DNA of 64,000 bases from Siphonodentalium dalli (taxonomy: Eukaryota > Mollusca > Scaphopoda > Gadilida > Siphonodentaliidae): contig CP136064.1 in NCBI GenBank assembly GCA_032622095.1, positions 124,001-188,000 of the forward strand. The letters are read 5' to 3'. The notes under the pieces are model-generated. The model had not been told where the DNA came from, did no database searches, and saw nothing but the letters and a program-made list of their open reading frames with translations. Below, in pieces: positions 1-64,000 of the stretch. How positions within the stretch are numbered: the first letter of the stretch is position 1; each line of letters begins with the position of its first letter. The position numbers were made by a program, and so were the translations under genes.

Positions 1-165
1 AACAGATGTATCTCAACTTAAAGGGACATAAGTAACACAGTCACCAACTTTAAGGGGTATCTGCTATAGACTGGTTCCATGGTGGAGTACGGTTGGATAT
101 TTTCAATTTGGCGCATGTTTTTCCATACCGCGCCATGTCAAATCTGGCCATATCCGAATCGGGTT

Positions 166-180
166 GTCATTTACAATGAC
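166..180. repeat. Short dyad inside the monomer (example copy)
   Basis: GTCATT (166-171), TAC, AATGAC (175-180) is a perfect inverted repeat with 6-base arms and a 3-base loop. It lies at consensus 103-117 and is unchanged in almost every copy I read, in both orientations. It could form a small hairpin or be a protein-binding dyad; nothing in the sequence decides between these. The copy near 22,020 has lost it through a 16 bp deletion. Confidence 0.6.
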
Positions 181-307
181 TACAGAAAATAAATATCTAC
201 ATGTTGGAAAGCAAATGTATGTTTAAAGGAACAGATGTATCTCAACTTAAAGGGACATAAGTAACACAGTCACCAGCTTAAAGGGGTATCTGCTATAGAC
301 TGGTTCC

Positions 308-536
308 ATGGTGGAGTACGGTTGGATATTTTCAATTTGGCGCATGTTTCTCCATACCGCGCCATGTCAAATCTGGCCATATCCGAATCGGGTTGTCATT
401 TACAATGACTGCAGAAAATATATATCTTCATGTTGGAATGCAAATGTATGTTTAAAGGAACAGATGTATCTCAACTTAAAGGGACATAAGTAACACAGTC
501 ACCAACTTAAAGGGGTATCTGCTATAGACTGGTTCC
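308..536 (+). repeat. Representative satellite monomer (229 bp)
   Basis: This copy is close to the consensus, taken from one ATGGTGGAG to the next. In order it holds a GC-richer stretch (GGCGCATG, ACCGCGCC, CCGAATCGGG), a short dyad GTCATT-TAC-AATGAC, an AT-rich run AAAATATATATC, and an A-rich purine tail (TTTAAAGGAACAG, CTTAAAGGGACATAAG). Two linked subfamily signatures segregate among copies. One is TGCAG with ATATAT versus TACAG with ATAAAT around consensus 118-132. The other is AGGGGTATCTGCTATAG versus AGAGGTGTCTGATTTAG across the monomer boundary. This copy has TGCAG/ATATAT and the GGGGTATCTGCTATAG boundary. Confidence 0.95.
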
Positions 537-765
537 ATGGTGGAGTAAGGTTGGATATTTTCAATTTGGCGCATGTTTCTCCATACCGCGCCATGTCAAA
601 TCTGGCCATATCCGAATCGGGTTGTCATTTACAATGACTGCAGAAAATATATATCTTCATGTTGGAATGCAAATGTATGTTTAAAGGAACAGATGTATCT
701 CAACTTAAAGGGACATAAGTAACACAGTCACCAACTTAAAGAGGTGTCTGATTTAGAATGGTTCC

Positions 766-2242
766 ATGGTGGAGTACGGTTGGATATTTTCTACTTGGCG
801 CATGTTTCTCCATACCGCGCCATGTCAAATCTGGCCATATCCGAATCGGGTTGTCATTTACAATGACTGCAGAAAATATATATCTTCATGGTGGAATGCA
901 AATGTATGTTTAAAGGAACAGATGTATCTCAACTTAAAGGGACATAAGTAACACCGTCACCAACTTTAAGGGGTATCTGCTATAGACTGGTTCCATGGTG
1001 GAGTACTGTTGGATATTTTCAATTTGGCGCATGTTTCTCCATACCGCGTCATGTCAAATCTGGCCATATCCGAATCGGGTTGTCATTTACAATGACTACA
1101 GAAAATAAATATCTTCATGTTGGAATGCAAATGTATGTTTAAAGAAACAGATGTATCTCAACTTAAAGGGACATAAGTAACACAGTCACCAACTTTAAGG
1201 GGTATCTGCTATAGACTGGTTACATGGTGGAGTACGGTTGGATATTTTCAATTTTGCGCATGTTTCTCCATACCGCGCCATGTCAAATCTGGCCATATCC
1301 GAATCGGGTTGTCATTTACAATGACTACAGAAAATAACTATCTTCATGTTGGAATGCAAATGTATGTTTAAAGGAACAGATGTATCTCAACTTAAAGAAA
1401 CATAAGTAACACAGTCACCAACTTAAAGAGGTGTCTGATTTAGACTGGTTCCATGGTGGAGTACGGTTGGATATTTTCTATTTGGCGCATGTTTCTCCAT
1501 ACCGCGCCATGTCAAATCTGGCCATATCCGAATCGGGTTGTCATTTACAATGACTACAGAAAATAAATATCTTCATGTTGGAATGCAAATGTATGTTTAA
1601 AGGAACAGATGTATCTCAACTTAAAGGGACATAAGTAACACAGTCACCAACTTTAAGGGGTATCTGCTATAGACTGGTTCCATGGTGGAGTACGGTTGGA
1701 TATTTTCTATTTGGCGCATGTTTCTCCATACCGCGCCATGTCAAATCTGGCCATATCCGAATCGGGTTGTCATTTACAATGACTACAGAAAATAAATATC
1801 TTCATGTTGGAATGCAAATGTATGTTTAAAGAAACAGATGTATCTCAACTTAAAGGGACATAAGTAACACAGTCACCAACTTTAAGGGGTATCTGCTTAT
1901 ATCTTCATGGTGGAATGCAAATGAATGTTTAAAGGAACAGATGTATCTCAACTTAAAGGAACATAAGTAACACCGTCACCAACTTGAAGGGGTATCTGCT
2001 ATAGACTGGTTACATGGTGGAGTACGGTTGGATATTTTCAATTTTGCGCATGTTTCTCCATACCGCGCCATGTCAAATCTGGCCATATCCGAATCGGGTT
2101 GTCATTTACAATGACTGCAGAAAATAAATATCTTCATGTTGGAATGCAAATGTATGTTTAAAGGAACAGATGTATCTCAACTTAAAGGGACATAAGTAAC
2201 ACAGTCACCAACTTAAAGAGGTGTCTGATTTAGAATGGTTCC
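766..2242 (+). repeat. Contracted higher-order unit with one truncated monomer
   Basis: It starts with a type A monomer (TTCTACTTGGCG, 766) and runs to the next type A at 2,243. Its length is 1,477 bp, which is seven monomers minus 126 bp. Full monomers have anchors at 766, 995, 1,224, 1,453 and 1,682. A 103 bp remnant follows, carrying the type H 3' half (AATGAATG), and then a type I monomer at 2,014. It keeps the H-I-A order of the regular units. Confidence 0.88.
1897..1898 (+). other. Deletion junction, 126 bp lost from one monomer
   Basis: The text runs ...GGTATCTGCT|TATATCTTCATGG... . Consensus position 2 is joined directly to position 129, leaving 103 bp of a 229 bp monomer. The anchor spacing 1,682 to 2,014 (332 = 458 - 126) confirms the size. 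Both ends lie in TATA-like words: CTATAG on the left and AAAATATATAT on the right. No overlap of more than a base is visible at the join. Confidence 0.92.
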
Positions 2243-4303
2243 ATGGTGGAGTACGGTTGGATATTTTCTACTTGGCGCATGTTTCTCCATACCGCGCCAT
2301 GTCAAATCTGGCCATATCCGAATCGGGTTGTCATTTACAATGACTGCAGAAAATATATATCTTCATGGTGGAATGCAAATGTATGTTTAAAGGAACAGAT
2401 GTATCTCAACTTAAAGGGACATAAGTAACACAGTCACCAACTTTAAGGGGTATCTGCTATAGACTGGTTCCATGGTGGAGTACTGTTGGATATTTTCAAT
2501 TTGGCGCATGTTTCTCCATACCGCGCCATGTCAAATCTGGCCATATCCGAATCGGGTTGTCATTTACAATGACTGCAGAAAATATATATCTTCATGGTGG
2601 AATGCAAATGTATGTTTAAAGGAACAGATGTATCTCAACTTAAAGGGACATAAGTAACACCGTCACCAACTTTAAGGGGTATCTGCTATAGACTGGTTCC
2701 ATGGTGGAGTACTGTTGGATATTTTCAATTTGGCGCATGTTTCTCCCTACCGCGTCATGTGAAATCTGGCCATATCCGAATCGGGTTGTCATTTACAATG
2801 ACTACAGAAAATAAATATCTTCATGTTGGAATGCAAATGTATGTTTAAAGAAACAGATGTATCTCAACTTAAAGGGACATAAGTAACACAGTCACCAACT
2901 TTAAGGGGTATCTGCTATAGACTGGTTCCATGGTGGAGTACTGTTGGATATTTTCAATTTGGCGCATGTTTCTCCCTACCGCGCCATGTCAAATCTGGCC
3001 ATATCCGAATCGGGTTGTCATTTACAATGACTACAGAAAATAAATATCTTCATGTTGGAAAGCAAATGTATGTTTAAAGGAACAGATGTATCTCAACTTA
3101 AAGGGACATAAGTAACACAGTCACCAACTTAAAGGGGTATCTGCTATAGACTGGTTCCATGGTGGAGTACTGTTGGATATTTTCAATTTGGCGCATGTTT
3201 CTCCATACCGCGCCATGTCAAATCTGGCCATATCCGAATCGGGTTGTCATTTACAATGACTGCAGAAAATATATATCTTCATGGTGGAATGCAAATGTAT
3301 GTTTAAAGGAACAGATGTATCTCAACTTAAAGGGACATAAGTAACACAGTCACCAACTTAAAGGGGTATCTGCTATAGACTGGTTACATGGTGGAGTACG
3401 GTTGGATATTTTCAATTTGGCGCATGTTTCTCCATACCGCGCCATGTCAAATCTGGCCCTATCCGAATCGGGTTGTCATTTACAATGACTGCAGAAAATA
3501 TATATCTTCATGGTGGAATGCAAATGTATGTTTAAAGGAACAGATGTATCTCAACTTAAAGGGACATAAGTAACACAGTCACCAACTTTAAGGGGTATCT
3601 GCTATAGACTGGTTCCATGGTGGAGTACGGTTGGATATTTTCAATTTGGCGCATGTTTCTCCATACCGCGCCATGTCAAATCTGGCCATATCCGAATCGG
3701 GTTGTCATTTACAATGACTGCAGAAAATATATATCTTCATGTTGGAATGCAAATGTATGTTTAAAGGAACAGATGTATCTCAACTTAAAGGGACATAAGT
3801 AACACCGTCACCAACTTTAAGGGGTATCTGCTATAGACTGGTTACATGGTGGAGTACGGTTGGATATTTTCAATTTGGCGCATGTTTCTCCATACCGCGC
3901 CATGTCAAATCTGGCCATATCCGAATCGGGTTGTCATTTACAATGACTGCAGAAAATATATATCTTCATGGTGGAATGCAAATGAATGTTTAAAGGAACA
4001 GATGTATCTCAACTTAAAGGGACATAAGTAACACCGTCACCAACTTGAAGGGGTATCTGCTATAGACTGGTTACATGGTGGAGTACGGTTGGATATTTTC
4101 AATTTTGCGCATGTTTCTACATACCGCGCCATGTCAAATCTGGCCATATCCGAATCGGGTTGTCATTTACAATGACTGCAGAAAATAAATATCTTCATGT
4201 TGGAATGCAAATGTATGTTTAAAGGAACAGATGTATCTCAACTTAAAGGGACATAAGTAACACAGTCACCAACTTAAAGAGGTGTCTGATTTAGAATGGT
4301 TCC
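2243..4303 (+). repeat. Higher-order repeat, 9 monomers (A-I), 2,061 bp
   Basis: Reference unit. Anchors and type marks: A 2,243 (TTCTACTTGGCG after GTGTCTGATTTAGAATGG); B 2,472 (GTACTGTTGG); C 2,701 (CTACCGCGTCATGTGAAAT); D 2,930 (CTACCGCGCC with GGAAAGC); E 3,159 (GTACTGTTGG); F 3,388 (GGCCCTATCC); G 3,617 (followed by CACCGTC); H 3,846 (AATGAATG); I 4,075 (ATTTTGCG with TTCTACATACC). The same nine types in the same order recur at 9,800, 11,861 and 17,586. Confidence 0.93.
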
Positions 4304-7051
4304 ATGGTGGAGTACGGTTGGATATTTTCTACTTGGCGCATGTTTCTCCATACCGCGCCATGTCAAATCTGGCCATATCCGAATCGGGTTGTCATTTACA
4401 ATGACTGCAGAAAATATATATCTTCATGGTGGAATGCAAATGTATGTTTAAAGGAACAGATGTATCTCAACTTAAAGGGACATAAGTAACACAGTCACCA
4501 ACTTTAAGGGGTATCTGCTATAGACTGGTTCCATGGTGGAGTACTGTTGGATATTTTCAATTTGGCGCATGTTTCTCCATACCGCGCCATGTCAAATCTG
4601 GCCATATCCGAATCGGGTTGTCATTTACAATGACTGCAGAAAATATATATCTTCATGGTGGAATGCAAATGTATGTTTAAAGGAACAGATGTATCTCAAC
4701 TTAAAGGGACATAAGTAACACCGTCACCAACTTTAAGGGGTATCTGCTATAGACTGGTTCCATGGTGGAGTACTGTTGGATATTTTCAATTTGGCGCATG
4801 TTTCTCCCTACCGCGTCATGTGAAATCTGGCCATATCCGAATCGGGTTGTCATTTACAATGACTACAGAAAATAAATATCTTCATGTTGGAATGCAAATG
4901 TATGTTTAAAGAAACAGATGTATCTCAACTTAAAGGGACATAAGTAACACAGTCACCAACTTTAAGGGGTATCTGCTATAGACTGGTTCCATGGTGGAGT
5001 ACTGTTGGATATTTTCAATTTGGCGCATGTTTCTCCCTACCGCGCCATGTCAAATCTGGCCATATCCGAATCGGGTTGTCATTTACAATGACTACAGAAA
5101 ATAAATATCTTCATGTTGGAAAGCAAATGTATGTTTAAAGGAACAGATGTATCTCAACTTAAAGGGACATAAGTAACACAGTCACCAACTTAAAGGGGTA
5201 TCTGCTATAGACTGGTTCCATGGTGGAGTACTGTTGGATATTTTCAATTTGGCGCATGTTTCTCCATACCGCGCCATGTCAAATCTGGCCATATCCGAAT
5301 CGGGTTGTCATTTACAATGACTGCAGAAAATATATATCTTCATGGTGGAATGCAAATGTATGTTTAAAGGAACAGATGTATCTCAACTTAAAGGAACATA
5401 AGTAACACAGTCACCAACTTAAAGAGGTGTCTGATTTAGACTGGTTCCATGGTGGAGTACGGTTGGATATTTTCAATTTGGCGCATGTTTCTCCATACCG
5501 CGCCATGTCAAATCTGGCCATATCCGAATCGGGTTGTCATTTACAATGACTACAGAAAATATATATCTTCATGTTGCAATGCAAATGTATGTTTAAAGGA
5601 ACGGATGTATCTCAACTTAAAGGAACATAAGTAACACAGTCACCAACTTAAAGAGGTGTCTGATTTAGACTGGTTCCATGGTGGAGTACGGTTGGATATT
5701 TTCTATTTGGCGCATGTTTCTCCATACCGCGCCATGTCAAATCTGGCCATATCCGAATCGGGTTGTCATTTACAATGACTACAGAAAATAAATATCTTCA
5801 TGTTGGAATGCAAATGTATGTTTGAAGGAACAGATGTATCTCAACTTAAAGGGACATAAGTAACACAGTCACCAACTTTAAGGGGTATCTGCTATAGACT
5901 GGTTCCATGGTGGAGTACGGTTGGATATTTTCTATTTGGCGCATGTTTCTCCATACCGCGCCATGTCAAATCTGGCCATATCCGAATCGGGTTGTCATTT
6001 ACAATGACTACAGAAAATAAATATCTTCATGTTGGAATGCAAATGTATGTTTAAAGAAACAGATGTATCTCAACTTAAAGGGACATAAGTAACACAGTCA
6101 CCAACTTTAAGGGGTATCTGCTATAGACTGGTTCCATGGTGGAGTACTGTTGGATATTTTCAATTTGGCGCATGTTTCTCCCTACCGCGCCATGTCAAAT
6201 CTGGCCATATCCGAATCGGGTTGTCATTTACAATGACTACAGAAAATAAATATCTTCATGTTGGAATGCAAATGTATGTTTAAAGGAACAGATGTATCTC
6301 AACTTAAAGGGACATAAGTAACACAGTCACCAACTTTAAGGGGTATCTGCTATAGACTGGTTCCATGGTGGAGTACGGTTGGATATTTTCAATTTGGCGC
6401 ATGTTTCTCCATACCGCGCCATGTCAAATCTGGCCATATCCGAATCGGGTTGTCATTTACAATGACTGCAGAAAATATATATCTTCATGTTGGAATGCAA
6501 ATGTATGTTTAAAGGAACAGATGTATCTCAACTTAAAGGGACATAAGTAACACCGTCACCAACTTTAAGGGGTATCTGCTATAGACTGGTTACATGGTGG
6601 AGTACGGTTGGATATTTTCAATTTGGCGCATGTTTCTCCATACCGCGCCATGTCAAATCTGGCCATATCCGAATCGGGTTGTCATTTACAATGACTGCAG
6701 AAAATATATATCTTCATGGTGGAATGCAAATGAATGTTTAAAGGAACAGATGTATCTCAACTTAAAGGGACATAAGTAACACCGTCACCAACTTGAAGGG
6801 GTATCTGCTATAGACTGGTTACATGGTGGAGTACGGTTGGATATTTTCAATTTTGCGCATGTTTCTACATACCGCGCCATGTCAAATCTGGCCATATCCG
6901 AATCGGGTTGTCATTTACAATGACTGCAGAAAATAAATATCTTCATGTTGGAATGCAAATGTATGTTTAAAGGAACAGATGTATCTCAACTTAAAGGGAC
7001 ATAAGTAACACAGTCACCAACTTAAAGAGGTGTCTGATTTAGAATGGTTCC
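4304..7051 (+). repeat. Higher-order repeat, 12 monomers, 2,748 bp (copy 1)
   Basis: Order A B C D E', then four monomers J K L M (anchors 5,449, 5,678, 5,907 and 6,136) in place of F, then G H I. J carries GTTGCAATGC and GGAACGG. K and L carry TTCTATTTGG, K also having GTTTGAAGG. E' ends in AAGGAACATAAG, like J, as if recombined there. This is a variant of the 9-monomer unit. Confidence 0.92.
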
Positions 7052-9799
7052 ATGGTGGAGTACGGTTGGATATTTTCTACTTGGCGCATGTTTCTCCATA
7101 CCGCGCCATGTCAAATCTGGCCATATCCGAATCGGGTTGTCATTTACAATGACTGCAGAAAATATATATCTTCATGGTGGAATGCAAATGTATGTTTAAA
7201 GGAACAGATGTATCTCAACTTAAAGGGACATAAGTAACACAGTCACCAACTTTAAGGGGTATCTGCTATAGACTGGTTCCATGGTGGAGTACTGTTGGAT
7301 ATTTTCAATTTGGCGCATGTTTCTCCATACCGCGCCATGTCAAATCTGGCCATATCCGAATCGGGTTGTCATTTACAATGACTGCAGAAAATATATATCT
7401 TCATGGTGGAATGCAAATGTATGTTTAAAGGAACAGATGTATCTCAACTTAAAGGGACATAAGTAACACCGTCACCAACTTTAAGGGGTATCTGCTATAG
7501 ACTGGTTCCATGGTGGAGTACTGTTGGATATTTTCAATTTGGCGCATGTTTCTCCCTACCGCGTCATGTGAAATCTGGCCATATCCGAATCGGGTTGTCA
7601 TTTACAATGACTACAGAAAATAAATATCTTCATGTTGGAATGCAAATGTATGTTTAAAGAAACAGATGTATCTCAACTTAAAGGGACATAAGTAACACAG
7701 TCACCAACTTTAAGGGGTATCTGCTATAGACTGGTTCCATGGTGGAGTACTGTTGGATATTTTCAATTTGGCGCATGTTTCTCCCTACCGCGCCATGTCA
7801 AATCTGGCCATATCCGAATCGGGTTGTCATTTACAATGACTACAGAAAATAAATATCTTCATGTTGGAAAGCAAATGTATGTTTAAAGGAACAGATGTAT
7901 CTCAACTTAAAGGGACATAAGTAACACAGTCACCAACTTAAAGGGGTATCTGCTATAGACTGGTTCCATGGTGGAGTACTGTTGGATATTTTCAATTTGG
8001 CGCATGTTTCTCCATACCGCGCCATGTCAAATCTGGCCATATCCGAATCGGGTTGTCATTTACAATGACTGCAGAAAATATATATCTTCATGGTGGAATG
8101 CAAATGTATGTTTAAAGGAACAGATGTATCTCAACTTAAAGGAACATAAGTAACACAGTCACCAACTTAAAGAGGTGTCTGATTTAGACTGGTTCCATGG
8201 TGGAGTACGGTTGGATATTTTCAATTTGGCGCATGTTTCTCCATACCGCGCCATGTCAAATCTGGCCATATCCGAATCGGGTTGTCATTTACAATGACTA
8301 CAGAAAATATATATCTTCATGTTGCAATGCAAATGTATGTTTAAAGGAACGGATGTATCTCAACTTAAAGGAACATAAGTAACACAGTCACCAACTTAAA
8401 GAGGTGTCTGATTTAGACTGGTTCCATGGTGGAGTACGGTTGGATATTTTCTATTTGGCGCATGTTTCTCCATACCGCGCCATGTCAAATCTGGCCATAT
8501 CCGAATCGGGTTGTCATTTACAATGACTACAGAAAATAAATATCTTCATGTTGGAATGCAAATGTATGTTTGAAGGAACAGATGTATCTCAACTTAAAGG
8601 GACATAAGTAACACAGTCACCAACTTTAAGGGGTATCTGCTATAGACTGGTTCCATGGTGGAGTACGGTTGGATATTTTCTATTTGGCGCATGTTTCTCC
8701 ATACCGCGCCATGTCAAATCTGGCCATATCCGAATCGGGTTGTCATTTACAATGACTACAGAAAATAAATATCTTCATGTTGGAATGCAAATGTATGTTT
8801 AAAGAAACAGATGTATCTCAACTTAAAGGGACATAAGTAACACAGTCACCAACTTTAAGGGGTATCTGCTATAGACTGGTTCCATGGTGGAGTACTGTTG
8901 GATATTTTCAATTTGGCGCATGTTTCTCCCTACCGCGCCATGTCAAATCTGGCCATATCCGAATCGGGTTGTCATTTACAATGACTACAGAAAATAAATA
9001 TCTTCATGTTGGAATGCAAATGTATGTTTAAAGGAACAGATGTATCTCAACTTAAAGGGACATAAGTAACACAGTCACCAACTTTAAGGGGTATCTGCTA
9101 TAGACTGGTTCCATGGTGGAGTACGGTTGGATATTTTCAATTTGGCGCATGTTTCTCCATACCGCGCCATGTCAAATCTGGCCATATCCGAATCGGGTTG
9201 TCATTTACAATGACTGCAGAAAATATATATCTTCATGTTGGAATGCAAATGTATGTTTAAAGGAACAGATGTATCTCAACTTAAAGGGACATAAGTAACA
9301 CCGTCACCAACTTTAAGGGGTATCTGCTATAGACTGGTTACATGGTGGAGTACGGTTGGATATTTTCAATTTGGCGCATGTTTCTCCATACCGCGCCATG
9401 TCAAATCTGGCCATATCCGAATCGGGTTGTCATTTACAATGACTGCAGAAAATATATATCTTCATGGTGGAATGCAAATGAATGTTTAAAGGAACAGATG
9501 TATCTCAACTTAAAGGGACATAAGTAACACCGTCACCAACTTGAAGGGGTATCTGCTATAGACTGGTTACATGGTGGAGTACGGTTGGATATTTTCAATT
9601 TTGCGCATGTTTCTCCATACCGCGCCATGTCAAATCTGGCCATATCCGAATCGGGTTGTCATTTACAATGACTGCAGAAAATAAATATCTTCATGTTGGA
9701 ATGCAAATGTATGTTTAAAGGAACAGATGTATCTCAACTTAAAGGGACATAAGTAACACAGTCACCAACTTAAAGAGGTGTCTGATTTAGAATGGTTCC
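7052..9799 (+). repeat. Higher-order repeat, 12 monomers, 2,748 bp (copy 2)
   Basis: A direct tandem copy of the preceding 12-monomer unit. Reading the two side by side, the clear difference I found is in the I monomer: TTCTACAT at about 6,867 versus TTCTCCAT at about 9,615. Near identity over 2.7 kb indicates a recent duplication or strong homogenisation. Confidence 0.92.
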
Positions 9800-11860
9800 A
9801 TGGTGGAGTACGGTTGGATATTTTCTACTTGGCGCATGTTTCTCCATACCGCGCCATGTCAAATCTGGCCATATCCGAATCGGGTTGTCATTTACAATGA
9901 CTGCAGAAAATATATATCTTCATGGTGGAATGCAAATGTATGTTTAAAGGAACAGATGTATCTCAACTTAAAGGGACATAAGTAACACAGTCACCAACTT
10001 TAAGGGGTATCTGCTATAGACTGGTTCCATGGTGGAGTACTGTTGGATATTTTCAATTTGGCGCATGTTTCTCCATACCGCGCCATGTCAAATCTGGCCA
10101 TATCCGAATCGGGTTGTCATTTACAATGACTGCAGAAAATATATATCTTCATGGTGGAATGCAAATGTATGTTTAAAGGAACAGATGTATCTCAACTTAA
10201 AGGGACATAAGTAACACCGTCACCAACTTTAAGGGGTATCTGCTATAGACTGGTTCCATGGTGGAGTACTGTTGGATATTTTCAATTTGGCGCATGTTTC
10301 TCCCTACCGCGTCATGTGAAATCTGGCCATATCCGAATCGGGTTGTCATTTACAATGACTACAGAAAATAAATATCTTCATGTTGGAATGCAAATGTATG
10401 TTTAAAGAAACAGATGTATCTCAACTTAAAGGGACATAAGTAACACAGTCACCAACTTTAAGGGGTATCTGCTATAGACTGGTTCCATGGTGGAGTACTG
10501 TTGGATATTTTCAATTTGGCGCATGTTTCTCCCTACCGCGCCATGTCAAATCTGGCCATATCCGAATCGGGTTGTCATTTACAATGACTACAGAAAATAA
10601 ATATCTTCATGTTGGAAAGCAAATGTATGTTTAAAGGAACAGATGTATCTCAACTTAAAGGGACATAAGTAACACAGTCACCAACTTAAAGGGGTATCTG
10701 CTATAGACTGGTTCCATGGTGGAGTACTGTTGGATATTTTCAATTTGGCGCATGTTTCTCCATACCGCGCCATGTCAAATCTGGCCATATCCGAATCGGG
10801 TTGTCATTTACAATGACTGCAGAAAATATATATCTTCATGGTGGAATGCAAATGTATGTTTAAAGGAACAGATGTATCTCAACTTAAAGGGACATAAGTA
10901 ACACAGTCACCAACTTAAAGGGGTATCTGCTATAGACTGGTTACATGGTGGAGTACGGTTGGATATTTTCAATTTGGCGCATGTTTCTCCATACCGCGCC
11001 ATGTCAAATCTGGCCCTATCCGAATCGGGTTGTCATTTACAATGACTGCAGAAAATATATATCTTCATGGTGGAATGCAAATGTATGTTTAAAGGAACAG
11101 ATGTATCTCAACTTAAAGGGACATAAGTAACACAGTCACCAACTTTAAGGGGTATCTGCTATAGACTGGTTCCATGGTGGAGTACGGTTGGATATTTTCA
11201 ATTTGGCGCATGTTTCTCCATACCGCGCCATGTCAAATCTGGCCATATCCGAATCGGGTTGTCATTTACAATGACTGCAGAAAATATATATCTTCATGTT
11301 GGAATGCAAATGTATGTTTAAAGGAACAGATGTATCTCAACTTAAAGGGACATAAGTAACACCGTCACCAACTTTAAGGGGTATCTGCTATAGACTGGTT
11401 ACATGGTGGAGTACGGTTGGATATTTTCAATTTGGCGCATGTTTCTCCATACCGTGCCATGTCAAATCTGGCCATATCCGAATCGGGTTGTCATTTACAA
11501 TGACTGCAGAAAATATATATCTTCATGGTGGAATGCAAATGAATGTTTAAAGGAACAGATGTATCTCAACTTAAAGGGACATAAGTAACACCGTCACCAA
11601 CTTGAAGGGGTATCTGCTATAGACTGGTTACATGGTGGAGTACGGTTGGATATTTTCAATTTTGCGCATGTTTCTACATACCGCGCCATGTCAAATCTGG
11701 CCATATCCGAATCGGGTTGTCATTTACAATGACTGCAGAAAATAAATATCTTCATGTTGGAATGCAAATGTATGTTTAAAGGAACAGATGTATCTCAACT
11801 TAAAGGGACATAAGTAACACAGTCACCAACTTAAAGAGGTGTCTGATTTAGAATGGTTCC
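9800..11860 (+). repeat. Higher-order repeat, 9 monomers, 2,061 bp
   Basis: Order A to I, as in the unit starting at 2,243. A private change in the H monomer at about 11,455 (ACCGTGCC for ACCGCGCC) is a C-to-T change at a CpG, consistent with deamination of a methylated cytosine. It is absent from the next unit. Confidence 0.92.
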
Positions 11861-13921
11861 ATGGTGGAGTACGGTTGGATATTTTCTACTTGGCGCATGT
11901 TTCTCCATACCGCGCCATGTCAAATCTGGCCATATCCGAATCGGGTTGTCATTTACAATGACTGCAGAAAATATATATCTTCATGGTGGAATGCAAATGT
12001 ATGTTTAAAGGAACAGATGTATCTCAACTTAAAGGGACATAAGTAACACAGTCACCAACTTTAAGGGGTATCTGCTATAGACTGGTTCCATGGTGGAGTA
12101 CTGTTGGATATTTTCAATTTGGCGCATGTTTCTCCATACCGCGCCATGTCAAATCTGGCCATATCCGAATCGGGTTGTCATTTACAATGACTGCAGAAAA
12201 TATATATCTTCATGGTGGAATGCAAATGTATGTTTAAAGGAACAGATGTATCTCAACTTAAAGGGACATAAGTAACACCGTCACCAACTTTAAGGGGTAT
12301 CTGCTATAGACTGGTTCCATGGTGGAGTACTGTTGGATATTTTCAATTTGGCGCATGTTTCTCCCTACCGCGTCATGTGAAATCTGGCCATATCCGAATC
12401 GGGTTGTCATTTACAATGACTACAGAAAATAAATATCTTCATGTTGGAATGCAAATGTATGTTTAAAGAAACAGATGTATCTCAACTTAAAGGGACATAA
12501 GTAACACAGTCACCAACTTTAAGGGGTATCTGCTATAGACTGGTTCCATGGTGGAGTACTGTTGGATATTTTCAATTTGGCGCATGTTTCTCCCTACCGC
12601 GCCATGTCAAATCTGGCCATATCCGAATCGGGTTGTCATTTACAATGACTACAGAAAATAAATATCTTCATGTTGGAAAGCAAATGTATGTTTAAAGGAA
12701 CAGATGTATCTCAACTTAAAGGGACATAAGTAACACAGTCACCAACTTAAAGGGGTATCTGCTATAGACTGGTTCCATGGTGGAGTACTGTTGGATATTT
12801 TCAATTTGGCGCATGTTTCTCCATACCGCGCCATGTCAAATCTGGCCATATCCGAATCGGGTTGTCATTTACAATGACTGCAGAAAATATATATCTTCAT
12901 GGTGGAATGCAAATGTATGTTTAAAGGAACAGATGTATCTCAACTTAAAGGGACATAAGTAACACAGTCACCAACTTAAAGGGGTATCTGCTATAGACTG
13001 GTTACATGGTGGAGTACGGTTGGATATTTTCAATTTGGCGCATGTTTCTCCATACCGCGCCATGTCAAATCTGGCCCTATCCGAATCGGGTTGTCATTTA
13101 CAATGACTGCAGAAAATATATATCTTCATGGTGGAATGCAAATGTATGTTTAAAGGAACAGATGTATCTCAACTTAAAGGGACATAAGTAACACAGTCAC
13201 CAACTTTAAGGGGTATCTGCTATAGACTGGTTCCATGGTGGAGTACGGTTGGATATTTTCAATTTGGCGCATGTTTCTCCATACCGCGCCATGTCAAATC
13301 TGGCCATATCCGAATCGGGTTGTCATTTACAATGACTGCAGAAAATATATATCTTCATGTTGGAATGCAAATGTATGTTTAAAGGAACAGATGTATCTCA
13401 ACTTAAAGGGACATAAGTAACACCGTCACCAACTTTAAGGGGTATCTGCTATAGACTGGTTACATGGTGGAGTACGGTTGGATATTTTCAATTTGGCGCA
13501 TGTTTCTCCATACCGCGCCATGTCAAATCTGGCCATATCCGAATCGGGTTGTCATTTACAATGACTGCAGAAAATATATATCTTCATGGTGGAATGCAAA
13601 TGAATGTTTAAAGGAACAGATGTATCTCAACTTAAAGGGACATAAGTAACACCGTCACCAACTTGAAGGGGTATCTGCTATAGACTGGTTACATGGTGGA
13701 GTACGGTTGGATATTTTCAATTTTGCGCATGTTTCTACATACCGCGCCATGTCAAATCTGGCCATATCCGAATCGGGTTGTCATTTACAATGACTGCAGA
13801 AAATAAATATCTTCATGTTGGAATGCAAATGTATGTTTAAAGGAACAGATGTATCTCAACTTAAAGGGACATAAGTAACACAGTCACCAACTTAAAGAGG
13901 TGTCTGATTTAGAATGGTTCC
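11861..13921 (+). repeat. Higher-order repeat, 9 monomers, 2,061 bp
   Basis: Order A to I, directly adjacent to the preceding unit in the same phase. Anchors: 11,861, 12,090, 12,319, 12,548, 12,777, 13,006, 13,235, 13,464 and 13,693. All diagnostic variants of types A to I are present. Confidence 0.92.
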
Positions 13922-16900
13922 ATGGTGGAGTACGGTTGGATATTTTCTACTTGGCGCATGTTTCTCCATACCGCGCCATGTCAAATCTGGCCATATCCGA
14001 ATCGGGTTGTCATTTACAATGACTGCAGAAAATATATATCTTCATGGTGGAATGCAAATGTATGTTTAAAGGAACAGATGTATCTCAACTTAAAGGGACA
14101 TAAGTAACACAGTCACCAACTTTAAGGGGTATCTGCTATAGACTGGTTCCATGGTGGAGTACTGTTGGATATTTTCAATTTGGCGCATGTTTCTCCATAC
14201 CGCGCCATGTCAAATCTGGCCATATCCGAATCGGGTTGTCATTTACAATGACTGCAGAAAATATATATCTTCATGGTGGAATGCAAATGTATGTTTAAAG
14301 GAACAGATGTATCTCAACTTAAAGGGACATAAGTAACACCGTCACCAACTTTAAGGGGTATCTGCTATAGACTGGTTCCATGGTGGAGTACTGTTGGATA
14401 TTTTCAATTTGGCGCATGTTTCTCCCTACCGCGTCATGTGAAATCTGGCCATATCCGAATCGGGTTGTCATTTACAATGACTACAGAAAATAAATATCTT
14501 CATGTTGGAATGCAAATGTATGTTTAAAGAAACAGATGTATCTCAACTTAAAGGGACATAAGTAACACAGTCACCAACTTTAAGGGGTATCTGCTATAGA
14601 CTGGTTACATGGTGGAGTACAGTTGGATATTTTCAATTTTGCGCATGTTTCTCCATACCGCGCCATGTCAAATCTGGCCATATCCGAATCGGGTTGTCAT
14701 TTACAATGACTACAGAAAATAAATATCTTCATGTTGCAATGCAAATGTATGTTTAAAGGAACGGATGTATCTCAACTTAAAGGAACATAAGTAACACAGT
14801 CACCAACTTAAAGAGGTGTCTGCTATAGACTGGTTCCATGGTGGAGTACTGTTGGATATTTTCTATTTGGCGCATGTTTCTCCATACCGCGCCATGTCAA
14901 ATCTGGCCATATCCGAATCGGGTTGTCATTTACAATGACTACAGAAAATAAATATCTTCATGTTGGAATGCAAATGTATGTTTGAAGAAACAGATGTATC
15001 TCAACTTAAAGGGACATAAATAACACAGTCACCAAATTTAAGGGGTATCTGCTATAGACTGGTTCCATGGTGGAGTACGGTTGGATATTTTCAATTTGGC
15101 GCATGTTTCTCCATACCGCGCCATGTCAAATCTGGCCATATCCGAATCGGGTTGTCATTTACAATGACTGCAGAAAATATATATCTTCATGTTGGAATGC
15201 AAATGTATGTTTAAAGGAACAGATGTATCTCAACTTAAAGGGACATAAGTAACACCGTCACCAACTTTAAGGGGTATCTGCTATAGACTGGTTCCATGGT
15301 GGAGTACTGTTGGATATTTTCAATTTGGCGCATGTTTCTCCATACCGCGCCATGTGAAATCTGGCCATATCCGAATCGGGTTGTCATTTACAATGACTAC
15401 AGAAAATAAATATCTTCATGTTGGAATGCAAATGTATGTTTAAAGAAACAGATGTATCTCAACTTAAAGGGACATAAGTAACACAGTCACCAACTTAAAG
15501 GGGTATCTGCTATAGACTGGTTACATGGTGGAGTACGGTTGGATATTTTCAATTTTGCGCATGTTTCTCCATACCGCGCCATGTCAAATCTGGCCATATC
15601 CGAATCGGGTTGTCATTTACAATGACTACAGAAAATATATATCTTCATGTTGCAATGCAAATGTATGTTTAAAGGAACGGATGTATCTCAACTTAAAGGA
15701 ACATAAGTAACACAGTCACCAACTTAAAGAGGTGTCTGATTTAGACTGGTTCCATGGTGGAGTACGGTTGGATATTTTCTATTTGGCGCATGTTTCTCCA
15801 TACCGCGCCATGTTAAATCTGGCCATATCCGAATCGGGTTGTCATTTACAATGACTACAGAAAATAAATATCTTCATGTTGGAATGCAAATGTATGTTTG
15901 AAGGAACAGATGTATCTCAACTTAAAGGGACATAAGTAACACAGTCACCAACTTTAAGGGGTATCTGCTATAGACTGGTTACATGGTGGAGTACGGTTGG
16001 ATATTTTCTATTTGGCGCATGTTTCTCCATACCGCGCCATGTCAAATCTGGCCATATCCGAATCGGGTTGTCATTTACAATGACTACAGAAAATAAATAT
16101 CTTCATGTTGGAATGCAAATGTATGTTTAAAGAAACAGATGTATCTCAACTTAAAGGGACATAAGTAACACAGTCACCAACTTTAAGGGGTATCTGCTAT
16201 AGACTGGTTCCATGGTGGAGTACTGTTGGATATTTTCAATTTGGCGCATGTTTCGCCCTACCGCGCCATGTCAAATCTGGCCATATCCGAATCGGGTTGT
16301 CATTTACAATGACTACAGAAAATAAATATCTTCATGTTGGAATGCAAATGTATGTTTAAAGGAACAGATGTATCTCAACTTAAAGGGACATAAGTAACAC
16401 CGTCACCAACTTTAAGGGGTATCTGCTATAGACTGGTTACATGGTGGAGTACGGTTGGATATTTTCTATTTGGCGCATGTTTCTCCATACCGCGCCATGT
16501 CAAATCTGGCCATATCCGAATCGGGTTGTCATTTACAATGACTGCAGAAAATATATATCTTCATGTTGGAATGCAAATGTATGTTTAAAGGAACAGATGT
16601 ATCTCAACTTAAAGGGACATAAGTAACACAGTCACCAACTTTAAGGGGTATCTGCTATAGACTGGTTACATGGTGGAGTACGGTTGGATATTTTCAATTT
16701 TGCGCATGTTTCTCCATACCGCGCCATGTCAAATCTGGCCATATCCGAATCGGGTTGTCATTTACAATGACTGCAGAAAATATATATCTTCATGGTGGAA
16801 TGCAAATGTATGTTTAGAGGAACAGATGTATCTCAACTTAAAGGGACATAAGTAACACAGTCACCAACTTTAAGGGGTATCTGCTATAGACTGGTTCCAT

Positions 16901-17585
16901 GGTGGAGTACGGTTGGATATTTTCAATTTGGCGCATGTTTCTCCATACCGCGCCATGTCAAATCTGGCCATATCCGAATCGGGTTGTCATTTACAATGAC
17001 TGCAGAAAATATATATCTTCATGTTGGAATGCAAATGTATGTTTAAAGGAACAGATGTATCTCAACTTAAAGGGACATAAGTAACACCGTCACCAACTTT
17101 AAGGGGTATCTGCTATAGACTGGTTACATGGTGGAGTACGGTTGGATATTTTCAATTTGGCGCATGTTTCTCCATACCGCGCCATGTCAAATCTGGCCAT
17201 ATCCGAATCGTGTTGTCATTTACAATGACTGCAGAAAATATATATCTTCATGGTGGAATGCAAATGAATGTTTAAAGGAACAGATGTATCTCAACTTAAA
17301 GGGACATAAGTAACACCGTCACCAACTTGAAGGGGTATCTGCTATAGACTGGTTACATGGTGGAGTACGGTTGGATATTTTCAATTTTGCGCATGTTTCT
17401 ACATACCGCGCCATGTCAAATCTGGCCATATCCGAATCGGGTTGTCATTTACAATGACTGCAGAAAATAAATATCTTCATGTTGGAATGCAAATGTATGT
17501 TTAAAGGAACAGATGTATCTCAACCTAAAGGGACATAAGTAACACAGTCACCAACTTAAAGAGGTGTCTGATTTAGAATGGTTCC
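13922..17585 (+). repeat. Expanded higher-order repeat, 16 monomers, 3,664 bp
   Basis: It begins A B C (13,922, 14,151, 14,380), continues with J- and K-like monomers (14,609, 14,838), G (15,067), a C-like copy (15,296), then J K L M (15,525 to 16,212), two mixed copies (16,441 and 16,670), and ends G H I (16,899, 17,128, 17,357). The J-K and G types each occur more than once, so it looks built by unequal exchange between out-of-phase units. Its 14,609-17,022 part is found again, in the same monomer order, at 55,548-57,961. Confidence 0.88.
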
Positions 17586-19646
17586 ATGGTGGAGTACGGT
17601 TGGATATTTTCTACTTGGCGCATGTTTCTCCATACCGCGCCATGTCAAATCTGGCCATATCCGAATCGGGTTGTCATTTACAATGACTGCAGAAAATATA
17701 TATCTTCATTGTGGAATGCAAATGTATGTTTAAAGGAACAGATGTATCTCAACTTAAAGGGACATAAGTAACACAGTCACCAACTTTAAGGGGTATCTGC
17801 TATAGACTGGTTCCATGGTGGAGTACTGTTGGATATTTTCAATTTGGCGCATGTTTCTCCATACCGCGCCATGTCAAATCTGGCCATATCCGAATCGGGT
17901 TGTCATTTACAATGACTGCAGAAAATATATATCTTCATGGTGGAATGCAAATGTATGTTTAAAGGAACAGATGTATCTCAACTTAAAGGGACATAAGTAA
18001 CACCGTCACCAACTTTAAGGGGTATCTGCTATAGACTGGTTCCATGGTGGAGTACTGTTGGATATTTTCAATTTGGCGCATGTTTCTCCCTACCGCGTCA
18101 TGTGAAATCTGGCCATATCCGAATCGGGTTGTCATTTACAATGACTACAGAAAATAAATATCTTCATGTTGGAATGCAAATGTATGTTTAAAGAAACAGA
18201 TGTATCTCAACTTAAAGGGACATAAGTAACACAGTCACCAACTTTAAGGGGTATCTGCTATAGACTGGTTCCATGGTGGAGTACTGTTGGATATTTTCAA
18301 TTTGGCGCATGTTTCTCCCTACCGCGCCATGTCAAATCTGGCCATATCCGAATCGGGTTGTCATTTACAATGACTACAGAAAATAAATATCTTCATGTTG
18401 GAAAGCAAATGTATGTTTAAAGGAACAGATGTATCTCAACTTAAAGGGACATAAGTAACACAGTCACCAACTTAAAGGGGTATCTGCTATAGACTGGTTC
18501 CATGGTGGAGTACTGTTGGATATTTTCAATTTGGCGCATGTTTCTCCATACCGCGCCATGTCAAATCTGGCCATATCCGAATCGGGTTGTCATTTACAAT
18601 GACTGCAGAAAATATATATCTTCATGGTGGAATGCAAATGTATGTTTAAAGGAACAGATGTATCTCAACTTAAAGGGACATAAGTAACACAGTCACCAAC
18701 TTAAAGGGGTATCTGCTATAGACTGGTTACATGGTGGAGTACGGTTGGATATTTTCAATTTGGCGCATGTTTCTCCATACCTCGCCATGTCAAATCTGGC
18801 CCTATCCGAATCGGGTTGTCATTTACAATGACTGCAGAAAATATATATCTTCATGGTGGAATGCAAATGTATGTTTAAAGGAACAGATGTATCTCAACTT
18901 AAAGGGACATAAGTAACACAGTCACCAACTTTAAGGGGTATCTGCTATAGACTGGTTCCATGGTGGAGTACGGTTGGATATTTTCAATTTGGCGCATGTT
19001 TCTCCATACCGCGCCATGTCAAATCTGGCCATATCCGAATCGGGTTGTCATTTACAATGACTGCAGAAAATATATATCTTCATGTTGGAATGCAAATGTA
19101 TGTTTAAAGGAACAGATGTATCTCAACTTAAAGGGACATAAGTAACACCGTCACCAACTTTAAGGGGTATCTGCTATAGACTGGTTACATGGTGGAGTAC
19201 GGTTGGATATTTTCAATTTGGCGCATGTTTCTCCATACCGCGCCATGTCAAATCTGGCCATATCCGAATCGGGTTGTCATTTACAATGACTGCAGAAAAT
19301 ATATATCTTCATGGTGGAATGCAAATGAATGTTTAAAGGAACAGATGTATCTCAACTTAAAGGGACATAAGTAACACCGTCACCAACTTGAAGGGGTATC
19401 TGCTATAGACTGGTTACATGGTGGAGTACGGTTGGATATTTTCAATTTTGCGCATGTTTCTACATACCGCGCCATGTCAAATCTGGCCATATCCGAATCG
19501 GGTTGTCATTTACAATGACTGCAGAAAATAAATATCTTCATGTTGGAATGCAAATGTATGTTTAAAGGAACAGATGTTTCTCAACTTAAAGGGACATAAG
19601 TAACACAGTCACCAACTTAAAGAGGTGTCTGATTTAGAATGGTTCC
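17586..19646 (+). repeat. Higher-order repeat, 9 monomers, 2,061 bp
   Basis: Order A to I again. Private changes include CTTCATTGTGG near 17,706, ATACCTCGCC near 18,780, and GATGTTTCTC for GATGTATCTC in the I monomer near 19,575. The last is shared only with the following short unit, 1,145 bp away. Confidence 0.92.
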
Positions 19647-20791
19647 ATGGTGGAGTACGGTTGGATATTTTCTACTTGGCGCATGTTTCTCCATACCGCG
19701 CCATGTCAAATCTGGCCATATCCGAATCGGGTTGTCATTTACAATGACTGCAGAAAATATATATCTTCATGGTGGAATGCAAATGTATGTTTAAAGGAAC
19801 AGATGTATCTCAACTTAAAGGGACATAAGTAACACAGTCACCAACTTTAAGGGGTATCTGCTATAGACTGGTTCCATGGTGGAGTACTGTTGGATATTTT
19901 CAATTTGGCGCATGTTTCTCCATACCGCGCCATGTCAAATCTGGCCATATCCGAATCGGGTTGTCATTTACAATGACTGCAGAAAATATATATCTTCATG
20001 GTGGAATGCAAATGTATGTTTAAAGGAACAGATGTATCTCAACTTAAAGGGACATAAGTAACACCGTCACCAACTTTAAGGGGTATCTGCTATAGACTGG
20101 TTCCATGGTGGAGTACGGTTGGATATTTTCAATTTGGCGCATGTTTCTCCATACCGCGCCATGTCAAATCTGGCCATATCCGAATCGGGTTGTCATTTAC
20201 AATGACTGCAGAAAATATATATCTTCATGTTGGAATGCAAATGTATGTTTAAAGGAACAGATGTATCTCAACTTAAAGGGACATAAGTAACACCGTCACC
20301 AACTTTAAGGGGTATCTGCTATAGACTGGTTACATGGTGGAGTACGGTTGGATATTTTCAATTTGGCGCATGTTTCTCCATACCGCGCCATGTCAAATCT
20401 GGCCATATCCGAATCGGGTTGTCATTTACAATGACTGCAGAAAATATATATCTTCATGGTGGAATGCAAATGAATGTTTAAAGGAACAGATGTATCTCAA
20501 CTTAAAGGGACATAAGTAACACCGTCACCAACTTGAAGGGCTATCTGCTATAGACTGGTTACATGGTGGAGTACGGTTGGATATTTTCAATTTTGCGCAT
20601 GTTTCTACATACCGCGCCATGTCAAATCTGGCCATATCCGAATCGGGTTGTCATTTACAATGACTGCAGAAAATAAATATCTTCATGTTGGAATGCAAAT
20701 GTATGTTTAAAGGAACAGATGTTTCTCAACTTAAAGGGACATAAGTAACACAGTCACCAACTTAAAGAGGTGTCTGATTTAGAATGGTTCC
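19647..20791 (+). repeat. Contracted higher-order repeat, 5 monomers, 1,145 bp
   Basis: Order A B G H I (19,647, 19,876, 20,105, 20,334, 20,563), that is, the 9-monomer unit without C D E F, an in-phase loss of 916 bp. The I monomer repeats the private GATGTTTCTC of the preceding unit, so the two share a recent common template. Unequal crossing-over between neighbouring units explains both facts. Confidence 0.9.
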
Positions 20792-21664
20792 ATGGTGGAG
20801 TACGGTTGGATATTTTCTACTTGGCGCATGTTTCTCCATACCGCGCCATGTCAAATCGGGCCATATCCGAATCGGGTTGTCATTTACAATGACTGCAGAA
20901 AATATATATCTTCATGGTGGAATGCAAATGTATGTTTAAAGGAACAGATGTATCTCAACTTAAAGGGACATAAGTAACACAGTCACCAACTTTAAGGGGT
21001 ATCTGCTATAGACTGGTTCCATGGTGGAGTACTGTTGGATATTTTCAATTTGGCGCATGTTTCTCCATACCGCGCCATGTCAAATCTGGCCATATCCGAA
21101 TCGGGTTGTCATTTACAATGACTACAGAAAATAAATATCTTCATGTTGGAATGCAAATGTATGTTTAAAGGAACAGATGTATCTCAACTTAAAGGGACAT
21201 AAGTAACACCGTCACCAACTTTAAGGGGTATCTGCTATAGACTGGTTCCATGGTGGAGTACTGTTGGATATTTTCAATTTGGCGCATGTTTCTCCCTACC
21301 GCGTCATGTGAAATCTGGCCATATCCGAATCGGGTTGTCATTTACAATGACTACAGAAAATAAATATCTTCATGTTGGAATGCAAATGTATGTTTAAAGG
21401 AACAGATGTATCTCAACTTAAAGGGACATAAGTAACACCGTCACCAACTTTAAGGGATATCTGCTATAGACTGGTTACATGGTGGAGTACGGTTGGATAT
21501 TTGCAATTTTGCGCATGTTTCTCCATACCGCGCCATGTCAAATCTGGCCATATCTGAATCGGGTTGTCATTTACAATGACTGCAGAAAATATATATCTTC
21601 ATGTTGGAATGCAAATGTATGTTTAAAGGAACAGATGTATCTCAACTTAAAGGGACATAAGTAA

Positions 21665-22731
21665 CACAGTCACCAACTTTAAGGGGTATCTGCTATAGAC
21701 TGGTTACATGGTGGAGTACGGTTGGATATTTTCAATTTTGCGCATGTTTCTCCATACCGCGCCATGTCAAATCTGGCCATATCCGAATCGGGTTGTCATT
21801 TACAATGACTGCAGAAAATAAATATCTTCATGTTGGAATGCAAATGTATGTTTAAAGGAACAGATGTATCTCAACTTAAAGGAACATAGGTAACACAGTC
21901 ACCAACTTAAAGAGGTGTCTGATTTAGACTGGTTCAATGGTGGAGTACGGTTAGATATTTTCTATTTGGCGCATGTTTCTCCATACCGCGCCATGTCAAA
22001 TCTGGCCCTATCCGATTCGGACTGCAGAAAATATATATCTTCATGGTGGAATGCAAATGTATGTTTAAAGAAACAGATGTATCTCAACTTAAAGGGACAT
22101 AAGTAGCACAGTCACCAACTTTAAGGGGTATCTGCTATAGACTGGTTCCATGGTGGAGTACTGTTGGATATTTTCAATTTGGCGCATGTTTCTCCCTACC
22201 GCGCCATGTCAAATCTGGCCATATCCGAATCGGGTTGTCATTTACAATGACTACAGAAAATAAATATCTTCATGTTGGAATGCAAATGTATGTTTAAAGG
22301 AACAGATGTATCTCAACTTAAAGGGACATAAGTAACACAGTCACCAACTTTAAGCGGTATCTGCTATAGACTGGTTCCATGGTGGAGTACGGTTGGATAT
22401 TTTCAATTTGGCGCATGTTTTTCCATACCGCGCCATGTCAAATCTGGCCATATCCGAATCGGGTTGTCATTTACAATGACTACAGAAAATAAATATCTTC
22501 ATGTTGGAAAGCAAATGTATGTTTAAAGGAACAGATGTATCTCAACTTAAAGGGACATAAGTAACACAGTCACCAACTTAAAGGGGTATCTGCTATAGAC
22601 TGGTTCCATGGTGGAGTACGGTTGGAAATTTTCAATTTGGCGCATTTTTCTCCATACCGCGCCATGTCAAATCTGGCCATATCCGAATCGGGTTGTCATT
22701 TACAATAACTGCAGAAAATATATATCTTCAT
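21665..22731 (+). repeat. Duplicated segment, copy 1 (contains a 16 bp deletion)
   Basis: It shares private markers with 25,084-26,166: AACATAGG, TGGTTCAATGGTGG, GGCCCTATCCGATTCGG, AAGTAGCACAG, ATGTTTTTCC with GGAAAGC, and GTTGGAAATTTT. The offset is 3,419 bp in the part before the deletion and 3,435 bp (15 monomers) after it. The ends are approximate. Confidence 0.85.
22020..22021 (+). other. 16 bp deletion removing the dyad
   Basis: TCCGATTCGG is joined to ACTGCAGAAAA, so consensus 100-115, including most of the GTCATT-TAC-AATGAC dyad, is missing. The sister copy at 25,430-25,460 is intact, so the loss came after the duplication. The 16 bp loss is confirmed by the anchor distance 21,479 to 22,608 (1,129 = 1,145 - 16). 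It also shifts the local frame, producing a 63-codon open frame at 21,915 that is an artefact of the deletion. Confidence 0.93.
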
Positions 22732-25083
22732 GGTGGAATGCAAATGTATGTTTAAAGGAACAGATGTATCTCAATTTAAAGGGACATAAGTAACACAGTC
22801 ACCAACTTAAAGGGGTATCTGCTATAGACTGGTTCCATGGTGGAGTACGGTTGGATATTTTCAATTTGGTGCATGTTTCTCCATACCGCGCCATGTCAAA
22901 TCTGGCCATATCCGAATCGGGTTGTCATTTACAATGACTACAGAAAATAAATATCTTCATGTTGGAATGCAAATGTATGTTTAAAGAAACAGATGTATCT
23001 CAACTTAAAGGGACATAAGTAACACAGTCACCAACTTTAAGGGGTATCTGCTATAGACTGGTTCCATGGTGGAGTACTGTTGGATATTTTTAATTTGGCG
23101 CATGTTTCTCCCTACCGCGCCATGTCAAATCTGGCCATATCCGAATCGGGTTGTCATTTACAATGACTGCAGAAAATATATATCTTCATGGTGGAATGCA
23201 AATGTATGTTTAAAGGAACAGATGTATCTCAACTTAAAGGGACATAAGTAACACAGTCACCAACTTTAAGGGGTATCTGCTATAGACTGGTTCCATGGTG
23301 GAGTACGGTTGGATATTTTCAATTTGGCGCATGTTTCTCCATACCGCGCCATGTCAAATCTGGCCATATCCGAATCGGGTTGTCATTTACAATGACTGCA
23401 GAAAATATATATCTTCATGTTGGAATGCAAATGAATGTTTAAAGGAACAGATGTATCTCAACTTAAAGGGACATAAGTAACACCGTCACCAACTTTAAGG
23501 GGTATCTGCTATAGACTGGTTACATGGTGGAGTACGGTTGGATATTTTCAATTTTGCGCATGTTTCTCCATACCGCGCCATGTCAAATCTGGCCATATCC
23601 GAATCGGGTTGTCATTTACAATGACTGCAGAAAATAAATATCTTCATGTTGGAATGCAAATGTATGTTTAAAGGAACAGATGTATCTCAACTTAAAGGGA
23701 CATAAGTAACACAGTCACCAACTTTAAGGGGTATCTGCTATAGACTGTTTCCATGGTGGAGTACGGTTGGATATTTACTATTTGGCGCATGTTTCTCCAT
23801 ACCGCGCCATGTCAAATCTGGCCATATCCTAATCGGGTTGTCATTTACAATGACTGCAGAAAATAAATATCTTCATGTTAGAATGCAAATGTATGTTTAA
23901 AGGAACAGATGTATCTCAACTTAAAGGGACATAAGTAACACAGTCACCAACTTAAAGAGGTGTCTGATTTAGACTGGTTCCATGGTGGAGTACGGTTGGA
24001 TATTTTCTATTTGGCGCATGTTTCTCCATACCGCGCCATGTCAAATCTGGCCATATCCGAATCGGGTTGTCATTTACAATGACTACAGAAAATAAATATC
24101 TTCATGTTGGAATGCAAATGTATGTTTAAAGAAACAGATGTATCTCAACTTAAAGGGACATAATTAACACAGTCACCAACTTTAAGGGGTATCTGCTATA
24201 GACTGGTTCCATGGTGGAGTACTGTTGGATATTTTCAATTTGGCACATGTTTCTCCCTACCGCGCCATGTCAAATCTGGCCATATCCGAATCGGGTTGTC
24301 ATTTACAATGACTACAGAAAATAAATATCTTCATGGTGGAATGCAAATGTATGTTTAAAGGAACAGATGTATCTCAACTTAAAGGGACATAAGTAACACA
24401 GTCACCAACTTTAAGGGGTATCTGCTATAGACTGGTTCCATGGTGGAGTACGGTTGGATATTTTCAATTTGGCGCATGTTTCTCCATACCGCGCCATGTC
24501 AAATCTGGCCATATCCGAATCGGGTTGTCATTTACAATGACTGCAGAAAATAATTATCTTTATGTTGGAATGCAAATGTATGTTTAAAGGAACAGATGTA
24601 TCTCAACTTAAAGGGACATAAATAACACAGTCACCAACTTAAAGGGGTATCTGCTATAGACTGGTTCCATGGTGGAGTACGGTTGGATATTTTCAATTTG
24701 GCGCATGTTTCTCCATACCGCGCCATGTCAAATCTGGCCATATCCGAATCGGGTTGTCATTTACAATGACTGCAGAAAATATATATCTTCATGGTGGAAT
24801 GCAAATGTATGTTTAAAGGAACAGATGTATCTCAACTTAAAGGGACATAAGTAACACAGTCACCAACTTAAAGGGGTATCTGCTATAGACTGGTTCCATG
24901 GTGGAGTACGGTTGGATATTTTCAATTTGGCGCATGTTTCTCCATACCGCGCCATGCCAAATCTGGCCCTATCCGAATCGGGTTGTCATTTACAATGACT
25001 GCAGAAAATATATATCTTCATGGTGGAATGCAAATGTATGTTTAAAGGAACAGATGTATCTCAACTTAAAGGGACATAAGTAA

Positions 25084-26166
25084 CACAGTCACCAACTTTA
25101 AGGGGTATCTGCTATAGACTGGTTACATGGTGGAGTACGGTTGGATATTTTCAATTTTGCGCATGTTTCTCCATACCGCGCCATGTCAAATCTGGCCATA
25201 TCCGAATCGGGTTGTCATTTACAATGACTGCAGAAAATAAATATCTTCATGTTGGAATGCAAATGTATGTTTAAAGGAACAGATGTATCTCAACTTAAAG
25301 GAACATAGGTAACACAGTCACCAACTTAAAGAGGTGTCTGATTTACACTGGTTCAATGGTGGAGTACGGTTGGATATTTTCTATTTGGCGCATGTTTCTC
25401 CACACCGCGCCATGTCAAATCTGGCCCTATCCGATTCGGGTTGTCATTTACAATGACTGCAGAAAATATATATCTTCATGGTGGAATGCAAATGTATGTT
25501 TAAAGAAACAGATGTATCTCAACTTAAAGGGACATAAGTAGCACAGTCACCAACTTTAAGGGGTATCTGCTATAGACTGGTTCCATGGTGGAGTACTGTT
25601 GGATATTTTCAATTTGGCGCATGTTTCTCCCTACCGCGCCATGTCAAATCTGGCCATATCCGAATCGGGTTGTCATTTACAATGACTACAGAAAATAAAT
25701 ATCTTCATGTTGGAATGCAAATGTATGTTTAAAGGAACAGATGTATCTCAACTTAAAGGGACATAAGTAACACAGTCACCAACTTTAAGGGGTATCTGCT
25801 ATAGACTGGTTCCATGGTGGAGTACGGTTGGATATTTTCAATTTGGCGCATGTTTTTCCATACCGCGCCATGTCAAATCTGGCCATATCCGAATCGGGTT
25901 GTCATTTACAATGACTACAGAAAATAAATATCTTCATGTTGGAAAGCAAATGTATGTTTAAAGGAACAGATGTATCTCAACTTAAAGGGACATAAGTAAC
26001 ACAGTCACCAACTTAAAGGGGTATCTGCTATAGACTGGTTCCATGGTGGAGTACGGTTGGAAATTTTCAATTTGGCGCATGTTTCTCCATACCGCGCCAT
26101 GTCAAATCTGGCCATATCCGAATCGGGTTGTCATTTACAATGACTGCAGAAAATATATATCTTCAT
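25084..26166 (+). repeat. Duplicated segment, copy 2 (abuts the inversion junction)
   Basis: The intact sister of 21,665-22,731, with the same private markers. Its right end is cut by the tail-to-tail junction, so the junction formed within, or was copied into, this HOR context. Confidence 0.85.
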
Positions 26167-26171
26167 GTTGG
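26167..26171. other. Tail-to-tail inversion junction 1 (5 bp overlap GTTGG)
   Basis: The + monomer reads CTTCATGTTGG and the - monomer reads GTTGGTGACTGTG. They share GTTGG, so the exact breakpoint lies within these five bases. It joins consensus 140-144 to the complement of consensus 210-214. Everything to the left is in + orientation and the next 26 kb is in - orientation. Confidence 0.96.
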
Positions 26172-29156
26172 TGACTGTGTTACTTATGTTCCTTTAAGTT
26201 GAGATACATCCGTTCCTTTAAACATACATTTGCATTGCAACATGAAGATATTTATTTTCTGTAGTCATTGTAAATGACAACCCGATTCGGATATGGCCAG
26301 ATTTGACATGGCGCGGTATGGAGAAACATGCGCCAAATAGAAAATATCCAACCGTACTCCACCATGGAACCAGTCTATAGCAGATACCCCTTAAAGTTGG
26401 TGACTGTGTTACTTATGTCCCTTTAAGTTGAGATACATCTGTTCCTTTAAACATACATTTGCATTCCAACATGAAGATATTTATTTTCTGTAGTCATTGT
26501 AAATGACAACCCGATTCGGATATGGCCAGATTTGACATGGCGCGGTATGGAGAAACATGCGCCAAATAGAAAATATCCAACCGTACTCCACCATGGAACC
26601 AGTCTAAATCAGACACCTCTTTAAGTTGGTGACTGTGTTACTTATGTTCCTTTAAGTTGAGATACATCTGTTCCTTTAAACATACATTTGCTTTCCAACA
26701 TGAAGATATTTATTTTCTGTAGTCATTGTAAATGACAACCCGATTCGGATATGGCCAGATTTGACATGGCGCGGTATGGAAAAACATGCGCCAAAATGAA
26801 AATATCCAACCGTACTCCACCATGGAACCAGTCTATAGCAGATACCCCTTAAAGTTGGTGACTGTGTTACTTATGTCCCTTTAAGTTGAGATACATCTGT
26901 TCCTTTAAGCATACATTTGCATTCCAACATGAAGATATTTATTTTCTGTAGTCATTGTAAATGACAACCCGATTCGGATATGGCCAGATTTGACATGGCG
27001 CGGTAGGGAGAAACATGCGCCAAATTGAAAATATCCAACAGTACTCTACCATGGAACCAGTCTATAGCAGATACCCCTTAAAGTTGGTGACTGTGTTACT
27101 TATGTCCCTTTAAGTTGAGATACATCTGTTTCTTTAAACATACATTTGCATTCCAACATGAAGATATTTATTTTCTGTAGTCATTGTAAATGACAACCCG
27201 ATTCGGATATGGCCAGATTTGACATGGCGCGGTATGGAGAAACATGCGCCAAATTGAAAATATCCAACCGTACTCCACCATGTAACCAGTCTATAGCAGA
27301 TACCCCTTAAAGTTGGTGACTGTGTTACTTATGTCCCTTTAAGTTGAGATACATCTGTTCCTTTAAACATACATTTGCATTCCAACATGAAGATATTTAT
27401 TTTCTGTAGTCATTGTAAATGACAACCCGATTCGGATATGGCCAGATTTGACATGGCGCGGTATGGAGAAACATGCGCCAAATAGAAAATATCCAACCGT
27501 ACTCCACCATGGAACCAGTCTAAATCAGACACCTCTTTAAGTTGGTGACTGTGTTACTTATGTTCCTTTAAGTTGAGATACATCTGTTCCTTTAAACATA
27601 CATTTGCATTCCAACATGAAGATATTTATTTTCTGCAGTCATTGTAAATGACAACCCGATTCGGATATGGCCAGATTTGACATGGCGCGGTATGGAGAAA
27701 CATGCGCAAAATTGAAAATATCCAACCGTACTCCACCATGTAACCAGTCTATAGCAGATACCCCTTAAAGTTGGTGACTGTGTTACTTATGTCCCTTTAA
27801 GTTGAGATACATCTGTTCCTTTAAGCATACATTTGCATTCCAACATGAAGATATTTATTTTCTGTAGTCATTGTAAATGACAACCCGATTCGGATATGGC
27901 CAGATTTGACATGGCGCGGTATGGAGAAACATGCGCCAAATTGAAAATATCCAACAGTACTCCACCATGGAACCAGTCTATAGCAGATACCCCTTAAAGT
28001 TGGTGACTGTGTTACTTATGTTCCTTTAAGTTGAGATACATCTGTTTCTTTAAACATACATTTGCATTCCAACATGAAGATATTTATTTTCTGTAGTCAT
28101 TGTAAATGACAACCCGATTCGGATATGGCCAGATTTGACATGGCGCGGTATGGAGAAACATGCGCCAAATAGAAAATATCCAACCGTACTCCACCATGGA
28201 ACCAGTCTATAGCAGATACCCCTTAAAGTTGGTGACTGTGTTACTTATGTCCCTTTAAGTTGAGATACATCTGTTCCTTTAAACATACATTTGCATTCCA
28301 ACATGAAGATATTTATTTTCTGTAGTCATTGTAAATGACAACCCGATTCGGATATGGCCAGATTTGACATGGCGCGGTATGGAGAAACATGCGCCAAATA
28401 GAAAATATCCAACCGTACTCCACCATGGAACCAGTCTAAATCAGACACCTCTTTAAGTTGGTGACTGTGTTACTTATGTTCCTTTAAGTTGAGATACATC
28501 TGTTCCTTTAAACATACATTTGCATTCCAACATGAAGATATTTATTTTCTGCAGTCATTGTAAATGACAACCCGATTCGGATATGGCCAGATTTGACATG
28601 GCGCGGTATGGAGAAACATGCGCAAAATTGAAAATATCCAACCGTACTCCACCATGTAACCAGTCTATAGCAGATACCCCTTAAAGTTGGTGACTGTGTT
28701 ACTTATGTCCCTTTAAGTTGAGATACATCTGTTCCTTTAAACATACATTTGCATTCCAACATGAAGATATATATTTTCTGCAGTCATTGTAAATGACAAC
28801 CCGATTCGGATATGGCCAGATTTGACATGGCGCGGTATGGAGAAACATGCGCAAAATTGAAAATATCCAACCGTACTCCACCATGTAACCAGTCTATAGC
28901 AGATACCCCTTAAAGTTGGTGACGGTGTTACTTATGTCCCTTTAAGTTGAGATACATCTGTTCCTTTAAACATACATTTGCATTCCAACATGAAGATATT
29001 TATTTTCTGCAGTCATTGTAAATGACAACCCGATTCGGATATGGCCAGATTTGACATGGCGCGGTATGGAGAAACATGCGCCAAATTGAAAATATCCAAC
29101 CGTACTCCACCATGGAACCAGTCTATAGCAGATACCCCTTAAAGTTGGTGACTGTG
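26172..29156 (-). repeat. Irregular start of reverse block 2, with a 4-monomer sub-period
   Basis: The first monomers next to the junction are J-like (TTGCATTGCAAC, ATCCGTTCC) and K-like (CAAATAGAAAATATCC). The GTCTAAATCAGACACC boundary recurs near 26,605, 27,520 and 28,435; the last two are 916 bp (four monomers) apart, as are the GCAAAATTG copies that follow each. The monomer at about 26,630 (TTGCTTTCC, TGGAAAAAC) is the reverse-orientation form of the one at 25,814 on the other side of the junction. Confidence 0.82.
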
Positions 29157-30988
29157 TTACTTATGTCCCTTTAAGTTGAGATACATCTGTTCCTTTAAAC
29201 ATACATTTGCATTCCACCATGAAGATATATATTTTCTGCAGTCATTGTAAATGACAACCCGATTCGGATATGGCCAGATTTGACATGGCGCGGTATGGAG
29301 AAACATGCGCCAAATTGAAAATATCCAACCGTACTCCACCATGGAACCAGTCTATAGCAGATACCCCTTAAAGTTGGTGACTGTGTTACTTATGTCCCTT
29401 TAAGTTGAGATACATCTGTTCCCTTAAACATACATTTGCATTCCAACAAGAAGATACATATTTTCTGCAGTCATTGTAAATGACAACCCGATTCGGATAT
29501 GGCCAGATTTGACATGGCGCGGTATGGAGAAACATGCGCCAAATTGAAAATATCCAACCGTACTCCACCATGGAACCAGTCTATAGCAGATACCCCTTTA
29601 AGTTGGTGACTGTGTTACTTATGTCCCTTTAAGTTGAGATACATCTGTTCCTTTAAACATACATTTGCTTTCCAACATGAAGATATTTATTTTCTGTAGT
29701 CATTGTAAATGACAACCCGATTCGGATATGGCCAGATTTGACATGGCGCGGTATGGAAAAACATGCGCCAAATTGAAAATATCCAACCGTACTCCACCAT
29801 GGAACCAGTCTATAGCAGATACCCCTTAAAGTTGGTGACTGTGTTACTTATGTCCCTTTAAGTTGAGATACATCTGTTCCTTTAAACATACATTTGCATT
29901 CCAACATGAAGATATTTATTTTCTGTAGTCATTGTAAATGACAACCCGATTCGGATATGGCCAGATTTGACATGGCGTGGTAGGGAGAAACATGCGCCAA
30001 ATTGAAAATATCCAACAGTACTCCACCATGGAACCAGTCTATAGCAGATACCCCTTAAAGTTGGTGACTGTGTTACTTATGTTCCTTTAAGTTGAGATAC
30101 ATCTGTTTCTTTAAACATACATTTGCATTCCAACATGAAGATATTTATTTTCTGTAGTCATTGTAAATGACAACCCGAATCGGATATGGCCAGATTTGAC
30201 ATGGCGCGGTATGGAGAAACATGCGCCAAATAGAAAATTTCCAACCGTACTCCACCATGGAACCAGTCTATAGCAGATACCCCTTAAAGTTGGTGACTGT
30301 GTTACTTATGTCCCTTTAAGTTGAGATACATCTGTTCCTTTAAACATACATTTGCATTCCAACATGAAGATATTTATTTTCTGTAGTCATTGTAAATGAC
30401 AACCCGATTCGGATATGGCCAGATTTGACATGGCGCGGTATGGAGAAACATGCGCCAAATAGAAAATATCCAACCGTACTCCACCATGGAACCAGTCTAA
30501 ATCAGACACCTCTTTAAGTTGGTGACTGTGTTACTTATGTTCCTTTAAGTTGAGATACATCTGTTCCTTTAAACATACATTTGCATTCCAACATGAAGAT
30601 ATTTGTTTTCTGCAGTCATTGTAAATGACAACCCGATTCGGATATGGCCAGATTTGACATGGCGCGGTATGGAGAAACATGCGCAAAATTGAAAATATCC
30701 AACCGTACTCCACCATGTAACCAGTCTATAGCAGATACCCCTTAAAGTTGGTGACTGTGTTACTTATGTCCCTTTAAGTTGAGATACATCTGTTCCTTTA
30801 AACATACATTTGCATTCCAACATGAAGATATATATTTTCTGCAGTCATTGTAAATGACAACCCGATTCGGATATGGCCAGATTTGACATGGCGCGGTATG
30901 GAGAAACATGCGCAAAATTGAAAATATCCAACCGTACTCCACCATGGAACCAGTCTATAGCAGATACCCCTTAAAGTTGGTGACTGTG
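29157..30988 (-). repeat. Higher-order repeat, 8 monomers, 1,832 bp (copy 1)
   Basis: Eight reverse monomers repeated directly in the next unit. Markers shared at an offset of 1,832 bp include AACAAGAAGATACATATT (near 29,445), TTTGCTTTCC (29,665), GGCGTGGTAGGG (29,974), CCCGAATCGG (30,175) and ATTTGTTTTCTGCAG (30,601). The first monomer (29,157) is a plain consensus copy. Confidence 0.9.
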
Positions 30989-32820
30989 TTACTTATGTCC
31001 CTTTAAGTTGAGATACATCTGTTCCTTTAAACATACATTTGCATTCCACCATGAAGATATATATTTTCTGCAGTCATTGTAAATGACAACCCGATTCGGA
31101 TATGGCCAGATTTGACATGGCGCGGTATGGAGAAACATGCGCCAAATTGAAAATATCCAACCGTACTCCACCATGGAACCAGTCTATAGCAGATACCCCT
31201 TAAAGTTGGTGACTGTGTTACTTATGTCCCTTTAAGTTGAGATACATCTGTTCCCTTAAACATACATTTGCATTCCAACAAGAAGATACATATTTTCTGC
31301 AGTCATTGTAAATGACAACCCGATTCGGATATGGCCAGATTTGACATGGCGCGGTATGGAGAAACATGCGCCAAATTGAAAATATCCAACCGTACTCCAC
31401 CATGGAACCAGTCTATAGCAGATACCCCTTTAAGTTGGTGACTGTGTTACTTATGTCCCTTTAAGTTGAGATACATCTGTTCCTTTAAACATACATTTGC
31501 TTTCCAACATGAAGATATTTATTTTCTGTAGTCATTGTAAATGACAACCCGATTCGGATATGGCCAGATTTGACATGGCGCGGTATGGAAAAACATGCGC
31601 CAAATTGAAAATATCCAACCGTACTCCACCATGGAACCAGTCTATAGCAGATACCCCTTAAAGTTGGTGACTGTGTTACTTATGTCCCTTTAAGTTGAGA
31701 TACATCTGTTCCTTTAAACATACATTTGCATTCCAACATGAAGATATTTATTTTCTGTAGTCATTGTAAATGACAACCCGATTCGGATATGGCCAGATTT
31801 GACATGGCGTGGTAGGGAGAAACATGCGCCAAATTGAAAATATCCAACAGTACTCCACCATGGAACCAGTCTATAGCAGATACCCCTTAAAGTTGGTGAC
31901 TGTGTTACTTATGTTCCTTTAAGTTGAGATACATCTGTTTCTTTAAACATACATTTGCATTCCAACATGAAGATATTTATTTTCTGTAGTCATTGTAAAT
32001 GACAACCCGAATCGGATATGGCCAGATTTGACATGGCGCGGTATGGAGAAACATGCGCCAAATAGAAAATTTCCAACCGTACTCCACCATGGAACCAGTC
32101 TATAGCAGATACCCCTTAAAGTTGGTGACTGTGTTACTTATGTCCCTTTAAGTTGAGATACATCTGTTCCTTTAAACATACATTTGCATTCCAACATGAA
32201 GATATTTATTTTCTGTAGTCATTGTAAATGACAACCCGATTCGGATATGGCCAGATTTGACATGGCGCGGTATGGAGAAACATGCGCCAAATAGAAAATA
32301 TCCAACCGTACTCCACCATGGAACCAGTCTAAATCAGACACCTCTTTAAGTTGGTGACTGTGTTACTTATGTTCCTTTAAGTTGAGATACATCTGTTCCT
32401 TTAAACATACATTTGCATTCCAACATGAAGATATTTGTTTTCTGCAGTCATTGTAAATGACAACCCGATTCGGATATGGCCAGATTTGACATGGCGCGGT
32501 ATGGAGAAACATGCGCAAAATTGAAAATATCCAACCGTACTCCACCATGTAACCAGTCTATAGCAGATACCCCTTAAAGTTGGTGACTGTGTTACTTATG
32601 TCCCTTTAAGTTGAGATACATCTGTTCCTTTAAACATACATTTGCATTCCAACATGAAGATATATATTTTCTGCAGTCATTGTAAATGACAACCCGATTC
32701 GGATATGGCCAGATTTGACATGGCGCGGTATGGAGAAACATGCGCAAAATTGAAAATATCCAACCGTACTCCACCATGTAACCAGTCTATAGCAGATACC
32801 CCTTAAAGTTGGTGACGGTG
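30989..32820 (-). repeat. Higher-order repeat, 8 monomers, 1,832 bp (copy 2)
   Basis: A tandem copy of the preceding unit, with the same markers near 31,277, 31,497, 31,806, 32,007 and 32,433. The order then changes from 32,821 (AACTTACATTTGC), so only two full copies are present. Confidence 0.9.
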
Positions 32821-35339
32821 TTACTTATGTCCCTTTAAGTTGAGATACATCTGTTCCTTTAAACTTACATTTGCATTCCAACATGAAGATATATATTTTC
32901 TGCAGTCATTGTAAATGACAACCCGATTCGGATATGGCCAGATTTGACATGGCGCGGTATGGAGAAACATGCGCCAAATTGAAAATATCCAACCGTACTC
33001 CACCATGGAACCAGTCTATAGCAGATACCCCTTAAAGTTGGTGACTGTGTTACTTATGTCCCTTTAAGTTGAGATACATCTGTTCCTTTAAACATACATT
33101 TGCATTCCACCATGAAGATATATATTTTCTGCAGTCATTGTAAATGACAACCCGATTCGGATATGGCCAGATTTGACATGGCGCGGTATGGAGAAACATG
33201 CGCAAAATTGAAAATATCCAACCGTACTCCACCATGTAACCAGTCTATAGCAGATACCCCTTAAAGTTGGTGACTGTGTTACTTATGTCCCTTTAAGTTG
33301 AGATACATCTGTTCCTTTAAACATACATTTGCATTCCAACATGAAGATATATATTTTCTGCAGTCATTGTAAATGACAACCCGATTCGGATATGGCCAGA
33401 TTTGACATGGCGCGGTATGGAGAAACATGCGCAAAATTGAAAATATCCAACCGTACTCCACCATGTAACCAGTCTATAGCAGATACCCCTTAAAGTTGGT
33501 GACGGTGTTACTTATGTCCCTTTAAGTTGAGATACATCTGTTCCTTTAAACATACATTTGCATTCCAAAATGAAGATATATATTTTCTGCAGTCATTGTA
33601 AATGACAACCCGATTCGGATATGGCCAGATTTGACATGGCGCGGTATGGAGAAACATGCGCCAAATTGAAAATATCCAACCGTACTCCACCATGGAACCA
33701 GTCTATAGCAGATACCCTTTAAAGTTGGTGACTGTGTTACTTATGTCCCTTTAAGTTGAGATACATCTGTTCCTTTAAACATACATTTGCATTCCAACAT
33801 GAAGATATATATTTTCTGCAGTCATTGTAAATGACAACCCGATTCGGATATGGCCAGATTTGACATGGCGCGGTATGGAGAAACATGCGCCAAATTGAAA
33901 ATATCCAACCGTACTCCACCATGGAACCAGTCTATAGCAGATACCCCTTAAAGTTGGTGACTGTGTTACTTATGTCCCTTTAAGTTGAGATACATCTGTT
34001 CCTTTAAACATACATTTGCATTCCACCATGAAGATATATATTTTCTGCAGTCATTGTAAATGACAACCCGATTCGGATAGGGCCAGATTTGACATGACGC
34101 GGTATGGAGAAACATGCGCCAAATTGAAAATATCCAACCGTACTCCACCATGGAACCAGTCTATAGCAGATACCCCTTTAAATTGGTGACTGTGTTACTT
34201 ATGTCCCTTTAAGTTGAGATACATCTGTTCCTTTAAACATACATTTGCATTCCACCATGAAGATATATATTTTCTGCAGTCATTGTAAATGACAACCCGA
34301 TTCGGATATGGCCAGATTTGACATGGCGCGGTATGGAGAAAAATGCGCCAAATTGAAAATATCCAACCGTACTCCACCATGGAACCAGTCTATAGCAGAT
34401 ACCCCTTTAAGTTGGTGACTGTGTTACTTATGTCCCTTTAAGTTGAGATACATCTGTTCCTTTAAACATACATTTGCATTCCAACATGAAGATATTTATT
34501 TTCTGTAGTCATTGTAAATGACAACCCGATTCGGATATGGCCAGATTTGACATGGCGCGGTATGGAAAAACATGCGCCAAATTGAAAATATCCAACAGTA
34601 CACCACCATGGAACCAGTCTATAGCAGATACCCCTTAAAGTTGGTGACTGTGTTACTTATGTCCCTTTAAGTTGAGATACATCTGTTCCTTTAAACATAC
34701 ATTTGCATTCCAACATGAAGATATTTATTTTCTGTAGTCATTGTAAATGACAACCCGATTCGGATATGGCCAGATTTGACATGGCGCGGTAGGGAGAAAC
34801 ATGCGCCAAATTGAAAATATCCAACCGTACTCCACCATGGAACCAGTCTATAGCAGATACCCCTTAAAGTTGGTGACTGTGTTACTTATGTCCCTTTAAG
34901 TTGAGATACATCTGTTCCTCTAAACATACATTTGCATTCCAACATGAAGATATTTATTTTCTGTAGTCATTGTAAATGACAACCCGATTCGGATATGGTT
35001 AGATTTGACATGGCGCGGTATGGAGAAACATGCGCCAAGTAGAAAATATCCAACCGTACTCCACCATGGAACCAGTCTAAATCAGACACCTCTTTAAGTT
35101 GGTGACTGTGTTACTTATGTCCCTTTAAGTTGAGATACATCTGTTCCTTTAAACATACATTTGCATTCCAACATGAAGATATTTATTTTCTGCAGTCATT
35201 GTAAATGACAACCCGATTCGGATATGGCCAGATTTGACATGGCGCGGTAGGGAGAAACATGCGCAAAATTGAAAATATCCAACCGTACTCCACCATGTAA
35301 CCAGTCTATAGCAGATACCCCTTCAAGTTGGTGACGGTG
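32821..35339 (-). repeat. Irregular reverse monomers, eleven copies
   Basis: Mixed monomers. A GTAACC/GCAAAATTG monomer followed by one starting with GTGACGGTG recurs near 32,592 and 33,279, a 687 bp (3-monomer) spacing. Near 34,880-35,330 the reverse forms of types A (CCAAGTAGAAAATATCC) and I (CTTCAAGTTGGTGACGG) appear, leading into the H monomer at 35,340. The H-I-A order of block 1 is therefore preserved here in reverse. Confidence 0.85.
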
Positions 35340-38300
35340 TTACTTATGTCCCTTTAAGTTGAGATACATCTGTTCCTTTAAACATTCATTTGCATTCCAA
35401 CATGAAGATATATATTTTCTGCAGTCATTGTAAATGACAACCCGATTCGGATATGGCCAGATTTGACATGGCGCGGTATGGAGAAACATGCGCCAAATTG
35501 AAAATATCCAACCGTACTCCACCATGGAACCAGTCTATAGCAGATACCCCTTAAAGTTGGTAACTGTGTTACTTATGTCCCTTTAAGTTGAGATACATCT
35601 GTTCCTTTAAACATACATTTGCATTCCACCATGAAGATATATATTTTCTGCAGTCATTGTAAATGACAACCCGATTCGGATAGGGCCAGATTTGACATGG
35701 CGCGGTATGGAGAAACATGCGCCAAATTGAAAATATCCAACCGTACTCCACCATGGAACCAGTCTATAGCAGATACCCCTTTAAGTTGGTGACTGTGTTA
35801 CTTATGTCCCTTTAAGTTGAGATACATCTGTTCCTCTAAACATACATTTGCATTCCACCATGAAGATATATATTTTCTGCAGTCATTGTAAATGACAACC
35901 CGATTCGGATATGGCCAGATTTGACATGGCGCGGTAGGGAGAAACATGCGCCAAATTGAAAATATCCAACAGTACTCCACCATGGAACCAGTCTATAGCA
36001 GATACCCCTTAAAGTTGGTGACTGTGTTACTTATGTCCCTTTAAGTTGAGATACATCTGTTCCTTTAAACATACATTTGCTTTCCAACATGAAGATATTT
36101 ATTTTCTGTAGTCATTGTAAATGACAACCCGATTCGGATATGGCCAGATTTGACATTGCGCGGTAGGGAGAAACATGCGCCAAATTGAAAATATCCAACA
36201 GTACTCCACCATGGAACCAGTCTATAGCAGATACCCCTTAAAGTTGGTGACTGTGTTACTTATGTCCCTTTAAGTTGAGATACATCTGTTTCTTTAAACA
36301 TACATTTGCATTCCAACATGAAGATATTTATTTTCTGTAGTCATTGTAAATGACAACCCGATTCGGATATGGCCAGATTTGACATGACGCGGTAGGGAGA
36401 AACATGCGCCAAATTGAAAATATCCAACAGTACTCCACCATGGAACCAGTCTATAGCAGATACCCCTTAAAGTTGGTGACGTGTTACTTATGTCCCTTTA
36501 AGTTGAGATACATCTGTTCCTTTAAACATACATTTGCATTCCAACATGAAGATATTTATTTTCTGTAGTCATTGTAAATGACAACCCGATTCGGATATGG
36601 CCAGATTTGACATGGCGCGGTATGGAGAAACATGCGCCAAATAGAAAATATCCAACCGTACTCCACCATGGAACCAGTCTATAGCAGATACCCCTTAAAG
36701 TTGGTGACTGTGTTACTTATGTCCCTTTAAGTTGAGATACATCTGTTCCTTTAAACATACATTTGCATTCCACCATGAAGATATATATTTTCTGCAGTCA
36801 TTGTAAATGACAACCCGATTCGGATAGGGCCAGATTTGACATGGCGCGGTATGGAGAAACATGCGCCAAATTGAAAATATCCAACCGTACTCCACCATGG
36901 AACCAGTCTATAGCAGATACCCCTTAAAGTTTGTGACTGTGTTACTTATGTCCCTTTAAGTTGAGATACATCTGTTCCTTTAAACATACATTTGCATTCC
37001 ACCATGAAGATATATATTTTCTGCAGTCATTGTAAATGACAACCCGATTCGGATAGGGCCAGATTTGACATGGCGCGGTATGGAGAAACATGCGCCAAAT
37101 TGAAAATATCCAACCGTACTCCACCATGGAACCAGTCTATAGCAGACACCCCTTTAAGTTGGTGACTGTGTTACTTATGTCCCTTTAAGTTGAGATACAT
37201 CTGTTCCTCTAAACATACATTTGCATTCCACCTTGAAGATATATATTTTCTGCAGTCATTGTAAATGACAACCCGATTCGGATATGGCCAGATTTGACAT
37301 GGCGCGGTATGGAGAAACATGCGCCAAATTGAAAATATCCAACCGTACTCCACCATGGAACCAGTCTATAGCAGATACCCCTTTAAGTGGGTGACTGTGT
37401 TACTTATGTCCCTTTAAGTTGAGATACATCTGTTCCTTTAAACATACATTTGCTTTCCAACATGAAGATATTTATTTTCTGTAGTCATTGTAAATGACAA
37501 CCCGATTCGGATATGGCCAGATTTGACATTGCGCGGTAGGGAGAAACATGCGCCAAATTGAAAATATCCAACAGTACTCCACCATGGAACCAGTCTATAG
37601 CAGATACCCCTTAAAGTTGGTGACTGTGTTACTTATGTCCCTTTAAGTTGAGATACATCTGTTTCTTTAAACATACATTTGCATTCCAACATGAAGATAT
37701 TTATTTTCTGTAGTCATTGTAAATGACAACCCGATTCGGATATGGCCAGATTTGACATGACGCGGTAGGGAGAAACATGCGCCAAATTGAAAATATCCAA
37801 CAGTACTCCACCATGGAACCAGTCTATAGCAGATACCCCTTAAAGTTGGTGACGTGTTACTTATGTCCCTTTAAGTTGAGATACATCTGTTCCTTTAAAC
37901 ATACATTTGCATTCCAACATGAAGATATTTATTTTCTGTAGTCATTGTAAATGACAACCCGATTCGGATATGGCCAGATTTGACATGGCGCGGTATGGAG
38001 AAACATGCGCCAAATAGAAAATATCCAACCGTACTCCACCATGGAACCAGTCTATAGCAGATACCCCTTAAAGTTGGTGACTGTGTTACTTATGTCCCTT
38101 TAAGTTGATATACATCTGTTCCTCTAAACATACATTTGCATTCCAAAATGAAGATATTTATTTTCTGTAGTCATTGTAAATGACAACCCGATTCGGATAT
38201 GGCCAGATTTGACATGGCGCGGTATGGAGAAACATGCGCCAAGTAGAAAATATCCAACCGTACTCCACCATGGAACCAGTCTAAATCAGACACCTCTTTA

Positions 38301-41300
38301 AGTTGGTGACTGTGTTACTTATGTCCCTTTAAGTTGAGATACATCTGTTCCTTTAAACATACATTTGCATTCCAACATGAAGATATTTATTTTCTGCAGT
38401 CATTGTAAATGACAACCCGATTCGGATATGGCCAGATTTGACATGGCGCGGTATGGAGAAACATGCGCAAAATTGAAAATATCCAACCGTACTCCACCAT
38501 GTAACCAGTCTATAGCAGATACCCCTTCAAGTTGGTGACGGTGTTACTTATGTCCCTTTAAGTTGAGATACATCTGTTCCTTTAAACATTCATTTGCATT
38601 CCAACATGAAGATATATATTTTCTGCAGTCATTGTAAATGACAACCCGATTCGGATATGGCCAGATTTGACATGGCGCGGTATGGAGAAACATGCGCCAA
38701 ATTGAAAATATCCAACCGTACTCCACCATGGAACCAGTCTATAGCAGATACCCCTTAAAGTTGGTGACTGTGTTACTTATGTCCCTTTAAGTTGAGATAC
38801 ATCTGTTCCTCTAAACATACATTTGCATTCCACCATGAAGATATATATTTTCTGCAGTCATTGTAAATGACAACCCGATTCGGATATGGCCAGATTTGAC
38901 ATGGCGCGGTATGGAGAAACATGCGCCAAATTGAAAATATCCAACCGTACTCCACCATGGAACCAGTCTATAGCAGATACCCCTTTAAGTGGGTGACTGT
39001 GTTACTTATGTCCCTTTAAGTTGAGATACATCTGTTCCTTTAAACATACATTTGCTTTCCAACATGAAGATATTTATTTTCTGTAGTCATTGTAAATGAC
39101 AACCCGATTCGGATATGGCCAGATATGACATTGCGCGGTAGGGAGAAACATGCGCCAAATTGAAAATATCCAACAGTACTCCACCATGGAACCAGTCTAT
39201 AGCAGATACCCCTTAAAGTTGGTGACTGTGTTACTTATGTCCCTTTAAGTTGAGATACATCTGTTTCTTTAAACATACATTTGCATTCCAACATGAAGAT
39301 ATTTATTTTCTGTAGTCATTGTAAATGACAACCCGATTCGGATATGGCCAGATTTGACATGACGCGGTAGGGAGAAACATGCGCCAAATTGAAAATATCC
39401 AACAGTACTCCACCATGGAACCAGTCTATAGCAGATACCCCTTAAAGTTGGTGACGTGTTACTTATGTCCCTTTAAGTTGAGATACATCTGTTCCTTTAA
39501 ACATACATTTGCATTCCAACATGAAGATATTTATTTTCTGTAGTCATTGTAAATGACAACCCGATTCGGATATGGCCAGATTTGACATGGCGCGGTATGG
39601 AGAAACATGCGCCAAATAGAAAATATCCAACCGTACTCCACCATGGAACCAGTCTATAGCAGATACCCCTTAAAGTTGGTGACTGTGTTACTTATGTCCC
39701 TTTAAGTTGATATACATCTGTTCCTCTAAACATACATTTGCATTCCAAAATGAAGATATTTATTTTCTGTAGTCATTGTAAATGACAACCCGATTCGGAT
39801 ATAGCCAGATTTGACATGGCGCGGTATGGAGAAACATGCGCCAAGTAGAAAATATCCAACCGTACTCCACCATGGAACCAGTCTAAATCAGACACCTCTT
39901 TAAGTTGGTGACTGTGTTACTTATGTCCCTTTAAGTTGAGATACATCTGTTCCTTTAAACATACATTTGCATTCCACCATGAAGATATATATTTTCTGCA
40001 GTCATTGTAAATGACAACCCGATTCGGATATGGCCAGATTTGACATGGCGCGGTATGGAGAAACATGCGCCAAATTGAAAATATCCAACCGTACTCCACC
40101 ATGGAACCAGCCTATAGCAGATACCCCTTAAAGTTGGTGACTGTGTTACTTATGTCCCTTTAAGTTGAGATACATCTGTTCCTTTAAACATACATTTGCA
40201 TTCCAACATGAAGATATATATTTTCTGCAGTCATTGTAAATGACAACCCGATTCAGATATGGCCAGATTTGACATGGCGCGGTATGGAGAAACATGCGCC
40301 AAATTGAAAATATCCAACCGTACTCCACCATGGAACCAGTCTATAGCAGATACCACTTTAAGTTGGTGACTGTGTTACTTATGTCCCTTTAAGTTGAGAT
40401 ACATCTGTTCCTTTAAACATACATTTGCATTCCACCATAAAGATATATATTTTCTGCAGTCATTGTAAATGACAACCCGATTCAGATATGGCCAGATTTG
40501 ACATGGCGCGGTATGGAGAAACATGCGCCAAATTGAAAATATCCAACCGTACTCCACCATGGAACCAGTCTATAGCAGATACCCCTTTAAGTGGGTGACT
40601 GTGTTACTTATGTCCCTTTAAGTTGAGATACATCTGTTCCTTTAAACATACATTTGCTTTCCAACATGAAGATATTTATTTTCTGTAGTCATTGTAAATG
40701 ACAACCCGATTCGGATATGGCCAGATTTGACATTGCGCGGTAGGGAGAAACATGCGCCAAATTGAAAATATCCAACAGTACTCCACCATGGAACCAGTCT
40801 ATAGCAGATACCCCTTAAAGTTGGTGACTGTGTTACTTATGTCCCTTTAAGTTGAGATACATCTGTTTCTTTAAACATACATTTGCATTCCAACATGAAT
40901 ATATTTATTTTCTGTAGTCATTGTAAATGACAACCCGATTCGGATATGGCCAGATTTGACATGACGCGGTAGGGAGAAACATGCGCCAAATTGAAAATAT
41001 CCAACAGTACTCCACCATGGAACCAGTCTATAGCAGATACCCCTTAAAGTTGGTGACGTGTTACTTATGTCCCTTTAAGTTGAGATACATCTGTTCCTTT
41101 AAACATACATTTGCATTCCAACATGAAGATATTTATTTTCTGTAGTCATTGTAAATGACAACCCGATTCGGATATGGCCAGATTTGACATGGCGCGGTAT
41201 GGAGAAACATGCGCCAAATAGAAAATATCCAACCGTACTCCACCATGGAACCAGTCTATAGCAGATACCCCTTAAAGTTGGTAACTGTGTTACTTATGTC

Positions 41301-43574
41301 CCTTTAAGTTGATATACATCTGTTCCTCTAAACATACATTTGCATTCCAAAATGAAGATATTTATTTTCTGTAGTCATTGTAAATGACAACCCGATTCGG
41401 ATATGGCCAGATTTGACATGGCGCGGTATGGAGAAACATGCGCCAAGTAGAAAATATCCAACCGTACTCCACCATGGAACCAGTCTAAATCAGACACCTC
41501 TTTAAGTTGGTGACTGTGTTACTTATGTCCCTTTAAGTTGAGATACATCTGTTCCTTTAAACATACATTTGCATTCCAACATGAAGATATTTATTTTCTG
41601 CAGTCATTGTAAATGACAACCCGATTCGGATATGGCCAGATTTGACATGGCGCGGTATGGAGAAACATGCGCAAAATTGAAAATATCCAACCGTACTCCA
41701 CCATGTAACCAGTCTATAGCAGATACCCCTTCAAGTTGGTGACGGTGTTACTTATGTCCCTTTAAGTTGAGATACATCTGTTCCTTTAAACATTCATTTG
41801 CATTCCAACATGAAGATATATATTTTCTGCAGTCATTGTAAATGACAACCCGATTCGGATATGGCCAGATTTGACATGGCGCGGTATGGAGAAACATGCG
41901 CCAAATTGAAAATATCCAACCGTACTCCACCATGGAACCAGTCTATAGCAGATACCCCTTAAAGTTGGTGACTGTGTTACTTATGTCCCTTTAAGTTGAG
42001 ATACATCTGTTCCTTTAAACATACATTTGCATTCCACCATGAAGATATATATTTTCTGCAGTCATTGTAAATGACAACCCGATTCGGATATGGCCAGATT
42101 TGACATGGCGCGGTATGGAGAAACATGCGCCAAATTGAAAATATCCAACCGTACTCCACCATGGAACCAGTCTATAGCAGATACCCCTTTAAGTTGGTGA
42201 CTGTGTTACTTATGTCCCTTTAAGTTGAGATACATCTGTTCCTCTAAACATACATTTGCATTCCACCATGAAGATATATATTTTCTGCAGTCATTGTAAA
42301 TGACAACCCGATTCGGATATGGCCAGATTTGACATGGCGCGGTATGGAGAAACATGCGCCAAATTGAAAATATCCAACCGTACTCCACCATGGAACCAGT
42401 CTATAGCAGATACCCCTTTAAGTGGGTGACTGTGTTACTTATGTCCCTTTAAGTTGAGATACATCTGTTCCTTTAAACATACATTTGCTTTCCAACATGA
42501 AGATATTTATTTTCTGTAGTCATTGTAAATGACAACCCGATTCGGATATGGCCAGATTTGACATTGCGCGGTAGGGAGAAACATGCGCCAAATTGAAAAT
42601 ATCCAACAGTACTCCACCATGGAACCAGTCTATAGCAGATACCCCTTAAAGTTGGTGACTGTGTTACTTATGTCCCTTTAAGTTGAGATACATCTGTTTC
42701 TTTAAACATACATTTGCATTCCAACATGAAGATATTTATTTTCTGTAGTCATTGTAAATGACAACCCGATTCGGATATGGCCAGATTTGACATGACGCGG
42801 TAGGGAGAAACATGCGCCAAATTGAAAATATCCAACAGTACTCCACCATGGAACCAGTCTATAGCAGATACCCCTTAAAGTTGGTGACGTGTTACTTATG
42901 TCCCTTTAAGTTGAGATACATCTGTTCCTTTAAACATACATTTGCATTCCAACATGAAGATATTTATTTTCTGTAGTCATTGTAAATGACAACCCGATTC
43001 GGATATGGCCAGATTTGACATGGCGCGGTATGGAGAAACATGCGCCAAATAGAAAATATCCAACCGTACTCCACCATGGAACCAGTCTATAGCAGATACC
43101 CCTTAAAGTTGGTGACTGTGTTACTTATGTCCCTTTAAGTTGATATACATCTGTTCCTCTAAACATACATTTGCATTCCAAAATGAAGATATTTATTTTC
43201 TGTAGTCATTGTAAATGACAACCCGATTCGGATATAGCCAGATTTGACATGGCGCGGTATGGAGAAAGATGCGCCAAGTAGAAAATATCCAACCGTACTC
43301 CACCATGGAACCAGTCTATAGCAGATACCACTTTAAGTTGGTGACTGTGTTACTTATGTCCCTTTAAGTTGAGATACATCTGTTCCTTTAAACATACATT
43401 TGCATTCCACCATAAAGATATATATTTTCTGCAGTCATTGTAAATGACAACCCGATTCGGATATGGCCAGATTTGACATGGCGCGGTATGGAGAAACATG
43501 CGCCAAATTGAAAATATCCAACCGTACTCCACCATGGAACCAGTCTATAGCAGATACCCCTTTAAGTGGGTGAC

Positions 43575-45860
43575 TGTGTTATTTATGTCCCTTTAAGTTG
43601 AGATACATCTGTTCCTTTAAACATACATTTGCATTCCAACATGAAGATATATATTTTCTGCAGTCATTGTAAATGACAACCCGATTCGGATATTGGCCAG
43701 ATTTGACATGGCGCGGTATGGAGAAACATGCGCCAAATTGAAAATATCCAACCGTACTCCACCATGGAACCAGTCTATAGCAGATACCCCTTAAAGTTGG
43801 TGACTGTGTTACTTATGTCCCTTTAAGTTGAGATACATCTGTTCCTTTAAACATACATTTGCATTCCAACATGAAGATATATATTTTCTGCAGTCATTGT
43901 AAATGACAACCCGATTCGGATATGGCCAGATTTGACATGGCGCGGTATGGAGAAACATGCGCCAAATTGAAAATATCCAACCGTACTCCACCATGGAACC
44001 AGTCTATAGCAGATACCCCTTTAAGTTGGTGACGTGTTACTTATGTCCCTTTAAGTTGAGATACATCTGTTCCTTTAAACAAACATTTGCATTCCAACAT
44101 GAAGATATTTATTTTCTGCAGTCATTGTAAATGACAACCCGATTCGGATATGGCAGATTTGACATGGCGCGGTATGGAGAAACATGCGCCAAATTGAAAA
44201 TATCCAACCGTACTCCACCATGTAACCAGTCTATAGCAGATACCCCTTAAAGTTGGTGACGGTGTTACTTATGTCCCTTTAAGTTGAGATACATCTGTTC
44301 CTTTAAACATACATTTGCATTCCACCATGAAGATATATATTTTCTGCAGTCATTGTAAATGACAACCCGATTCGGATAGGGCCAGATTTGACATGGCGCG
44401 GTATGGAGAAACATGCGCCAAATTGAAAATATCCAACCGTACTCCACCATGGAACCAGTCTATAGCAGATACCCCTTTAAGTTGGTGACTGTGTTACTTA
44501 TGTCCCTTTAAGTTGAGATACATCTGTTCCTTTAAACATACATTTGCATTCCACCATGAAGATATATATTTTCTGCAGTCATTGTAAATGACAACCCGAT
44601 TCGGATATGGCCAGATTTGACATGGCGCGGTATGGAGAAACATGCGCCAAATTGAAAATATCCAACCGTACTCCACCATGGAACCAGTCTATAGCAGATA
44701 CCCCTTTAAGTTGGTGACTGTGTTATTTATGTCCCTTTAAGTTGAGATACATCTGTTCCTTTAAACATACATTTGCATTCCAACATGAAGATATATATTT
44801 TCTGCAGTCATTGTAAATGACAACCCGATTCGGATATTGGCCAGATTTGACATGGCGCGGTATGGAGAAACATGCGCCAAATTGAAAATATCCAACCGTA
44901 CTCCACCATGGAACCAGTCTATAGCAGATACCCCTTAAAGTTGGTGACTGTGTTACTTATGTCCCTTTAAGTTGAGATACATCTGTTCCTTTAAACATAC
45001 ATTTGCATTCCAACATGAAGATATATATTTTCTGCAGTCATTGTAAATGACAACCCGATTCAGATATGGCCAGATTTGACATGGCGCGGTATGGAGAAAC
45101 ATGCGCCAAATTGAAAATATCCAACCGTACTCTACCATGGAACCAGTCTATAGCAGATACCCCTTTAAGTTGGTGACTGTGTTACTTATGTCCCTTTAAG
45201 TTGAGATACATCTGTTCCTTTAAACAAACATTTGCATTCCAACATGAAGATATTTATTTTCTGCAGTCATTGTAAATGACAACCCGATTCGGATATGGCC
45301 AGATTTGACATGGCGCGGTATGGAGAAACATGCGCCAAATTGAAAATATCCAACCGTACTCCACCATGGAACCAGTCTATAGCAGATACCCCTTAAAGTT
45401 GGTGACTGTGTTACTTATGTCCCTTTAAGTTGAGATACATCTGTTCCTTTAAACATACATTTGCATTCCAACATGAAGATATATACTTTCTGCAGTCATT
45501 GTAAATGACAACCCGATTCGGATATGGCCAGATTTGACATGGCGCGGTATGGTGAAACATGCGCCAAATTGAAAATATCCAACCGTACTCCACCATGGAA
45601 CCAGTCTATAGCAGATACCCCTTAAAGTTGGTGACTGTGTTACTTATGTCCCTTTAAGTTGAGATACATCTGTTCCTTTAAACATACATTTGCATTCCAC
45701 CATGAAGATATATATTTTCTGCAGTCATTGTAAATGACAACCCGATTCAGATAGGGCCAGATTTGACATGGCGCGGTATGGAGAAACATGCGCCAAATTG
45801 AAAATATCCAACCGAACTCCACCATGGAACCAGTCTATAGCAGATACCCCTTTAAGTTGG
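43575..45860 (-). repeat. Distinct sub-block with 1-bp insertions and deletions
   Basis: Two monomers carry GATATTGGCC (one extra T, near 43,692 and 44,835) together with GTTATTTATG (near 43,579 and 44,723). They are 1,143 bp apart, which is five monomers minus two: one base lost at GTGACGTG near 44,031 and one at TATGGCAGA near 44,152. The zone also has an AACAAACATTTGC monomer (45,220) and one with TATGGTGAAAC (45,550). The same set of variants reappears in + orientation at 52.9-54.0 kb. Confidence 0.85.
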
Positions 45861-47012
45861 TGACTGTGTTACTTATGTCCCTTTAAGTTGAGATACATCT
45901 GTTCCTCTAAACATACATTTGCATTCCACCATGAAGATATATATTTTCTGCAGTCATTGTAAATGACAACCCGATTCGGATATGGCCAGATTTGACATGG
46001 CGCGGTATGGAGAAACATGCGCCAAATTGAAAATATCCAACCGTACTCCACCATGGAACCAGTCTATAGCAGATACCCCTTTAAGTGGGTGACTGTGTTA
46101 CTTATGTCCCTTTAAGTTGAGATACATCTGTTCCTTTAAACATACATTTGCTTTCCAACATGAAGATAATTATTTTCTGTAGTCATTGTAAATGACAACC
46201 CGATTCGGATATGGCCAGATTTGACATTGCGCGGTAGGGAGAAACATGCGCCAAATTGAAAATATCCAACAGTACTCCACCATGGAACCAGTCTATAGCA
46301 GATACCCCTTAAAGTTGGTGACTGTGTTACTTATGTCCCTTTAAGTTGAGATACATCTGTTTCTTTAAACATACATTTGCATTCCAACATGAAGATATTT
46401 ATTTTCTGTAGTCATTGTAAATGACAACCCGATTCGGATATGGCCAGATTTGACATGACGCGGTAGGGAGAAACATGCGCCAAATTGAAAATATCCAACA
46501 GTACTCCACCATGGAACCAGTCTATAGCAGATACCCCTTAAAGTTGGTGACGTGTTACTTATGTCCCTTTAAGTTGAGATACATCTGTTCCTTTAAACAT
46601 ACATTTGCATTCCAACATGAAGATATTTATTTTCTGTAGTCATTGTAAATGACAACCCGATTCGGATATGGCCAGATTTGACATGGCGCGGTATGGAGAA
46701 ACATGCGCCAAATAGAAAATATCCAACCGTACTCCACCATGGAACCAGTCTATAGCAGATACCCCTTAAAGTTGGTGACTGTGTTACTTATGTCCCTTTA
46801 AGTTGAGATACATCTGTTCCTTTAAACATACATTTGCATTCCACCATGAAGATATATATTTTCTGCAGTCATTGTAAATGACAACCCGATTCAGATAGGG
46901 CCAGATTTGACATGGCGCGGTATGGAGAAACATGCGCCAAATTGAAAATATCCAACCGAACTCCACCATGGAACCAGTCTATAGCAGATACCCCTTTAAG
47001 TTGATGACTGTG

Positions 47013-49529
47013 TTACTTATGTCCCTTTAAGTTGAGATACATCTGTTCCTCTAAACATACATTTGCATTCCACCATGAAGATATATATTTTCTGCAGTCA
47101 TTGTAAATGACAACCCGATTCGGATATGGCCAGATTTGACATGGCGCGGTATGGAGAAACATGCGCCAAATTGAAAATATCCAACCGTACTCCACCATGG
47201 AACCAGTCTATAGCAGATACCCCTTTAAGTGGGTGACTGTGTTACTTATGTCCCTTTAAGTTGAGATACATCTGTTCCTTTAAACATACATTTGCTTTCC
47301 AACATGAAGATATTTATTTTCTGTAGTCATTGTAAATGACAACCCGATTCGGATATGGCCAGATTTGACATTGCGCGGTAGGGAGAAACATGCGCCAAAT
47401 TGAAAATATCCAACAGTACTCCACCATGGAACCAGTCTATAGCAGATACCCCTTAAAGTTGGTGACTGTGTTACTTATGTCCCTTTAAGTTGAGATACAT
47501 CTGTTTCTTTAAACATACATTTGCATTCCAACATGAAGATATTTATTTTCTGTAGTCATTGTAAATGACAACCCGATTCGGATATGGCCAGATTTGACAT
47601 GACGCGGTAGGGAGAAACATGCGCCAAATTGAAAATATCCAACAGTACTCCACCATGGAACCAGTCTATAGCAGATACCCCTTAAAGTTGGTGACGTGTT
47701 ACTTATGTCCCTTTAAGTTGAGATACATCTGTTCCTTTAAACATACATTTGCATTCCAACATGAAGATATTTATTTTCTGTAGTCATTGTAAATGACAAC
47801 CCGATTCGGATATGGCCAGATTTGACATGGCGCGGTATGGAGAAACATGCGCCAAATAGAAAATATCCAACCGTACTCCACCATGGAACCAGTCTATAGC
47901 AGATACCCCTTAAAGTTGGTGACTGTGTTACTTATGTCCCTTTAAGTTGATATACATCTGTTCCTCTAAACATACATTTGCATTCCAAAATGAAGATATT
48001 TATTTTCTGTAGTCATTGTAAATGACAACCCGATTCGGATATGGCCAGATTTGACATGGCGCGGTATGGAGAAACATGCGCCAAGTAGAAAATATCCAAC
48101 CGTACTCCACCATGGAACCAGTCTAAATCAGACACCTCTTTAAGTTGGTGACTGTGTTACTTATGTCCCTTTAAGTTGAGATACATCTGTTCCTTTAAAC
48201 ATACATTAGCATTCCAACATGAAGATATTTATTTTCTGCAGTCATTGTAAATGACAACCCGATTCGGATATGGCCAGATTTGACATGGCGCGGTATGGAG
48301 AAACATGCGCAAAATTGAAAATATCCAACCGTACTCCACCATGTAACCAGTCTATAGCAGATACCCCTTCAAGTTGGTGACGGTGTTACTTATGTCCCTT
48401 TAAGTTGAGATACATCTGTTCCTTTAAACATTCATTTGCATTCCAACATGAAGATATATATTTTCTGCAGTCATTGTAAATGACAACCCGATTCGGATAT
48501 GGCCAGATTTGACATGGCGCGGTATGGAGAAACATGCGCCAAATTGAAAATATCCAACCGTACTCCACCATGGAACCAGTCTATTGCAGATACCCCTTAA
48601 AGTTGGTGACTGTGTTACTTATGTCCCTTTAAGTTGAGATACATCTGTTCCTTTAAACATACATTTGCATTCCACCATGAAGATATATATTTTCTGCAGT
48701 CATTGTAAATGACAACCCGATTCGGATAGGGCCAGATTTGACATGGCGCGGTATGGAGAAACATGCGCCAAATTGAAAATATCCAACCGTACTCCACCAT
48801 GGAACCAGTCTATAGCAGATACCCCTTTAAGTGGGTGACTGTGTTACTTATGTCCCTTTAAGTTGAGATACATCTGTTTCTTTAAACATACATTTGCATT
48901 CCAACATGAAGATATTTATTTTCTGTAGTCATTGTAAATGACAACCCGATTCGGATATGGCCAGATTTGACATGACGCGGTAGGGAGAAACATGCGCCAA
49001 ATTGAAAATATCCAACAGTACTCCACCATGGAACCAGTCTATAGCAGATACCCCTTAAAGTTGGTGACGTGTTACTTATGTCCCTTTAAGTTGAGATACA
49101 TCTGTTCCTTTAAACATACATTTGCATTCCAACATGAAGATATTTATTTTCTGTAGTCATTGTAAATGACAACCCGATTCGGATATGGCCAGATTTGACA
49201 TGGCGCGGTATGGAGAAACATGCGCCAAATAGAAAATATCCAACCGTACTCCACCATGGAACCAGTCTATAGCAGATACCCCTTAAAGTTGGTGACTGTG
49301 TTACTTATGTCCCTTTAAGTTGAGATACATCTGTTCCTTTAAACATACATTTGCATTCCACCATGAAGATATATATTTTCTGCAGTCATTGTAAATGACA
49401 ACCCGATTCAGATAGGGCCAGATTTGACATGGCGCGGTATGGAGAAACATGCGCCAAATTGAAAATATCCAACCGAACTCCACCATGGAACCAGTCTATA
49501 GCAGATACCCCTTTAAGTTGGTGACTGTG
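47013..49529 (-). repeat. 2,517 bp higher-order repeat, 11 monomers (copy 1)
   Basis: Eleven monomers minus two single-base deletions. Private markers ACATTAGCATTCC (near 48,203) and GTCTATTGCAG (near 48,580) recur exactly 2,517 bp later. The first eight monomers match the next copy in order; the rest belong to a second partial cassette. Confidence 0.87.
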
Positions 49530-52046
49530 TTACTTATGTCCCTTTAAGTTGAGATACATCTGTTCCTCTAAACATACATTTGCATTCCACCATGAAGATA
49601 TATATTTTCTGCAGTCATTGTAAATGACAACCCGATTCGGATATGGCCAGATTTGACATGGCGCGGTATGGAGAAACATGCGCCAAATTGAAAATATCCA
49701 ACCGTACTCCACCATGGAACCAGTCTATAGCAGATACCCCTTTAAGTGGGTGACTGTGTTACTTATGTCCCTTTAAGTTGAGATACATCTGTTCCTTTAA
49801 ACATACATTTGCTTTCCAACATGAAGATATTTATTTTCTGTAGTCATTGTAAATGACAACCCGATTCGGATATGGCCAGATTTGACATTGCGCGGTAGGG
49901 AGAAACATGCGCCAAATTGAAAATATCCAACAGTACTCCACCATGGAACCAGTCTATAGCAGATACCCCTTAAAGTTGGTGACTGTGTTACTTATGTCCC
50001 TTTAAGTTGAGATACATCTGTTTCTTTAAACATACATTTGCATTCCAACATGAAGATATTTATTTTCTGTAGTCATTGTAAATGACAACCCGATTCGGAT
50101 ATGGCCAGATTTGACATGACGCGGTAGGGAGAAACATGCGCCAAATTGAAAATATCCAACAGTACTCCACCATGGAACCAGTCTATAGCAGATACCCCTT
50201 AAAGTTGGTGACGTGTTACTTATGTCCCTTTAAGTTGAGATACATCTGTTCCTTTAAACATACATTTGCATTCCAACATGAAGATATTTATTTTCTGTAG
50301 TCATTGTAAATGACAACCCGATTCGGATATGGCCAGATTTGACATGGCGCGGTATGGAGAAACATGCGCCAAATAGAAAATATCCAACCGTACTCCACCA
50401 TGGAACCAGTCTATAGCAGATACCCCTTAAAGTTGGTGACTGTGTTACTTATGTCCCTTTAAGTTGATATACATCTGTTCCTCTAAACATACATTTGCAT
50501 TCCAAAATGAAGATGTTTATTTTCTGTAGTCATTGTAAATGACAACCCGATTCGGATATGGCCAGATTTGACATGGCGCGGTATGGAGAAACATGCGCCA
50601 AGTAGAAAATATCCAACCGTACTCCACCATGGAACCAGTCTAAATCAGACACCTCTTTAAGTTGGTGACTGTGTTACTTATGTCCCTTTAAGTTGAGATA
50701 CATCTGTTCCTTTAAACATACATTAGCATTCCAACATGAAGATATTTATTTTCTGCAGTCATTGTAAATGACAACCCGATTCGGATATGGCCAGATTTGA
50801 CATGGCGCGGTATGGAGAAACATGCGCAAAATTGAAAATATCCAACCGTACTCCACCATGTAACCAGTCTATAGCAGATACCCCTTCAAGTTGGTGACGG
50901 TGTTACTTATGTCCCTTTAAGTTGAGATACATCTGTTCCTTTAAACATTCATTTGCATTCCAACATGAAGATATATATTTTCTGCAGTCATTGTAAATGA
51001 CAACCCGATTCGGATATGGCCAGATTTGACATGGCGCGGTATGGAGAAACATGCGCCAAATTGAAAATATCCAACCGTACTCCACCATGGAACCAGTCTA
51101 TTGCAGATACCCCTTAAAGTTGGTGACTGTGTTACTTATGTCCCTTTAAGTTGAGATACATCTGTTCCTTTAAACATACATTTGCATTCCACCATGAAGA
51201 TATATATTTTCTGCAGTCATTGTAAATGACAACCCGATTCGGATAGGGCCAGATTTGACATGGCGCGGTATGGAGAAACATGCGCCAAATTGAAAATATC
51301 CAACCGTACTCCACCATGGAACCAGTCTATAGCAGATACCCCTTTAAGTTGGTGACTGTGTTACTTATGTCCCTTTAAGTTGAGATACATCTGTTCCTCT
51401 AAACATACATTTGCATTCCACCATGAAGATATATATTTTCTGCAGTCATTGTAAATGACAACCCGATTCGGATATGGCCAGATTTGACATGGCGCGGTAT
51501 GGAGAAACATGCGCCAAATTGAAAATATCCAACCGTACTCCACCATGGAACCAGTCTATAGCAGATACCCCTTTAAGTGGGTGACTGTGTTACTTATGTC
51601 CCTTTAAGTTGAGATACATCTGTTCCTTTAAACATACATTTGCTTTCCAACATGAAGATATTTATTTTCTGTAGTCATTGTAAATGACAACCCGATTCGG
51701 ATATGGCCAGATTTGACATTGCGCGGTAGGGAGAAACATGCGCCAAATTGAAAATATCCAACAGTACTCCACCATGGAACCAGTCTATAGCAGATACCCC
51801 TTAAAGTTGGTGACTGTGTTACTTATGTCCCTTTAAGTTGAGATACATCTGTTCCTTTAAACAAACATTTGCATTCCAACATGAAGATATTTATTTTCTG
51901 CAGTCATTGTAAATGACAACCCGATTCGGATATGGCCAGATTTGACATGGCGCGGTATGGAGAAACATGCGCCAAATTGAAAATATCCAACCGTACTCCA
52001 CCATGGAACCAGTCTATAGCAGATACCCCTTAAAGTTGGTGACTGT
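49530..52046 (-). repeat. 2,517 bp higher-order repeat (copy 2, diverging after eight monomers)
   Basis: It repeats the previous unit for eight monomers, including ACATTAGCATTCC near 50,720 and GTCTATTGCAG near 51,097. From 51,361 it switches to another cassette start (TTCCTCTAAAC, then TTGCTTTCC at about 51,640) and to the AACAAACATTTGC monomer near 51,860. It therefore ends as a recombinant unit. Confidence 0.82.
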
Positions 52047-52425
52047 GTTACTTATGTCCCTTTAAGTTGAGATACATCTGTTCCTTTAAACATACATTTG
52101 CATTCCAACATGAAGATATATACTTTCTGCAGTCATTGTAAATGACAACCCGATTCGGATATGGCCAGATTTGACATGGCGCGGTATGGTGAAACATGCG
52201 CCAAATTGAAAATATCCAACCGTACTCCACCATGGAACCAGTCTATAGCAGATACCCCTTAAAGTTGGTGACTGTGTTACTTATGTCCCTTTAAGTTGAG
52301 ATACATCTGTTCCTTTAAACATACATTTGCATTCCACCATGAAGATATATATTTTCTGCAGTCATTGTAAATGACAACCCGATTCAGATAGGGCCAGATT
52401 TGACATGGCGCGGTATGGAGAAACA

Positions 52426-52428
52426 TGC
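52426..52428. other. Head-to-head inversion junction (3 bp overlap TGC)
   Basis: The - monomer reads GGAGAAACATGCGCC in other copies and the + monomer reads ATCTGCTATAGACTGG. Here GAGAAACATGC runs straight into TATAGACTGG, sharing TGC. On the + side the break is at consensus 228-1, beside CTATAG; on the - side it is the complement of consensus 50-52. It cuts the - monomer anchored at about 52,277 and creates short chimeric open frames on both strands. Confidence 0.96.
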
Positions 52429-54163
52429 TATAGACTGGTTCCATGGTGGAGTACGGTTGGATATTTTCAATTTGGCGCATGTTTCTCCATACCGCGCCAT
52501 GTCAAATCTGGCCATATCCGAATCGGGTTGTCATTTACAATGACTGCAGAAAATATATATCTTCATGTTGGAATGCAAATGTATGTTTAAAGGAACAGAT
52601 GTATCTCAACTTAAAGGGACATAAGTAACACAGTCACCAACTTAAAGGGGTATCTGCTATAGACTGGTTCCATGGTGGAGTACGGTTGGATATTTTTAAT
52701 TTGGCGCATGTTTCTCCATACCGCGCCATGTCAAATCTGGCCATATCCGAATCGGGTTGTCATTTACAATGACTGCAGAAAATATATATCTTCATGTTGG
52801 AATGCAAATGTATGTTTAAAGGAACAGATGTATCTCAACTTAAAGGGAAATAAGTAACACAGTCACCAACTTTAAGGGGTATCTGCTATAAGCTGGTTCC
52901 ATGGTGGAGTACGGTTGGATATTTTCAATTTGGCGCATGTTTCTCCATACCGCGCCATGTCAAATCTGGCCCTATCTGAATCGGGTTGTCATTTACAATG
53001 ACTGCAGAAAATATATATCTTCATGGTGGAATGCAAATGTATGTTTAAAGGAACAGATGTATCTCAACTTAAAGGGACATAAGTAACACAGTCACCAACT
53101 TTAAGGGGTATCTGCTATAGACTGGTTCCATGGTGGAGTACGGTTGGATATTTTCAATTTGGCGCATGTTTCACCATACCGCGCCATGTCAAATCTGGCC
53201 ATATCCGAATCGGGTTGTCATTTACAATGACTGCAGAAAGTATATATCTTCATGTTGGAATGCAAATGTATGTTTAAAGGAACAGATGTATCTCAACTTA
53301 AAGGGACATAAGTAACACAGTCACCAACTTTAAGGGGTATCTGCTATAGACTGGTTCCATGGTGGAGTACGGTTGGATATTTTCAATTTGGCGCATGTTT
53401 CTCCATACCGCGCCATGTCAAATCTGGCCATATCCGAATCGGGTTGTCATTTACAATGACTGCAGAAAATAAATATCTTCATGTTGGAATGCAAATGTTT
53501 GTTTAAAGGAACAGATGTATCTCAACTTAAAGGGACATAAGTAACACAGTCACCAACTTAAAGGGGTATCTGCTTTAGACTGGTTCCATGGTGGAGTACG
53601 GTTGGATATTTTCAATTTGGCGCATGTTTCTCCATACCGCGCCATGTCAAATCTGGCCATATCCGAATCGGGTTGTCATTTACAATGACTGCAGAAAATA
53701 TATATCTTCATGTTGGAATGCAAATGTATGTTTAAAGGAACAGATGTATCTCAACTTAAAGGGACATAAGTAACACAGTCACCAACTTTAAGGGGTATCT
53801 GCTATAGACTGGTTCCATGGTGGAGTACGGTTGGATATTTTCAATTTGGCGCATGTTTCTCCATACCGCGCCATGTCAAATCTGGCCAATATCCGAATCG
53901 GGTTGTCATTTACAATGACTGCAGAAAATATATATCTTCATGTTGGAATGCAAATGTATGTTTAAAGGAACAGATGTATCTCAACTTAAAGGGACATAAA
54001 TAACACAGTCACCAACTTAAAGGGGTATCTGCTATAGACTGGTTCCATGGTGGAGTACGGTTGGATATTTTCAATTTGGCGCATGTTTCTCCATACCGCG
54101 CCATGTCAAATCTGGCCATATCCGAATCGGGTTGTCATTTACAATGACTGCAGAAAATATATA
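52429..54163 (+). repeat. Forward copy of reverse-block variants
   Basis: The monomers at 52,901 (GGCCCTATCTGAATCGG), 53,130 (TTTCACCATACC with GAAAGTATATATC), 53,359 (AAATGTTTGTTT) and 53,817 (GGCCAATATCC, ending CATAAATAAC) match, in the same relative order, the reverse monomers at 45,640, 45,411, 45,182 and 44,724. The first three also match the reverse monomers just left of the junction (52,277, 52,048 and 51,819). The region is thus an inverted copy of the neighbouring reverse array, offset by about two monomers. Confidence 0.83.
54160..54163 (+). other. Deletion junction, 102 bp lost, 4 bp overlap TATA
   Basis: CAGAAAATATATA passes directly into TATAGACTGG, sharing TATA. Consensus 129-132 is joined to positions 2-5 of the next monomer, leaving a 127 bp monomer (anchors 54,047 and 54,174). 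It marks the switch between two higher-order families. The break uses the same two TATA-like words as the deletion at 1,897, but in the complementary sense: there 126 bp is lost, here 102 bp. Confidence 0.93.
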
Positions 54164-57100
54164 GACTGGTTACATGGTGGAGTACGGTTGGATATTTTCA
54201 ATTTTGCGCATGTTTCTCCATACCGCGCCATGTCAAATCTGGCCATATCCGAATCGGGTTGTCATTTACAATGACTACAGAAAATAAATATCTTCATGTT
54301 GCAATGCAAATGTATGTTTAAAGGAACGGATGTATCTCAACTTAAAGGAACATAAGTAACACAGTCACCAACTTAAAGAGGTGTCTGATTTAGACTGGTT
54401 CCATGGTGGAGTACGGTTGGATATTTTCTATTTGGCGCATGTTTCTCCATACCGCGCCATGTCAAATCTGGCCATATCCGAATTGGGTTGTCATTTACAA
54501 TGACTACAGAAAATAAATATCTTCATGTTGGAATGCAAATGTATGTTTGAAGAAACAGATGTATCTCAACTTAAAGGAACATAAGTAACACAGTCACCAA
54601 CTTAAAGAGGTGTCTGATTTAGACTGGTTCCATGGTGGAGTACGGTTGGATATTTTCAATTTGGCGCATGTTTCTCCATACCGCGCCATGTCAAATCTGG
54701 CCCTATCCGAATCGGGTTGTCATTTACAATGACTGCAGAAAATATATATCTTCATGGTGGAATGCAAATATATGTTTAAAGGAACAGATGTATCTCAACT
54801 TAAAGGGACATAAGTATCACAGTCACCAACTTTAAGGGGTATCTGCTATAGACTGGTTCCATGGTGGAGTACGGTTGGATATTTTCAATTTGGCGCATGT
54901 TTCTCCATACCGCGCCATGTCAAATCTGGCCATATCCGAATCGGGTTGTCATTTACAATGACTGCAGAAAATATATATCTTCATGGTGGAATGCAAATGA
55001 ATGTTTAAAGGAACAGATGTATCTCAACTTAAAGGGACATAAGTAACACCGTCACCAACTTGAAGGGGTATCTGCTATAGACTGGTTACATGGTGGAGTA
55101 CGGTTGGATATTTTCAATTTTGCGCATGTTTCTACATACCGCGCCATGTCAAATCTGGCCATATCCGAATCGGGTTGTCATTTACAATGACTGCAGAAAA
55201 TAAATATCTTCATGTTGGAATGCAAATGTATGTTTAAAGGAACAGATGTATCTCAACTTAAAGGGACATAAGTAACACAGTCACCAACTTAAAGAGGTGT
55301 CTGATTTAGAATGGTTCCATGGTGGAGTACGGTTGGATATTTTCTACTTGGCGCATGTTTCTCCATACCGCGCCATGTCAAATCTGGCCATATCCGAATC
55401 GGGTTGTCATTTACAATGACTGCAGAAAATATATATCTTCATGGTGGAATGCAAATGTATGTTTAAAGGAACAGATGTATCTCAACTTAAAGGGACATAA
55501 GTAACACAGTCACCAACTTTAAGGGGTATCTGCTATAGACTGGTTACATGGTGGATTACGGTTGGATATTTTCAATTTTGCGCATGTTTCTCCATACCGC
55601 GCTATGTCAAATCTGGCCATATCCGAATCGGGTTGTCATTTACAATGACTACAGAAAATAAATATCTTCATGTTGCAATGCAAATGTATGTTTAAAGGAA
55701 CGGATGTATCTCAACTTAAAGGAACATAAGTAACACAGTCACCAACTTAAAGAGGTGTCTGATTTAGACTGGTTCCATGGTGGAGTACGGTTGGATATTT
55801 TCTATTTGGCGCATGTTTCTCCATACCGCGCCATGTCAAATCTGGCCATATCCGAATCGGGTTGTCATTTACAATGACTACAGAAAATAAATATCTTCAT
55901 GTTGGAATGCAAATGTATGTTTGAAGAAACAGATGTATCTCAACTTAAAGGGACATAAGTAACACAGTCACCAACTTTAAGGGGTATCTGCTATAGACTG
56001 GTTCCATGGTGGAGTACGGTTGGATATTTTCAATTTGGCGCATGTTTCTCCATACCGCGCCATGTCAAATCTGGCCATATCCGAATCGGGTTGTCATTTA
56101 CAATGACTGCAGAAAATATATATCTTCATGTTGGAATGCAAATGTATGTTTAAAGGAACAGATGTATCTCAACTTAAAGGGACATAAGTAACACCGTCAC
56201 CAACTTTAAGGGGTATCTGCTATAGACTGGTTCCATGGTGGAGTACTGTTGGATATTTTCAATTTGGCGCATGTTTCTCCCTACCGCGTCATGTGAAATC
56301 TGGCCATATCCGAATCGGGTTGTCATTTACAATGACTACAGAAAATAAATATCTTCATGTTGGAATGCAAATGTATGTTTAAAGAAACAGATGTATCTCA
56401 ACTTAAAGGGACATAAGTAACACAGTCACCAACTTTAAGGGGTATCTGCTATAGACTGGTTACATGGTGGAGTACGGTTGGATATTTTCAATTTTGCGCA
56501 TGTTTCTCCATACCGCGCCATGTCAAATCTGGCCATATCCGAATCGGGTTGTCATTTACAATGACTACAGAAAATATATATCTTCATGTTGCAATGCAAA
56601 TGTATGTTTAAAGGAACGGATGTATCTCAACTTAAAGGAACATAAGTAACACAGTCACCAACTTAAAGAGGTGTCTGATTTAGACTGGTTCCATGGTGGA
56701 GTACGGTTGGATATTTTCTATTTGGCGCATGTTTCTCCATACCGCGCCATGTCAAATCTGGCCATATCCGAATCGGGTTGTCATTTACAATGACTACAGA
56801 AAATAAATATCTTCATGTTGGAATGCAAATGTATGTTTGAAGGAACAGATGTATCTCAACTTAAAGGGACATAAGTAACACAGTCACCAACTTTAAGGGG
56901 TATCTGCTATAGACTGGTTCCATGGTGGAGTACGGTTGGATATTTTCTATTTGGCGCATGTTTCTCCATACCGCGCCATGTCAAATCTAGCCATATCCGA
57001 ATCGGGTTGTCATTTACAATGACTACAGAAAATAAATATCTTCATGTTGGAATGCAAATGTATGTTTAAAGAAACAGATGTATCTCAACTTAAAGGGACA

Positions 57101-57961
57101 TAAGTAACACAGTCACCAACTTTAAGGGGTATCTGCTATAGACTGGTTCCATGGTGGAGTACTGTTGGATATTTTCAATTTGGCGCATGTTTCTCCCTAC
57201 CGCGCCATGTCAAATCTGGCCATATCCGAATCGGGTTGTCATTTACAATAACTACAGAAAATAAATATCTTCATGTTGGAATGCAAATGTATGTTTAAAG
57301 GAACAGATGTATCTCAACTCAAAGGGACATAAGTAACACCGTCACCAACTTTAAGGGGTAACTGCTATAGACTGGTTACATGGTGGAGTACGGTTGGATA
57401 TTTTCAATTTTGCGCATGTTTCTCCATACCGCGCCATGTCAAATCTGGCCATATCCGAATCGGGTTGTCATTTACAATGGCTGCAGAAAATATATATCTT
57501 CATGTTGGAATGCAAATGTATGTTTAAAAAAACAGATGTATCTCAACTTAAAGGGACATAAGTAACACAGTCACCAACTTAAAGGGGTATCTGCTATAGA
57601 CTGGTTACATGGTGGAGTACGGTTGGATATTTTCAATTTTGCGCATGTTTCTCCATACCGCGCCATGTCAAATCTGGCCATATCCGAATCGGGTTGTCAT
57701 TTACAATGACTGCAGAAAATATATATCTTCATGGTGGAATGCAAATGTATGTTTAAAGGAACAGATGTATCTCAACTTAAAGGGACATAAGTAACACAGT
57801 CACCAACTTTAAGGGGTATCTGCTATAGACTGGTTCCATGGTGGAGTACGGTTGGATATTTTCAATTTGGCGCATGTTTCTCCATACCGCGCCATGTCAA
57901 ATCTGGCCATATCCGAATCGGGTTGTCATTTACAATGACTGCAGAAAATATATATCTTCAT
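54164..57961 (+). repeat. Second copy of the forward HOR
   Basis: Monomer order by anchor: J-like 54,174, K-like 54,403, F-like 54,632, H 54,861, I 55,090, A 55,319, J-like 55,548, K-like 55,777, G 56,006, C 56,235, J 56,464, K 56,693, L 56,922, M 57,151, two mixed copies, and a truncated last copy at 57,838. From 55,548 to the junction it follows 14,609-17,022 at a constant offset of 40,939 bp. Confidence 0.88.
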
Positions 57962-57966
57962 GTTGG
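57962..57966. other. Tail-to-tail inversion junction 2 (same GTTGG overlap)
   Basis: CTTCATGTTGGTGACTGTGTTAC is identical to the junction at 26,167, and the J-like (TTGCATTGCAAC, ATCCGTTCC) and K-like monomers that follow match as well. The left flanks differ: here the cut monomer follows copies with ATTTTGCGCATG, whereas at 26 kb it follows the TTTTTCC/GGAAAGC and GTTGGAAATTTT variants. Confidence 0.96.
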
Positions 57967-59335
57967 TGACTGTGTTACTTATGTTCCTTTAAGTTGAGAT
58001 ACATCCGTTCCTTTAAACATACATTTGCATTGCAACATGAAGATATTTATTTTCTGTAGTCATTGTAAATGACAACCCGATTCGGATATGGCCAGATTTG
58101 ACATGGCGCGGTATGGAGAAACATGCGCCAAATAGAAAATATCCAACCGTACTCCACCATGGAACCAGTCTATAGCAGATACCCCTTAAAGTTGGTGACT
58201 GTGTTACTTATGTCCCTTTAAGTTGAGATACATCTGTTCCTTTAAACATACATTTGCATTCCAACATGAAGATATTTATTTTCTGTAGTCATTGTAAATG
58301 ACAACCCGATTCGGATATGGCCAGATTTGACATGGCGCGGTATGGAGAAACATGCGCCAAATAGCAAATATCCAACCGTACTCCACCATGGAACCAGTCT
58401 AAATCAGACACCTCTTTAAGTTGGTGACTGTGTTACTTATGTTCCTTTAAGTTGAGATACATCTGTTCCTTTAAACATACATTTGCATTCCAACATGAAG
58501 ATATATATTTTCTGCAGTCATTGTAAATGACAACCCGATTCGGATATGGCCAGATTTGACATGGCGCGGTATGGAGAAACATGCGCCAAATTGAAAATAT
58601 CCAACCGTACTCCACCATGGAACCAGTCTATAGCAGATACCCCTTTAAGTTGGTGACTGTGTTACTTATGTCCCTTTAAGTTGAGATACATCTGTTCCTT
58701 TAAACATACATTTGCTTTCCAACATGAAGATATTTATTTTCTGTAGTCATTGTAAATGACAACCCAATTCGGATATGGCCAGATTTGACATGGCGCGGTA
58801 TGGAAAAACATGCGCCAAATTGAAAATATCCAACCGTACTCCACCATGGAACCAGTCTATAGCAGATACCCCTTAAAGTTGGTGACTGTGTTACTTATGT
58901 CCCTTTAAGTTGAGATACATCTGTTCCTTTAAGCATACATTTGCATTCCAACATGAAGATATTTATTTTCTGTAGTCATTGTAAATGACAACCCGATTCG
59001 GATATGGCCAGATTTGACATGGCGCGGTAGGGAGAAACATGCGCCAAATTGAAAATATCCAACAGTACTCCACCATGGAACCAGTCTATAGCAGATACCC
59101 CTTAAAGTTGGTGACTGTGTTACTTATGTCCCTTTAAGTTGAGATACATCTGTTCCTTTAAACATTCATTTGCATTCCAACATGAAGATATTTATTTTCT
59201 GTAGTCATTGTAAATGACAACCCGATTCAGATATGGCCAGATTTGACATGGCGCGGTATGGAGAAACATGCGCCAAATAGAAAATATCCAACCGTACTCC
59301 ACCATGGAACCAGTCTATAGCAGATACCCCTTAAA
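57967..59335 (-). repeat. Start of reverse block 4, homologous to 26.17-27.1 kb
   Basis: The first two monomers match 26,172-26,629, apart from AAATAGCAAATATCC near 58,362. One extra monomer (58,422-58,650) is then present, after which the TTTGCTTTCC/TGGAAAAAC and TTTAAGCATAC monomers resume the same order as at 26,630 and 26,859. The last monomer here has AACATTCATTTGC with CCCGATTCAGATATGG. Confidence 0.85.
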
Positions 59336-61392
59336 GTTGGTGACTGTGTTACTTATGTCCCTTTAAGTTGAGATACATCTGTTCCTTTAAACATTTGCAT
59401 TCCAACATGAAGATATTTATTTTCTGTAGTCATTGTAAATGACAACCCGATTCGGATATGGCCAGATTTGACATGGCGCGGTATGGAGAAACATGCGCCA
59501 AATAGAAAATATCCAACCGTACTCCACCATGGAACCAGTCTAAATCAGACACCTCTTTAAGTTGGTGACTGTGTTACTTATGTTCCTTTAAGTTGAGATA
59601 CATCTGTTCCTTTAAACATACATTTGCATTCCAACATGAAGATATTTATATTCTGCAGTCATTGTAAATGACAACCCGATACGGATATGGCCAGATTTGA
59701 CATGGCGCGGTATGGAGAAACATGCGCAAAATTGAAAATATCCAACCGTACTCCACCATGTAACCAGTCTATAGCAGATACCCCTTAAAGTTGGTGACTG
59801 TGTTACTTATGTCCCTTTAAGTTGAGATACATCTGTTCCTTTAAGCATACATTTGCATTCCAACATGAAGATATTTATTTTCTGTAGTCATTGTAAATGA
59901 CAACCCGATTCGGATATGGCCAGATTTGACATGGCGCGGTAGGGAGAAACATGCGCCAAATTGAAAATATCCAACAGTACTCCACCATGGAACCAGTCTA
60001 TAGCAGATACCCCTTAAAGTTGGTGACTGTGTTACTTATGTTCCTTTAAGTTGAGATACATCTGTTTCTTTAAACATACATTTGCATTCCAACATGAAGA
60101 TATTTATTTTCTGTAGTCATTGTAAATGACAACCCGATTCGGATATGGCCAGATTTGACATGGCGCGGTATGGAGAAACATGCGCCAAATAGAAAATATC
60201 CAACCGTACTCCACCATGGAACCAGTCTATAGCAGATACCCCTTAAAGTTGGTGACTGTGTTACTTATGTCCCTTTAAGTTGAGATACATCTGTTCCTTT
60301 AAACATACATTTGCATTCCAACATGAAGATATTTATTTTCTGTAGTCATTGTAAATGACAACCCGATTCGGATATGGCCAGATTTGACATGGCGCGGTAT
60401 GGAGAAACATGCGCAAAATTGAAAATATCCAACCGTACTCCACCATGTAACCAGTCTATAGCAGATACCCCTTAAAGTTGGTGACTGTGTTACTTATGTC
60501 CCTTTAAGTTGAGATACATCTGTTCCTTTAAACATACATTTGCATTCCAACATGAAGATATATATTTTCTGCAGTCATTGTAAATGACAACCCGATTCGG
60601 ATATGGCCAGATTTGACATGGCGCGGTATGGAGAAACATGCGCAAAATTGAAAATATCCAACCGTACTCCACCATGTAACCAGTCTATAGCAGATACCCC
60701 TTAAAGTTGGTGACGGTGTTACTTATGTCCCTTTAAGTTGAGATACATCTGTTCCTTTAAACATACATTTGCATTCCAACATGAAGATATAAATTTTCTG
60801 CAGTCATTGTAAATGACAACCCGATTCGGATATGGCCAGATTTGACATGGCGCGGTATGGAGAAACATGCGCCAAATTGAAAATATCCAACCGTACTCCA
60901 CCATGGAACCAGTCTATAGCAGATACCCCTTAAAGTTGGTGACTGTGTTACTTATGTCCCTTTAAGTTGAGATACATCTGTTCCTTTAAACATACATTTG
61001 CATTCCACCATGAAGATATATATTTTCTGCAGTCATTGTAAATGACAACCCGATTCGGATATGGCCAGATTTGACATGGCGCGGTATGGAGAAACATGCG
61101 CCAAATTGAAAATATCCAACAGTACTCCACCATGGAACCAGTCTATAGCAGATACCCCTTAAAGTTGGTGACTGTGTTACTTATGTTCCTTTAAGTTGAG
61201 ATACATCTGTTTCTTTAAACATACATTTGCATTCCAACATGAAGATATTTATTTTCTGTAGTCATTGTAAATGACAACCCGATTCGGATATGGCCAGATT
61301 TGACATGGCGCGGTATGGAGAAACATGCGCCAAATAGAAAATATCCAACCGTACTCCACCATGGAACCAGTCTATAGCAGATACCCCTTAAA
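59336..61392 (-). repeat. Higher-order repeat, 9 monomers, 2,057 bp (copy 1)
   Basis: Nine monomers minus a 4-bp deletion (TTTAAACATTTGC for TTTAAACATACATTTGC, near 59,388). Other private marks are ATTTATATTCTGCAG with CCCGATACGG (59,645-59,685), TTTAAGCATAC (near 59,842) and GATATAAATTTTC (near 60,786). All recur 2,057 bp later. Confidence 0.88.
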
Positions 61393-63449
61393 GTTGGTGA
61401 CTGTGTTACTTATGTCCCTTTAAGTTGAGATACATCTGTTCCTTTAAACATTTGCATTCCAACATGAAGATATTTATTTTCTGTAGTCATTGTAAATGAC
61501 AACCCGATTCGGATATGGCCAGATTTGACATGGCGCGGTATGGAGAAACATGCGCCAAATAAAAAATATCCAACCGTACTCCACCATGGAACCAGTCTAA
61601 ATCAGACACCTCTTTAAGTTGGTGACTGTGTTACTTATGTTCCTTTAAGTTGAGATACATCTGTTCCTTTAAACATACATTTGCATTCCAACATGAAGAT
61701 ATTTATATTCTGCAGTCATTGTAAATGACAACCCGATACGGATATGGCCAGATTTGACATGGCGCGGTATGGAGAAACATGCGCAAAATTGAAAATATCC
61801 AACCGTACTCCACCATGTAAACAGTCTATAGCAGATACCCCTTAAAGTTGGTAACTGTGTTACTTATGTCCCTTTAAGTTGAGATACATCTGTTCCTTTA
61901 AGCATACATTTGCATTCCAACATGAAGATATTTATTTTCTGTAGTCATTGTAAATGACAACCCGATTCGGATATGGCCAGATTTGACATGGCGCGGTAGG
62001 GAGAAACATGCGCCAAATTGAAAATATCCAACAGTACTCCACCATGGAACCAGTCTATAGCAGATACCCCTTAAAGTTGGTGACTGTGTTACTTATGTTC
62101 CTTTAAGTTGAGATACATCTGTTTCTTTAAACATACATTTGCATTCCAACATGAAGATATTTATTTTCTGTAGTCATTGTAAATGACAACCCGATTCGGA
62201 TATGGCCAGATTTGACATGGCGCGGTATGGAGAAACATGCGCCAAATAGAAAATATCCAACCGTACTCCACCATGGAACCAGTCTATAGCAGATACCCCT
62301 TAAAGTTGGTGACTGTGTTACTTATGTCCCTTTAAGTTGAGATACATCTGTTCCTTTAAACATACATTTGCATTCCAACATGAAGATATTTATTTTCTGT
62401 AGTCATTGTAAATGACAACCCGATTCGGATATGGCCAGATTTGACATGGCGCGGTATGGAGAAACATGCGCCAAATAGAAAATATCCAACCGTACTCCAC
62501 CATGGAACCAGTCTAAATCAGACACCTCTTTAAGTTGGTGACTGTGTTACTTATGTTCCTTTAAGTTGAGATACATCTGTTCCTTTAAACATACATTTGC
62601 ATTCCAACATGAAGATATTTATTTTCTGCAGTCATTGTAAATGACAACCCGATTCGGATATGGCCAGATTTGACATGGCGCGGTATGGAGAAACATGCGC
62701 AAAATTGAAAATATCCAACCGTACTCCACCATGTAACCAGTCTATAGCAGATACCCCTTAAAGTTGGTGACGGTGTTACTTATGTCCCTTTAAGTTGAGA
62801 TACATCTGTTCCTTTAAACATACATTTGCATTCCAACATGAAGATATAAATTTTCTGCTGTCATTGTAAATGACAACCCGATTCGGATATGGCCAGATTT
62901 GACATGGCGCGGTATGGAGAAACATGCGCCAAATTGAAAATATCCAACCGTACTCCACCATGGAACCAGTCTATAGCAGATACCCCTTAAAGTTGGTGAC
63001 TGTGTTACTTATGTCCCTTTAAGTTGAGATACATCTGTTCCTTTAAACATACATTTGCATTCCACCATGAAGATATATATTTTCTGCAGTCATTGTAAAT
63101 GACAACCCGATTCGGATATGGCCAGATTTGACATGGCGCGGTATGGAGAAACATGCGCCAAATTGAAAATATCCAACCGTACTCCACCATGGAACCAGTC
63201 TATAGCAGATACCCCTTAAAGTTGGTGACTGTGTTACTTATGTCCCTTTAAGTTGAGATACATCTGTTCCCTTAAACATACATTTGCATTCCAACATGAA
63301 GATACATATTTTCTGCAGTCAATGTAAATGACAACCCGATTCGGATATGGCCAGATTTGACATGGCGCGGTATGGAGAAACATGCGCCAAATTGAAAATA
63401 TCCAACCGTACTCCACCATGGAACCAGTCTATAGCAGATACCCCTTTAA
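61393..63449 (-). repeat. Higher-order repeat, 9 monomers, 2,057 bp (copy 2)
   Basis: It carries the same 4-bp deletion (near 61,445), CCCGATACGG (61,733-61,742), TTTAAGCATAC and GATATAAATTTTC (near 62,843). Some inner monomers (62,309, 62,538 and 63,234) differ from their counterparts at 60,252, 60,481 and 61,177, so the copies have since exchanged or been converted. Confidence 0.86.
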
Positions 63450-64000
63450 GTTGGTGACTGTGTTACTTATGTCCCTTTAAGTTGAGATACATCTGTTCCT
63501 TTAAACATACATTTGCTTTCCAACATGAAGATATTTATTTTCTGTAGTTATTGTAAATGACAACCCGATTCGGATATGGCCAGATTTGACATGGCGCGGT
63601 ATGGAAAAACATGCGCCAAATTGAAAATATCCAACCGTACTCCACCATGGAACCAGTCTATAGCAGATACCCCTTAAAGTTGGTGACTGTGTTACTTATG
63701 TCCCTTTAAGTTGAGATACATCTGTTCCTTTAAACATACATTTGCATTCCAACATGAAGATATTTATTTTCTGTAGTCATTGTAAATGACAACCCGAATC
63801 GGATATGGCCAGATTTGACATGGCGCGGTATGGAGAAACATGCGCCAAATAGAAAATATCCAACCGTACTCCACCATGGAACCAGTCTATAGCAGATACC
63901 CCTTAAAGTTGGTGACTGTGTTACTTATGTCCCTTTAAGTTGAGATACATCTGTTACTTTAAACATACATTTGCATTCCAACATGAAGATATTTATTTTC
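63450..64000 (-). repeat. Trailing reverse monomers, cut by the window edge
   Basis: A monomer with TTTGCTTTCC and TGGAAAAAC, one with CCCGAATCGG (both also present in the 8-monomer unit at 29-33 kb), and a partial final copy. Nothing other than satellite is visible. Confidence 0.9.

Follow-up and report, generated by a model that had tools for sequence, protein, structure and literature searches.

A tail-to-tail change of orientation occurs twice, at the same base, within a satellite array of Siphonodentalium dalli, and the question raised by this locus is how one array came to hold the same join in two places. The stretch of DNA analysed, 64,000 nucleotides long and called the window below, corresponds to C4:124001-188000 and lies 124-188 kb from one end of C4, a 299-Mb contig of an assembly of 2.23 Gb in 9 contigs.

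The array and its orientation switches

As shown by Tandem Repeats Finder, a 229-bp satellite spans the entire window. A 55-base satellite probe, allowing up to 2 mismatches, matched the assembly 8,720 times in forward and 1,108 times in reverse orientation. Among the matches listed, sites lay close to each end of C4 and around base 288.37 million of C3, and the array is subterminal on C4. TTAGGG-type repeats were present. A literature search returned no match for a subtelomeric satellite of 229 bp. We read C4:1-258000, which was divided into 1,117 monomers, including 30 partial ones. Random pairs of full monomers in these 258 kb differed by 3.3% on average. The orientation of the array switched nine times, with 0 to 5 bp of microhomology at the switches and one or two inserted bases at three of them.

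Other features were seen on the same contig. C4 begins inside the array, and its first 1.5 kb (C4:1-1500), which held no telomere repeat, appeared by eye to be richer in single-base indels. C4:37322-67320 was occupied by an 11-monomer (2,519 bp) higher-order repeat of very recent origin, many of whose copies are identical. Non-satellite insertions, possibly mobile elements, were located within the array at C4:110320-112497 (2.2 kb) and C4:239147-242492 (3.3 kb). Near the other contig end, at C4:296297553-296297824, the spacing of pattern matches indicated a further + to - switch of the satellite.

The features of the window discussed below are as follows.

14531..17049, + strand: monomers 602-612, counterpart of the left flank of J2, with 25 differences over 2,492 compared bases
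17050..26166, + strand: about 40 monomers (613-653) between the counterpart and J1, absent from copy 2
26167..26171, no strand: J1, tail-to-tail inversion junction, GTTGG common to both monomers, + phase 202 to - phase 48
26172..52425, - strand: monomers 654-769, which form the right arm of J1 and are related to the J2 right arm
52426..52822, + strand: monomers 770-771 after the head-to-head join, consensus-like, belonging to the spacer should the join be a fold-back
52823..54159, + strand: monomers 772-777, inverted copy of J1-arm sequence, which holds the best two of 1,050 windows
54160..57961, + strand: monomers 778-794, of the left-array kind, starting at the TATA join and ending at J2
57962..57966, no strand: J2, second copy of the J1 junction, one of two exact copies in the assembly
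57967..64000, - strand: right arm of J2, the part within the window, continuing to C4:222502

The first-pass annotation had reported the same GTTGG tail-to-tail junction at two positions, and this was confirmed: J1 and J2 are exact copies 31,795 bp apart, and a junction string of 32 bases reads the same at 26,157 and 57,952. The shared join stood as described; the consensus positions given for it, 140-144 and 210-214, belonged to that annotation's own numbering and correspond to + phase 202 and - phase 48 in ours. When up to 3 mismatches were allowed, the junction string matched the assembly six times. Two matches were exact and four had 3 mismatches each; read by their letters, these four appear to be ordinary monomers. 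Beyond these two, the assembly-wide pattern search yielded no exact copy. A genome with only one copy of the junction had been named as the sign of an assembly duplication, and the assembly searched contained two.

Taking the first base of the GTTGG overlap as offset 0, the sequences to the right of J1 and J2 first mismatched at offsets 403 and 525. With one mismatch within the first 525 bp, the next two reverse monomers are nearly identical, as had been claimed. Leftward, 104 bp were identical, mismatches followed at 105 and 152 bp, and many lay farther out. No palindrome was centred on J1 or J2, and the mirrored comparison was near random.

The variants pointed out near the junctions, TTGCATTGCAAC and ATCCGTTCC, are genuine and rare, and are denoted 207C and 4G in our consensus. 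Each was carried by 11 monomers out of the 1,117 in the 258 kb, and the two were mutually adjacent in 11 of 11 cases. The monomer following a 207C monomer in sense order (e.g. those at window positions 26,215 and 58,010) always carried 4G, on several backgrounds. Because the pair, searched as an exact 42-mer, had 20 occurrences in the assembly, all 20 on C4, it is not confined to the junctions, rare though it is. The 207C-4G haplotype was probably moved by short-tract exchange.

Recurrence of one join at an identical base is the pattern of a duplicated inversion junction. It could also have been produced by two independent inversions through the same 5-bp microhomology, as orientation switches are frequent in this array (nine in 258 kb). 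Only 90 of 52,441 phase pairs, however, share at least 5 bases between strands, only 0.88% of random dimer pairs differ by one base or less, and the remaining two tail-to-tail joins in the 258 kb lie at other phases. Because of the first two figures taken together, a second independent inversion is very unlikely, in agreement with the earlier judgement. A simple inversion was considered and rejected: when phases were compared by eye, none of the nine switches in the 258 kb had a partner of reciprocal phase.

The J1/J2 junction was not the only one found in two copies. Outside the window, one head-to-head junction is present at both C4:222503 and C4:243262, in opposite orientations; the two copies agree at every base over 1,763 bp (770 + 993). 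This junction had only two matches in the assembly at up to 3 mismatches, and its copies flank a tail-to-tail join at C4:228958. As both junctions are doubled, together they account for four of the nine switches in the 258 kb.

Homology on both sides of the junctions

The dimer to the right of J1 had its best match, with 1 difference, in the dimer to the right of J2 (1,085 windows). Since at least four other windows had only 2 differences, the dimer alone is weak evidence. Monomer 655 had at least five relatives elsewhere at 1 difference. An ungapped comparison of the right arms degraded past 2.2 monomers. The arms seemed unrelated beyond that point, an appearance that was reversed once whole-monomer gaps were allowed; with one extra monomer in arm 2, the homology continued.

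To locate the relatives of the J1 arm, monomers 657-663 were ranked against 1,044 windows. The best window was 845-851 in the J2 arm (9 differences) and the second best was the near-collinear 799-805 (15 differences), while the best window outside the J2 arm had 18 differences. The possibility, raised in advance, that the right flanks are no more similar than random monomers of the array is contradicted by this ranking, the best two windows both lying in the J2 arm. Diagonals scoring above 10 were also counted. Of these the J1 arm and the J2 arm had 59 in common. Within the J1 arm itself there were 22, between it and the long left array 3, and between it and the other blocks listed none. The counts for the J2 arm were 36 within itself and, a point against the duplication account, 33 with the long left array. 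Rare 222C monomers kept a 4-monomer spacing in both arms (658/662 and 800/804).

Some observations on the right arms temper this. Arm 1 is closer to the internal arm-2 copy 845-851 than to the collinear one, which speaks against the duplication account, and both arms look like one homogenised sub-array, in itself a source of some similarity. The end of arm 1 (767-769) had no close match in arm 2 among the six best windows listed. A chain of 70 monomer pairs through the arms was built with cheap gaps and serves as a guide only. For its null distribution 150 starts were drawn, of which 101 were usable; 8 of the 101 scored above the J-anchored start (48.9), and all ten starts listed lie in the J2 arm.

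The left flanks had been described as different, and immediately beside J1 and J2 this held, as they differ there about as much as random monomers. The flank of J2 nevertheless has a counterpart, monomers 602-612, displaced 9.1 kb to the left of J1. Ranked against 1,023 windows, monomers 784-793 had a clear best match in 602-611, with 25 differences against 41 for the runner-up. Monomers 784-794 and 602-612 were collinear up to the junction monomer, and 794 and 612 showed no difference over 202 bases, an identity tempered by the fact that 612-like monomers are common. The 4-monomer spacing of the 207C-4G pairs was kept in both left flanks (602/606 and 784/788). This window ranking was the test relied on for the left flank; a chain on the left scored only 3.0, an effect of its gap cost, and a diagonal search of the left flank of J2 yielded one weak diagonal (10.2). 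Flanking sequences on both sides are more related to each other than to other monomers of the array, with the displacement on the left.

The monomers 613-653 that separate the counterpart from J1 represent either a gain in copy 1 or a loss in copy 2. The 28 monomers directly left of J1 had no good match within the 258 kb, which counts against the duplication account and means that copy 1 must have changed since.

Gene conversion, in which some existing boundary or array position would have received a short tract consisting of the junction plus roughly two monomers, has to be weighed against this two-sided homology. The best-matched tract is short, about 610 bp (104 bp to the left and 506 bp to the right), and the occurrence of 207C-4G on several backgrounds suggests that short-tract exchange does take place here. 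The homology, however, extends well past such a tract on both sides, and conversion of a short tract would not by itself reverse the arm that follows, so we consider this origin rather unlikely. The first-pass annotation had proposed one inversion followed by duplication or gene conversion of the junction region. Later copying of the junction was supported, but conversion of the junction alone leaves the two-sided homology unexplained. The first 506 bp to the right of the junction contain 1 difference where about 5 are expected at 1%, and this low divergence hints at later conversion.

A composite piece between the copies

At 52,426 lies a head-to-head join that had been read as the place where one copy meets the other. 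The join (52,425/52,426) is real; it has 3 bp of microhomology, TGC, and a single occurrence in the assembly, and it is out of monomer phase (116 to 62). The copies do not simply meet there, as inverted J1-arm sequence fills 52,823-54,159. Among 1,050 windows, monomers 772-777 were nearest to 740-735 (10 differences) and next to 769-764 (15 differences). Over 572 bases, monomers 772-774 are a perfect mirror image of 769-767. In a ranking of 1,063 windows, the only zero-difference matches of 767-769 were 738-740 and 774-772, the third best having 8 differences. Variants 219T, 122A and 189G mark monomers 773-774 and were otherwise found in the J1 arm only. Monomers 738-740, 6.5 kb away, are identical to 767-769. 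Because 772-777 are nearer to 740-735 than to 769-764, the inverted copy possibly did not come from a fold at the join, and its source may lie 6.5 kb inside the arm.

The inverted piece ends at a second out-of-phase join, 54,159/54,160 (phase 191 to 65), which has the microhomology TATA and was also found once in the assembly. Past 54,160 the left-array markers 207C, 4G, 225G and 139G appear, and the subset collinear with 602-612, monomers 784-794, covers 55,470-57,961. Monomers 770-771 and 780-781 had no clear source in the monomer comparisons. An assembly search found no second copy of the head-to-head join after arm 2. Both results weigh against the duplication account. The copy boundaries at 52,426 and 54,160 are both out of phase, whereas in-register unequal crossing over would leave them in phase.

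A near-reciprocal pair of joins was noted in the window: 1,897/1,898 and 54,159/54,160 involve the same two monomer phases. At 1,897/1,898 (65 to 192) 126 bp are missing, and the stretch missing there is present twice, in different variants, at 54,159/54,160.

An assembly artefact, in which one locus was entered twice or a satellite was collapsed or expanded, would also yield two copies of a junction. The array is highly repetitive, its structure is known from the assembly alone, and the contig starts inside it without a telomere repeat. A simple double entry, however, would give identical flanks, and here both flanks show coherent variants and whole monomers that set one copy apart from the other; the intervening piece is composite, and its joins were found once in the assembly. 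We regard such an artefact as improbable.

Probable origin of the duplicated junction and comparison with known systems

It is probable, judging from the sequence comparisons, that one microhomology-joined inversion was followed by an out-of-phase duplication with inverted filler and then by local gain and loss of monomers. A + stretch of the subterminal 229-bp satellite would have been joined once to a - stretch via the 5-bp microhomology. The junction-bearing segment, including at least 2.5 kb (perhaps 3.8 kb) on the left and several kb on the right, would have been duplicated later within the array. In a plausible order of events, a broken end left of one junction would have copied inverted arm sequence and then resumed on the sister chromatid within the - arm, from where copying would have run back across the junction in the direction of the chromosome end. 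Later on, the copies would have come to differ by about 1%, and entire monomers would have been gained or lost.

From the out-of-phase joins, the microhomologies of 3-4 bp and the inverted arm sequence, we infer template-switching, break-induced repair, with the direction and order of events given above. Template switching would fit these features, and plain in-register unequal crossing over would fit them poorly. Later homologous exchange is also needed, because monomers have been gained or lost and 207C-4G stands on different backgrounds; later conversion at the junction is possible.

Whether the subterminal satellite arrays of this genome grow partly by repeated break-induced, template-switching copying, carrying old inversion junctions with them, is more doubtful, and we put it forward tentatively. 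If true, copied junctions would be datable scars, and orientation maps of the array would record successive repair events. Inversion junctions are near-unique markers within an otherwise uniform array, and a copied junction reveals both the movement of a segment and the stitching at its edges, which are hard to resolve in satellites. The locus thereby offers a base-level test case for satellite expansion through out-of-phase repair in addition to crossing over. The duplicated junction is no evidence of function and belongs to an ordinary mode of array evolution.

Microhomology-mediated break-induced replication, or fork stalling and template switching, produces joins with short microhomology. 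The present locus resembles it in having several joins with 3-5 bp of microhomology and inverted filler between duplicated segments; what is seen here is the end product alone, from one assembly.

In satellites of Tribolium madens, the accessible part of a published account describes conserved inversion sites of macro-dyad symmetries in thousands of copies, with 2,044 INV_1a and 3,486 INV_1b sequences and a distinctly diverged subunit at the site (PMC13081366). As in that account, the satellite studied here changes orientation and an inversion site recurs with near-identical sequence. It differs from what is described there in several respects. In place of many near-identical genome-wide copies, there are two copies of each of two junctions, those of J1/J2 being the only two exact ones in the assembly. 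The monomers at the junction are ordinary, with relatives of monomer 655 elsewhere, and not a diverged site-specific subunit. No mirrored arms were found around J1 and J2.

Human fold-back inverted duplications, in the portion of the report available, are terminal rearrangements of large size; their spacers measure 766-70,466 bp, and 13 sequenced junctions show 2-8 bp of microhomology (PMC3907307). Unlike these, the 52,426 join lies within a satellite and, if it is a fold-back, has perfect arms of 572 bp and a spacer of about 512 bp, with an equally identical source 6.5 kb away. Read as a fold-back, it would be similar to them, as far as they are described there, in its inverted copy, its short unduplicated spacer and its microhomology of a few bases.
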